Shown in pieces: positions 1 through 64,000 of a stretch of 64,000 nt of DNA. The position numbers and the translations under genes are program-made. The notes under the pieces were generated by a model. The model had not been told where the DNA came from and did not search any database. It worked only from the letters and a program-made list of their open reading frames with translations. The stretch spans positions 1,798,001 to 1,862,000 of the forward strand of contig CP084619.1 of assembly GCA_025917655.1 (NCBI GenBank), read 5' to 3'. Position 1 is the stretch's first letter. Each line of letters opens with the position of its first letter. This DNA is from Chlorella sorokiniana (Eukaryota; Chlorophyta; Trebouxiophyceae; Chlorellales; Chlorellaceae).

Positions 1-3000
1 TGCAGCGGCTGCCAGCCCTGCCTCCCACCTGCAGGCACACCACAAACACCACACCAGGACGCAGCAGGGCACGCAACCACTCAGACATGCTCCAAGCCGC
101 ACCCTCGGGCATGCACCACTGACGGCGGCGCATGCCATGCCCGAGGCTCGCGGGCGGCCCACTTGGGGGCAGTGCAGCGGCTGCCAGCCCTGCCTCCCAC
201 CTGCAGGCACATCACAAACACCACACCGGGACGCAGCAGGGCACGCAACCACTCAGACATGCTCCAAGCCGCACCCTCGGGCATGCACCACTGACGGCGG
301 CGCAGGCCATGCCCGAGCCTCGCAGGCGGCCCACTTGGGGGCAGTGCAGCGGCTGCCAGCCCTGCCTCCCACCTGCAGGCACATCACAAACACCACACCG
401 GGACGCAGCAGGGCACGCAACCACTCAGACATGCTCCAAGCCGCACCCTCGGGCATGCACCACTGACGGCGGCGCATGCCATGCCCGAGGCTCGCGGGCA
501 GCCCACTTGGGGGCAGTGCAGCGGCTGCCAGCCCTGCCTCCCACCTGCAGGCACATCACAAACACCACACCGGGACGCAGCAGGGCACGCAACCACTCAG
601 ACATGCTCCAAGCCGCACCCTCGGGCATGCACCACTGACGGCGGCGCATGCCATGCCCGAGCCTCGCGGGCAGCCCACTTGGGGGCAGTGCAGCGGCTGC
701 CAGCCCTGCCTCCCACCTGCAGGCACATCACAAACACCACACCAGGACGCAGCAGGGCACGCAACCACTCAGACATGCTCCACGCCGCACCCTCGGGCAT
801 GCACCACTGACGGCGGCGCAGGCCATGCCCGAGCCTCGCAGGCGGCCCACTTGGGGGCAGTGCAGCGGCTGCCAGCCCTGCCTCCCACCTGCAGGCACAT
901 CACAAACACCACACCAGGACGCAGCAGGGCACGCAACCACTCAGACATGCTCCAAGCCGCACCCTCGGGCATGCACCACTGACGGCGGCGCATGCCATGC
1001 CCGAGCCTCGCGGGCAGCCCACTTGGGGGCAGTGCAGCGGCTGCCAGCCCTGCCTCCCACCTGCAGGCACATCACAAACACCACACCAGGACGCAGCAGG
1101 GCACGCAACCACTCAGACATGCTCCAAGCCGCACCCTCGGGCATGCACCACTGACGGCGGCGCAGGCCATGCCCGAGCCTCGCAGGCGGCCCACTTGGGG
1201 GCAGTGCAGCGGCTGCCAGCCCTGCCTCCCACCTGCAGGCACATCACAATCACCACACCGGGACGCAGCAGGGCACGCAACCACTCAGACATGCTCCAAG
1301 CCGCACCCTCGGGCATGCACCACTGACGGCGGCGCAGGCCATGCCCGAGCCTCGCGGGCGGCCCACTTGGGGGGCCGTGCAGCGGCTGCCAGCCCTGCCT
1401 CCCACCTGCAGGCACATCACAAACACCACACCAGGACGCAGCAGGGCACGCAACCACTCAGACATGCTCCAAGCCGCACCCTCGGGCATGCACCACTGAC
1501 GGCGGCGCAGGCCATGCCCGAGCCTCGCAGGCGGCCCACTTGGGGGCAGTGCAGCGGCTGCCAGCCCTGCCTCCCACCTGCAGGCACATCACAAACACCA
1601 CACCAGGACGCATCAGGGCACGCAACCACTCAGACATGCTCCAAGCCGCACCCTCGGGATGCACCACTGACGGCAGCGCAGGCCATGCCCGAGCCTCGCA
1701 GGCGGCCCACTTGGGGGCAGTGCAGCGGCTGCCAGCCTTGCCTCCCACCTGCAGGCACATCACAAACACCACACCAGGACGCAGCAGGGCACGCAACCAC
1801 TCAGACATGCTCCAAGCCGCACCCTCGGGCATGCACCACTGACGGCAGCGCAGGCCATGCCCGAGCCTCGCAGGCGGCCCACTTGGGGGCAGTGCAGCGG
1901 CTGCCAGCCCTGCCAACCAAATGCAGGCACATCACAAACACCACACCAGGACGCAGCAGGGCACGCAACCACTCAGACATGCTCCAAGCCGCACCCTCGG
2001 GCATGCACCACTGACGGCGGCGCAGGCCATGCCCGAGCCTCGCAGGCGGCCCACTTGGGGGCAGTGCAGCGGCTGCCAGCCCTGCCTCCCACCTGCAGGC
2101 ACATCACAAACACCACACCAGGACGCAGCAGGGCACGCAACCACTCAGACATGCTCCAAGCCGCACCCTCGGGCATGCACCACTGACGGCGGCGCAGGCC
2201 ATGCCCGAGCCTCGCAGGCGGCCCACTTGGGGGCAGTGCAGCGGCTGCCAGCCCTGCCTCCCACCTGCAGGCACATCACAATCACCACACCGGGACGCAG
2301 CAGGGCACGCAACCACTCAGACATGCTCCAAGCCGCACCCTCGGGCATGCACCACTGACGGCGGCGCAGGCCATGCCCGAGCCTCGCGGGCGGCCCACTT
2401 GGGGGCAGTGCAGCGGCTGCCAGCCCTGCCAACCAAATGCAGGCACATCACAAACACCACACCAGGACGCAGCAGGGCACGCAACCACTCAGACATGCTC
2501 CAAGCCGCACCCTCGGGCATGCACCACTGACGGCGGCGCAGGCCATGCCCGAGCCTCGCAGGCGGCCCACTTGGGGGCAGTGCAGCGGCTGCCAGCCCTG
2601 CCTCCCACCTGCAGGCACATCACAAACACCACACCAGGACGCAGCAGGGCACGCAACCACTCAGACATGCTCCAAGCCGCACCCTCGGGCATGCACCACT
2701 GACGGCAGCGCAGGCCATGCCCGAGCCTCGCAGGCGGCCCACTTGGGGGCAGTGCAGCGGCTGCCAGCCTTGCCTCCCACCTGCAGGCACATCACAAACA
2801 CCACACCAGGACGCAGCAGGGCACGCAACCACTCAGACATGCTCCAAGCCGCACCCTCGGGCATGCACCACTGACGGCAGCGCAGGCCATGCCCGAGCCT
2901 CGCAGGCGGCCCACTTGGGGGCAGTGCAGCGGCTGCCAGCCCTGCCTCCCACCTGCAGGCACATCACAAACACCACACCAGGACGCAGCAGGGCACGCAA

Positions 3001-6000
3001 CCACTCAGACATGCTCCAAGCCGCACCCTCGGGCATGCACCACTGAGCCGCACCCTCGGGCGGCGGCGCATGCCATGCCCGAGCCTCGCGGGCAGCCCAC
3101 TTGGGGGCAGTGCAGCGGCTGCCAGCCCTGCCTCCCACCTGCAGGCACATCACAAACACCACACCGGGACGCAGCAGGGCACGCAACCACTCAGACATGC
3201 TCCAAGCCGCACCCTCGGGCATGCACCACTGACGGCGGCGCATGCCATGCCCGAGCCTCGCGGGCAGCCCACTTGGGGGCAGTGCAGCGGATGCCAGCCC
3301 TGCCTCCCACCTGCAGGCACACCACAAACACCACACCAGGACGCAGCAGGGCACGCAACCACTCAGACATGCTCCAAGCCGCACCCTCGGGCATGCACCA
3401 CTGACGGCGGCGCAGGCCATGCCCGAGCCTCGCAGGCGGCCCACTTGGGGGCAGTGCAGCGGCTGCCAGCCCTGCCTCCCACCTGCAGGCACACCACAAA
3501 CACCACACCAGGACGCAGCAGGGCACGCAACCACTCAGACATGCTCCAAGCCGCACCCTCGGGCATGCACCACTGACGGCGGCGCAGGCCATGCCCGAGC
3601 CTCGCAGGCGGCCCACTTGGGGGGCAGTGCAGCGGCTGCCAGCCCTGCCTCCCACCTGCAGGCACACCACAAACACCACACCAGGACGCAGCAGGGCACG
3701 CAACCACTCAGACATGCTCCAAGCCGCACCCTCGGGCATGCACCACTGACGGCGGCGCATGCCATGCCCGAGCCTCGCGGGCAGCCCACTTGGGGGCAGT
3801 GCAGCGGCTGCCAGCCCTGCCTCCCACCTGCAGGCACATCACAAACACCACACCAGGACGCAGCAGGGCACGCAACCACTCAGACATGCTCCAAGCCGCA
3901 CCCTCGGGCATGCACCACTGACGGCGGCGCAGGCCATGCCCGAGCCTCGCAGGCGGCCCACTTGGGGGCAGTGCAGCGGCTGCCAGCCCTGCCTCCCACC
4001 TGCAGGCACATCACAAACACCACACCGGGACGCAGCAGGGCACGCAACCACTCAGACATGCTCCAAGCCGCACCCTCGGGCATGCACCACTGACGGCGGC
4101 GCATGCCATGCCCGAGCCTCGCGGGCGGCCCACTTGGGGGGCCGTGCAGCGGCTGCCAGCCCTGCCTCCCACCTGCAGGCACATCACAAACACCACACCA
4201 GGACGCAGCAGGGCACGCAACCACTCAGACATGCTCCAAGCCGCACCCTCGGGCATGCACCACTGACGGCGGCGCAGGCCATGCCCGAGCCTCGCAGGCG
4301 GCCCACTTGGGGGCAGTGCAGCGGCTGCCAGCCCTGCCTCCCACCTGCAGGCACACCACAAACACCACACCAGGACGCAGCAGGGCACGCAACCACTCAG
4401 ACATGCTCCAAGCCGCACCCTCGGGCATGCACCACTGACGGCGGCGCAGGCCATGCCCGAGCCTCGCAGGCGGCCCACTTGGGGGCAGTGCAGCGGCTGC
4501 CAGCCCTGCCTCCCACCTGCAGGCACACCACAAACACCACACCAGGACGCAGCAGGGCACGCAACCACTCAGACATGCTCCAAGCCGCACCCTCGGGCAT
4601 GCACCACTGACGGCGGCGCAGGCCATGCCCGAGCCTCGCGGGCAGCCCACTTGGGGGCAGTGCAGCGGCTGCCAGCCCTGCCACCCACCTGCAGGCACAT
4701 CACAAACACCACACCGGGACGCAGCAGGGCACGCAACCACTCAGACATGCTCCAAGCCGCACCCTCGGGCATGCACCACTGACGGCGGCGCAGGCCATGC
4801 CCGAGCCTCGCAGGCGGCCCACTTGGGGGCAGTGCAGCGGCTGCCAGCCTTGCCTCCCACCTGCAGGCACATCACAAACACCACACCAGGACGCAGCAGG
4901 GCACGCAACCACTCAGACGTGCTCCAAGCCGCACCCTCGGGCATGCACCACTGACGGCAGCGCAGGCCATGCCCGAGCCTCGCAGGCGGCCCACTTGGGG
5001 GCAGTGCAGCGGTTGCCAGCCCTGCCACCCACCTGCAGGCACATCACAAAGACCACACCAGGACGCAGCAGGGCGGCTTGGCACCCAGACTTGCTCCAAG
5101 CCGCACCCTCGGGCATGCACCACTGACGGCGGCACAGGTCATGCCCGAGCCTCGAGGGCAGCCCACTTGGGGGCCTTGCAGCGCCTGCCAGCCCTGCCAA
5201 CCACCTGCAGGCACACCACAAAGACAACAGCAGGCCGCAGCAGGGCGGCTTGGCACTCAGACTTGCTCCAAGCCGCACCCTCGGGCATGCACCACTGACG
5301 GCGGCGCAGGCCATGCCCGAGCCTCGCAGGCAGCCCACTTGGGGGCAGTGCAGCGGCTGCCAGCCTTGCCTCCCACCTGCAGGCACATCACAAACACCAC
5401 ACCAGGACGCAGCAGGGCACGCAACCACTCAGACGTGCTCCAAGCCGCACCCTCGGGCATGCACCACTGACGGCGGCGCAGGCCATGCCCGAGCCTCGCA
5501 GGCAGCCCACTTGGGGGCAGTGCAGCGGCTGCCAGCCCTGCCACCCACCTGCAGGCACACCACAAAGACCACAGTAGGCCGCAGCAGGGCGGCTTGGCAC
5601 CCAGACTTGCTCCAAGCCGCACCCTCGGGCATGCACCACTGACGGCGGCACAGGCCATGCCCGAGCCTCGCGGGCCCACTTGGGGGCAGTGCAGCGGCTG
5701 CCAGCCTTGCCAACCAAATGCAGGCACATCACAAAGACAACAGCAGGCCGCAAAAGGGCGGCTTGGCACTCAGACTTGCTCAAAGGCGCACCCTCGGGCA
5801 TGCACCACTGACGGCGGCGCAGGCCATGCCCGAGCCTCGCAGGCGGCCCACTTGGGGGCAGTGCAGCGGCTGCCAGCCCTGCCTCCCACCTGCAGGCACA
5901 CCACAAACACCACACCAGGACGCAGCAGGGCACGCAACCACTCAGACATGCTCCAAGCCGCACCCTCGGGCATGCACCACTGACGGCGGCGCAGGCCATG

Positions 6001-6499
6001 CCCGAGCCTCGCAGGCGGCCCACTTGGGGGCAGTGCAGCGGCTGCCAGCCCTGCCTCCCACCTGCAGGCACACCACAAACACCACACCAGGACGCAGCAG
6101 GGCACGCAACCACTCAGACATGCTCCAAGCCGCACCCTCGGGCATGCACCACTGACGGCGGCGCATGCCATGCCCGAGCCTCGCGGGCAGCCCACTTGGG
6201 GGCAGTGCAGCGGCTGCCAGCCCTGCCTCCCACCTGCAGGCACATCACAAACACCACACCAGGACGCAGCAGGGCACGCAACCACTCAGACATGCTCCAA
6301 GCCGCACCCTTGGGCATGCACCACTGACGGCGGCGCCGGCCATGCCCGAGCCTCGCGGGCAGCCCACTTGGGGGCAGTGCAGCGGCTGCCAGCTCTGCCA
6401 ACCACCTGCAGGCACACCACAAAGACCACAGCAGGCCGCAGCAGGGCGGCTTGGCACTCAGACGTGCTCCAAGCCGCACCCTCGGGCATGCACCACTGA
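1..6499. repeat. Satellite array, 172-bp tandem repeat (about 38 units)
   Basis: The block is built of head-to-tail copies of a GC-rich unit of 172 bp. For example, the element CCATGCCCGAG recurs at about 136, 308, 480, 652 and 824. Units differ by scattered substitutions and a few indels: an extra G near 1370 and 4139, a lost C near 1658, and a 14-bp local duplication near 3046-3062. Because 172 is not a multiple of 3, the long open frames seen on both strands shift by one base per unit and close at the same TGA (CACCACTGA). They are by-products of GC-rich repeated sequence, not genes. The array continues beyond the left edge, and no telomeric TTTAGGG repeat is present. A subtelomeric, centromeric or interstitial location cannot be decided from the window. 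Confidence 0.97.
5050..5800. repeat. Divergent satellite subfamily
   Basis: Units in this stretch, and one more at about 6390-6490, replace the usual GCACGCAACCACTCAGACA segment with GCGGCTTGGCACYCAGACKT, and they carry AAAGAC instead of AAACAC. These older-looking units are interleaved with standard units near the right end of the array. That fits the expectation that array edges escape homogenisation. Confidence 0.85.
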
Positions 6500-6774
6500 A
6501 TGCGGCGCCATAGATGACTCCTGCCGGTCCGTAGTCATCCTATTTAGTGGGCATCATGGGGCACGCAATGTGCTGACTGGTTTTTAAAAGGTGACAACCG
6601 AACAAACTATTTCCGACACAAGGGAGTCAGATCCCACTTTGGTGAGCAGGGTACTGGTGGTAGCAAGCCAGCAACACTACAAATGGCAGTCACGGTCAAC
6701 AAGGCTGCAAGGCAACCATCATGGTGTTCCATTGCCCCATTCCAGGGCATGGCGTGCTGGAAGCTGCGCGCCCC
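6500..6774. other. Intergenic, satellite edge to SDR gene
   Basis: Unique sequence between the last satellite unit and the stop codon of the dehydrogenase gene. It probably contains that gene's 3' untranslated region. No coding signal was seen. Confidence 0.6.
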
Positions 6775-8035
6775 TCAAGCAGCCACCCCCTCCAGGTCCT
6801 CGAACGACAGGTGGATGACCTCATCCCGCCGCTGACCGCCCGCCAGCTCAGCCAGCACCGCCCCAACCTTGGTGGCAGGTTGGGCGGGGGCGCCCGGGTA
6901 GCTTGGGTTCTCTGGCTCGCTGTCCCGCCGGATGATGGAGGAGATGCGCAGCTGGGGGCCAGGAAGTGGGAGCAGCGCACCAGGATCACAACCCTCACAG
7001 CATGAACCTGCCCCACCTGCCTGCACCTTGCCTTGCCCCCTTCGAACACAAATACACAACACCACAGATACGCCACCACCAGCATCGGCAGCAGATTACT
7101 TTCCCTCTCCAGGCCCCCACGCACCTCGTTCACGCGCAGAGGCGTGTCCTTGGCCTCAAACTGCAACACCTTGACCAGCCCAAACACGGCGGCGTTGGAC
7201 ACGCAGGTCAACGCCACGCCTGGGAAAGGGCACACTTCGCCTGCAGGGGTGCGCGCGGCGTGGTAAGCAGGCAGGTACACAAACACGGCAATGGCCCTGC
7301 ACTTTCACATAATTCAAGGTGTGCTGGCCACCCGACGGTCCCTCCTCACCCAACAGTCCGGTGATGAGGGTGAAGCTGCTGCTGGGTGCCTGGCGCAGGA
7401 GTGGCACCAGAACCTGTGCCAGCAGCACATGCCCCGCCACCTTGGTCTGCACCGCCTCCTGCAGCTTCCCTGCCGTGATGTCGACCACGTTGCCTGGCTG
7501 CGCCATGCCGCCTGTGGGGCGAGGAGGAGCACAGACAAATATTCAGAAGAGGCAGAAAGAAGCACAAGAGAGCAACCGCTGCAAAGGCTAACGGATGCAC
7601 AGCCAGGTTACACTTCTGGGGCTGCGGCAGGATCCTTGCAGCAGGGCACAAGCCGCACGTGCTGCCGCTCACCAGAGATTGAGACCGCATGGTCCACCTG
7701 CAGCTGCTGCTCCTTGATAAACTGCGCCAGTGCCGCTGCCCCCTCAGGAGTACTCCAGTCCGCCACTGGGGTGTGCAGCTTGTCAGTGGGGGCAGTCAGG
7801 TGGTCTGCAAGCCTGGGCTTGCTGGCAGCCGAGCGGAGCGGCGCAACCACGGTGGCACCGTCCTGCAGAAAGCGCTGCACGATGCCTGTGCCCACGGTGC
7901 CTGCACACGCAGCGGGGGCCTCCTGTTAGAAAACACAGGTTTGTGAGGCGCACAACTCCCGGGAGTGCCGATCCCAAACGAGAGAGTACCTGTGGCACCC
8001 GAAACCACGACCACCGCGTCTTTCAGCGAAGCCAT
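6775..8035 (-). CDS. Atypical short-chain dehydrogenase/reductase (SDR) family protein
   Basis: A multi-exon gene that starts MASLKDAVVVVSGATG. The first intron (donor just after this point) joins to TVGTGIVQRFLQDGA, giving the nucleotide-binding motif GATGTVGTGI of a Rossmann fold. Later exons read VDHAVSISGGMAQPGNVVDI, SSSFTLITGLLG and VSNAAVFGLVKVLQFEAKD, which follow the order of SDR secondary structure. The last exon ends at about 6775 (LEDLEGVAA-like end, TGA). Oddity: where the family has YxxxK, the aligned segment reads C-V-S-N, so the catalytic Tyr and Lys appear to be missing. The protein may bind NAD(P) without classical SDR catalysis, or the exon border may be misjudged. The short size, about 230 residues, is normal for the family. 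The physiological substrate is unknown. It lies in the same orientation as the GAPDH gene, 420 bp upstream of it on the map. Confidence 0.75.
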
Positions 8036-8456
8036 GTCGATAAGTGAACGATATAAGGCAGATGAGGTGCGTGGCGGTGAATAAATGGATCAAGGAAACA
8101 GGGATCACTAAATGACCTGGGTTTACATCACCCAATGTTGCTGGCTTCGGCGGTACGATGAGTGCAGGCAGAATTGCAGAGTGTGCAGCCCCATATATGA
8201 TCAGCGGAGTCTTTGTGCGGCCAAGGTCGACGATGCTAGGTATCGACTGCTTCGCCTGCTGCTGCCAGCAGACATAAGGGTGCCAGCAGGGCGCCAAGTC
8301 AGCAGCCCATGATGTGTCTTTCATTGAAGCTTGCTTACACGCTGCGGGGCTGTGCAGGCCATCTCGACATCAATAGAGGAAAGGTGCTGCAGGAACTCAA
8401 AATGTTGCAGGGGTGCTGTTGCAGCCGGCGGGACCAGCCAGGGCTGCACGGCGAAC
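8036..8456. other. Intergenic: GAPDH 3' region and SDR promoter
   Basis: This holds the likely 3' untranslated region of GAPDH (a minus-strand TGTAA signal at 8335-8339) and the upstream region of the SDR gene. No other gene was seen. Confidence 0.55.
8335..8339 (-). terminator. Probable polyadenylation signal of GAPDH
   Basis: TGTAA on the minus strand, about 120 bp past the GAPDH stop codon. TGTAA is the usual signal in green algae. Confidence 0.5.
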
Positions 8457-10879
<2,423 letters not shown>

Positions 10880-11194
10880 GGTGAGTAAGGAATGGATGAA
10901 CTAAGTCTTCAACCGAGCGGCTGCGTCAGTTTGTATTGAATGAGGGGGACAGGCGCGGAGCTGGAGCCTCTCATGCCCCCTGCCACCTTGGCCACCTCGT
11001 CCTCAGCAGGCCGCCATCATGCGCAGCACGGCCAGGCTGACGGCCGACCATCACTAGCAACACGTGCCTGGCATTGCTCGTCAATCGTGGCATGCATAAC
11101 GGCATACCATCCACTCCCCTGCCCACCCCGCCGCACACGCAACCAGCTATGAAACACGCACGATAAGCCTGATGATGAGGAGTTACAGGCTGCG
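10880..11194. other. Intergenic: GAPDH promoter and exonuclease 3' region
   Basis: 315 bp between the GAPDH start codon and the stop of the exonuclease gene, both on the minus strand. No gene and no clear core promoter motif were seen. Confidence 0.5.
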
Positions 11195-13263
11195 TCAGCG
11201 ATACAGCTCGCTGGCCCACAGCTGCTGCACGCGGGTGGTGTGCCGATGGAACTGCAGCTCCTGGAATTGGTGCAGCAGGTCGGCGCCGCGGTCGGGCGGC
11301 AGCACCAGCCGCAGCGCGTCCAGCGGCTCCCGCACCGGCGGCAGGTCCAGCGCCGTCTCGATGCGTACCAGCTGGCGGCTGAGGCGCGCTGCGCTCTGAC
11401 CTTCGACTGCACCGCAGCATGGGCAGGGAGGGACTTGCAAGCCAGGCTGACACCACTGTGCAGGCATCCTGGAGAGTCCAGGCAGCGCCGTTATGCAGCC
11501 AGCCAGGAAGCATCACCGCCAGCCCCACCTGAGCTCAGCTGCGCCGCTGCTTTTTTTGACTTGGCCTCCCCGCATGCTCCAGCACCTCGTCCAGCGAGCC
11601 AAACTGCTTCAGCAGAGACACAGCGGTCTTCGGGCCGATGCCCGCCACCCCGGCACGTTGTCTGCGGAGCAACAAAGTGACGCCTAACCCAGGCTGCGTT
11701 GGAACAGACACGCCTTGGGCTGGGTCAGCGTCAACAATCATCAGTCAGGTGCTGGGCGAGCTGCACCGAGGGGCGCACCCGAGGCATCCCCTGCCAGCGC
11801 CAGCACATCGACAAACTGCTGGGGGCGCAGGCCGTACTCCTGCAGGGCAGCGGGGGGACGACGCATCAGCGACGCGGCAGCCCAGCACGTACGCGCTCGT
11901 GAAACTCCAGTGGAGCAGCCCCCGTAGTCTGCCCCCCCATTCCTGCCCAGCCCTCCCCTCCTCACCGCCTCAAAGTCCGCCTCGCTGTAGGGCACCAGCG
12001 CGTACTTGTTCACGCGCTCGCCCGGGCGGGCTTTTGGGGGCCGCAGCAGGATGATGCCGGGCGCAGCAGCTGCAGAAAGTCCTTGTCAGGTGAGGCGATG
12101 GCCACAGCCATGCCCTCCTGCATCAACAGGGGTATGGAAAAGGTCACTGCAGCAGCAGGACCGCCCAGTGATCAGCCCGCCACTGGGCGGGCAGGGTGCT
12201 GCAGAGCGATCTCAAACTGCTGAGCGCGCATGCAGCAGGCAAGCTGGCCTGCGTGGGCAGGGCCACACCTCCACTGCCCGCAGCGCCATAGTGCCGATCA
12301 CGTCGTCCGCCTCCACGCCTGGCACCTGCGCAAGGTGGCATGGAGGGCGCGGGCAGCACATCCTCACATAATGCATGGCTGCTACATGCATTGCCAATCA
12401 GTGCCGAGCAGCATCGACCAGCCACGCCAACCCGCCTCCCAATGGACCAACCACACGTCGTTGGTGCAGGGCCCACCTGTATGACGGGGATGGCCATGGC
12501 CTTCAAAAGTGCCTGCAGGCGCGGCACGGCCGCTTTGACGGCATCAGGGCAGGCCTGGCGCTGGCCCTTGTACCCCTCGTAGATTTCGTGCCTGCACTGA
12601 ACGTGGTGCATGCATGCTCTGAGGTGCACGAGAAAGGAAGCAGACAAGCAAGGTTGCCCAGCGCCGGCAGCAAAAACAGAAGCAGCCACAGCAGCAAAGC
12701 AAGAGTGCTGCAAATGCCTGCAAACAAAGCCAAACAGAGGCCTGTGCAAAGCCAGGTGCAAAGCGCACCGAAAGGTCTTGCCCCGGGCGTCCAGCACCAC
12801 GGCAAAGTGGGTGGGCGGCGGTGACAGCTCGAGCAGGCTGAGCAGCATGTTCAAGAAGCCAAAGAGCACGGTGGTGTCTTCACCTGCGGGCAGCACAACA
12901 GTCGCAGACAATGCGTAAGCAGCGACACAGGCCAATAACTCCAGGTGCCAGCACTGGAGGCCAGCCTCGGCTGGCTAGCTGCCAGCAGCGAAAGGGCCAG
13001 TGGCCGGCAGTTACGAGGCCGCCGCGTCACAGCCACGCGCCTGCAGCGTTGCGAAGGCGATGTGCATCAGAGAAGGCGTAGTGCGAGCGGTACAACAGCG
13101 ACATAGCATCCGTGAGGATCATGCTGCAGCAGGGCCCAAGAAAGGTCATGTACTACAGGCACACATGTATGCCACGTTTCCATTTCATGTGGCCTGTCAA
13201 TGGCGCAAACCTGGCAGCTGAGCAGTGCACCACGCACCGTCTGCCACCCGCCGGTAGCAGCAT
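11195..13263 (-). CDS. 5'-3' exonuclease, PIN/resolvase-like plus helix-hairpin-helix (plant organellar type)
   Basis: A multi-exon gene read from ATG at 13263 (MLLPAGGRRCVVHC). The first intron then joins to MILTDAMSLLYRSHYAFSDA. Further exons give FAVVLDARGKTFR, YEGYKGQRQACPDAV, the metal-binding VPGVEADDVIG, SPDKDFLQLL and FVDVLALAGDASDN. These are followed by the HhH motif GVAGIGPKTAVSLLKQFGSL, and the protein ends at ELYR. The order and the acidic residues match the 5'-nuclease domain of DNA polymerase I and FEN enzymes, and the land-plant 5'-3' exonuclease family proteins without a polymerase domain. A structure-specific role in organelle or nuclear DNA processing is likely. The open frame extends upstream to 13614, so a longer N-terminal targeting peptide is possible. 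Confidence 0.87.
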
Positions 13264-13964
13264 GCCGTAGGCGCTGCTGCTGCTGGGCGTCGGTGGACCC
13301 ACAAGCTCAGGGTCCTGTTTTCTGGAACCTTCAGTTATGTTGAGCAGTCGCCGCTGGCTGCTGCACTGGCTGCCCCTGCTGCGCAACGTAGCGGCGGCTT
13401 TGCTGCAGTATGCAGCAGATAGCTGTCGCTGGCGGGGTGGCGCTGACTGGTGCTGCCAGCACGTTGCAGCTGCAGCCTGCACCGCTCCCCGCGACTCTGA
13501 TGCATCGCATGCTAGAGCTAGCTGGCCAGGTCTGCCGCAGCAGCCAGGTTTCAACAAGGTGCGAAATGGGAGGGCTCCCAGCACCATCGGTAGCCCGCAG
13601 CGCAAGGTTTTCATTGATAAGATGCGACCCCGAAACTTTCGCTGTGCAAATCAGGCGCGGCAACACACTTCTTGGTAGCACTTTCAGGGGGAGCGCAGTC
13701 AATAGCGTACTACTGTTGCAAACAGCTGTAAAAGTGATCAGCACAATGAAAAGAATCAGCAGCCCATGCCATGCAGAGCAAAGTCGCATGTGGAAGTGTT
13801 ACAGGCCTCCACTGGCACCACGAGCCATCACCACGGTGTTTTGTCAATTGGTTCTTTTTGTGTCCACCTGATCAATGTCTGGAGTTACGGCACACGCGAG
13901 CAGCGCTGCCAGAGCTCTCTTGGTGAAAGGGCCGCCTGCCGGCTATGACCACCGGGTGTTGCAG
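13264..13964. other. Divergent region between exonuclease and TraB genes, 5' exon(s) uncertain
   Basis: This region separates the minus-strand exonuclease start from the first clearly supported exon of the TraB gene on the plus strand. It should contain both promoters and at least one unplaced 5' exon of the TraB gene. An ATG at 13337 opens a serine/arginine/alanine-rich frame (MLSSRRWLLHWLPLLRNV) that could be a targeting peptide, but I could not link it by splice sites. Confidence 0.4.
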
Positions 13965-15409
13965 CCCCAGTCCGCCAGTTTAGTAACAAAGAAGTACCCT
14001 CAACTTCTCCGTCTGGTGGAAAAAGGTGCGTGACAGTGAGGTCGACTGGCACAGCCGCCTCCCCCGCCGCTGCCCCTTCGGCCACGACCTTGTTCTGCTG
14101 CTTGTTTTGAAGTTTCATATCATTCTCGGACTGCTCTCGAAGCACTCCTGTCACTGTAATGTCTGTGCAGGCACGCTCGTGGCGCTGGAGCGCCCAGCCA
14201 GCTACCAGGAGCGCCGCACTGACGGGTACCGCGAACCGCTGCATCTGTATCTTGTGGGCACCGCCCATGTGTCTGCCCAGTCCGCGGAAGACGTGCGGGC
14301 GGTGGTGCGAGCGGTGCAGCCTGATGCGGTGGTTGTCGAGCTGTGTCGCTCGCGGCAGGCGGTGATGTACCCACCGCAGCAGGCAGGCCAGGGTTCGCAG
14401 GAGCAGCCAGGGAAGGGCACCGCCCAGGCGTCGCCGTGGACCCTCAGCGGCAGCATGAGCGAAGGCGAGGAGCAGCAGGAGGCAAGCGGCAGCTTCAGGA
14501 GCATCAGCTGCGGTGACGGCGGCAGTACAGCGGCGGCAGCAGCGCCCATGGCTCGCAACCTACTAAGCCTGAGCGGCGGCAGCCTGCTATCCTCCTTCCA
14601 GCGCAGCATGGAGCTGGGCGGCAGCAGCGCGCTGCTGCTGCGCCTGCTGCTGGGCCGCATGTCGGCGGGGCTGTCCGGGCGGCTGGGCGTGACGGGCGGC
14701 GGCGAGTTTGTGGCCGCGCGGCAGGAGGCGGAAGCGCTAGGGGCGCAGCTGGTGCTTGGGGACCGGCCCATAGAGATCACGCTGCAGCGGGCCTGGGACG
14801 CGCTGAGCTGGCGACGGCGCGCTGCTCTGGCAGCGGAGCTCGCTCGAGGTGCATGGGCGGCGCGAGCAGCCACGCTGGATGCCGCAGCGGTGGAGCGGCT
14901 CAAGGACGATGACGCGGTGTCGCTGCTCTTTGCCCAGCTGTCTGCCGCATACCCAGAGGTGGGGTTGGCTGGATGGGCTGCTCGGGCCCTGGCCTCAATC
15001 ATGCCATACTGCACCATTGATACAGGCACGTCACTCCTCGTCGCACCCGACCTGCGACGCTCCCCATCCCACACCCCACCCCCACCCGTGTAATTATCCG
15101 CAGCTTGTGAGCCCGCTGGTGCACGAGCGGGACCTCTACCTCTCCTGGTCGATCAAGCGCAGCAAGGCGGTCAACGGGGCGCGCGCGGTGGTGGCCGTGG
15201 TGGGGAAAGGGCACCTGCGCGGCGTGTGCCATGCGCTGACAAACGACGAGGCAGGCGCCGCGTTGCGCTTCAGCGACCTTGTGGGTGGCAAGAACGTGCG
15301 TGCAGATCGACAGCGGCGGCAAGCTGAGGCGGCGGGGCGCTTTGCATTAGAGACTGCACTGTTTGGGGCTCTGTTCTATGCATGGACAGCCCTGCAGTCG
15401 GCGCACTGA
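13965..15409 (+). CDS. TraB/PrgY-family membrane-associated protein (5' end incomplete)
   Basis: A supported exon begins at 13965 (reading PQSASLVTKKYPQLLRLVEK). It is spliced at GTGCGTGA to an exon starting near 14170 that reads GTLVALERPASY. The TraB hallmarks follow: LYLVGTAHVSAQSAEDVR, VQPDAVVVELC, LGDRPIEITLQRAWDAL, and after another intron (about 15025-15103) VVAVVGKGHLRGV. A serine/glutamine-rich insert (about 14380-14600) lies between the first two blocks. A hydrophobic stretch near the C-terminus (FALETALFGALFYAWTALQS) could anchor it in a membrane. Plant TraB proteins act in outer-membrane organelle contacts and mitophagy. The biochemical activity is not established, and I do not assign one here. 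The stop is TGA at 15407-15409. The true start codon is upstream and unresolved. Confidence 0.82.
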
Positions 15410-16046
15410 CTGTGTGAACAGCTCGTCTCGCAAGCGCTGGCTGTTATGCATGGAACAAAACCTACTCACTGTGCATGATTCACAGCCACCCCACAGACCT
15501 AACAGCAATGTCTCCTAGTCTTGGCGTTCTTCCCTTTCCCTGCTCAGACAGCAGGTTGTGTTGTTAAAAGGGGTGACGGCCAACTTCCTCACCACGAGGC
15601 TGGACAACATCAAATAGGGACCTTGACTGGAGAAACATTGTGCTGGCAGTCATCGCAAGGCGGGGGAGATGATGACTGGGCAGAAAGAAATATGGGGCGG
15701 TTGAACATGTTGCGCGCCGGTTGTCGGTGGCGGGTTCATTGACATCCGCAAGCATGGGGATGGGCAAGGGGTTGGCTTGGGGCTCTCCAAGCTGACCAGG
15801 TGATGGGTAAGAATCGGGCAGCACAAGAAGGGGATGCACAAAGGGGCAAACACGACAGCCAGGGGCCACCTCACTGCTGTTCCTCAAGCACAGCAAGGGG
15901 CATGGGGCAAGGAGCGAAAGGGGGATAGCAGGGAAGAGCAACCAGGGGAAAGGGGAGCTGGTCTGGTGCCACAGGCCTGCAGTAGTTGCTGTGAGCCGCA
16001 AAGACACAGCGGCGGGGCCCGACTGCCTGGTCCAGTAGGCAGCCGC
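15410..16046. other. Convergent intergenic region
   Basis: The 3' regions of the TraB gene (plus) and the linker-like gene (minus) face each other here. No reading frame looks coding, and no TGTAA signal was recognised on either strand. Confidence 0.5.
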
Positions 16047-17453
16047 TCACATGCTGCCGCCGCGCTTACGCTCCAGGAAATCGCACTGCTCCTTGGAGAG
16101 GCGGGCCTGCTCCTCAGCAGTCACATAGCGGTAGGAGGAGGAGGAGGCTGCGCCGTAGGAGGAGGCAGACGAGCCCATAGCGGATGCTGAGGACACGTTG
16201 GAGACGGCGCGGCTGCGGAAGGAGGGGCGCGGGCTCTGGCTGCGGCCGCGGGTGGGGGCGGGGGCAGCCGGGCAACGCTGGACTCCCTGCGCTTGCGCTC
16301 CAGGAACGCCTGCTGCTCGGCGCTCAGCCCCGTGGCGGCGACGGAGGAGGAGGGCGGGTTGTAAGAGGTGGGGTTGGCGGCGGGAGCGCTGTAGGAGGCG
16401 GAGGTGCGGCGCGGGGCCGAAGAACCGCGGAAGGAGGGGCGCGGGCTCTGGCTGCGACCACGGGTGGGAGCAGGGGCAGCCGGGGCAACGCTCGACTCCC
16501 GGCGCTTGCGCTCCAGGAACGCCTGCTGCTCGGCGCTCAGCCCCGTGGCGGCGGCGGAGGAGGAGGGCGGGTTGTAAGAGGTGGGGTTGGCGGCGGGAGC
16601 GCTGTAGGAAGCGGAGGTGGGGCGTGGGGCCGAGGAGCCACGGAAGGAGGGGCGAGGGTTGGAACTGCGACCGCGGGTGGGAGCCGGGGCCGGGGAGCGG
16701 CTGGTCTCTCGCGCCTTGCGCTCCAGGAACGCCTGCTGCTCAGCGCTCAGACCCTTGGAGGTGGCAGGGGCAGCGCTGCGGCCCTGCACGACCAGAAAAG
16801 GTCCCAATGTGAGCAGGCAAGCAGAGCACTACAGACAACAGGGGGATGGCACGGTGGCAGCCTCCCATTTAGGGCCGTGCATCCCTGCTTCCCTTGCTTC
16901 CTGCAGAGTGCTCCATGTGTGCCAGCACCACGCAACATATCAACGGGCTGGGCCGTCCAACAGTACTCACCCGCGATGCAGCGGGAGCGGGAGACCCGCT
17001 GGTTTCACGACGCTTGCGCTCCAGGAAGGCCAGCTGCTCAGGGGACAGCTTAGCGGTGTCAATAGCCACTGCCTGCACGCGCAGGTGCTGCAGCAGGGGA
17101 TAAGGTGGGGAAGGATAAGGTGAAAGAAGAGGCCTATCGCTGACGGCAACCCAGTCGTCCTCCTGGAGGGCCTGGCGGGCTACGCCCGCTCTGCCGAGAA
17201 AGGGCTGGCTGGCGGCTGCAGCAGTCTTTCAGCAGCGGGCAGCCAAGCTCTCAATAGTTGGCGCACTACCAGCATGGCTCGGGCAGCTTCCACTTGCATC
17301 AGCTGCCCAACCTCGCCGTTCGCTGCCTCATTCCACCCCTGAAATAATGTCACCACGTCAATGTATCTATGCTGGCCGCACCTGCACGCGGGAAGCACGG
17401 GCCATGCCGGGGCGGGCCGCAAAGGCCTTCTGGGACAGTTGAGCAGCGTGCAT
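16047..17453 (-). CDS. Plastid-targeted repeat protein, candidate Rubisco (pyrenoid) linker
   Basis: It starts at MHAAQLSQKAFAARPGMARA (ATG 17453), which looks like a chloroplast transit peptide. The next exon reads PFLGRAGVARQALQEDDWV, and the protein ends FLERKRGGSM (stop 16047-16049). Five copies of a short helical motif, consensus LSxEQxxFLERKRRE, lie at about 17010-17050, 16711-16752, 16504-16545, 16289-16330 and 16065-16105. Between them lie roughly 55-residue disordered spacers rich in S, P, A and R, with TRGRSQSPRPSFRGSSAP and ASYSAPAANPTSYNPPSSS. The repeat length is about 69-72 residues and the overall charge is strongly basic. Disorder, regular helical repeats, high pI and a transit peptide are the features of EPYC1-type Rubisco linkers. 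A linker from Chlorella has been reported, but I cannot align to it here. The frame breaks at a G run near 16269, where the sister repeat has one more G, probably a sequence error. Next to it is LCIB1. Confidence 0.72.
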
Positions 17454-17888
17454 TGTGCTTCCCGCACTTTTCAACGTGACTATGATACAGGAGAGCTCGA
17501 TGTCAATAGGTCGAGGACGTCATGGAAGATGCGTTGGAACGTCTCCAACCTTCCACCATCAGCAGTGGTAGACCAACCAGCATCAAAAAATCATAAGCTG
17601 TACTTACGTGCTCCAGGTTGATGGCCTCAAAATTACATTAAAACAAAATAGCACAGATGGACTGTTTTCATTGCACCGGGGCTAAACTCAGTGGGAACAT
17701 GCCGGGCAAGACATGCTAGAGCATGGTTCAATGCCACAGCTGCCCTAGGTACATGTCCAAGAAGGAGTGCAGTGGTTGGCAGGTGGACAAAAAGACCGGC
17801 GCAAAGGATGGAGCAGGGGAGCCATGGCTGCTGCCCCAACGTGTTGGTCATGATCGGATGAACTGGACCCCGCCACAAGCGGGTCCAC
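17454..17888. other. Linker promoter and LCIB1 3' region
   Basis: This contains the 3' untranslated region of LCIB1 (signal at 17633-17637) and, between that and 17454, a short upstream region for the linker-like gene. Confidence 0.55.
17633..17637 (-). terminator. Probable polyadenylation signal of LCIB1
   Basis: TGTAA on the minus strand about 250 bp past the LCIB1 stop codon. Confidence 0.45.
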
Positions 17889-20325
17889 CTAATTGGAGGG
17901 CAGCTTGTACTTCTCCTCCAGCTGCTCCCACACCTTGCGCAGCTCCGCATCTGCAGCATAAGCGCGGTGTTTCAGGTTAATGTCTTGTTAATGTCATGTC
18001 AAAGAGTGCGCCACCAGCGCGTGCAAACAGGTCTTCTACTGATTTGTCAGGCACTTGCTGCAAACAGTTCCTGGCTGAACAAGAGTCACGCTCACTCTCG
18101 GCGAAGCTGGTGTCGATGATGGTCGAGTTGTCGGTGGTGGCACAACGCTCCGGGGTGCCCTTCACAATCTTGGACTGCCAGCTGGGCACAGCAGAGGCAC
18201 TCGAACCTTCCAGGCCCTCCTCCTTCATCAGGGACAGGTATCGCTGCAGGCGGGCCTTCTGGGAACGGCGAGCATCCTTGGAATCAAAGGCGTAGGGGGC
18301 CTCCTCCTCGCGCAGCATGCTCTGGCCGCCCTGGTTGCACACGTCGGCAGGGCCAGCCACCAGGCGCATCTGGCGCGGGGTCATGGGCTGCAACGGGCAA
18401 GCAGTGAGGGCAACATTAGAGCTAACACATGACCGTGCGCGAACAGAGCTAGTATTGCTCTAGCGCCGGCAGGCAGCCAGGTAAAAGATTCTCACCGGCA
18501 TCGCCGTCAGGTCCAGGTGCGTCTTCACACCGTCAACAACCACGTAGGCGGAGGTGGGGGCCACAAACTCCATGTTGGGGGAGTTGTCCTCAAAATCGTA
18601 GGCCCAGTTGTGGATCTGCACGCCCGTGATGACTGCAGGGGAGGAAAGGGCAGGGTGTTGAACCAGGTCAGCGCACCCGTCGCAGCGTGCAGCACCAGCG
18701 ACTGCCAAAGATGCTGTCAAGCTAGCAGCAGACTGCAGGCAGCCGGCCCTCATGGCTGCCACCCACCTGCATAGTCGGCCTTGTCGGTGTTGACCGTCTT
18801 GGAGATGAGGAACTCGAGGTCGTCGGAGATGGTGCGCTCAGCCACCTTGGTCACATCAACCAGGCTCAGACCCTTCACAGACTCGTCGGTGGCGCCCTCG
18901 TGGCGCAGGCGGCGGGCAATGCGCTGCTTCAGGATGCTCATCTCAGGGTCCACGGCATCGTGCACTGCAACGAATGGGGAATTGGTTCGCAACGTGAATC
19001 AAGAAACAAAGAATCGCCTCACTGCTTGACTGCTAGCATGATCCGCAAGTAGTGGCCAGTTGTAACCTGGCACACACACCCACTCCCACCCACCGCCAGG
19101 GATCTTGCAGTTGCAGGTCAGACCCTCGCTCTTGATCTCGTTGGTGGCCTTGATCAGAGCGCCGCACGCGCACGACTGGCCAGGGCGGCCGGGCGGCTCA
19201 TGGGGCCAACCTCGCCCTTGGAGTTGATGCTGATGTGGGGGAAGGAGAAGAACACGTAGCGCTCCTTGTTGCTGCTGCACAGCGGGGAGTGGCTGAAGCC
19301 GGCGCCCATGCCCGTCACGCCGCAGGTCAGCACGCCGCCCAGGCCGTTGGTGGAGAAGGAGGAGCCAAACACCTCCTCAATGCGGTGCTTCAGGGTCACC
19401 GTCACCTCGTCGCGGCACAGGTTCACCATGGCTGGCAGGAAAGAAGGAAGGGGGCAGGTGTGAGAAGAGGGACACTGCTGGAGCTCAACCCTCGTTGCTG
19501 CCCAGTCTGCCCCAGAGGCAAGCCACCATCCCTCACCGATGGAGTTGTCGCCGGTGAAGCCAAAGGCGTACAGAGCCATCTCCACACGCTGCATGAAGTC
19601 GTCGGCGCCCAGGGCGCTCTCAAAGTGCGCCTGCACAGCGTTGGCCCGCCCAGTCAGGTACTCAAGCTCGGCGCTCTCAGGGGCTGCCTCCAGCGCCTCG
19701 CTCTTCGCAGCGGCCCGGGCCACAGCCTCGGGGCCACCGATGATGATGGTGCCGTCGCTCTCCACCACAATCATCTTGCCGTTTGCCTCAATCACAGTGT
19801 CCTCCACTGCAGGACAGGGCAGCACAGCCAGGGTTGAGGCCATGCGAGAGATATGAGCAGCCTGGGTGAAAAATCTTCTATCCCGCAGGGCAGAGATCCT
19901 GGGGCACAGGCTGCCTCACAAGGCCTTCTTATCGTGGAGGCGAGCCCTCTGCATGGCAAAAGTTGCCCTCCCAAAGACTGGTGTCACCCACGGGCTGCGG
20001 TAGTCGCCCGGTAGTAGTGCAGCAAACTTTCAAGGCAAAGGCTATTCAGTTGTGTGGATGCTGTCAGCTGCCCATACACCCGATGTTGGTGACATAGCTG
20101 TTACCAGCCCAGCCAGCGCGCTGCATGCTCACCATCAGCAGCGGCAGAGCAAGCCACCTGCCGCAGGCGGCGAGCCTCTGCCTTCTGCACAGAGCGGTGG
20201 CTGAGGCGGGCGGCGTGGACGTTGCTGCGGGTCGCACGAGGACCACTGGCCCGGTGAGCACCACCGCTGCAGCAAGTGCAGGTTGCCTGAGCGGCCATGG
20301 CAGCAGAGCGCAGGACAAGAGGCAT
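17889..20325 (-). CDS. LCIB: LCIB-family (theta-type) carbonic anhydrase-like protein, copy 1
   Basis: Seven exons, about 20133-20325, 19537-19807, 19094-19431, 18767-18964, 18496-18632, 18096-18387 and 17889-17950, give about 495 residues. The N-terminus (MPLVLRSAAMAAQATCTCC, or from the second Met at 20298) is a plastid transit peptide. The conserved core has FESALGADDFMQRVEMALYA, FGFTGDNSI, VNLCRDEVTVTLKHRIEEVF, LTCGVTGMGAGFSHSPLC, RYVFFSFPHISINS and QSCACGALIKATNEIKSEG. The Cys and His residues in these blocks are candidates for the zinc site. LCIB acts in the chloroplast stroma around the pyrenoid, where it helps recapture CO2 as bicarbonate under low CO2. One C is missing in a run near 19190 (MSRP to GRPGQ). 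It diverges from BST1. Confidence 0.93.
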
Positions 20326-20635
20326 GACTGCGCTCCGAAATGCGATGTGTAAGAGTTTCGGGGAAAATGTGGCGTGTCGTAGGAAGCAGGAGGGAGTTTC
20401 AGGCCGCATCTAATACCTCCTACACGTGAAACGCGTGAAATGACCCACTGCATTTCGCGCCTTTGAAGAGGCTTGCCGAAAGCCTCCTACTACCACTTCA
20501 CACGTTCCTGCTGTCAAACGATATCATCTCCGCTTCTTCAGCGTCTTTTAGGACCGCCAATTGTGCCAACCCTAAGTCTCCCACCTGCCCATCAGCCCTC
20601 CCACAGCTTAATAACTTGGTGGCCAACCACGCATA
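20326..20635. promoter_or_regulatory. Bidirectional promoter region LCIB1/BST1
   Basis: 310 bp separate the two start codons of the divergent pair. Two GAGTTTC elements on the plus strand, at 20353-20359 and 20394-20400, fit the GANTTNC core described for low-CO2 enhancer elements in Chlamydomonas. An imperfect inverted repeat (GCGTGAAATG near 20433 and CATTTCGCGC near 20452) is also present. Function is inferred from position only. Confidence 0.55.
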
Positions 20636-22935
20636 ATGGCCTCCTCAGTTACTGTCAACCCGATGGCAACGGCGGCGCCTACCAGAGGCGCCCTTTCCCG
20701 CTCCGCGGGCAAACGCCCGCTGGCCACTCCCCTGCTGCGCCAGCGCCAGCCAGGCCTGGCTGCTTTGACGGCCCGCCAGCACGCTGCAGCCTGCCGGGGC
20801 ACCCGTCTTCCTTACGTGCGCGTGTCTGCTGCGGCCAGCACCGATAAGGCTGAGCCAGACCACCCTTACTTCAGCGACGACTGGAAGGAATACAACCGCC
20901 GCTTCCAGCGCCCGGTGCGCGCGCTGCCGTTTTCGTGCGCTTGCCACTCGCCACGCTTGATCTACATGCAGCACCTCACTGATGCTGTTACTGTGCTACG
21001 GCACATGCGCTGAAGGAACTGGGGACTCAGTCCTGCCTGTTGATCTACTACAATGCTGGCTCAGTCGTCTCCACCAAGGCCTCCAATGCTTGCAGACTCT
21101 CCAATGCTCCCCATGCTGCCCCCCACCCCCTGCCCCAGGTGTTTGACTTTGAGCGCTGGAAGAAGCACCGCAGCTCCAGCCGGTACCTGCGCCACGTGCT
21201 GGGACTGGGGGAGTCCAAGATTGTGAGCGTTGTCAGCTGCTGGCTGACATGTGCCAGTGGTTGGGAGAACAATCTGTACATCAACCTGCATGCCAACAAG
21301 GCGCAGGACTGATTTTCGCTGCTTGAAAGCCAAGACAGGGGTTGAATTCCTCTTCCTTCTCCCTGCGTCTGCCTTCGCAACCCGCAGGTGCAAGGTCTGG
21401 CCAAGCCGCTGGCATACGTGATGACGCTGGCCACCAGCGTCGCCGTGTACAACACCCTGGCGCAGGCGGGCACTGTGCCTGAGCTGCCAGACCTGAAGTT
21501 TGCCTCGGCGCCCTTTGGCCTCACCTCCTTCGCGCTCTCCCTGCTGCTGGTGTTCCGGTGAGGTTGGGAGCGCACAGAGCGTACAGCAGGACCCTGCTGA
21601 GGCCTTGGCCTGCTCAGCTTGGTGTTGCTGCCCCTACTGTCTCTTACTTGCTTCCTGCCACCCCCACCACCACGACCAATCTACACAGCACCAACACCAG
21701 TTACCAGCGGTGGGACGAGGCGCGCAAGATGTGGGGTTCCATGGTGAACCGCAGCCGCGACTTCACCCGCCAGGCCCTGGGCTACGTGCCCGAGTCGCAG
21801 CCCGAGCTGCGCTCCATGCTGGTCCGCTGGAGCATCACCTACCCGTGAGCCGCTGCTTGCTGCTTGGCAGGGGCGACTTTGTGATGGCTGGCGCTGACGG
21901 TTGTGGTGCTGGTGGCCTTGCATGCATGCTGAGGCATGCCGCCCTTGCTGGCTCCGTGTTGCAGGCGTGCGCTGATGTGCCACCTGCGTCCGGGTGAGAA
22001 CATTGAGGAGGAGGTGAAGGACATCCTGAAGCCTGAGGAGGTGAAGGCCCTGGTGGCCTCCACCCACCGCCCCAACTACTGCATGCAGGTGAGGCGGGCT
22101 GTTGGGTGCGCCTTGCCTGGGTGCTGTGCATTGTGGATGGTATTGCTTTTGGGGGCGGCATGTTTTGTGGAGGGTATGGGCAGTGCGAGTGGCGATGCAT
22201 CATGTCTCGCTGAACGGAATGGAGGCAGGGGCAAGTGTCAGGCGAGAGTTCAGGGCTTGTCATGCCAAGTTCTTCTTCTTTCCTATCCGGCAGGTACTGA
22301 CTGCCTGCCTGAAGGAGGCTCAGCTGCCTGCTGCCGTGACCAGCAACACGGACAGCACGGGCGTGGTTCCGGCTGGAGCTGCCTACCGGATGGACGAGAA
22401 CCTGACCGTGTACTCGGATGTGACTGGTGGCTGCGAGCGCATCCTGCGCACCCCGGTTCCCCTGTCCTACACGCGGTGAGTTGATGGGGGAGGAGAATGC
22501 CAACAGGACTGCCATTTATACGGGGGCATCTTGCCTGCTCTAGCCCTGACCATTCTGCTTTCGTCCTTGTGCAGGCACACCTCTCGCTTCATGATGATCT
22601 GGCTGACGCTGCTGCCCTTCACGCTGTGGGACAGCTGCGGCTGGGCCACGCTGCCCATCACCGGCATCGTTTCCTTCCTGCTGCTGGGCATTGAGGAGAT
22701 TGGCGTGAGCATCGAGGAGCCCTTCACCATCCTGCCGCTGGAGGCCATTGCGCGCACCATTGAGGCCAACCTGCGTGAGCTGGAGGCCACCCACGGCCCC
22801 GCCACGCTGGGCACCAAGCCTGAGGGCGCCAAGAAAGCCGAGCAGCTGCTCTACGAAATCATCCCCAGCTTGGCGCCCAGCAACAATGGCGCCGCAGCTA
22901 ATGGCGCGGCCAGCAAGGTTACCTTGAACGCATGA
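20636..22935 (+). CDS. BST: Bestrophin-like thylakoid anion (bicarbonate) channel, copy 1
   Basis: The gene starts MASSVTVNPMATAAPTRG, with a plastid transit peptide ending near VRVSAAAS. Exons begin at 20636, 21139 and 21388, then at about 21695, 21964, 22294 and 22574. Core features are DFERWKKHRSSSRYLRHVLG, a first membrane segment LAKPLAYVMTLATSVAVYN, a second SFALSLLLVFR followed by NTSYQRWDEARKMWG, LRPGENIEEEVKDIL, and a C-terminal membrane block (FMMIWLTLLPFTLWD and ITGIVSFLLLGIEEIGVSIE) with EEPFTILPLEAIARTIEANL. This is the bestrophin/RFP-TM family (Pfam PF01062). Its members BST1-3 in Chlamydomonas sit in thylakoids, are needed for the CCM and associate with LCIB. The tail ends KVTLNA. 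All frames are intact across about seven exons. Confidence 0.93.
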
Positions 22936-23735
22936 GGTCAGGGCTGGCAGGCTTGCCTTCGCGACCAACAAGAGTTTGACGCAGCAATGCTTGCTCCCCG
23001 CAAGCTCAGGCTACGGTCAACGCGGCGCCGGCCCTTTACTTTGACCAATCTGATTCGTCTGACAACCCTTGCGGGCTAACACCAATGCCAGCAAATGAAT
23101 CCTGGGCGCAGCAGCTTGGTGTCACACGGGGACCTCTGAATCCCCCAAGGGGGTCCACTTGGTTGACTGTGTTTCAATTTCATTATCGACAATTCTGCTT
23201 CGGGCGCCTCCTCGGCTCTGCAGGGCGTTCCCACCACCATTTCTTCTCTCCATGCAGTGCTGGCTAATGGCTTGATCGCCACTGCTGGAGTTTGTACACC
23301 CCGTCTTTTGTCCTGCTTGGCCTTCGTTTTCAGCAGTGTAACATGATAAGAATGAAACAGTGAGGTTTGCATAGGAGTCCTGATTGCCCAGCCGAGTCAT
23401 TTTGCGGCTGAACGCTCTCCACCTCTCTGTCCCTGTACACCAAATGTGCAGCGGCGCTTGCCGCCATCAGTCACTCATTGACACCCCAGCTGCATGCGCG
23501 CTGCTGCTTCTTGCGAGGCGGTGCTCGACGGGATGCTGCCTTGCGGCCCCCGCCTCTGCTGCCACGTCATCAGGCGTGCTGCGGGCACCGTCACGGGGCG
23601 GCGGGTGGGGGAGCGCTGCCTCAGGGAGCGGCGAACAGCTGAGGGGGACCCTGTGTCCTGGCCTGCAGCAGGCGTGCAGGCAGGAGACAGCTCATGCAAC
23701 AAAAGGAGACAGTTCATGCAACGAACCATCGAGCC
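22936..23735. other. Convergent intergenic region BST1/subtilase
   Basis: 800 bp between two converging genes. The BST1 polyadenylation signal lies at 23337-23341. No convincing coding sequence was seen. Confidence 0.5.
23337..23341 (+). terminator. Probable polyadenylation signal of BST1
   Basis: TGTAA about 400 bp past the BST1 stop codon, followed by a T-poor, G-rich stretch. Confidence 0.5.
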
Positions 23736-26700
23736 CTAGCTGGCCAACAGGAGCTTGTGAAGATGGTGGGCTTGCAGGACCATCTGCTGCACCGGCGCCA
23801 TCCCTGTTCGTCCACCCTGTGCTGCACCAGGGCTCACCAGCGAAGCGCGGGAGGGCATGTGCACCACGTGGTAGTCTGGCGCATACTGCTGCAGCTGGGC
23901 AACCGCGGCGGCGAAAGTGCGCGACTCGCCCCCTTCCACGCCGGGACGCTGCTGCACTGCCTGCTGGGCTGCTGCAACGGCGCCAGCGGCTGCAGCAAGC
24001 TGGCACGGCTGCGCATTGTTGGACGCAGGGACGTCCCGGGGGCGGCGCCGCGACCACGGCTGGTGGATATAGGCTTCAGGTGGCTTGGCGGCGGGATGAG
24101 GTCCACTGAGGAACCTGCCTCTGTGGCCCACTTTGCGCTCCCGTTGCGAGCGCCGGCTGCCTGCTTGTCCAGGTTCTCCTTGCGGTGTTGGCGGCGGTAC
24201 AGCAAAAACATACTGCTGCAAGCGCCAGGGCCAGCGCTGCTCCAGCAGCCACAGCCACGATGATGACGGTCGTGTTGCTGCCGCCGCCGCTGCTGCTGTC
24301 AAGGATGGCAGGGGCACCCGCCGGAGTGGCCGTGTCTGTTCGTGCACAGGGGGCCGGGCAGTGCCTCGCTTCATACGGGCAGTTGCAGGCACACTGCGTT
24401 GCAGGCACAGTCATGCAGAGGCCTGCCCGTGGAAGGCTCACCAGCGGTGGTTGTGGCCGGCGCAGCGCCGCTGCTGGCGCCGTGCTGGGTGCAGCCCACG
24501 CACGTTCGGGAGGTGGGCGGCTTGCTCAGGCAGTCAGCCTCGGGCAGGGCGCTGCCCCCTGTCCCTATGCAAGTCACTGTGCGGGTCTGCAGGGTGGCAG
24601 GGGCACAGGTGGAAGGTTGACTTGTGGGCCCTCTTCACAACCAGTCGTGCTGACCAACAACAAAATGTCCGCCCACACCGGGTGCACAGCTCTGCCGTGT
24701 GACCAGGTGAAGCCAAGGTCTCATGTTCACCTGGATGCACTGAGCGGAGCAGGGGCTCCAGGAGCCAACCTGCCAGCTGTAGCTGCTGCCGGGCACGCCG
24801 ATGGTTCCCTCCACCGCACTCTGCGCCACTTCGCCTGTTCAAGGGGCAGGCCCAGTTCAAAGTTGATGCGAAGGGGCAGCTTATAAACATTGCTGCACAC
24901 GAAGCCGCTTGACGGGAGCTGGCAGTCCGGCGCGGGTAAGCGCAGCTCACTTTGGGTGGCCACAGAGGAGGCGGGCCCCACTTCGGCCACTGTGGCAGAC
25001 GCACTCTGCAGCTTGGCTGGTGGAAGCTCCCTTCACCTGGCTGCCGTCGTTGGAGGTGATGCTGCACAGGCCAACACAGTGGGAAGGGTGTGACACGCAA
25101 AACGGGGAGAAGCGTGCAGGCAAGCGCAAGGCCTTGCCTGATGCTGTAGGAGCCTGAGGCCCCGGCTACGCCGTCAACCACAAAAGCATAGCCAACGCCT
25201 GCTTGCAGGGAGGCCTGCACCGGGAACGAGGAGGGCCAAGATGGCATACAAAGAAGGAACCAACCGCCAGCATGTCCTGACAGGCAAGCATCCTGCAATG
25301 CCCTCCGCCTCAAGCCCACCGTAAGGGAGGGCAGGGAGCCGCACGCGTTGTTGCTGCAGGCTGCCGCCCGCAGCGTCCCGCCCGAGTCCACGTCAGCAAG
25401 CATGTACAGGCGGGCGTCAAAGGTGGCGGGCAGGGTGATGGAGCCGCACAGTGAGGCAGTGACCGTCACGTCGGCGGTAGGCTTGTAGTAGTACACCACA
25501 TCCTACAGGGTGCAGGGCCGGAAGAGAGGGTGCAGGGTCAAGAGCCGGCTCTCCACGATGCCAACCTGCGAATGCACCCTGCTCAAGGCCCAGCTGGCGG
25601 CCAGCCAGCAACCCCGGATGCACAGTGCATGGTTGCCGCAGCGCCGCTGGAGGCTCACCGGCGCTCCCCCCGCATCGGCGTCCGCCTGGCCGCACACCAC
25701 GGCATAGTCGTCGGCGTACTGCCCCCGCGGTGCTGCTGTCCTCGCTGAAGGGCAGCGCAAGCACCGCCTTGGGGTAATTGAGCGTGTCGCCCTTACGGTC
25801 AGCCAGCGTCACCACAACCTGAGCAGGTAGTGAATGCACGGCCAGCTTGACAAGATGGAGATTGGTTGGTTGTAACGCAGAATAGCACCCGGAACCTGGG
25901 GGAACCTCATCCTGGATGCAGAACGCTTCAAGGTGTGTTGCGCTGGCATGTGCACGCTGCATGTGCCCCCTCACCTGGCTGGCAGTGAATCGCTTGTCAG
26001 CGGAAACTGTCTGTGCCCGCACTGTCAACGACGTGCTGCTGGTGCTGTAGAAGGGAAAAACTGCATGCGAGGGTAGAAGGGAGGCAGCAAAGACAGTTAT
26101 TATTGTCATTGTGATGCTGGGACACCAGCAGCCCAAATCGCTGCACCCACACACCAGTAAGCTTCACGGTCTGTGACGTCTTCCAATTGTTGGTGTTGAA
26201 CTTCAGTGTATTGGGCTGCAAGGTCCCTCGGGAGGCATCTGCAAGAGCACAAGTTGCAGTTCAACATCTTTAGCCTTATGGACCTCTGCGGACGGCAGCA
26301 CGCTGCCTGCAGATCAGCCCAGCAAGGCCTTCTGCTCCCACCGATTGTCAGGTCCAGCTGCACTGAGCTACTTGGCAGCGACGACAGAGCCACAGTGAAC
26401 GTGAAAGGTCCAGCACCAGCTGAATCAATGGAAAACTGTTTGGGGCTGACAGCAAGGAGTGAGGCACCGCTGCCAGCTGGTGTCTGGACCAAGAGGTTTG
26501 GTGTGTCGCTCTGCATTAGGGGGCAGGCAGCGTTCACGGTGTGGATTCAACAGCTGCTGGAGTAACATGATGCCAGTGAGGCAGGATGTAACCACCTCGG
26601 TCATACCCGCTCCCCATCCGCACCTGCTCAAAAGATTCAAATCCGCTGCCCGGCACCTCGCTCAGCTTCCCCGCCGCTGCGCGCCGCAACCAGCTGCTGC

Positions 26701-29107
26701 TGCAGCTGTGCGGGTGTGATGTTTGGGGCGGTTTCCAGCATCTGGGCCATCACCCCTGCCACGAAAGGCACGGCTTGCGACGTCCCGGTTCTAAGCCTAC
26801 ATCACGCCTCAGCTTAATGTCAGCGGGCATGTGGGAAACAGCCAAGGGGTGAACCGCAAGCATGGCGAGCCCAGCCTTCACAGCTACACGCGATGCATGC
26901 GCCATCAGCTCACTGCTGCGCGTCGTCGGCGGAGCCGGAGGCGGAGAGGATGTTGGTGCCGGGCGCAAAGAGGTCGACACACTCGCCATAGTTGGACCCC
27001 TTACCTGCACCCCACCAAAATGAGGCAGCAGCAGTGGAGAGCATGTTGCAAGGCGCAGGGCCATAATTTGTAAGCTTGTGGTGAATCCCATCAATGCCAT
27101 TGTGACAGTAGATTGGGAGGTTCTCACCGCTGGAAAGCCAAAGGCGCGCGTCGCCCTCGGTGGTGGCGCCAACCGTTACTGCGGTCGCCTCACGCGCCGG
27201 GCTCGAGTCACACGCATCGGTGTCCTCGTTTCCTGCCGCCACCACCACGTGGATGCCGCCCTCGGTTAATGACCGTATTGCCTCATCAAGCTGCAGCTGC
27301 ACCTGACCTGCATGAAGGAGAGAGCGCAAAGTTGGAGGTATGAAATTTCGCTCGCTGGGTCAGGATGGAAGATGAGGGGTTGAGGTAGGAGCGTCACAGC
27401 AGAAGGGTGGCAGCCGATGCGGCGTGGACCAACAAGGACGCCGCATGAGCTCCTGGCTGCTGCAAGCAGCAGAGCGCACCTCCAAGGGACATGCTGATGA
27501 TGGCTGGGCGCTGCGCATGCTGCTTCAGCCAGTCCAGTGCTAGCAGCACGTCGGAAACTTCAGGGCAGGCAGGCAGGGAGGGATGCAGCAGCCAGGGGAG
27601 GGTTGGAGCTCAGCAGGGCCCGCCGTGCATGGCAGTACCGCTTGCCTCCCACCTCAAATGGCTTCCCAGCACACCAGAGAGCTGCGTGCCCACCTGCGCC
27701 GTTGCCCTCGCAGTCCAGGATGCGCACAGCGCGCAGGAGGGCGTTTTTGGCCACGCCGTAGGTCAGGCCGCCGACCACGCCCGCCACGTGCGTGCCATGG
27801 CCCTCGCAGTCTGCGGCAGGTGGGCGGGTGCAAGTCTGACCAAGGGCCACAGCCCACACATGAGCAGCTTCAGCGCAGCTCTTTCCACTCCCTAAAGTTT
27901 CCACTCCCTAAAGCTAGCCAGCATTTCCACCCACCCACCCTGGTCCTTCAGCTCTCCTGCCAGGGAGGGCGCTGCAAAAACCTCGGCAGCTCGGCTGCCG
28001 GTCCTGCCGTCTTGATAGCGGAACTCGTGATGTGAGGCACGTATGCCCTGCACGTGCGATAGCACCATATAATGTTCGGGATGAACTGCGACGGGGCTGC
28101 TGTGTGAGCACAGAGGGCTAGCTGGCGGCCCCCCGCCCTCCGGCCAGTCAGCCAAGCATCGCACCCAAAAAGTGTCAGGCCTTCCACCAGGCCCCCTTAT
28201 GCCTCCACCTCCCCGCCCCTCAAACCAACCAACCCTCCCACCCACCGTGTCCATTACGTAGACGTGCACCCCAGCCCCCGTGGCGCCGTACTCGTACTGC
28301 CCGTCCAGCGGCAGGGAGGGCTGGTCCAGGCGGTCGAGGCCCCACAGCCGGATGGAAGGGCTGCCACCCCCAACATCTTCCACTGCCCCCAGTCTGCGCC
28401 CCACCAGGCGACCCCGCGCGCAGCGACACGCGGCTGTCGGGCGCCACCGACGCCAGCTGGTCCGCGTAGGCGTCAAGGAAACGGGCCAGCTGAGGGCGTG
28501 CGAAGCGGGCAGAAAAGCCACGCAGCGCGGAGCGGAAGCGGTGCGTGCAGCTGGCGTTGAAGCGGCCAGCGCGCTGCGAGCCGCCCTCGCCGCAGGCTGT
28601 GACGCTGGGGTCCGGCACGGAGCCGCCGCTGGCCTGCCGCTCACTCCGCCATACCGCAATCCAGTGCTCAGTTGGCTCAGTTGTGCTCTCGTCAGCCAAG
28701 GACTGGGCCTTCAACTCTGCCGCGTCCTCTGTTACGTCCACAGTGGGCCTGCAATGGGCAGTCCACAACGGCAGGTGAGGTTGGCAGCGGCAGGGCAGGG
28801 CAGCGCAATGCGCGCACTTGTACGATCTCAACATGCAACGCTTTTCAGGAACGTCTTATAGGGATGCAAGAAGCCCATAGCAAGCGTCCTATCCTCACGC
28901 GCAGTCTCCCAGGATGGCGACTCGGAGGGCGAGATGCTTGAGCTCAGGAAGCTGGCTGCATGGCACCGTGCCGCCGCTTCTAGCCGCTGCCGCTGTGCCG
29001 CCCTCGTCCAGGTTGACAGCCGCCTGCCCCGCCACTGCCATTGTCAACAGCGCTAACAAACCTGAGAAGCGCCATGGAACAAGCTGCGAGGCGCCCTTAC
29101 GGGCCAT
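23736..29107 (-). CDS. Type I membrane subtilisin-like serine protease (S8) with PPC-like and thrombospondin type-1 domains
   Basis: A long multi-exon gene from [20 protein letters not shown] (ATG 29107, signal peptide) to a stop at 23736. An I9-like propeptide (about 28700-28400, HWIAVWRSE and [18 protein letters not shown]) precedes the S8 catalytic domain. The Asp is in VHVYVMDT (28250, split from GIRASHHEF by an intron), the His is in [12 protein letters not shown] (near 27795), the oxyanion Asn is in [12 protein letters not shown] (near 27225) and the Ser is in [14 protein letters not shown] (near 26780). Downstream are beta-sandwich regions, a PPC-like domain (about 25490-25160), a TSP1 repeat (WSPCSAQC near 24760 and [11 protein letters not shown] near 24585, joined across an intron), then a hydrophobic segment [19 protein letters not shown] (near 24250) and a cytosolic tail. 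The substrate is unknown. Confidence 0.85.
27882..27913. repeat. 16-bp direct duplication
   Basis: TTTCCACTCCCTAAAG occurs twice in tandem inside an intron of the subtilase gene. Confidence 0.9.
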
Positions 29108-29576
29108 TGCTGGAGGGGGTGGTTGGGCCTGAAAGTGCAATCTGGGCGTGTGATGACCTCCTAGTCGTCCCCGGGAGCCTCGAACGGCTGTAAGCCGTAC
29201 CAAAAGCAATTCAACGCGAGTACATTGCACAACGAGAAAGCGCCTCGAGCCAGAACTTGCGAGTCGTGGGAGGGGGAGTTGGCACGGCGTTAACCCTGTC
29301 CAATCGACGAGGCATATGCGAATGAAAGGGCCACGTGCCTGCAGAGAGCTGCCGAGGCGGCGACAGAAGAGGCCTTCATGCCGTTCCGCCACGCTGGCAA
29401 AGGCGCGCCGCACCTGGACCGTTGGCACAAGTTGAGCAAGGCCCCACTTGGTATCGTCCCAGTTCAATGGTAAGCCCTTCCACTGATACTTCTATTAATG
29501 AGTGTCACAGCTCGCATTCCTCGCATTGGACAAGCGCAGTAGAGCCTCATTCGCAGGCGGTGGAAAGAGCGACACC
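29108..29576. other. Intergenic: subtilase promoter and MPP6-like 3' region
   Basis: The upstream region of the subtilase gene. The frame stays open to 29467, so a longer N-terminus is possible but would bury the signal peptide. Nothing else was recognised. Confidence 0.45.
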
Positions 29577-30188
29577 TCAAAAGTATCGGCCTCGCGACTG
29601 TTTCTTTGTATTGCCACGTTCTTCTTCTCCATTGTCGCCCCGCCTTTTCTTTTTGCCCTTTCCACTGCTGCCATCTTGCTGCCGTGAATGTCTGCTGCCG
29701 TCGCTATGTCGGTGTTTTTGTTTGCTAAGCGATGCTGCCATGGCCTCATCTGACACCGACTTGCCGCCAGGGTTGGCTGCCTCAGCTGCCCCCGTGGCTG
29801 CTTGCCGTTCACTGTTCGCAGCAGTAGTTTGTATTGGGTCTGCCACTGCACTATATCCACCAAAGCTCATGCGGCCGACCGCGCCGCCACTGGTGCTGGG
29901 CGGTGGGTCACCCTCAGCAATCACAATGCACCGTGTTCTCGCCCCTTCAATAACCCACTGTGCCTGCAACAGTCCCAAACGACTTCCAATGAGTGACATG
30001 GACATTGCGGGGCCGCGCTTGCCCCGCCAAAACTCCGGCAGCATCTGCCGGGCACGTTGAACAGGACTTACTTCGGCCTCTTGCTCCTGCACTTCCTCCT
30101 CCTTTTGCTGCTGTACTTCCTTTTCTTTCGCCCTCTGCATGAACTTCAAGCCCATCAGCCGGCTGGAGAGGAGCGGCTTGGCAGACAT
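29577..30188 (-). CDS. MPP6: MPP6-like nuclear exosome cofactor
   Basis: Two exons. The first starts MSAKPLLSSRLMGLKFMQRA (ATG 30188), the classic N-terminus of M-phase phosphoprotein 6, which contacts the exosome and Mtr4. A short glutamine/glutamate coiled stretch follows. The second exon, after an intron whose acceptor lies near 29967, reads AQWVIEGARTRCIVIAEGD, then the conserved GRMSFGGYSAVADPI and SVSDEAMAASLSKQKHRHS, and ends in a lysine/arginine-rich tail (KKKRRGDNGEE, GRYF). MPP6 is an RNA-binding protein that recruits the helicase Mtr4 to the nuclear RNA exosome for rRNA and ncRNA processing. The length, about 170 residues, fits the family. It is divergent from the Tudor/SPOC gene, with 317 bp between the start codons. 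Confidence 0.85.
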   Translation of the reverse strand: MSAKPLLSSRLMGLKFMQRAKEKEVQQQKEEEVQEQEAEVSPVQRARQMLPEFWRGKRGPAMSMSLIGSRLGLLQAQWVIEGARTRCIVIAEGDPPPSTSGGAVGRMSFGGYSAVADPIQTTAANSERQAATGAAEAANPGGKSVSDEAMAASLSKQKHRHSDGSRHSRQQDGSSGKGKKKRRGDNGEEERGNTKKQSRGRYF

Positions 30189-30505
30189 GGCGGCTCCTTC
30201 CCGTGCAAAGGACCTGGGACGCGGTAAACAGGTATGCAATGATTTGCAGTTCACCGAGTATGCATGCAGGGGGCCGAGAGCGTCCCGGACGGGTGGGCCA
30301 TGTAAAGCATGAAGACTGCCATCGTGGCGTGGCGTGGCGATGCTCCTGCTGAAACTGGTCTGCGCTGCTTGTTCTTCTGTCAGCTGTGCAGGCGTTAATC
30401 CCTGCGCTAACCAGCCGTCAACGCTGGGCAAACCAGAACCCGGTCTCCAAGCCTCTGTGCGCACCGCGGCTGCATCCCAAGATACATGCTCTGAGTACCC
30501 ACGAG
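30189..30505. promoter_or_regulatory. Bidirectional promoter region MPP6/SPOC gene
   Basis: The short intergenic region between two divergent nuclear RNA-metabolism genes. No specific motif was recognised. Confidence 0.45.
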
Positions 30506-33500
30506 ATGTCGGAGACGAGAAGATTGGGGCGGACGGCGTCCCGAGAAGGTATACATGGCGGCTGTTTGCGCTTGTCGGGCTCGCGCGCTGTTACCAAGAC
30601 ATCACCCAGCCGAAGAGTTGTGTTGGGCTCCAATATCACAGCGCTGCAATCTGCCACGACCCCTTCATCCGTGCAGGAGAGGAGTCCCTCGCGGGTAGCC
30701 GCAGGCAGTCCAAAGTGAAATATATTTACCGTTTGTTGCGGCAGGGCGATGTGGCAGAGTCACTGGAGGGAAAAACGGTGCGTGGAGGCTTGGGCGGCAC
30801 TCCGGCGCCGCCTGCGCCGCTTTTCGGCCTGCTCTGGTGTAACCCATGGAGAGGCCAATTGATTCCCAGGCTTTTCCATAGTGACCCAAGCACGAATCTG
30901 CGTTGCGGGCAGTAGAGCCAGGCTGATGAGGGCGTCCAAGCTGAACAGGGCTGGGGTTCTGCCGCCGCCTGCAGGTCTTTGTTCTCTGGCCAGATGACGG
31001 CACGTGGTACAAAGGCCGCATCAAAAAGTGCGACGTTGCGGACGCGAAGGCGATTATCGATTACGCCGACACGGAAGAGACGGAGGAGGCAGACCTGAAG
31101 GACCTGATCAAGGACGGCCAGATTGCCTTCAGTGAGTGGCGCCTGTTGCTTTGGCAACCCTGCAATAATATGCCATGCCCTCCCTTGGCAAGAAAGGAAA
31201 GAATGAGCTGGCATCATGAATTGGCAGCATTCTGCGTCTGGCATTGCCAGTTGTTCCCTGGGGCGTTGGCAACGCGCTCTGCCTACCCTCTGCCCGCCAA
31301 CGTTGCAGAGGAGCCGCGGCCCGCGGCCCACAAGTGCAAGCCGGGCGAGGTGGAGTTGGACCAGCGCTACTTTGGGCGCCAGCCGGGCGAGGCCGAGCTG
31401 GAGGACAGCGACCCGGGCGGCGGCAGCGACGGCGGCGGCGGCGTGGTGGCCTCAGACAGCGACGACGACGTGGCAGACGCGGGCGCCCTGGACGACGGCA
31501 GCGACTCGGGTGGGCACCCTTGTCTTTGCGCGCCTGCAGTCGGCCAGGCCTGCCTTCCTTGCTGGCTTGCCTGTGAGCTGGGCCCACTCGCGCCCGCGCC
31601 CCCCCTCCCCCTGGCCTGCGCTGCGTGCGTTGCAGACGTGTCCTTTTCCTCCGCCGAGCTGCGTGGGCGCAAGCGCAGGCAGGCGCGGCCGAGTCTGACG
31701 AGGAGGTGGAGCTGGAGGAGTTTGAGCGCAAGGAGATCATGCGGGTGGGGCGCGGCAGCGGCATTCGTTGGTGGGAAGCCTTGAGGTGGTAAAGGAAGCT
31801 CTTGCTGGCAAGCAGCCAGTGCACCATACCAGCACAGCATGGCCTGCTTGCCAAGGCTGTTTGTGGTTTGTTTGTTTCGGGAGGTGCCGCTTGCTGGGGA
31901 GTCGCCATTCAGCGGGGCGGTAGCGAACAGGCGGCGCTGTGTTTTATGCAGGATATGAGCGATGACGAGAAGCCGCTGGGCTGGCGTGCTGAGGAGATGG
32001 AAAGCAAGCCTAAGAAGCGGAGACAGTCAGGAACGGCGACCAAGCCAGCTGCCGCTGCCAACAGAAAAGCACCGCCAGCAAAGGCTGCCAGCTCAGCACA
32101 GCAGCAACGGCGCAGGCGCGAGGCCGCGGCGGGCGTGGCGGCAGCTGTGCACGCGGTGGCGGCGGTGCAGGCAGCGGTTGCGGCCGATGGTGAGGGGCAC
32201 CTGAGTCTGTCCTGGCTCGCCTGAGCTGCAATGCTGTGCCGTTGAGCCCCTTGATTTCGATGTGCACGTGCTGGCTGTGTGCCTCTCCACCCTCCAGACC
32301 CTCCCCTGGATCACCGCTCCCCGCAGCATCGTCGGACGAGGAGGAGCCGCGCTCGGCCCGCAAGCCGCGTTCGCAGGCCAGGAAGGCGGCGGCAGGCGAG
32401 GATGATGAGGAGGCAGAGGCGGAGGCGTATGCCCAGAGCCTGCTGGCTCGGGTGACTGGGGGCAAGGCGCTGCCAGGGCAGCACCAGGCAGGCTCGTTCT
32501 ACGGGCGTCAGGGTTCGGGTCGCGCAACCTGGAGCGGCGTGCGTCCGCGGGGCAGAGCGAGGATGAGCTACGGCAAAAGGTGGCGTGGGGCTTTGCACGG
32601 GGGGACTGCTGGCCGCGCATCGTATCTCTGTGCCTTGCAGGCTGAGGATGCAACTTTGTCGCTGGCCCCCATGTTTTTTTGGCGTCTCTTACCTCCTTTT
32701 TGCGTCTCTTACCTCCTTTTTTGTTTGCGTCTCTTACCTCCTTCTGCCATCGCTGTGGTGCGGTCCTGCACACCCTCCCTGCGCAGGTGCGTGCCGGCCT
32801 TCATCAGGCGCTGGAGCTGGTGGCCAAGGAGGCAGCGGGGACGACCAGCGGGCTGCCTGACCCCTCTGCCGTTGCCGAGGCGGTGGAGGCTTCGCTGTAC
32901 ACCCTTTTTGGTGAGCTTGCCGCCGCCCTTACTTGCTGCGTGTAGACTGGGCAGCATGTGGCTGTGTGGGGCCTGGCAGCGGCTGTTGATGTGCCCCCCT
33001 CTTTCCCCCGATCAGGCGGCATCACCAAGGACTACAAGCAAAAGTTCCGTACCTTGCATTTCAACCTCAAGGTGCAGCGGGGAGGATGAAGCCAAGGGGC
33101 CAGGCAGCAGGCGGCCTGCAGCTGGGGCTGCGCCCGATGCTTTCTCCTTCCCACTGCTGCCTGGCATGCGCTCAGCTGTTGTGCCTTCACAACGCATCCT
33201 GAACCCCGCAACCCCCTCCCTCCTCCCCCAGGACCCGCACAACCCAGACCTGCGGGCCCACGTGCTGCGTGGCGACATCCCCCGGACACATTTGTACGCA
33301 TGACCGCCACGGAACTGGCCAACAAGGTTTGCAGTTTTGCTTGGATTGGAAGTGGTGGGCAGGGAGCGCGCCTGCTCCACCCTGCATAGATCCGCTTGGC
33401 GTGCAGCTCTGTGCTGGTGTTGGCGGCAGTCTGCCGCATATCGCCCTGCTTCCGCTGTGTGCGGCAGCCGACATTTGTGCACATCCCGCCAGCTCACGCC

Positions 33501-36500
33501 TGCCTGCGCGCGCGTGGTGGTGACAGGAGCTGGCTGCCTACCGCAAGGCCAAGGAGGAGGAGGCGCTGAAGATGTCGGTGCTGGATGCGGAGGCGGCGGC
33601 GCGCTTCTCCACGGCGGCGGCGCTCGACGCTCGCGACAGGCTGGCCATCCCCGCGTCGAGTGAGGGGGCGTGCTGGCGCATGGGGTCACATGAGGCCGCG
33701 GAGGGGTGGCCTGCCGTGCAGTTCCCTGGCCATTGCCCCCCCTCCCTTGTGGGAAAGGACTGCTTAAGCGCGCGCTGGCGATCGCAGCTCCTCCGACACA
33801 GGCCCCTCCACGAATACCTGCAGTGATGGCGGACAAGGGGATGCTGGCGGCGCGGGAGCCCTCACCCGAGCGGGAGCGCCCCGCTGGGCACGGCCCCTCG
33901 CCCGCGGGGCCCCTTGCTGCGGCGGAGGCGGGCGCTGCAGCCGCGTCGTCGCCGGCAGGCTCGCCGCGCGGGCCGCCGGAGCCGACGCAGCTGGGCTCTG
34001 CGCTGTCGGGGCCGCTGGGGCATGTGGGGGCGGCAGCGGGGCAGGCGAGGGCGGCTACCGCGTGTCCGACTCGGCTGAGGCGGCGGGGGAGGAGGAGTAT
34101 GACCCTGAGACAGCCCTGGCTGACGGGGGCAGGGCGCCAGCAGGCCCAGCAGCAGAGGCCCCCGCCCTGGACTGGGCCGCCATCCGGGCGGCGGCGGCAG
34201 AAGAGCGGCAGGGCGGCGGTCCGCCGCCGCTGCTGGCGCCGCTGCAGGTGGAGGGGGAGCACGCCAAGCGCCAGCACTCGTACTCTCAGCAGCAGCAGCA
34301 GCAGCAGCGCAGGCGGGAGCATGCCTCGCCCCTGGAGCTGCCGTCGCCGCACGAGCAGGCACGCCTGCGCCCGCCGCTCTGTGCCCTGCGTCCCGCTGCC
34401 TGCTCCTGCTGCTGCTGGCGCCGCCAGCCCTGCAACGTGCTGACGCGCGGGTCTGCTGCCCCCACGCCTGCGCAGCTGGGCGCCGACCAGCCGCTGCCCA
34501 GCCCCTCGGAGCCGGGGTCGCCCCGCTCGCTGCGCCAGCTGCTGCTGGCGCCCGTGGACCCCTCCTGCCTCTTCGGCAAAGGTGCGTGCGGGCTGCCCAG
34601 CACGCGTGGGCGAGCCTGAGACATGCAGAACCTGGAGGCAGAGGAAGTGACCCCCACTCTGTGCGCTCGCACTGCCCCGGGCCGTGATCATCACCTCGGT
34701 GCAGCGTTGCACACTGTTGGCCCTCACTGCTGCCTGCCCCGGCTGCAGGCGTGTGGGAGGGCCAGTTTGTGGTGCCTGGGGTGGGCGCCTTCCAGCTAGC
34801 TGCCGACGCGCTGGCGGGGTCGGGCGATGTGGCGGCGCTGCTGGGGGAGCAGGAGGTGTGCGGGGTGTTTTGCTATGTACTTTTGTCTCTTGGTTTTGTT
34901 TGTTGGGGTGGGTGGGAGGGGGACAGGCATGACTTGTTCCATTGTATCAGCCTCAGCTTTCATTTGGTTGGGGGGCCAGGGCAGGGTGCCCTTAGGGCAT
35001 GCCCTGCTTGCCCTGCTGGCACAGGTCACCATTGGGCCAGACCCCCCACCCCACACCCACACACTAGTGCACACCCTGCCCTGCACCTGCACCTGCAGCT
35101 GGAGGTGAAGGGGCGGCTGGCCCTGGGCAAGCTGGAGCACTTCCTGGGGAGCTGCGCCACTCGCGCTCACGCACAGGCACGCCCGCTCCGCAGCGCCGCC
35201 CTCAGCCCTCCGCCCCTCCCACCGCCTGGCTGCCCGGGTCGCTGTCTGCTGCACGGCTGAGCTGCACTGGCCCGCGCTTCCCGGCACCCCTGCTGCAGTG
35301 ACGCTGGGCCTGCTGTCCCCCGCCGCCGACTGCCAGCCCGGGAGGTGGAAGCGCTTCGGGAGGTGGGCCGCTGCAGTGGCCTGTGCGCCCGTCCCTCCTG
35401 AGCTGCCCATGGCTGGATCGATCGGCCTGTTCTGGTGGAAGCCAGCCACGCGTGGGGAGGGACAGCAGCGTGTAGCACCATCCCACGGCACACACCTGCC
35501 TGCTGTCCGACTCACCCACCCTCGTCTGCTGTGTGCTCACGTGCAGCTGGTGGGGCAGTACGCGAGCCGCGGGCGTACCGGCGTCGCGGCTCCCTCCCGT
35601 GACGTTGAGGCGTACCTGCTCCCCACCTGCCCCCTGTCCGACAGGCTGCTGGCAGCGGCACGCGGCGCCGCCGGGCCGCGGCTGGCCGAGCTGCTGCCAG
35701 GCGGCGAGGTGGGGCCGAGCCAGCTGCTGCTCGCCCTCATACACCGCAAGGTGAGCCGGCGGCTGGCGCACCGCAGGCCTGAAGGGCAGCTGCGCCGCGC
35801 TGCTGCCCGCTTTGTCGACCACTCCCGACCACTCCCCCAGTGTTCATGCACTCAGCTGCCGCCGCCCCAGTTCCCATCCCTGCAGGACTGGCGGCCATCG
35901 CCTGGATTCGTGCGCCCCGTCAAGCGGCAGCGCGTGCATCCTGCTGCGGGCGCCGCCGAGCCTTTGGAGGCAAGCGCGGCTGGCGAGCGGTCGGCTTCCC
36001 TGCTGCCGCCCCCACCGGAGCTGCCCCTCCAGCAGCCGTCCGATCAGCAGCAGCAGCAGCAGCCCACCCACGCCGCACCTGCCGCCCCGCAAGCCGTGGC
36101 TCTCCCAGCGGGGCTGGACCTGGATGCAATCAGCGCCCTGGCAGCCGCGCTGGGCGTTGCGCCTGCTGCTCCCCACCAGCCACAGGCCCCAGCAGCACCA
36201 GCATCGCCGCTGGACGGCCCCCAGACGGTGACGCGGTGCCCCACCCGCCGCCCGCAGCGCCAGCCATGCAAGCCGACCAGCTGCAGCAGCTGCTCGCCAG
36301 CCTGCCGCCCTTGGCCGCAGCTGCAGGCGTGGCGGGTGCCCACCCCGCTGCAGGGCAGCATGCTGATGCCGGTGCACGGCGGTCGCGCTGGGAGGGCTCC
36401 CAGGTGCCGGCTGGTCACCAGCCGCAGCAGGTGCCCCCTCCCCCGCCGCAGCTAGAGCAGCAGGCCTCCGGCAAGCGACGGTCGCGGTGGGAGGGCGGGG

Positions 36501-37132
36501 AGGGCCCGGGGAGCGGCCACCGCAGGGCGCCCAGCCCGGCTCCAGCACAGCTCAGGACCCGGGGCCTGCTGCCAGCGCTGCGCCCCCCCCCCGGGGCCCA
36601 TGGGTCCCATGCAGCGCATCCCCATGCAACGCGCGGCGCAGCTGCAGCAGCCGGGCGTCAGCTCGGCGCCCCCGCAGTGCCCGGGCCTGGTCAGCCGCCC
36701 TTTGGTGCGCCGCCGGGCGCGCAAGCCCTGCAGCCGCCCCACCAACCGCCGTTCTCGGGAGGAGAGGCAGCGCCGCCGCCGTACGGCATGCTGCCTCAGG
36801 CCCAACACGCGGGGCACCCCTTTCCACGCGCAAGCGGGCTTGGCGCTGCCGGGCCGCACAGGCGGCTACTCGGCCGGCAGCGGTGGGTCCCACATGATGG
36901 GCCCACCTCAGCAGCCACCCATGGCGCACGGTGGCGGCGGCCCTCCCCCGCCGGCTACGGTCCACCCGGCAGCGGGCCCATGTACCCGGCAGGCCAGCAG
37001 TACGGCGGCAGGGCGCCCGACCGCACTTTGACGGCGGCAGGGGCGGGCGGTTCGGTGGCAGGGGACGAGGGGTGGAGCGGCCGCGACGCTGGTCGAGGGC
37101 GGGTTGGGCGTGGAGGCCGTGGGCCGTATTGA
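30506..37132 (+). CDS. Tudor-like, TFIIS central (TFS2M) and SPOC domain transcription factor
   Basis: The proposed start is MSETRRLGRTASREG (30506). Its exon ends at a donor near 30693 and is joined to GDVAESLEGKT (about 30746-30778) and then VFVLWPDDGTWYKGRIKKC (about 30977), a Tudor-like domain. Acidic and basic linkers follow (DSDDDVADAGALDDGSDS, KPKKRRQSG). The TFIIS central domain lies at about 32785-33560: VRAGLHQALELVAKEA, ASLYTLFG, GGITKDYKQKFRTLHFNLK, DPHNPDLRAHVLRGDIP, ELAAYRKAKEEEALKM. A SPOC domain follows at about 34750-35750: VWEGQFVVPGVGAFQLAAD, EVKGRLALGKLEHFL, RGRTGVAAPSRDVEAYLLP, PSQLLLALIHRK. The tail is low complexity with two RRSRWEG motifs (near 36380 and 36480) and a glycine/arginine-rich end. 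Plant and fungal relatives (Bye1-like, TFIIS/SPOC) bind RNA polymerase II and histones. Near 37020 two frames both look RGG-like, so a small indel is possible. Confidence 0.83.
32682..32745. repeat. Three tandem copies of a pyrimidine-rich 20-25 bp unit
   Basis: GCGTCTCTTACCTCC plus a T run occurs three times in a row. It lies in an intron just upstream of the TFS2M exon, so it may act as or disturb the polypyrimidine tract. Confidence 0.9.
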
Positions 37133-37186
37133 TGTATGGGCATTGCGACTGTTGTGATGCGACTCGCGGTCACCAACCCTTTGTTG

Positions 37187-37191
37187 TGTAA
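37187..37191 (+). terminator. Probable polyadenylation signal of the SPOC gene
   Basis: TGTAA 55 bp past the stop codon at 37132. Confidence 0.5.
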
Positions 37192-37260
37192 GGCCCTGCC
37201 CTCGAGCCAGCTGTGGCTATTGTCGTGTGCCTGCCGCCACGCCTGGGCACAGCAGCAATG

Positions 37261-37265
37261 TTACA
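37261..37265 (-). terminator. Probable polyadenylation signal of BST2
   Basis: TGTAA on the minus strand about 340 bp past the BST2 stop. Confidence 0.4.
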
Positions 37266-37607
37266 CGGTAGCGATACTCCGGGGTGGCAGTGTGAGATTA
37301 CAACCAGGGGGCCCTGGTTGGCAGAAAGAATGGATTCATGCAAAACTTGGGTGGTGTGTGCACAGCAGCAGAGCTTGCAAGGGAACACGGCAGATGGGCA
37401 CTCCCCTGCGCTTCGTCGTGCTGAAAGAATGGGGGCTTGGCTTCAGCCAATGCCGAGAGGTGGGTTGCCAGGATGGCCCCCAAAGGTGACCGCATAGGGA
37501 AACAAACCGGCAGGTAACAAGGTGTGCAGGCGAGGTAACGCAGTCTGTTCTAGAGTACTGAATCAATGAAAGGGGAGATGCTCCGCGCCGAGGGGCTGCG
37601 GGAGCTT

Positions 37608-39596
37608 TCACCAGAAGCTCTGCGCCTTCTGCTTGGGGGCGGCCGAGGGGATCATGTCGTAGAGCAGCTCGGTGGCGTTCAGAGCCCCCTCCGGCTTGGT
37701 GCCCAGCGTGGCGGGGCCGTGGGTGGCCTCCAGCTCCCGCAGGTTGGCCTCAATGGTGCGCGCAATGGCCTCCAGCGGCAGGATGGTGAAGGGCTCCTCG
37801 ATGCTCACGCCAATCTCCTCAATGCCCAGCAGCAGGAAGGAGACAATGCCGGTGATGGGCAGCATGGCCCAGCCGCAGCTGTCCCACAGCGTGAAGGGCA
37901 GCAGCGTCAGCCAGATCATCATGAAGCGGGAGGTGTGCCTGCACATGGATGACAGCAGAGTAGTCAGGGGAGGGAGGCTGACACTCATCTTAATTTCTTG
38001 GCTTCAAGCAGGTTCAAAGCCCTGTTTCCATTCGCTTACGCACCGAGTGTACGACAGAGGGATGGGAGTGCGCAGGATGCGCTCGCAGCCACCAGTCACA
38101 TCCGAGTACACGGTCAGGTTCTCGTCCATGCGGTAGGCAGCGCCAGCAGGAACCACGCCCGTGCTGTCCGTGTTGCTGGTCACGGCAGCAGGCAGCTGAG
38201 CCTCCTTCAGGCAGGCAGTCAGTACCTGCAGGGATGGAGAAGGAGTGGAAATCAGCATGACAACCCTGAACTCTCGCCTGACACTTGGCCCTGCCTCCAT
38301 TCCGTTCAGCGAGACATGATGCATCGCCGCTCGCACTGCCCATACCCTCCACAAAACATGCCGCCCCCAAAAGCAATACCATCCACAATGCACAGCACCC
38401 AGGCAAGGCGCACCCAACAGCCCGCCTCACCTGCATGCAGTAGTTGGGGCGGTGGGTGGAGGCCACCAGGGCCTTCACCTCCTCAGGCTTCAGGATGTCC
38501 TTCACCTCCTCCTCAATGTTCTCACCCGGACGCAGGTGGCACATCAGCGCACGCCTGCAACACGGAGCCAGCAAGGGCGGCACGCCTCAGCATGCATGCA
38601 AGGCCACCAGCACCACAACCGTCTCCGCAAGCCATCACAAAATCGCCCCTGCCAAGCAGCAAGCAGCGGCTCACGGGTAGGTGATGCTCCAGCGGACCAG
38701 CATGGAGCGCAGCTCGGGCTGCGACTCGGGCACGTAGCCCAGGGCCTGGCGGGTGAAGTCGCGGCTGCGGTTCACCATGGAACCCCACATCTTGCGCGCC
38801 TCGTCCCACCGCTGGTAGCTCGAGTTCGTGCTGCAAGCATGAGAGGTCAGCACGGCAAGCTTGTAACCGGGTGCATGAACGCTTGCAGCAACGCTTGGAT
38901 GCACATCAGGCCAACCGAGTTGCATTGCGGGCATGAGGAAAGGGAAGCACACACACGGCCCAGCGAGCGCTCACCGGAAGACCAGCAGCAGGGAGAGGGC
39001 GAAGGAGGTGAGGCCAAAGGGCGCGTTGGTGGTGAGCTTCAGGTCGGGAACGTCGGTGAGGTACCCCGCCTCAGCCAGGGTGTGGTAGACGGCGACGCCG
39101 GTGGCCAGGGTCATCACGTAGGCCAGCGGGGCGGCCAGGCCCTGCACAATGCGCGACTCCCAATGCCCAGCACGTGGCGCAGGTAGCGGCTGGAGCTGCG
39201 GTGCGTCTTCCAGCGCTCAAAATCAAACACCTGGGGGAGGGTATGGCATGTACGCGTAAGCGCATGCTGCCCACAGTGGCTCCTTGCCCAAACCAGCAAA
39301 CCAGCAGGCGGTCAGTCTGCACCGCTGCGGGGTACGGGCACGCACCGGGCGGGCAAACTTGCGGCTGTACTCCTTGCGCTCATCGCTGAAGAACGGGTAG
39401 TTGGGCTCCTCGGGGTGGCCACAGCAGAGGTGCGCAGGGCAGCGCGGCGAGGGGAAGAGCGCAACGCGCCCGCTGGAGAGGCAAGGGACGCCAGCCCTTG
39501 GGGGCGCTGGCGCAGCAGCTGCTGGGCACGTGCCGGACCCTTCTGAGCGGCTGCCAGGGGCCCCTGCAGTCTGCCCTTGCAAGCAAAGGTGGACAT
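37608..39596 (-). CDS. BST: Bestrophin-like thylakoid anion channel, copy 2
   Basis: It starts MSTFACKGRLQGPLAAAQK (ATG 39596), a plastid transit peptide, and then gives EEPNYPFFSDERKEYSRKF, DFERWKTHRSSSRYLRHVLG and AYVMTLATGVAVYHTLAEAG. Next come PFGLTSFALSLLLVFR, SYQRWDEARKMWGSMVNRS, PGENIEEEVKDILKPEEV, YRMDENLTVYSDVTGGCER and the C-terminal membrane block with EEPFTILPL. It ends PSAAPKQKAQSFW. The sequence is the most divergent of the three at the N-terminus. Unlike BST1 and BST3 it has no intron after RHVLGIG, where exons 2 and 3 are continuous. Two one-base losses in G/C runs (near 39411 and 39158) interrupt the frame. Because the flanking protein is fully conserved, sequence error is more likely than pseudogenisation. 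Its start codon lies 292 bp from that of LCIB2. Confidence 0.9.
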
Positions 39597-39888
39597 CCTG
39601 CTTTGGAAGTGTGCACAGCTCTACTTCTCCTCGCGGCAAGGGAGGAAGCGCACGGCCTGAAGTCACTAAATTTGCCGTCAAAGAGCCCCAATTGAATGCA
39701 CAAACTCGGAAGGTGTATACAGGCCGTGCATTCTGCTCAAGACAATGTCTCCAACGCTGCCATGTCAACCACATCGCAGCGTGATGGTTGCGGTCGTGCA
39801 TTGAGCATCTTCCCGCGCTGCATTGATCGATCGTTTGTAAAAACATCTATCAACGCCTCGGAACGGAACCAGGCAGTGCTGCGCAAAG
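39597..39888. promoter_or_regulatory. Bidirectional promoter region BST2/LCIB2
   Basis: 292 bp separate the divergent start codons. It is comparatively AT-rich with several short palindromes (GATCGATC near 39826). No clear GANTTNC match was found, and sequence similarity to the other two intergenic regions is weak by eye. Confidence 0.5.
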
Positions 39889-42211
39889 ATGGCAAGCCTG
39901 GCAAGCAGCACCGTGGCGATGCAGAGCCGGCAAGCGTGCAAGGCCACCGTGAGCGGCGGTCACAACAAGCAGCTGCGCTTCGGGATGGCGGGCAAGCTGT
40001 CTAGCCGTCGCTCCGTGCAGTGCGCTTTCTGGGGCCGCAAGAAGGAGGAGGTGAAGACCGACGCCGCTCCCCAGGAATCGGGTGGGTGTAGAAAGTGGAA
40101 TGGCTCGCGGATCGGGGTTGCCGAAACCGTCCTGAAGTGCCGAGCTTCCCTTCCTCCGCCACTACTATGATAAGCCGTCTGCCATGGGCACTAAATGTCC
40201 AAGCCAGCTACTTGTGCTGGACGCATACTGAAACAAACTGGAAGTCCAGCACCTCACCTGCAATTCTGCCTTGCTGAGCAGACTGTGTCCCTTGCCCGAC
40301 TCCGCATTCTCGTCGACCCGCTGCAGCCGCCCAGGCACCCGTCGCCGCCGCCTCCAACGGAGCCTCCACAGAGATCACCGTCGACACAACCAGCCAGATC
40401 ATTGACGCCGGTGACAAGATGATCATTGTGGAGCCCACCGGCACCATCATCATCGGCGGCCCCGAGGCTGTTGCTCGCGCCCAGGCCGCGGAGGCTGAGG
40501 AGGCCCCCGACACCGCCGAGCTTGAGTACCTGAGCGGGCGGGCCAACGCCGTGCAGAAGCACTTTGAGAGCGCCCTGGGCGCCGACGACTTCATGCAGCG
40601 CGTGGAGATGGCTCTGTATGCCTTTGGCTTCACCGGCGACAACTCCATCGGTGAGGGATGGTGGCTTGCCTCTGGGGCCCAGGCTTGGCAGCAACGAGGT
40701 TTCAGTTTCAGTGGTGTCCCTGCTCTCACACCTGCCCCCATCCCTCCTTTCCTGCCAGCCATGGTGAACCTGTGCCGCGACGAGGTGACGGTGACCCTGA
40801 AGCACCGCATTGAGGAGGTGTTTGGCTCCTCCTTCTCCACCAACGGCCTGGGCGGCGTGCTGACCTGCGGCGTGACGGGCATGGGCGCCGGCTTCAGCCA
40901 CTCCCGCTGTGCAGCAGCAACAAGGAGCGCTACGTGTTCTTCTCCTTCCCCCACATCAGCATCAACTCCAAGGGCGAGGTTGGCCCCATGAGCCGCCCCG
41001 GCCGCCCTGGCCAGTCGTGCGCGTGCGGCGCCTGATCAAGGCCACCAACGAGATCAAGAGCGAGGGTCTGACCTGCAACTGCAAGATCCCTGGCGGTGGG
41101 TGGGAATGTGTGTGTCAGCGTTCATTGCTTTTGTGCGCCTGTTGGCTTGATGTTGTTGTGGGGGAGCACGCTGCTTCTCAAATTGCTTGTTGCTGCAGCA
41201 TCTTTCCAGGTGCAGATTGCTGTTTTGGCACCGCCGATACATAGCCCTTTGTCACTCTTGTGATCATTCCCGCTTGCCGCAGTGCACAACGCCGTGGACC
41301 CTGAGATGAGCATCCTGAAGCAGCGCATTGCCCGCCGCCTGCGCCACGAGGGCGCCACCGACGAGTCTGTGAAGGGTCTGAGCCTGGTTGACGTGACCAA
41401 GGTGGCTGAGCGCACCATCTCCGACGACCTCGAGTTCCTCATCTCCAAGACGGTCAACACCGACAAGGCCGACTATGCAGGCGGGTGGCAGCCATGAGGG
41501 CCGGCTGCCTGCAGTCTGCTGCACAGCTTGGCAGCAGTTTTCGCAGTCGCTGGTGCTGCACGCTGCGACGGGTGCGCTGACCTGGTTCAACACCCTGCCC
41601 TTTCCTCCCCTGCAGTCATCACGGGCGTGCAGATCCACAACTGGGCGTTCAACTTTGAGGACAACTCGCCCAACATGGAGTTTGTGGCCCCCACCTCCGC
41701 CTACGTGGTTGTTGACGGTGTGAAGACGCACCTGGACCTGACGGCAATGCCGCCGCTGACCCCGCGCCAGATGCGCCTGGTGGCTGGCCCCGCCGACGTG
41801 TGCAACCAGGGCGGCCAGAGCATGCTGCGCGAGGAGGAGGCCCCTACGCCTTTGACTCCAAGGATGCTCGCAAGGAGCAGCGCACTCGCCTGCAGCGCTA
41901 CCTGTCCCTGATGAAGGAGGAGGGCCTGCAGGGCGAGGTGTCTTCTCCCTCCTGGCAGTCCAAGATTGTGAAGGGCACCCGGAGCGTTGTGCCACCGCCG
42001 ACAACTCGACCATCATTGACACCAGCTTTGCTGAAGGTGAGCCATGAGAAGTTTCTCCCCAACTAGCAAGCTGTTGCCCATTCCACACTGCAATGTTGTT
42101 ACAAGCGCTCCAAGTTTCACAACCTGCTGCCGCGCCTGCCTCACTGCAGACGCAGAGCTGCGCAAGGTGTGGGAGCTGCTGGAGGAGAAGTACAAGATGC
42201 CGGCCAACTGA
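39889..42211 (+). CDS. LCIB: LCIB-family carbonic anhydrase-like protein, copy 2
   Basis: The transit peptide is MASLASSTVAMQSRQACKAT, followed by a basic stretch FWGRKKEEVKTDAAPQ. The mature region opens near 40325 with ASTEITVDTTSQIIDAGDKM, then FESALGADDFMQRVEMALYA, FGFTGDNSI, VNLCRDEVTVTLKHRIEEVF, LTCGVTGMGAGFSHS and the end LRKVWELLEEKYKMPAN. It keeps an intron before the last exon (about 42036-42150) but lacks the LCIB1 intron near TAMPP. Four single-base losses in C/G runs, at about 40905, 41031, 41842 and 41979, break the frame relative to LCIB1, although the flanking sequence is conserved in the correct frame. Role as for LCIB1. It diverges from BST2. Confidence 0.9.
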
Positions 42212-42542
42212 TGCGCCCGTGGGCAATGCACATGTTGTCTCATGCCAGTTGTGGTCCAGCGATCGCATTGCTGTACAACAGGCATATTAGCACATAATGT
42301 GCATGCTCTGTCACAAGCTAGTCCATTTCAAACAAACCTTTACTAGCAGAACAGGACTTGAGTTGCATTTCATAGTCAGCTGATTGACTCGCAACGCTTT
42401 TGTGTTCAGGCTTCGGCAGTCTGCAAGCATGCTGAATGCGTGTGCGCAAGCGTGTGTGCATCCCTTCTCTTAAGAAAACACTAAATTTTATGCATCGCTT
42501 TGGTGCACTGTCTCTGCACACATGCTCCCTTGAAAGTGCATT

Positions 42543-42547
42543 TGTAA
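42543..42547 (+). terminator. Probable polyadenylation signal of LCIB2
   Basis: TGTAA about 330 bp past the LCIB2 stop. Confidence 0.4.
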
Positions 42548-42665
42548 AAATTTTGCTCATGGAAGTTCCAGGCTAAATGCAGCCTGGGCTGGCAAGCTCA
42601 GTCACTCCACCTCCACTGGTGTCACGTGTGAGGAGCCAGGCCCAACTTGCCATAAGGTCACTTTA

Positions 42666-42670
42666 TTACA
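42666..42670 (-). terminator. Probable polyadenylation signal of BST3
   Basis: TGTAA on the minus strand about 100 bp past the BST3 stop. Confidence 0.5.
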
Positions 42671-42769
42671 AGGTGACATTGAGAACATACAAGCAGCATG
42701 CAGCTGCACAAGGTACACATTGCACAGGCGCTGAGGTGTGGCACTTGGATGCCATCACTAGGCAGCCTT

Positions 42770-45190
42770 CTACTGGCTGTTCTGGCCGCGCAGGATCTTG
42801 TAGATCTCCTGCACAATGGGGTCACTGCTCGTCTCCTCAGGCCCAGAACTGCCATTGGCGCTAACCAGCACCGGCTCAGAATCTTGAGCCATGCTGATGC
42901 TGCCGATGCTGCTGACCCTGCTCCCGTTTGCCAATGCAGCATTGCCGGGCGCCAAACTGGGGATGATTTCGTAGAGCAGCTGCTCGGCATTCTTGGCGCC
43001 CTCCGGCTTGGTGCCCAGCGTGGCGGGGCCGTGGGTGGCCTCCAGCTCACGCAGGTTGGCCTCAATGGTGCGCGCAATGGTCTCCAGTGGCAGGATGGTG
43101 AAGGGCTCCTCGATGCTCACGCCAATCTCCTCAATGCCCAGCAGCAGGAAGGAGACAATGCCAGTGATGGGCAGCGTGGCCCAGCCGCAGCTGTCCCACA
43201 GTGTGAAGGGCAGCAGCGTCAGCCAGATCATCATGAAGCGAGAGGTGTGCCTGCACAAGGACGAAAGCAGAATGGTCAGGGCTGGAGCAGTCGAATTGGG
43301 CCCGTAGCAGTGGCAATCCTGTTGGCAGTCTCTCCATCCAACTCACCGCGTGTAGGAAAGGGGCACCGGGGTGCGCAGGATGCGCTCGCAGCCACCAGTC
43401 ACATCCGAGTACACGGTCAGGTTCTCGTCCATGCGGTAGGCGGCGCCAGCAGGCACGCAGCCGCGGCTGTCCAGGTTGCTGGTCACGGCAGCAGGCAGCT
43501 GAGCCTCCTTCAGGCAGGCAGTCAGTACCTGCCGGATAGGAAAGAAGAAGAACTTGGCATGACAAGCCCTGAACTCTCGCCTGACACTTGCCCCTGCCTC
43601 CATTCCGTTCAGCGAGACATGATGCATTGCCGCTCGCACTGCCCGTACCCTCCACAAAACATGCCGCCCCCAATTGCGATGCCATCCACCATACACAGCA
43701 CCCAGGCAAGGCGCAGCCGGCAGCCTGCCTCACCTGCATGCAGTAGTTGGGGCGGTGGGTGGAGGCCACCAGGGCCTTCACCTCCTCAGGCTTCAGGATG
43801 TCCTTCACCTCCTCCTCAATGTTCTCACCCGGACGCAGGTGGCACATCAGCGCACGCCTGCAACATGGAGCCAGCAAGGGCGGCATGCCTCAGCATGCAT
43901 GCAAGGCCACCAGCACCACAACCGTCAGCGCCAGCCATCACAAAGTCGCCCCTGCCAAGCAGCAAGCAGCGGCTCACGGGTAGGTGATGCTCCAGCGGAC
44001 CAGCATGGAGCGCAGCTCGGGCTGCGACTCGGGCACGTAGCCCAGGGCCTGGCGGGTGAAGTCGCGGCTGCGGTTCACCATGGAACCCCACATCTTGCGC
44101 GCCTCGTCCCACCGCTGGTAGCTGGTGTTGGTGCTGTGTAGATTGGTCGTGGTGGTGGGGGTGGCAGGAAAGCAAGTAAGGGACTGTGGGGGCAGCAACA
44201 CCAAGCTGAGCAGGCCAGGCCTCAGCAGGGTCCTGCTGTACGCACTGTGCGCTCCCAACCTCACCGGAACACCAGCAGCAGGGAGAGCGCGAAGGAGGTT
44301 AAGCCAAAGGGCGCCGAGGCAAACTTGAGGTCTGGCAGCTCAGGCACAGTGCCCGCCTGCGCCAGGGTGCTGTACACGGCGACGCCTGTGGCCAGCGTCA
44401 TCACGTATGCCAGCGGCTTGGCCAGACCTTGCACCTGCGGGTTGTGGAGGCAGACGCAGGGAGAAGGAAGAGGAACTCATGCCCTGCCATTGGCTGTCAA
44501 GCAGCGAACAGCAGTCCTGCACCTTGATGGCATGCAGGTTGACATACACCTTGTCCGCCCAGCCACCTGCACATGCCAGTGAACAAGCAGCAGCCAAACA
44601 CTCACAATCTTGGAATCCCCCAGACCCAAGACGTGGCGCAGGTACCGGCTGGAGCTGCGGTGCTTCTTCCAGCGCTCAAAGTCAAACACCTGGGGCAGGG
44701 GGGTGGGGGGCAGCATGGGGAGCACAATCGACTCAATCAGCAAGCACTGGAGGCGTTGGTGGAGGCGGCTGAGCCAGTCTTGCGGTAGACCAACAGGCAG
44801 GCTGAGTCCCCAGCTCCTTCTGTGCATGTGCCACCGCACAGCAACAGCTTCAGTGCAGTGCAGCGGTGCATGTGAATCAAGCGTGGCGAGAGGCAAGCGC
44901 ACGAAACGGCAGCGCCTCACCGGGCGCTGGAAGCGGCGGTTGTATTCCTTCCAGTCGTCGCTGAAGTAAGGGTGGTCTGGCTCAGCCTTATCGGTGCTGG
45001 CCGCAGCAGACACACGCACATAAGGAAGGCGAGTGCCCCGGCAGGCTGCCGCATGCTGGCGGGCCGTCAAAGCAGCTAGGCCTGGCTGGCGCTGGCGCAG
45101 CAAGGACTTCGTTGCAGTGGGCCTCCTGCTTGTCAGCGTTGCCGCAGTGGCCGAAGGTTGTACTTTGACAGAGCTAAATACGGTAGGCAT
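42770..45190 (-). CDS. BST: Bestrophin-like thylakoid anion channel, copy 3
   Basis: It starts MPTVFSSVKVQPSATAATLT (ATG 45190; an in-frame Met at 45247 is an alternative), with a transit peptide. From [20 protein letters not shown] to NRRFQRP it is nearly identical to BST1. The same exon order and intron after HVLGLGDSKI are kept, as are SYQRWDEARKMWG, PGENIEEEVKDILKPEEV, YRMDENLTVYSDVTGGCER and the C-terminal membrane block with EEPFTILPL. It differs by a longer tail after EIIPSLAPGNAA, with about 45 extra residues (ANGSRVSSIGSISMAQDSEP and DPIVQEIYKILRGQNSQ). All frames are intact. The tail may hold an interaction or sorting signal. No LSxEQxxFLERK motif is present in it. It diverges from LCIB3 with 291 bp between start codons. 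Confidence 0.93.
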
Positions 45191-45481
45191 TGTTATGAGC
45201 GAAGGCTCACGGGGTGTGCCACTTGTGCCACCAGGGAGTCTCACCACAAATTGTATGGCAGCGGGCGAAGTGCAAAGCCCGCTATCCGATCACAACACGC
45301 GCTCCTGGCAGGCAGGAAAGAGAAGATGGGAGAACTTTATCGAGAGTCAACCATGGGGCGTGAGAGGAAGTTGTTGGTCGTTTCAGGCTCAGCACATGCA
45401 TTGTGCGGTGGACTTGACATCATTTCCCTTCCGATCGGTGTCTCAAAAACTAGTCGTCGTTCTTAAACAAACATAGCAGCT
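45191..45481. promoter_or_regulatory. Bidirectional promoter region BST3/LCIB3
   Basis: The 291 bp between divergent start codons, almost the same length as in pair 2. No exact GANTTNC element was seen; GGACTTGACAT (near 45411) is close but does not match. Confidence 0.5.
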
Positions 45482-47529
45482 ATGACCGCCTTTGCAGTGA
45501 CCAGCGCCCGCGCCGATTTCACGGCTGCACTGAACTGTGCACGCCGGGTGCGCCGGAGCAGCAATGCCGGTCAACTGCTGTCAAGCCGCAATGCGCCTAA
45601 GGCAGCTGGCCGCGGCGCCTCTGTGACTCGCGCCGTCGCTGAGGGTGAGTTCCGTGGGCCTGCTGTAAGTGTTTATGCGGCTCATATCGGGCAGGGAAGC
45701 AAATTGACAGCCCCGCCACTTCCCAGCACGCTGCGTTGGTCGCCTCCAGGCGCCCACTACCACACGCTCCTGCAAGTCACCGACGCAGAAGCGTAGTGCT
45801 GGGTTTGCACACGTTGCACCTGTAGCATCTATCATCTGCTGTGATGAAGGAAAGGCTTCCTCTACTGCTGCAGATTTCCAGTCTATTGAGGCTGGCGGTA
45901 AGACGATCGTTGTGGAGAGCGACGGCACCATCATCATTGGATCTCCAGATGCTGTGGCCCGCGCCCAGGCCGCCAACTCAGCCCTGGAGCCTGCCCCTGA
46001 GACCGCCGAGCTTGAGTACCTGAGCGGGCGGGCCAACGCCGTGCAGAAGCACTTTGAGAGCGCCCTGGGCGCCGACGACTTCATGCAGCGCGTGGAGATG
46101 GCTCTGTATGCCTTTGGCTTCACCGGCGACAACTCCATCGGTGAGGGATGGTGGCTTGCCTCTGGGGCAGACTGGGCAGCAACGAGGGTTGGCTCCAGCA
46201 GTGTCCCTCTTCTCACACCTGCCCCCTTCCTTCTTTCCTGCCAGCCATGGTGAACCTGTGCCGCGACGAGGTGACGGTGACCCTGAAGCACCGCATTGAG
46301 GAGGTGTTTGGCTCCTCCTTCTCCACCAACGGCCTGGGCGGCGTGCTGACCTGCGGCGTGACGGGCATGGGCGCCGGCTTCAGCCACTCCCCGCTGTGCA
46401 GCAGCAACAAGGAGCGCTACGTGTTCTTCTCCTTCCCCCACATCAGCATCAACTCCAAGGGCGAGGTTGGCCCCATGAGCCGCCCGGCCGCCCTGGCCAG
46501 TCGTGCGCGTGCGGCGCCTGATCAAGGCCACCAACGAGATCAAGAGCGAGGGTCTGACCTGCAACTGCAAGATCCCCGGCGGTGGGTGGGAGTGGGTGTG
46601 TGTGCATCAGGTTACAACTGGCCACTACTTGCGGATTATGCTAGCAGTGAAGCAGTGAGGCGATTCTTTGTTTCTTGATTCACGTTGCGAACCAATTCCC
46701 CATTCGTTGCAGTGCACGATGCCGTGGACCCTGAGATGAGCATCCTGAAGCAGCGCATTGCCCGCCGCCTGCGCCACGAGGGCGCCACCGACGAGTCTGT
46801 GAAGGGTCTGAGCCTGGTTGACGTGACCAAGGTGGCTGAGCGCACCATCTCCGACGACCTCGAGTTCCTCATCTCCAAGACGGTCAACACCGACAAGGCC
46901 GACTATGCAGGTGGGTGGCAGCCATGAGGGCCGGCTGCCTGCAGTCTGCTGCACAGCTTGGCAGCAGTTTTCGCAGTCGCTGGTGCTGCACGCTGCGACG
47001 GGTGCGCTGACCTGGTTCAACACCCTGCCCTTTCCTCCCCTGCAGTCATCACGGGCGTGCAGATCCACAACTGGGCGTTCAACTTTGAGGACAACTCGCC
47101 CAACATGGAGTTTGTGGCCCCCACCTCCGCCTACGTGGTTGTTGACGGTGTGAAGACGCACCTGGACCTGACGGCAATGCCGCCGCTGACCCCGCGCCAG
47201 ATGCGCCTGGTGGCTGGCCCCGCCGACGTGTGCAACCAGGGCGGCCAGAGCATGCTGCGCGAGGAGGAGGCCCCTACGCCTTTGACTCCAAGGATGCTCG
47301 CAAGGAGCAGCGCACTCGCCTGCAGCGCTACCTGTCCCTGATGAAGGAGGAGGGCCTGCAGGGCGAGGTGTCTTCTCCCTCCTGGCAGTCCAAGATCGCC
47401 ACCACCACCCCTGCCCGCTGCGCCTCCGCCGACAACTCGACCATCATCGACACCTCTTTCACCGCTGACCCTGAGCTGGTCCAGATCCGCGAGCAGCTTG
47501 AGGAGAAGTACCAGATGCCCGCCAACTAA
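45482..47529 (+). CDS. LCIB: LCIB-family carbonic anhydrase-like protein, copy 3
   Basis: The transit peptide is MTAFAVTSARADFTAALNCA. The mature core runs FQSIEAGGKTIVVESDGT, FESALGADDFMQRVEMALYA, FGFTGDNSI, LTCGVTGMGAGFSHSPLC, RYVFFSFPHISINS and ATNEIKSEG. It has the fewest introns of the three and runs straight into its own C-terminus KIATTTPARCASADNSTIID and LVQIREQLEEKYQMPAN. In LCIB1 and LCIB2 an intron precedes the final exon, and the segment reads KIVKGTPERCA or similar. Introns 2 and 3 match LCIB1 almost exactly, while the next intron matches LCIB2 exactly. Three single-base losses in C/G runs (near 46482, 46518 and 47272) disturb the frame. It is paired with BST3. Confidence 0.92.
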
Positions 47530-47960
47530 GCACTGTATCCGGCGTTGCGTGCTCCATCCAGCATGCTGCCATTGCTCAGTCAGGCTTGCTTATAACCAAT
47601 CCTAGAAAATTGACTCCATTCTTTCCTGGGTGCCACACATTCATGTTGCGCCCAGTCTGCACGACCAGATCCACCGTATTGCCAGTAGCTTACAGCCCAT
47701 GAGAGGTTCCAGGTCAGCCTCAGTAGCCTGCCTTCCAAACAGCACCCGCTTTCCTTCTCTGGTTCACGCTGAACTGCCCCCATGCCATACTCAGCTCATG
47801 AAACGACCCAATTCATCACAAAACTCGTGTAAGCAACTTTGTTCAATACACCAGTCAGACAGCTGAGCACGGAGGTTTCAGTGCAGTGAGTAAGCATGGC
47901 TGGTCAGTCAGTGGGTGGTGAGGTAAGGCATGTTGTCAACAGCCCTCTTTGAAATGGCAC
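47530..47960. other. Convergent intergenic region LCIB3/telobox-Myb gene
   Basis: The 3' region of LCIB3 (TGTAA at 47828-47832) and of the Myb gene. No gene was seen. Confidence 0.5.
47828..47832 (+). terminator. Probable polyadenylation signal of LCIB3
   Basis: TGTAA about 300 bp past the LCIB3 stop. Confidence 0.45.
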
Positions 47961-50900
47961 TCAATGAAGGCGGTTGCTGCGCCGTGTTGGCTGCTTGGCT
48001 GCCTTTCCCTTATGCTTGGCAGGGCTTGCTTTTGCAGGCAGCTTGTTCCTTGCTTTCTGCTCTTCCTGCTGTTCACCCCCACTCCCCCTCCTCTTCCTCT
48101 GCTGCTTCACCCTCCTCCTCCTCCCGCTGCAGCTCCTTTGCGTCATGATGGTCATCATCTTCATCTGCAAGATGGCCCAGGAAGTTAATGAGCGGTGTAT
48201 AGCTGGCTGGCATGCCAATACTACGCAGGCACAGCCTTTGATCCCTCCCTCCGCCCACGAATTCCCACCAGCGTCGTCAATGTCGTCGCGATCAGTTCCC
48301 TCCTCGTCCTCGTCCTCCGACAGCTGTGCCGCCTGAACTCGCTGCCGCTTGGGCGACAAAAACTTGGGGGACGTCCTGGGCGCTTTTCGTTGCGGATCTC
48401 GCCGCGCAGCGCTGCCTCGCGGGCCTGCACGCTACGAGAGTGCCACAGCGCAATTGGAAAGAAACACAGCCAGCCGCGTGCATGCCAGAAGCAGAGCATT
48501 TCAGGCGTGCGCATGTATGGCCGGCACACTGGGCCCTTTGTCCAGCATGGGCTCAGCCCCACCTCAGTCTCTTCCAGGTCGAGTGCCGTGATCTTGTGAT
48601 GCTTGACCAGGTTGCGCCACTTGTCCTTGCAGTCCACCTGGGGGGGGTGGAGCGGCGGCGCTTGCTGAGCGGCAGGCGTTAAAGTGGCTTGACTGTGTGG
48701 GTTTTGGTATCAGCCCACTTAGCCCAGGCACATGCTTTCCAGAGACTGCAAACGCTAGGTTTGGCTGGGCAGCCGGAATATGCTTGCGCAGCCAAAGCAC
48801 GGCATGCATCCTTTGCCCCCATTCACTGCTGAACCCACCCTCACATCCAGGGCCCCCGCTGACCGCCGAGCAACACCCTTGCCCCTCCGTCTGTGCTGTC
48901 ATGCCATCATACCTCTCCCCATCAGCCCGCTCACCGGCGTGCGGTCAACAAACACGTCCTGCCCTCCCGCCACAATGGCGGCCCAGTTTCCACGCCCGTG
49001 CTGCTTGACCAGGCGGATGAGCTCTGCCTCCTCCTCGGGTTGCCAGCGGGTGCGCTGCAGGTGGCCAAAGATGAACAGTGTGCGCATGTGTGTTAGAGGG
49101 CTGTTGTGGGTTTGCGCGGCGGCGACAGCGCATGGGTTCCGGGTGACGTGGGACGCAGGACAGCAGGGTGGGGCATCAGGCCAGCCATGGGCCTGACGGG
49201 GCTGGGAGGACCGCAGCGCAGCGCCAGCTGGCTCACCGGGCGCCGCTTCTTTGCCGAGTCTGGCTGCTGGGCGGAGGAGCCCACCACCCGCCCGCCCGAC
49301 TGGCGCCCGGAGAGGGCTGCGCCAGGGGGCCGTGGCGCTCCACGTGGGCAGCGCGCATCTGCGGCGCGGCGTGCTGCACCGCTGGGCTCTCCTCCCCCAC
49401 TGCACCACGCGGCCAGCGGGCGCTGCCCCACCGCGCGCTGCCGCCGCAGCGCCCTCAGCATCCTGCAGCAGCTCTGGCAACGGGTCACGCCCGCCCTGGT
49501 GCGCCAGCTCAGCCAGCCCGGCATCCAGGTTGCGTAGCACACTCTGGCGCCTGCAAGCCAGCGGGGCAAGCGCGGTGGTTGTGGTGTGGGAACAAGGGGG
49601 TTGTGTGAGTGGTGTTCAATGGGGAGGGTTTGATGTGGGGGATGAAAACAACCGCGGGTTGCCCTTGTCGCTGGTGCAGCAGGTCGTGCAGTGCAGGCAA
49701 GCAGCGCAACGAGCGTCATGGCAGGTGCTGCCCACCCGCGTGCAGCACTGCCAGGCATAGCCTGCTGCTGCTGTTGCTGCTGCTGGCGTGGTGGCGAGGG
49801 GGCAGGTCGTACTCGTCGTGCGCGACGTCCAGCGGCGGCAGCGCCTCACTCTCGGGCAGTGCAGCAGCGGCAGGGGGAGGGCGCACGTGTAGCGGGTGGC
49901 ACCGCAACGTGCTGGCCAGCCCTCCCTCGCTTCGCCTGCGGTGACAGCGGCTGCGGTACAGCTGCGGCATGAGGGCGGGGGCTGGCCCTGGCCCCACGCA
50001 GGGGGCTGACAAGGGGCGGGGGCCGCGGCTGAGGCATCACACCCCTGCCAACTTCATACCGTCCGGCTGCCACATCCTCTTGTATAGTCTGCAGGACAAG
50101 CGGCAGGGATGCATGGGCATGCTGTTCTAAAAATCGCCGTGCAATGCAGGGAGATGTAGTTTGCCGTTTACAACAGGGGCAACGGCTTCCCGGCTGCCTC
50201 CCTCGCCTTGAGAATGGACGGCAGGGCCAGCTGCGCGCGTGCCACAAAGGTGATCAGAGTGGCCAACAGGCGCTGGAAGGGGAACTCAGCCTCCAGGGAG
50301 ACCGCCGTCAGCGGGTCGTGCAGCGCTGCTGCGAGCTGCTCATATCTACAGGTTCAGTACGCAGCGATGCTTCAGGTTGGGCAGCCTGGTGTATCAGGGC
50401 CAGCAGAATGCCAGCAAAGCTGCCCTGTCGAAGCATGCTGCAGTCGGTGCGCAGGGCCGGCCCCACCTGCTGTACTCCTCCGCGCTGTTTTGCCCGGCAA
50501 AGAGCCGGTTGAGCATCCCCTCCGCCTCCTGAGGCGACATCAAGCGCTCCCGCCACGTCTGGATGCCCAGCTCGGTCTTCACCTGAGGGTGACGCGAGTG
50601 GCGCAGCAGCAGCTCAGGAGAAGCGTACGAACGTGCAGCGGCCGCAAGACATTGGAGAGTGCTTTCGGCACACACCGCTATACAAACAGCCGGCCGGACA
50701 GCGAGTCCAACAAGCAACGCAGGGCACCTGCAAGACGAGGTCTCGTGAGGGGCAGACCAGCGCAGCATTCACGCCCAGCGGCGCCACATCGCATGCCGCC
50801 AGCTGTTGCAGATACAGCAGCACATTTTCGTCCACGCGACCTTCCGCCAACTCCGCGTCCATGAGGCGCAGGCACAGCTTGGCGCGTGTTGCATCCGGCA

Positions 50901-51030
50901 GCTCCTCTGGCACGCTGGCAACGCAGGGGAGCACATGCTCAACCAGCACGAAAGCAGGCAGAGCCTGGCAATCCAGCAGCCTGTCAAACGCCCAGATCAG
51001 CGTATCATCGTCAGAAGCAGCGGCATCCAT
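47961..51030 (-). CDS. Telobox-type Myb/SANT DNA-binding protein (TRF-like)
   Basis: It starts MDAAASDDDTLIWAFDRLLD (ATG 51030) and ends AAKQPTRRSNRLH (stop 47961). A mostly helical N-terminal region (LVEHVLPCVASVPEEL, KLCLRLMDAELAEGRVDENV, IQTWRERLMSPQEAEGMLNR) precedes a low-complexity middle part. The Myb domain is split by an intron: RTRWQPEEEAELIRLVKQHG and RGNWAAIVAGGQDVFVDRT (about 49068-48935), then DCKDKWRNLVKHHK (about 48640-48590). The last piece fits the telobox signature VDxKDKWRN of telomere-repeat-binding proteins. An acidic patch (SEDEDEEGTDRDDIDDA) and a basic tail (GRRRRVKQQRKRRG) follow. N-terminal helices plus a C-terminal Myb recall TRF1/TRF2, but TRFH homology is not shown. 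It could also be a general telobox transcription factor. Confidence 0.78.
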
Positions 51031-51895
51031 GCTGGGAGTAAGGCGCAGATGTCCTGGTTAAGCTCGTCACTGCGTAGGGTAGGGTGCACCGTGGCATGGG
51101 TCGGTGTTGGACAGGAAGGACAGTGGCCAAGGAGCCGCTCGTGGCCGCGCCCTTCCCAAGCTGTTGGCCGAACCGGCGGCGTGCACTCCACGACTCTGTT
51201 CCCTTTGTGAGGGCGACGAGGCGCGCAGACCCAAGCTGTTGCCGCCGACCTGTTGGAACGGAAACTCACCGAAGACCGGCCGTAAAGAGATCCTTCGGAG
51301 CTAGAAAGTTGAAAGCAGGCAAACCGCCGGGCAGAAACAGCCTAGAGCGGCGTCGGGAAGCACAGCAGGGGCACAGCAGGTGCCAACCCCTCGCAAAACC
51401 TTGCTGTGCTTGGGGCACATATCCCTTTGAAACGTGTCTGAAATCGCATGCACACGCTGGAAGTCACAGCGCGCCGTCAACCGTCCTTCAGGTGCAGCCC
51501 ATCTGCTCAGTCAGCTCGCTGTTGCTTTGCACCGTGCTGCGCGCTTTAGCCTTGGCAGGCCAAGGCCTTCAGCTCTGGTCCCTCAAACTGGTCTACAGGC
51601 AGTTTCACCTCCCTAGAAACATTTGGGACGTGTTACAGTAATGGAGAGCATTGCAAGTGGCAGGGACTGCGTTTTGCAAAGCAAGGGTGGCAGGTGCAGG
51701 TTGCTTTTCCTGAGGTAATGAGAAAAATCCAAAAAAGAAAATGGAAACTGTCAGGTCACAGTACGGTTCAGGTTGGTTTGGCGGCAAGTATGTCGTGCAA
51801 AGATCAAACATAGCTAAAGCATATGAACGAAGCAGGCAGATACAGCAACATAACAACACAAATGCACCAGCATTGTCAAGCATGCACCAGCATTG
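51031..51895. other. Intergenic: Myb promoter and LPA1-like 3' region
   Basis: 865 bp upstream of the telobox-Myb gene and downstream of the LPA1-like gene (both minus strand). TGTAA on the minus strand lies at 51633-51637. No gene was seen. Confidence 0.5.
51633..51637 (-). terminator. Probable polyadenylation signal of the LPA1-like gene
   Basis: TGTAA on the minus strand about 260 bp past the stop at 51896. Confidence 0.45.
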
Positions 51896-51916
51896 TCAAG
51901 CATGCACCAGCATTGC
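51862..51916. repeat. 20-bp tandem repeat, nearly three copies
   Basis: ATGCACCAGCATTGTCAAGC is repeated in tandem at a period of 20 bp. The array overlaps the stop codon of the LPA1-like gene, so the last residues of that protein are encoded by a repeat unit. Confidence 0.92.
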
Positions 51917-54900
51917 AGCAGCCGAAACCTCCACATCCTCGGTGTCGCTGTGCGCTTCAGGTTCTAGCACACTTCCCACCTCACTGCGGCGCCGCCGCCC
52001 CTGTGGTATCGGGCCTGACGAGATTTCCCCATTGGCAGTGCCACCTTGGCTGCGGTCCCTCCACAGCCGCCGAGGGCGCTGCCGCCTGGGTAGAGCAAGT
52101 GCATCGCTGCCATCAGCGTTGCCTGCCGCCAGGCAGCCGTTGGACTCCGACTGGCGCTGGCGCGCCCTGCCCAGACTGCTGCTGCTGTTTGGAGTGCCAG
52201 GCAGCATCTCTGGCCCTCCTTCAGCCTCCAAGTCGCTTCCGCTGCTGCTGCAGGAGCAGCTTGTGCTGTCGCTTGCTGCTCCGCTACTCGACTGCAGGTG
52301 CATGGAGCGCGGCAGCACACCCACATCAGCCAGCATGTTCAACCCGCCTCTTTTGGTCTGCCATGGACAACCCCCATGATGCAGCGCAATGCACGCTTGC
52401 CTGGCTGTCGCTGCCGTAGAAGCTTCGGTTGTCTCCCTCGTCATCGCCTCGCTGCACATCGATGCCTACCCCGCCACCCTGGCCAGGCCGGCCCACCGCT
52501 GCACCAGGGGTTTGGCCAGAGGCGAGCTGCCGCGAGTCGTCGCCGGTGTCGTCTGAGAGCGGCCCTGCAGGAGCCGGTGGGGGAGGGGGTGGGAGGGGGC
52601 GGGGTGAGCACCAAGGCACCCTGTGGCCCATGCAACAATGCGGGGGGCCGAGGGGGGGGCGATCATGCTCGGCGTGTACCCTTGGGTGTGGGCGCCTCCC
52701 GGGCGGTACTGGACGCGTCCTCCGAGGGGCTGGGTGGCTGCCCAACAGCCGACTTGCGACGGATCAGGTCCAGCATGTCCCGCGAGCTCCAGGTGGCTGC
52801 GAGAGTCACACCAGAGAGAACAGGTGGGCGACGAGCTGACGAACAGCTCTGCAAGTGCGATTCTGCCGCTGCCCCAGGCGAGGGCCATGAGTGAGCTGAA
52901 TGGAGTGCAGCAGCACAGCACCACAGCCCTCACCCGACTGGCAGCGCAGGTATTCCTCAAGCAGTAGCTTGCAGCTGAGGGAGGCGCCTGCCAGCATGCT
53001 CTCCCCCTGCAAGCGGGCAAGCAAGGATGGGTTGCAGCAGTGCACAGCCAGCCAGCTGGGGTGGTTGCTCACAAGTCCGACATGCAGGGTATGAGAGGAA
53101 AAATCTGGTGGACGCACAGCCAACAACAGGCCGCCGTGTATGCAGCCACCTGTGCGCGGCATGTCAGCATGCAAAGGGCCGGGTCTGCCTGCACTGCGTA
53201 GGTGGTTGAACGCACCCGCACCACGCGCCGCAGGCAGCCCAGCACTGTGCTGTGTATGGTGGCCACAGAGCGGTCGACGTTGGTGTTGTCCACCTTGGGG
53301 ATGGAGTGCTTGTCGGCTGCGGGTGATCATGTGTGTGCGTGTATGTATGTGTGAGGGGGGCGGGGAGCCTCATGCCGACCGAGTGCCTCACAAGAGGAAG
53401 GGTGGAATCCGGCCTGCCACCATCACAAGCAAGCCGGTCGGGGTAGACGTCAAGCGGCCTGCCCCAGCACCTGCCCCCTGCCCAGCACCCCGCGCCCACC
53501 CGACTTGACCAGGTAGTCCTGGATGGCGCGGATGTTGCGGAAGTACTTGACGTAGCGGTTGCCTGGCAGCACGAGGGACGGCCAGGCAGGGGGAACGGGC
53601 TAGGAAGGGGGCCGCCCGATGTGCAGTGTGCGGCAAAGCTGGCCACATTGAAAGCACGTGCGCAAACGCTGCAGGGCACCAGCCGGGGCTGCACCCGAGG
53701 TAGGGCCCGCCAGCGGGTGCAGGGCAAGCTCGTGCGCCGCTGCAGCAAGCTCACCGTCCGCGCGCAGAGTCATGACCTTGGAGCGCACGGCGAAGCGTTC
53801 CATGTGCTTTGCGTCGTTTGAGATGTGGACCAGGAAGGGGACAACCGAGGGGTGGCGCTGCATCATGCGCACCACCATGCTGCAGCAAAGGGGGCGATGC
53901 ATGGAGCACGTTGAGGGTGGGGGAGCCAGTGGTGGCGCGCTGGCAGCAGGGGACAGGAGGCGATCGGGCCCCTCACCCCCACAAAGCGCGTCGGCCTAGC
54001 GACCTTGCTAGCTCCCCCGAAGACAGCAACCAGCATTGGCATTCGAGAACAGCGTGCCGCTGCGGCACCTGCCCGCCCAGCGGTACGCGCCTGAGGCTGA
54101 GGTGCACCCCCTCCACCACCACCGACTGGCGCCGCGCCTCGCAGGCCGCCAGCAGGCGGTCCACATGCTCCAGCACCCGCGCGCTCTGCGCCTTGTACCC
54201 CAGGATGGCGGCGCGGCGCGGGTCGACCCCGGCTGCTGCAACCCCCTGCAGCAGCTGCAGGTGCGCCGCGTGGTGCCCGGGCGCAGCAGCGCCGCCGCCT
54301 GCCTGCGGCTCCCGGGCGGCGCGCGCTTGGGCAGCCGCGGCGGCCGCCTGCAGGTGGGCGCCAGCCTCGTAGGTGGATGCCCACAGCAGCGGGTCCTCCG
54401 CTTCGCTGCTGAAGCTGCAGGCTCAAGCGGATGCGGGACACAGGCGGCCTGAGTGCGCTCTGGGCACGGAGCCAGCAGCGGGTGCAACTGTGCCCGGGAG
54501 TTAGCCTGCTGCATGGCTTTCCCTGCTGCCTGCTGAGCGCAACCGCGGGAGAGCAGTGCCGCGGGCTTGTACTGGCAGGGCCCCCACCTGCGCATCATGT
54601 GCCTGATGGAGTCGGTGGACACGACGGTGGAGATGCCCAGCCGCGCCGCCAGCAGCGCCGCCAGCGTCGACTTGCCGGTGCCGCTTGTGCCACACAGCAG
54701 CACGGCAACCGACGTGCGCTGTTCGCGCAGGGCGCACGCAATCTTGAAGTCGTCCACGGTCGCAGCGGCGGTGACAGCCAAAGGGGGCGCCTGCGACGTG
54801 GCGGTTGGCGGCAAGCCGGCGGCATGCGCGGGCGGGGGCAGCGCCGACGGGCCCTGACCACCCATGCCTGCCGCCTGCTGCAGCTGCTGCTCAGGATTTG

Positions 54901-55266
54901 TCTGCGGTTGATCGTAGGTGGCCAGGCAGGCCATGACCATACTGTCAAACTCGTCGCGGGACAGCGAGACGCCAGCATGGCCACCCGCGCCTTCCTGCAG
55001 CCGGTCTGCCAGGCTGAGGGCCTCGCTGGGGGCAGGGCGGCGCGCTGCTGCAACAACAGGAACACCTTCTGCGCAGCTTTATTGCTCTGCCGCGACTTGA
55101 CCCCCATCAGCTGCAACGTCTGGCGCAACAGGCTGCGCGTGTAGCGCGCCGTTGCTGGCACGGGTGCGGTGGCTCCTGCCGACGCCCCTCGGGCGCTGAC
55201 CGTGCTGCAAGGGCTTTGCTGCCCGTCAAAGGCGACCAACAGGTAAGACAAGATCGGCACGGGCAT
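51896..55266 (-). CDS. LPA1-like protein (2-phosphoglycerate kinase-related P-loop kinase)
   Basis: It starts [18 protein letters not shown] (ATG 55266). An N-terminal region, [20 protein letters not shown], resembles an ATP-cone-like domain. A P-loop near 54680 reads [20 protein letters not shown] and is followed by [14 protein letters not shown]. Later exons carry [14 protein letters not shown] (near 54110), the conserved [20 protein letters not shown] (near 53830), [17 protein letters not shown] (near 53540) and [16 protein letters not shown] (near 53260). This set is characteristic of rice/Arabidopsis LPA1, a homologue of archaeal 2-phosphoglycerate kinase linked to phytic acid levels. 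Its biochemical activity in plants is not settled. The C-terminal part is low complexity and serine-rich, with RRRR stretches. Confidence 0.85.
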
Positions 55267-55976
55267 AGTTCTCGAAGCAAAGACCTGGCCGCGCTTCAGT
55301 CTATGCCCAGGGCGACGCGGAGGCCCTGGCGCAGGCTCAAGGTCGCATTTTGATGCTGTGGGAAGGGCGAGGGGCGGGCATGAGGCTCGGATATGAAAAC
55401 CGGATTAGAATAGCCCAGGGACCCTCCCGCCGCCACCTGTAATGGCGGCATTGGCAGCTGTGACCTGATTTCAACAGCATTTCAGCATCTTGCAGCACAG
55501 GCTGCTGGTGAGAAAACAAAGATGGTCTAGCGCTTGGTCGAGGCATGCCCGCAAAGACACGCGTAAACTTAAAAGCCGGCAGCACTCCTCGGTGCTAGCA
55601 CCTGCAATGCCAGCGGCTCCAGTTCAGCCATTATGGAGGTTCAAGCTTTCCTGATACTTTACGAAAAGAAGCACTTGCAGGGATTCCACTGCCCGATACT
55701 CGGCTAGGAATGTCCTGTCTGCTCAAAGGTCCCGCCTGCAACCGACGATGCGACGTCCAAGAGTACCTGCAGCACTACGCTTGCCCAGCGGCACTCTCGA
55801 TTCTCCTGCTATGTGAGACAGGCCAGGTTATGAAATTGTGAAAAGGGGCTCCTTTGCGCCGCTTGGCCAACTGTCCCCTGCACCGCTTTGCTCAGATCGC
55901 ATCTTGGCCTGTTTGAGCCCCCTTCACCCTGCTCGTGGGTGTGAGAAGGGGTCCCCAGCAGCAGCCCTGTAGCAGC
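55267..55976. promoter_or_regulatory. Divergent intergenic region LPA1-like/sulfotransferase
   Basis: 710 bp between two divergent start codons. It is less GC-rich than the coding parts. No specific motif was recognised. An in-frame Met for the sulfotransferase exists at 55935. Confidence 0.45.
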
Positions 55977-58230
55977 ATGGGGGCCCCTCCTCGCACTCCC
56001 GCGTTGGCCAGGCGGCCGCGCAAAGTGTTGGTCTCTCTGGGCACGTGGGTGTGCCTGGCGAGCCTGCTTTGCCTGCACCATATCACTAAAGCGCCTGGGT
56101 GCGCGCCTGACGGGGCTGGCCTGCCTCAAGGCCCTGCCGTCACGGCCCCGCCACGGCTGCTGTCGGTGGAAGAGATACAGGAGCTCATCCGGCAGCCTGC
56201 CAGCCTGTTTGGCCGGGTGCAGAAGGGAGGCCTGCCGGCCAATTACAGTTTCATGATGGCGCACCTCACCGACACCAACCCCGATGTACGGGAGGAGGGA
56301 ATCCCTGCCACCATGGGCCCGGCTGTCATGCGCTGGTTTGCCCATGCTTACACGTGAGTGCCGTGGTCGCTGCTGCAGCTGATCTGCGGCTCGTGACTTG
56401 AAGTCAGCCGAAGGTCACTCATGTCCTGCACACTTGTACACCGCCTGGCCCGGCTCAGCTTTGCTTGCCACCGCTGCTGAAGCTGCGTCGACGCGCGCTG
56501 CCGCGGTTGCCTCACCCTCGCCGCAGCTTCAACCGCTCTGCGGGGCAGAGCAACCGCGGCCTGCAGTCCCCGGTGCCCCCTGCCACTTCTGGGCAGACCA
56601 CCGCTACCGCATTTTGTATGTGCGCAACTTCAAGACTGCGGGCACCAGCATCACCGTCACGCTGGGCCAGAAGGAGCTGCCCATGTACTGCAAGTGAGCC
56701 GAGGGCAGAGCGCAAAGCGACGCATGGATCGACAGCAGCAAGGGGCCAGCTGCGAGCGGATTCAAAAGGTCATGGCCATGTTCAAACGTGTGTGCGCTGC
56801 GCTGCAGGGCTCAGCCCGCGGGCTGCGCCGCCAAGTGCCGCAACAAGCAGGTGTGCCTGGAGAATGTGGTTGACCCGGCCACGCTGCGCCGCCTCTTTGC
56901 GGAGTACACAGGCAAGGGCGTGAATGCCGTGGCGCACCTGCTGTGAATGTTTTGCGGGGAGGGCGGCGCAGCAGGCAGCTGCTGGTTAGCATGCATCAGC
57001 AGGCGGGGCTGCTTGGCGGGGATGCCCACCACCAGCAAACATGCCCTGCTGTGTCTCTTGTCGCTCCTGCTGGCCTTACTTGAGGAGCTACCTCTGGTGG
57101 CTGCGTCCCTGCATGCCGACCCTGGCCATGATGCTGCCCACCCATCAACCCCACCCCTTGCTCGCAGTGTTCTCCTTTGTGCGCAACCCGTGGGCCCGTG
57201 CGCTGTCCAGCTGGCATCACATCCACAAGTACGGCCTGCACCCGCCCTGCCACGACAGCCTCACCAAGTTTGCGGCCCTGCCCTCCGCCTACGGCGCCAA
57301 GTGCCTGGGCGAACGCACCTGCTGCAAGCGCCGCTTCGGCTGGCTGCTGGAGCACATTGAGCCGCAAGCCACCTGCCTGTTTGACGACCAGGGCGCCCGC
57401 GGTCGACTTTCTGGGACGGGTGGAGCACTTGGACGAAGACATGCAGGTTGGCGAGGGAACGGGGGCGCGCGCGGCGGGGGCGGGCGCTGCAGTCGGCTCA
57501 GCCTCTGCTTTGCTTGGCACCGAAGCGCCTCATGATCGCCCCCAAGCGCAGGAGCTGGTCAAGCTGATCAACAGCCGGCTGGCGGAGGGAGTCGAGCCGC
57601 TGCGGGTGGGGGCCTTACCGCACTGGCAGCTGGCGCTGCCCGACCTCAAGAACAAGTGAGCTGAGCAGAGAGGGCGCTCAGCATGCAGTCGAATGGTCGC
57701 ACTCAGGAGGGAGGGTATGCAGAGGCATGGGGATGTGACAGGCTGCGTCGCCGGTCCCTTGCTGCAGGGAGGATGACAAGTGGCGGTACTATGCAGGGCT
57801 GTACTGGAACAGCACAACGGGTGGGGCCAAGGGCTGCTGGACCCCGCTTAATGCAGGGCTTCTCAGCAAGCATGCTTGGGTGGAAGGCTGTGCAGCATTT
57901 GTTGCCCCTGCAGTCACCGCACTTTCTGACTGTCCCCCGCCCGCAGCCCTGCAAGACGTGCGCAGCTACTTCCACGCCGATTTCGACCTGCTCCAGATAC
58001 CGGGCAGAGACGTTCAGGGCGCGGGGCCGGTGGCGCGGCGGTGGAAGCAAATGCAGTGGCTGCCCAAGGGGGAAGGCTGCAAGGGCTGCAACAGGCTCGA
58101 TGGAAGTGAAGCTTGCACCCCTTACCTAGCGGCATGTGGCTCCTCCCTTCTATGCTGTTGGTTCCTGCCACGTCCCCTTGCCCTGCCCCATTCCTGGAGC
58201 TCATTTCATTTGCAGCACTGCCTTTATTGA
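55977..58230 (+). CDS. Golgi-type carbohydrate sulfotransferase (sulfotransferase 2 family)
   Basis: It starts MGAPPRTPALARRPRKVLVS (ATG 55977; 55935 is possible), with a short basic N-terminus and a hydrophobic segment SLGTWVCLASLLCL, as in type II Golgi proteins. After exons with VEEIQELIRQPASLFGRV come the PAPS-binding blocks: YRILYVRNFKTAGTSITVTL (5'-phosphosulfate loop, near 56620) and SFVRNPWARALSSWHHIHK (3'-phosphate motif, near 57185). A cysteine-rich part follows (AKCRNKQVCLEN, AKCLGERTCCKRRFG), then VDFLGRVEHLDEDM and RSYFHADFDLLQIPG. It transfers sulfate from PAPS to a glycan. Several introns separate these blocks. The 3' end is uncertain: the frame closes at 58230, and TGTAA lies at 58423. 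Confidence 0.8.
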
Positions 58231-58422
58231 CCAATGCTGTGGCAGCCCCCAAAATAACATGGCGACCTACAGCATCTGCAAACATTATTGCATGCAGCCC
58301 GCATTCTTTAGTGCAAGCCGGAACCTTGCACAGACAGGTGTTGATATTGGGGCAGCGGCAGGTCATGATCACCCACACGTCAGCCACACATGACCAGCCA
58401 CAACGGTTTTCTGAAACAGTGA

Positions 58423-58427
58423 TGTAA
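58423..58427 (+). terminator. Probable polyadenylation signal of the sulfotransferase
   Basis: TGTAA about 190 bp past the sulfotransferase stop, and only 6 bp from the stop codon of the converging G6PD gene. The two transcripts probably overlap at their 3' ends. Confidence 0.45.
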
Positions 58428-58432
58428 TCGGG

Positions 58433-61400
58433 TTATTTTTCCTGCAATCGAGCGTCAGCTTTGTGGCAACCATGGAGCCAGGCGTCCAGCGTCGGGTGCT
58501 TCCGTTCACAGCTTCCCTGCGACCGCCGCCTGGCCGTGTGGCCAGTCGTAGGCAACGTTTTCACAAAGCCCGCGCGTGCCAGCAGCTCATCCGCCTCTTC
58601 TGGGCCCCTGCACGGACCAGGAGCCATGCTTTGAGGGGTTTGACTGACACGCACGAGGCTTCGAGGGCTTTGGGACAGCAGTGAAGGCCTTGCTCTGTGC
58701 ATGGCTTGCAGCCGCGCACCGGCTGCCATAGGGATAGGGGTGCACGGGGAGCGTGCCGGCGTCAATCTGGTGCAAGAGCGGCGTGAAGATGGCCCACGCC
58801 GCGCGCAGCTCGTCCCTGCACACAAGGCCCAACAGCAAGCGCTGTGACGGCTGTGCGCGCTGCGCCAGCAATTATCGCAGAATTTGTGCAGCCACCTGTC
58901 GCTCAGGTTGGGCGCAGCTCGGGAGCCGCCCACCTGCGCACAAAGTGCTGCTGGTCGCCGCGGATGGAGTCGAGTATGAGGCGGGGGTAGGCGTCGGGGA
59001 TGACGACGCCCGGGTAGCGCGCGTGTAGTCCAGGTCCAGCTCGCTGATGGCGGTCTCCATCTCCAGCCCTGCAAACAGGTTGGCGCGGCAACATAAGGGA
59101 GCAGCGGCAGAGCAGCAGCTGGCGGCCAGCTTGCCGAGCCACCGCGTGCAGGGTCGATGCGGAGGAGCGTGGTTTGGCGGCAAGTTGGAGCCACGCTGAC
59201 CTGGCTTCTTCACAATCATCTTCAGGTAGATTGCCTCGTCAGGCTGCAGCCGCACCACCAGCTGCGCAAGGGCAGCGGGGCAGCATGACCCAATCGAACA
59301 ATGCTCAACCCAAGGATGGCCCGTTTCTGCAGACTTTCTGCAGACGCTTGGGTGTGCTGCGGCACATCCAGCAGCTGCTGCAATGCCCTGCCCCCACCTC
59401 GTTGCGCATGGACTCCGGCTCGCCGCCAAACACAAAGTGCGGCGTGGATCGCAGCTGCACCCGTATCTCCGCCTTGCGCTCGTTCAGCGCCTTGCCCGCC
59501 TTCAGCACAAACGGCACGCCCGACCACCTGGGGCAGGGGAGGGGCGGGTTGTGGGGGTGTATGATCCACGCGCAACGCAGCTAGCCCTCCCCAATGCTCT
59601 TGCCAACCCCACCTGTCGTTGTCGATGAAAAGCTTCACGGAGGCAAAGGTGGGGGTCTTGCTGCCGGCAGGCACTGTGGGGTCGTCTGCAGGAGCCACGG
59701 TGGCCGCTGGGTTGGAGTCGAACACAGGCACAAGCTCAGCCAGCGGTAGAGAAGCTGCACCAGCGACGCACCTGTGTATCCAGGCTGCCCTTTTGCCGCC
59801 TCGTACTGCCCCAGCACCACGTGATGAGGCTGCACCGGCTTGATGCAGCGCAGCACCTTGACCTGGCATCAGGGAGGGACGGGGTTGAGCAGGGACTCCC
59901 AGGGCCGCTTGTGAGAGCCAAAGCGCTTCAAGCACGAGTCGTGCGCCTGCGCCCCAACCTTTTCGTCACGCAGATCATCCGGATGGATGCTCAGCGGCTT
60001 CTCCATTGCCAGCATGGCCAGCAGCTGTATCAGGTGGTTCTGCAAGCACCAAGGCAGGCAGAAAGCGAGGGTCCCATGAGGCCGGCATGCAGTCAACCGC
60101 GGCTAGCATCCAAACAGGCGGCCCCAACCGCGCCACCAAACCACCAGCACGCAACCACACACAGCCGTGCCCTGCCTGGATCACGTCGCGAACAATGCCA
60201 AACGTGTCAAAGTAGCCGCCCCGCCCTTGGGTGCCAAAGTCCTCCTGCGAGGCGCGCAGCAGGAGGACAGCGCAGGCTGCAGGTTCAGTTCCAAGCACGG
60301 AAGCAGTGCGTGTTGCGAGGCACCCCCACCTTGAACGTGATCTGCACGTTGGAGATGCAGTTGCGATTCCAAATAGGCGACAAAAACATGTTGGCAAAGC
60401 GCTGCACGGGAGGGCGTTAAGGGCTCGAGTGACACCTACAAAGCAGTCAGGGGGCCTAGCAGGGACAGCCACAGTCGAGGCAGCCACCTTGTTTGCGCCC
60501 AGAACAGCCGACAGCAGCACTCACCATGACGAACAGGTTCTGCGCCATTTCCTTGCCCTGCGCGTGTGTGCCGGTCAGGCGTGTCGGTCAGTCAGAAAGG
60601 CAGCCCATCTCCTGCTGCCGCAGTGAGGGCCCCAGCGCCGGGAGGGGATTCGTTCACACAGAAGCAGCCCCAAGGTGCGAGGGGCCCACCAGGTAGTGGT
60701 CGATGCGGTACAGCTGGCTCTCGGGGTACAGCCGCCCCAGCTCATCCGCCAGCTCCTCAGAGCTCTGCAGGTCCCGCCCGAACGGCTTCTCCACAATCAC
60801 GCGCAGCCAGGAGCCCTCCACGCAGGGCAAGTCATCGCAGTGCGCCTGCAGAGGTCCAGGGAGGGAACACGTGCGCGGGTCAACCGCCGTTGCCCACCCT
60901 CAGTAAGCAGGGCCCAAGTCACAGCTGGCGACAAACGGCAAAGGCCTCCAGCGGGCAAGGGTTTGGGTTTGAGCTGCGGGCAGGACTACCTTGAGGCCGG
61001 TGCAGACTTGGGGGTAGACGGAGGGCGGCAGCGCCAGGTAGTAGAGGCGGCCCACGGGGCAGCCGTGGTACTGAGCCTCGCGTGTGTTGAGCGCGGTGTC
61101 CAGCGCCTGCCAACCCTCGTCGCCATCGTACTGCCCTGCAAAGCACACACCCGGCTGTTGGGTGTGCAATGCTCACCAACTGCAGCGATGAGAGCCGCAC
61201 AGACGATAGAACACAGTTTATTGGTGATGGCTGACATCCCTCCCCAGCTCAGGGGGAATAATGAGGGCGGCCCACCTTGTACATAGGTGCAGAGCTCCAG
61301 GAACTTGTCGACCTCATTGCTGCCGCCCTCCAGCCGTGGCCGCAGCTTGGCCCGCAGCTCCTCATCTGTCAGCTGGGTGCGCGCGTACCCAATGATTGCC

Positions 61401-61942
61401 ACGTTGCGTGGCAAGAAGCTGCAAGGGCGGGCAGCGGCCAGGCAGTGAGGGTGGCAGAGGGGTGGCAGCCCCGCAAACGCACGCCAGCGCTCCTGCTCAC
61501 CCATTGCGAAACAGGAACTGCAGGGCAGGGTAGGTCTTCTTGCTGGCAAGGTCACCCGATGCGCCTGCAGGTTGTAGGGTGCACATGGTGCACAAGCTCG
61601 AAGCATTAAGAGGCGGCGGCCCAGCCAGTGACGGCAAGCAGCACCAAGGGCAAGGCAAACAGTGTGCTGGCTGAAGCCGTGCACCAATCATCCCAACATC
61701 AGTCCACGAAGCCCTAAATCAAGCACGTGGGGCGCAGGGCTCCAACCAGGCAAAACCCTGTGGCGATCCTGTCGCGATCCTGAGCTTTTTGCCGATTGCC
61801 ACGCAAACCCGACATCCCTACCTGCCACGACAATTGTAAGGCACAGTTGCTTCTCTATACAGCAGTGCCACAGGTCTCGGTCGGATGGAAGGCTTGCTTC
61901 GGCCGACAACGAGAGGGAGTCGCGCTTGTTTACGGTGGACAT
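58433..61942 (-). CDS. G6PD: Glucose-6-phosphate 1-dehydrogenase, probably cytosolic
   Basis: It starts [20 protein letters not shown] (ATG 61942; a Met 12 codons upstream is possible) with no clear transit peptide. The NADP-binding motif [20 protein letters not shown] is formed across an intron. Further exons read [52 protein letters not shown], and the active-site RIDHYL followed by [17 protein letters not shown] across an intron near 60690. Then come [40 protein letters not shown] and [19 protein letters not shown]. It ends [11 protein letters not shown]. The enzyme oxidises glucose-6-phosphate to 6-phosphogluconolactone with NADP, the first step of the oxidative pentose phosphate pathway. 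About a dozen exons, intact in frame. Plastid isoforms would need a longer N-terminus. Confidence 0.96.
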
Positions 61943-62446
61943 GTTGAAAGAGTGTCTACTGCAAGCGGTCTTCTCGGATGATGTCATATAGGTCCATGAT
62001 CGCCGTCGACACATCAGCGTTGCGGTGCGGCATGCGCTCGAGAATGTGTCCCATCCCTTGATTTGCGATGCAGAACAACACGTCCAGAGCTGTACTGTAC
62101 ATACCTAGTCAGATGCATCCCTTACCTACGCCCCAGGCGGCTTATGGTTGAGGTTGGGCTTGCATGCTCGGCAGGTTTGAGAGCGCCGGCGCCCGAAGCA
62201 GCAGCTACCTGTGCAATAGAGCTGCTCGCACTTGCTCCGCTGCAACTGCAGCTGCCTATGAATATCATACAAGCGGGGTTGTCTTGGTTGAAAGGGCAGT
62301 TGCCGTACCAAACAGGTGCCGGGACGGGGAATGGGGACGGCGCCCCCAGCGCTGGAAAGCGGCAGACGCTCCACCAGTTTCGGAGAGGCCTTTGGATAGC
62401 ACCTGTCGCCTCAAGAGTCGCAGGCTGTGCAGAAACATCATTCGAA
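61943..62446. promoter_or_regulatory. Divergent intergenic region G6PD/GNAT
   Basis: About 500 bp between divergent start codons. The frame upstream of the GNAT start is open to 62063, so the true GNAT start may be further left. Confidence 0.4.
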
Positions 62447-63797
62447 ATGGAGAATCCCCTTCTTCCGCTGGAGCCGATAGTGGCTCTGAACGAATTGCGG
62501 TCCGAAGAGGCCTTGAAGCACCCTCAAGACATGGCCCTTACGACAATAGTAGAGGTGAACAGCTAGGAGGGACACACAGGGGCACATCCTGGCACCGGGG
62601 AGCATGGTTGCTGACGGCCAGGCACCGGGGCCGCAGCCGGCACGATCATCGTTGTGTCGCCGTAGCTCACTTTCCCTTCTGCCCACACTCCTCTGCTCAG
62701 GCCTTTGCGCCACTGCCCATAGTCAAGTACCTGGCGAAGCCTGGCCACGAGCGGGAGTACATGCGCGCCTTTGTGCAGCTGCACCGTCAGTCGCACCAAT
62801 ATGAAGTGGGTTGCCTCATCGCCCTTCCACACAATACAGCGCATCAGCGATGGCAAGACGCATTGCTGCGTGCAGGTCCATGCGGCTGACGACTTCAGGG
62901 TGGTTGCGCTGGTGCGGGAGGTGCCGGAGGTGCCGCCCGCCCTGGGAGCAGAGGAGCCTGGACCCAATGCTGGGTGCGCGCAAGTGGACAGCAGCCGCGC
63001 GGCAGCTTCTGCAAATGTGGAACCCGCTCTGATGCAGGGTGCCGCCGCTCCGGGCGCCGTCAAAGTCGAAAGCCGGCGCCCGACCCAGACCAGCTGCGAG
63101 AGGCGGTGCAGCTTGGCTCTCTGGGTGGGCTGCTGTCGCTCGGCGTGTCGTGGGCGGAGTCAGGTGAGGCCGCGCCCTGCTCTCGAGCGCAGGGAAGGCC
63201 ACACGAACATCGCATGCAGACAGCCTGCTACCTGCCCCCTTGCAAGCAGAGCTGCTGGTGCACACAAACCCCGACCGGATTGAGGCGGCAGAGGAGCTGC
63301 AGCGGAACCTGCAGCAGTATCTCGATCAGTATGTGCAGGTAAAAGGGAGGTTGTGTGTGAGGTCTGCGTTCGCCACCCCCAGAGAGTCCAGCGGCGCTCC
63401 ATCGCGGCGAGCGCAAACACCCCCCCCCGTGACGGCGTTTGCAGGAGCACGGCCCCACGCTGCACTTGCACTTCCTGGCGGTTTCGCCTCAGGCGCAGCG
63501 CACCGGCAGGGGCCGCGACATGATGCAGCACCTTGTTCGGATGGCAGATTCTGGTGAGTGACACTGACGTGGGGCCTGGCCACCTCCCACCATATCGTGT
63601 GCACCACGTTTGGGAGGTGGTCAAGAGCAGTGCTGTGCCTTGCAGAGGGGCGCCACCTGTACCTGGAGGCCAGCAGTGAAGCCTCCCGCAAACTGTACCT
63701 TCGGAACGGCTTTAAAGACCTTTGCGAGTATGTGCTGGGCGATGCGGGCCCAACTCTGTACATCATGGCGCGCCCCCAGCTCGCAACGCGCAGCTGA
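62447..63797 (+). CDS. GNAT-family N-acetyltransferase
   Basis: The proposed start is MENPLLPLEPIVALNELRSE (ATG 62447). That exon is joined at GAG/GTGAAC to AFAPLPIVKYLAKPGHEREY, then VHAADDFRVVALVREVPE. A small exon near 63250 reads ELLVHTNPDRIEAAEELQRN. The acetyl-CoA-binding region is split by introns: HGPTLHLHFLAVSPQAQRTG and RGRDMMQHLVRMAD (near 63450-63540) provide motif A with Q/R-x-x-G-x-G/A, and HLYLEASSEASRKLYLRNGF (near 63655) is the typical motif B. The stop is at 63797 after ARPQLATRS. The acceptor substrate is unknown. Relatives in plants and fungi include uncharacterised GNATs. The middle region around 63000 is alanine- and proline-rich. Confidence 0.75.
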
Positions 63798-64000
63798 AGG
63801 AAACAAGATCACAGGCGCAGGCGGGTTCAGCGGTGCGCACTGCAGTGGAGCAGTGAACCGCTTGCTGGCGTGTTGCCTGTGTTTGGCATGTGTGGAGCAG
63901 CTATGTATTCTGCACAGCACAGCACGGCACACCATCAAACAATGAGGCGGTTCCCTTGTGGCGAGGTGGCGGCAGCGGCGAGGCGAGGCGGCAGGACACC
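63798..64000. other. Right edge, 3' region of the GNAT gene
   Basis: Probably the 3' untranslated region of the GNAT gene. The last bases are a GGC/GGCGA-rich stretch. No gene was seen. Confidence 0.5.

Follow-up and report, generated by a model that had tools for sequence, protein, structure and literature searches.

Within the window, the 64,000-nucleotide stretch of Chlorella sorokiniana DNA analysed here, ~31 kb holds three divergent LCIB/bestrophin gene pairs and a predicted orthologue of CsLinker. We consider it likely that this locus is a CO2-concentrating and pyrenoid cluster, in which divergent recapture units, each made up of an LCIB protein and a channel, lie by the linker gene, and that the units descend from a duplicated pair with gene-converted cores.

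Module 1 comprises LCIB1 (20325→17889, minus strand, 7 exons) and BST1 (20636→22935, plus strand, 7 exons), which diverge from intergenic region 1 (20326–20635, 310 bp). Module 2 comprises BST2 (39596→37608, minus strand, 6 exons, with exons 2 and 3 fused) and LCIB2 (39889→42211, plus strand, 6 exons), which diverge from region 2 (39597–39888, 292 bp), while module 3 comprises BST3 (45190→42770, minus strand, 7 exons, with the longest C-terminal tail of the three) and LCIB3 (45482→47529, plus strand, 5 exons, without the last intron), which diverge from region 3 (45191–45481, 291 bp). The recomputed gaps between start codons, together with the family matches given below, bear out the three head-to-head pairs proposed in a first-pass annotation. 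Its description of pairs 2 and 3 as direct tandem copies and of pair 1 as inverted also agrees with the coordinates: modules 2 and 3 are offset by ~5.3–5.5 kb, and module 1 has the opposite orientation, 14.7 kb separating the end of BST1 from that of BST2. The copies differ in structure. In particular, LCIB1 has an intron after exon 5 that is missing in LCIB2 and LCIB3, intron 3 of LCIB2 is diverged, and the 5′ half of BST2 is the most diverged among the three BST copies. The modelled introns are bounded by GT...AG, except intron 4 of LCIB2, which has a GC donor.

Family membership was established by searches with LCIB3 and BST1 as sole queries, and the other four proteins were placed by their identity to LCIB3 or BST1 (83–94%). 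LCIB3 matches the Pfam family PF18599 (LCIB_C_CA) over positions 1–222 of 223 (E 1.5e-81) and the PDB entries 5b5x and 5k5w (E ~1e-110), and the LCIB core is 60–61% identical to the solved Chlamydomonas LCIC/LCIB chains. The cores of LCIB1 and LCIB2 are near-identical to that of LCIB3, and it is on this basis that LCIB1 is assigned to the family. Residues C51, D53, H111 and C135, which we take to be the conserved Cys, Asp, His and Cys of the LCIB metal/active site, are unchanged across two five-sequence LCIB alignments and are the same in all three window copies. BST1 matches PF25539 over positions 3–288 of 288 (E 1.4e-90) and the bestrophin-like protein 7ek1 in the PDB (E 1.8e-61). The first-pass gene identities, LCIB-type and bestrophin-like, are thus upheld by the Pfam and PDB matches: the LCIB proteins are putative LCIB-family carbonic anhydrases, and the BST proteins, by analogy, are putative thylakoid-type bestrophin channels. 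For Chlamydomonas BST1–3, bicarbonate transport itself is said to await confirmation (PMC10096703).

A gene that the first-pass annotation did not include shares the strand of LCIB1 and starts 435 bp downstream of it (16047–17453, minus strand; exons 17453–17382, 17087–16971 and 16783–16047). Its ORF matches the CSLinker motif PF24429 in three stretches (E 2.7e-39) and the PDB chain 8q05_Z, CsLinker α3–α4 (E 6.5e-19), and it contains five FLERK motifs, four in a single frame and the fifth past a frame break. By its motifs, the gene is a predicted CsLinker orthologue, and its N-terminus looks like a transit peptide. Because this predicted orthologue lies beside LCIB1, the locus can be read as a CO2-concentrating plus pyrenoid cluster, although one broken by 14.7 kb of other genes, among them a subtilase piece and MPP6 (Pfam). 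A Pfam search of 50 ORFs outside the modules, picked from a larger list by coding score or length, revealed no CO2-concentrating gene other than the linker. Separately, matches to a GAPDH gene occur at 8.7–10.3 kb; it was weighed as a Calvin-cycle neighbour and is presumably of cytosolic type.

The intergenic regions are no more alike than shuffled sequence. Specifically, their pairwise identities are 40, 47 and 43%, against shuffled means of 42–43% (20 shuffles each), and the three regions have 11 six-mers in common where 6.6 are expected (P 0.08), which is no excess of shared promoter words over shuffled sequence. GANTTNC is a Chlamydomonas element; a scan for it in the three intergenic regions and the sequence upstream of the linker gave two matches, both in region 1. 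The word search likewise took in the sequence upstream of the linker, with no excess. Since their likeness does not exceed that of shuffled sequence, the three regions gave no evidence of a common regulatory element. The first-pass annotation had argued that repeated retention of the pair implies selection for shared regulation or fixed stoichiometry. We find this argument weak, because the copies derive most simply from one ancestral pair that was duplicated as a block, with its cores later homogenised by gene conversion; they are not three independent retentions, and repetition alone is therefore no evidence of selection. The arrangement might accordingly be a neutral by-product, in which one chance LCIB-bestrophin adjacency was multiplied as a block without shared regulation, ~300 bp head-to-head spacing being common in a compact algal genome. 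A single ancestral pair would suffice for all three modules, the intergenic regions show no common word excess, and the Chlamydomonas counterparts bear tags of different chromosomes (PMC10473226). We nevertheless regard a purely neutral origin as unlikely, because chance would have to account at once for the pyrenoid linker that adjoins module 1 and for a bacterium in which the two families are again adjacent.

The bacterial case comes from a survey of 291 genomes of one phylum, that of an Armatimonadetes MAG, in which LCIB was found in 3 genomes and PF25539 bestrophin in 7. Both occur together in a single genome (G083; LCIB 2.8e-71, bestrophin 5e-45), where they are adjacent on one strand, with a 4-bp overlap if the start in the ORF list is used and a 5-bp gap if translation begins at the ATG three codons further on. 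The run of genes is bestrophin-LCIB-TMEM175-family, between trigger factor and clpP. It resembles the algal locus in that the same two families are immediate neighbours, and differs from it in that the genes lie on the same strand rather than head-to-head and are followed by a TMEM175-family gene. The other two genomes with LCIB favour the neutral origin: no bestrophin is found among the ORFs around LCIB (7 in G001 and 10 in G215), and neither genome has a match to PF25539, the model searched in place of the older PF01062. Since the same two families stand side by side in a bacterium, LCIB and bestrophin may work together, and this independent adjacency, though one case, provides a better argument for functional coupling than does the algal repetition. 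Searches of viral contigs found no relatives of LCIB3, BST1, the LCIB alignment or the bacterial LCIB; plasmids and phages gave none of the algal LCIB core, and plasmids none of the bacterial LCIB. We propose, tentatively and with slightly more doubt than confidence, that LCIB and bestrophin form a recurrent unit, in which the enzyme hands bicarbonate to its own channel, independently joined or kept in bacteria and in Chlorella-type algae, and that the window holds a pyrenoid CO2-recapture machine as one locus.

BST1 and BST3 are the only module genes with an uninterrupted frame. One-base frame breaks are present in BST2 (exons 1 and 2) and in LCIB1, LCIB2 and LCIB3, and the linker has a single break in exon 3. 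Where the breaks can be placed, they fall in runs of C or G; two are common to LCIB2 and LCIB3, and one to LCIB1 and LCIB3. We read them as errors of unpolished long-read sequencing. Such breaks are a mark of imperfect assembly, and with some of them common to LCIB copies, the modules might themselves be an artefact, either haplotypes or strain variants set in tandem or copies polished with reads of another copy. This is very unlikely, as the copies are unlike one another in which introns they carry and in their 5′ exons, intergenic regions and tails, and as BST1 and BST3 contain no break. Just as little probability attaches to the breaks being genuine and spread through gene conversion among dying or dead LCIB copies: all three LCIB copies are broken as read and share some breaks, but the breaks are single-base events at C/G runs, are partly copy-specific and have counterparts in the unrelated BST2 and linker genes, and between them the LCIB protein is intact, at the identity to Chlamydomonas LCIB/LCIC given above.

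The LCIB and BST cores are ~90–100% identical between copies, several introns included, and form a mosaic in which the closest partners switch. Taking sites as independent on a single alignment, permutation tests gave 30 runs at the informative sites of LCIB against 106 expected and 79 runs at those of BST against 126 expected, and none of 5000 shuffles was as low in either case. For LCIB intron 3, copies 1 and 3 are 98% identical, copies 1 and 2 48%, and copies 2 and 3 50%; for intron 4, copies 2 and 3 are 99% identical and the other pairs 96%. Rows that paired unlike introns, owing to the fused exons 2 and 3 of BST2 and the fused exons 5 and 6 of LCIB2 and LCIB3, were left out. In BST, compared like for like, the intron between exons 3 and 4 is 97% identical in copies 1 and 3, 41% in copies 1 and 2, and 39% in copies 2 and 3; the intron following exon 4 is 95–99% identical between copies. 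For LCIB exon 3, each pairwise comparison gives 0 or 1 substitution, with 336 of 336 aligned bases the same in copies 1 and 2. Because partners switch along the genes, introns included, the core mosaic is best explained by gene conversion between paralogues. Exons and some introns that are locally 95–100% identical could also be expected of young modules made by a recent segmental duplication without conversion, in which the fast-evolving parts alone have diverged. However, identity between copies is 40–51% in the intergenic regions and in the first exon and first intron of LCIB, against the 96–99% of LCIB intron 4, and the switching of the closest partner along the gene already contradicts this scenario, which we hold to be highly improbable. 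Purifying selection alone on old duplicates, though in keeping with conserved protein cores, is contradicted by near-identity in some introns and at all codon positions (the BST intron after exon 4 and LCIB exon 3), and its likelihood is negligible.

Under the reading that we favour, a linked cluster with gene-converted cores, each module would supply a carbonic anhydrase of the LCIB family and a thylakoid-type bestrophin through divergent transcription from ~300 bp, perhaps with induction at low CO2. By analogy with Chlamydomonas, LCIB would form bicarbonate from CO2 entering the stroma or escaping from the pyrenoid, and the bestrophin would pass this bicarbonate to the thylakoid lumen, so that the two would form a two-step recapture unit; the linker next door would condense Rubisco into the pyrenoid that they serve. 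The ancestral head-to-head pair would have been duplicated long ago, in tandem and inverted, and repeated gene conversion would later have homogenised the protein cores, possibly leaving subunits still able to co-assemble. The diverged intergenic regions, LCIB N-termini and protein tails could allow the copies to differ in expression or placement.

Knowledge of the algal CO2-concentrating mechanism comes mainly from single components in Chlamydomonas. A locus that brings together a linker and three carbonic anhydrases, each with its matching channel, offers a genomic argument for enzyme-channel partnering and a short parts list for engineering a pyrenoid in crops, and it permits a direct test through deletion or swap of an intergenic region or module. 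The bacterial bestrophin-LCIB run provides a simple system for measuring whether the two proteins are one machine.

The association of both families with the CO2-concentrating mechanism, as first proposed, is supported by their Chlamydomonas counterparts and by the CsLinker orthologue that adjoins LCIB1. Chlamydomonas LCIB/C has BST1 and BST3 as interaction partners, and ambient CO2 induces the BST genes there, though not in a cia5 mutant; LCIB/LCIC expression is said to follow the same pattern, and a two-step model of CO2 recapture has been described (PMC6708349). The name LCI11, which the first-pass annotation gave to BST1, belongs to BST2 and BST3 (PMC6708349). The linker resembles CsLinker of C. 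sorokiniana UTEX 1230, which is induced by low CO2, condenses Rubisco and carries a repeat motif with a Rubisco-contacting Phe-Leu-x-Arg-Lys (PMC11570498); it differs in the number of motifs, five found against six repeats, and in repeat length, 70–71 residues against 66 between two numbered helices (PMC11570498). The main text of that paper does not contain the words "LCIB", "gene cluster" or "synten", and in the literature searched, which took in few subscription journals, we found no report of LCIB-bestrophin or LCIB-linker adjacency. Three adjacent putative bestrophin channel genes, like the trio in the window, are described in the trebouxiophyte Trebouxia sp. A48, in a paper whose main text lacks the word LCIB (PMC12712428). 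In Chlamydomonas, three bestrophins that are >80% alike lie inside 130 kb of chromosome 16 (PMC6708349), comparable to the 82–94% of those in the window. However, Chlamydomonas LCIB, LCIC and BST genes bear the tags of chromosomes 10, 6 and 16 (Cre10, Cre06 and Cre16; PMC10473226), whereas in the window each LCIB gene stands head-to-head with a bestrophin gene.

The solved and profile-level matches identify the two protein families of the cluster. LCIB3 matches Pfam LCIB_C_CA (E 1.5e-81, profile search) and the structures solved for LCIC and LCIB of Chlamydomonas (E ~1e-110), while BST1 matches Pfam Bestrophin_2 (E 1.4e-90, profile search) and PDB 7ek1, a solved bestrophin-like protein (E 1.8e-61), confirming the identities proposed by the first-pass annotation. 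Spliced genes in the window indicate a eukaryotic build, with a G+C content of 58–72% (2-kb steps), and the three LCIB and three bestrophin-like gene models were built from three-frame translations and splice sites. Specifically, LCIB1 (17889–20325, minus strand) and BST1 (20636–22935, plus strand) form module 1, BST2 (37608–39596, minus strand) and LCIB2 (39889–42211, plus strand) form module 2, and BST3 (42770–45190, minus strand) and LCIB3 (45482–47529, plus strand) form module 3. The head-to-head start codons lie 310, 292 and 291 bp apart in modules 1, 2 and 3, reproducing the gaps first noted. The modelled introns are GT-AG, with a single GC donor (LCIB2 intron 4, 41481–41482) at which LCIB1 and LCIB3 have GT.

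The linker gene next to module 1, a CsLinker orthologue on the minus strand (16047–17453), was overlooked in the first-pass annotation and begins 435 bp past the LCIB1 stop codon. It matches Pfam PF24429 (E 2.7e-39) and PDB 8q05 chain Z (E 6.5e-19), its N-terminus looks like a putative transit peptide, and Phe-Leu-Glu-Arg-Lys is kept in five of its repeats. CsLinker is described as a disordered repeat protein condensing Rubisco in the Chlorella pyrenoid, with Phe, Leu, Arg and Lys as Rubisco-contacting residues and homologues reported from closely related species only (PMC11570498). The linker repeats, which include a tandem repeat at 16215–16758 (period 213, 2.6 copies, 89% matches), are recent tandem copies, and strains may therefore differ in how many motifs they carry. 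The narrow spread of CsLinker homologues makes a Chlorella relative the probable source of the window, and a repeat length and sequence unlike those of CsLinker set it apart from UTEX 1230.

The cluster starts with the linker and the LCIB1/BST1 pair; 14.7 kb containing other genes separate these from the BST2/LCIB2 pair, which BST3/LCIB3 follows. Among the ORFs scanned at 24537–30464, between modules 1 and 2, there are no CO2-related families; a subtilase piece (26.9–27.3 kb) and an MPP6 domain (29.6–30.5 kb) lie there. Elsewhere, the window starts with a satellite-like array (1–6508; 172-bp unit, 37.8 copies, 95% matches), glyceraldehyde-3-phosphate dehydrogenase domains lie at 8709–10302 (minus strand), and a G6PD N-terminal domain lies at 60684–60824 (minus strand), with weak C-terminal matches at 58.9–59.9 kb.

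BST1 and BST3 are open over their full length, while BST2, LCIB1, LCIB2, LCIB3 and the linker carry one-base frame breaks, the placeable ones at C or G runs. Because breaks of the same kind occur in unrelated genes and the protein is intact between them, we read them as sequencing errors; much less probably, the LCIB genes are truly broken in the living alga.

Alignment of the three modules reveals a mosaic. In BST, copies 1 and 3 are 80% identical in exon 1, 96% in exons 2 and 3 and 97% in the intron before exon 4, whereas copy 2 is 58–61%, 81–84% and 39–41% identical to the others; exons 4–6, like the two introns that separate them, are 89–100% identical across all three copies. In LCIB, identity is 40–51% in the first exons and the first introns, exon 3 differs by indels and at most one base, intron 3 is 98% identical between copies 1 and 3 (copy 2 is ~50% to both), intron 4 is 99% identical between copies 2 and 3 (copy 1 is 96% to those), and the 3′ end again differs. 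Intron presence varies between copies. Same-partner runs are much longer than in permuted sites: they number 30 for LCIB and 79 for BST, against 106 and 126 expected, and none of 5000 permutations gave a value as low for either family. The intergenic regions are no more alike than shuffled sequence, being 40, 47 and 43% identical against shuffle means of 42–43% and maxima of 47–53% (20 shuffles each). This pattern fits old duplicates with cores homogenised by gene conversion, which would leave the core regions interchangeable in both families, each of which forms multimers. Selection alone could keep copies alike, but does not fit the mosaic, near-identical introns included. A young duplication, invoked for the similarity, does not fit near-identical cores beside unrelated intergenic regions and LCIB 5′ ends.

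The first-pass annotation also took the repeated pair as selection for joint regulation. Repetition by itself is no evidence for this, because a single ancestral pair accounts for all three modules. The observation of the first-pass annotation stands and its interpretation holds in part, the argument from repetition being dropped. Words shared by the three intergenic regions are not clearly above chance (11 six-mers versus 6.6, P 0.08; one seven-mer versus 0.5 expected). Divergence of the intergenic regions and of the LCIB N-termini suggests instead that the copies may be specialised in expression or placement. A gene with a Myb-type DNA-binding domain (48902–49540, minus strand), ~1.4 kb past LCIB3, is a conceivable candidate regulator of the cluster.

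A prokaryote contig scan found one LCIB locus, and the survey covered 291 genomes of its phylum and 14 control genomes. LCIB occurs in 3/291 and 0/14 of these, respectively, and PF25539 bestrophin in seven of the 291 (14 copies). Only one of the 291, G083, has both, one each, adjacent on one strand with the bestrophin first, overlapping by 4 bp (ORF-list start codon) or 5 bp apart (later ATG). The chance of immediate same-strand adjacency is estimated at ~1 in 3000 for one gene each in a 3.4-Mb genome, a figure that takes no account of three LCIB genomes having been examined. In the remaining two LCIB genomes no bestrophin lies near the LCIB gene, and PF25539 has no hit in either. The bacterial adjacency, a single case, is independent evidence for coupling of the two families. 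In G083 a TMEM175-family gene, possibly a third member of the run, follows the pair, and trigger factor and clpP/clpX flank the run; the TMEM175-family ORF (7504–8079 of the bacterial LCIB locus L006) overlaps the LCIB ORF by 8 bp.

In Chlamydomonas, BST1 and BST3 interact with LCIB/C, BST1-3 are induced at ambient CO2 except in cia5, a pattern also stated for LCIB and LCIC, and recapture in two steps, first by LCIB/C and next by BST, has been put forward (PMC6708349); by analogy, the modules of the window would perform the same recapture. Bicarbonate transport by Chlamydomonas BST1-3 is said to need confirmation (PMC10096703). The literature searched, with subscription journals mostly outside it, yielded no report of LCIB-bestrophin or LCIB-linker adjacency. 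What is new is the arrangement, the protein families themselves being known, and the chief interest lies in the linker beside LCIB1, the mosaic attributed to gene conversion and the adjacency seen in the bacterium. In Trebouxia A48 the bestrophins are also threefold, in tandem (PMC12712428). The tags of the Chlamydomonas LCIB, LCIC and BST genes point to chromosomes 10, 6 and 16 (PMC10473226), in contrast to the one cluster of the window.
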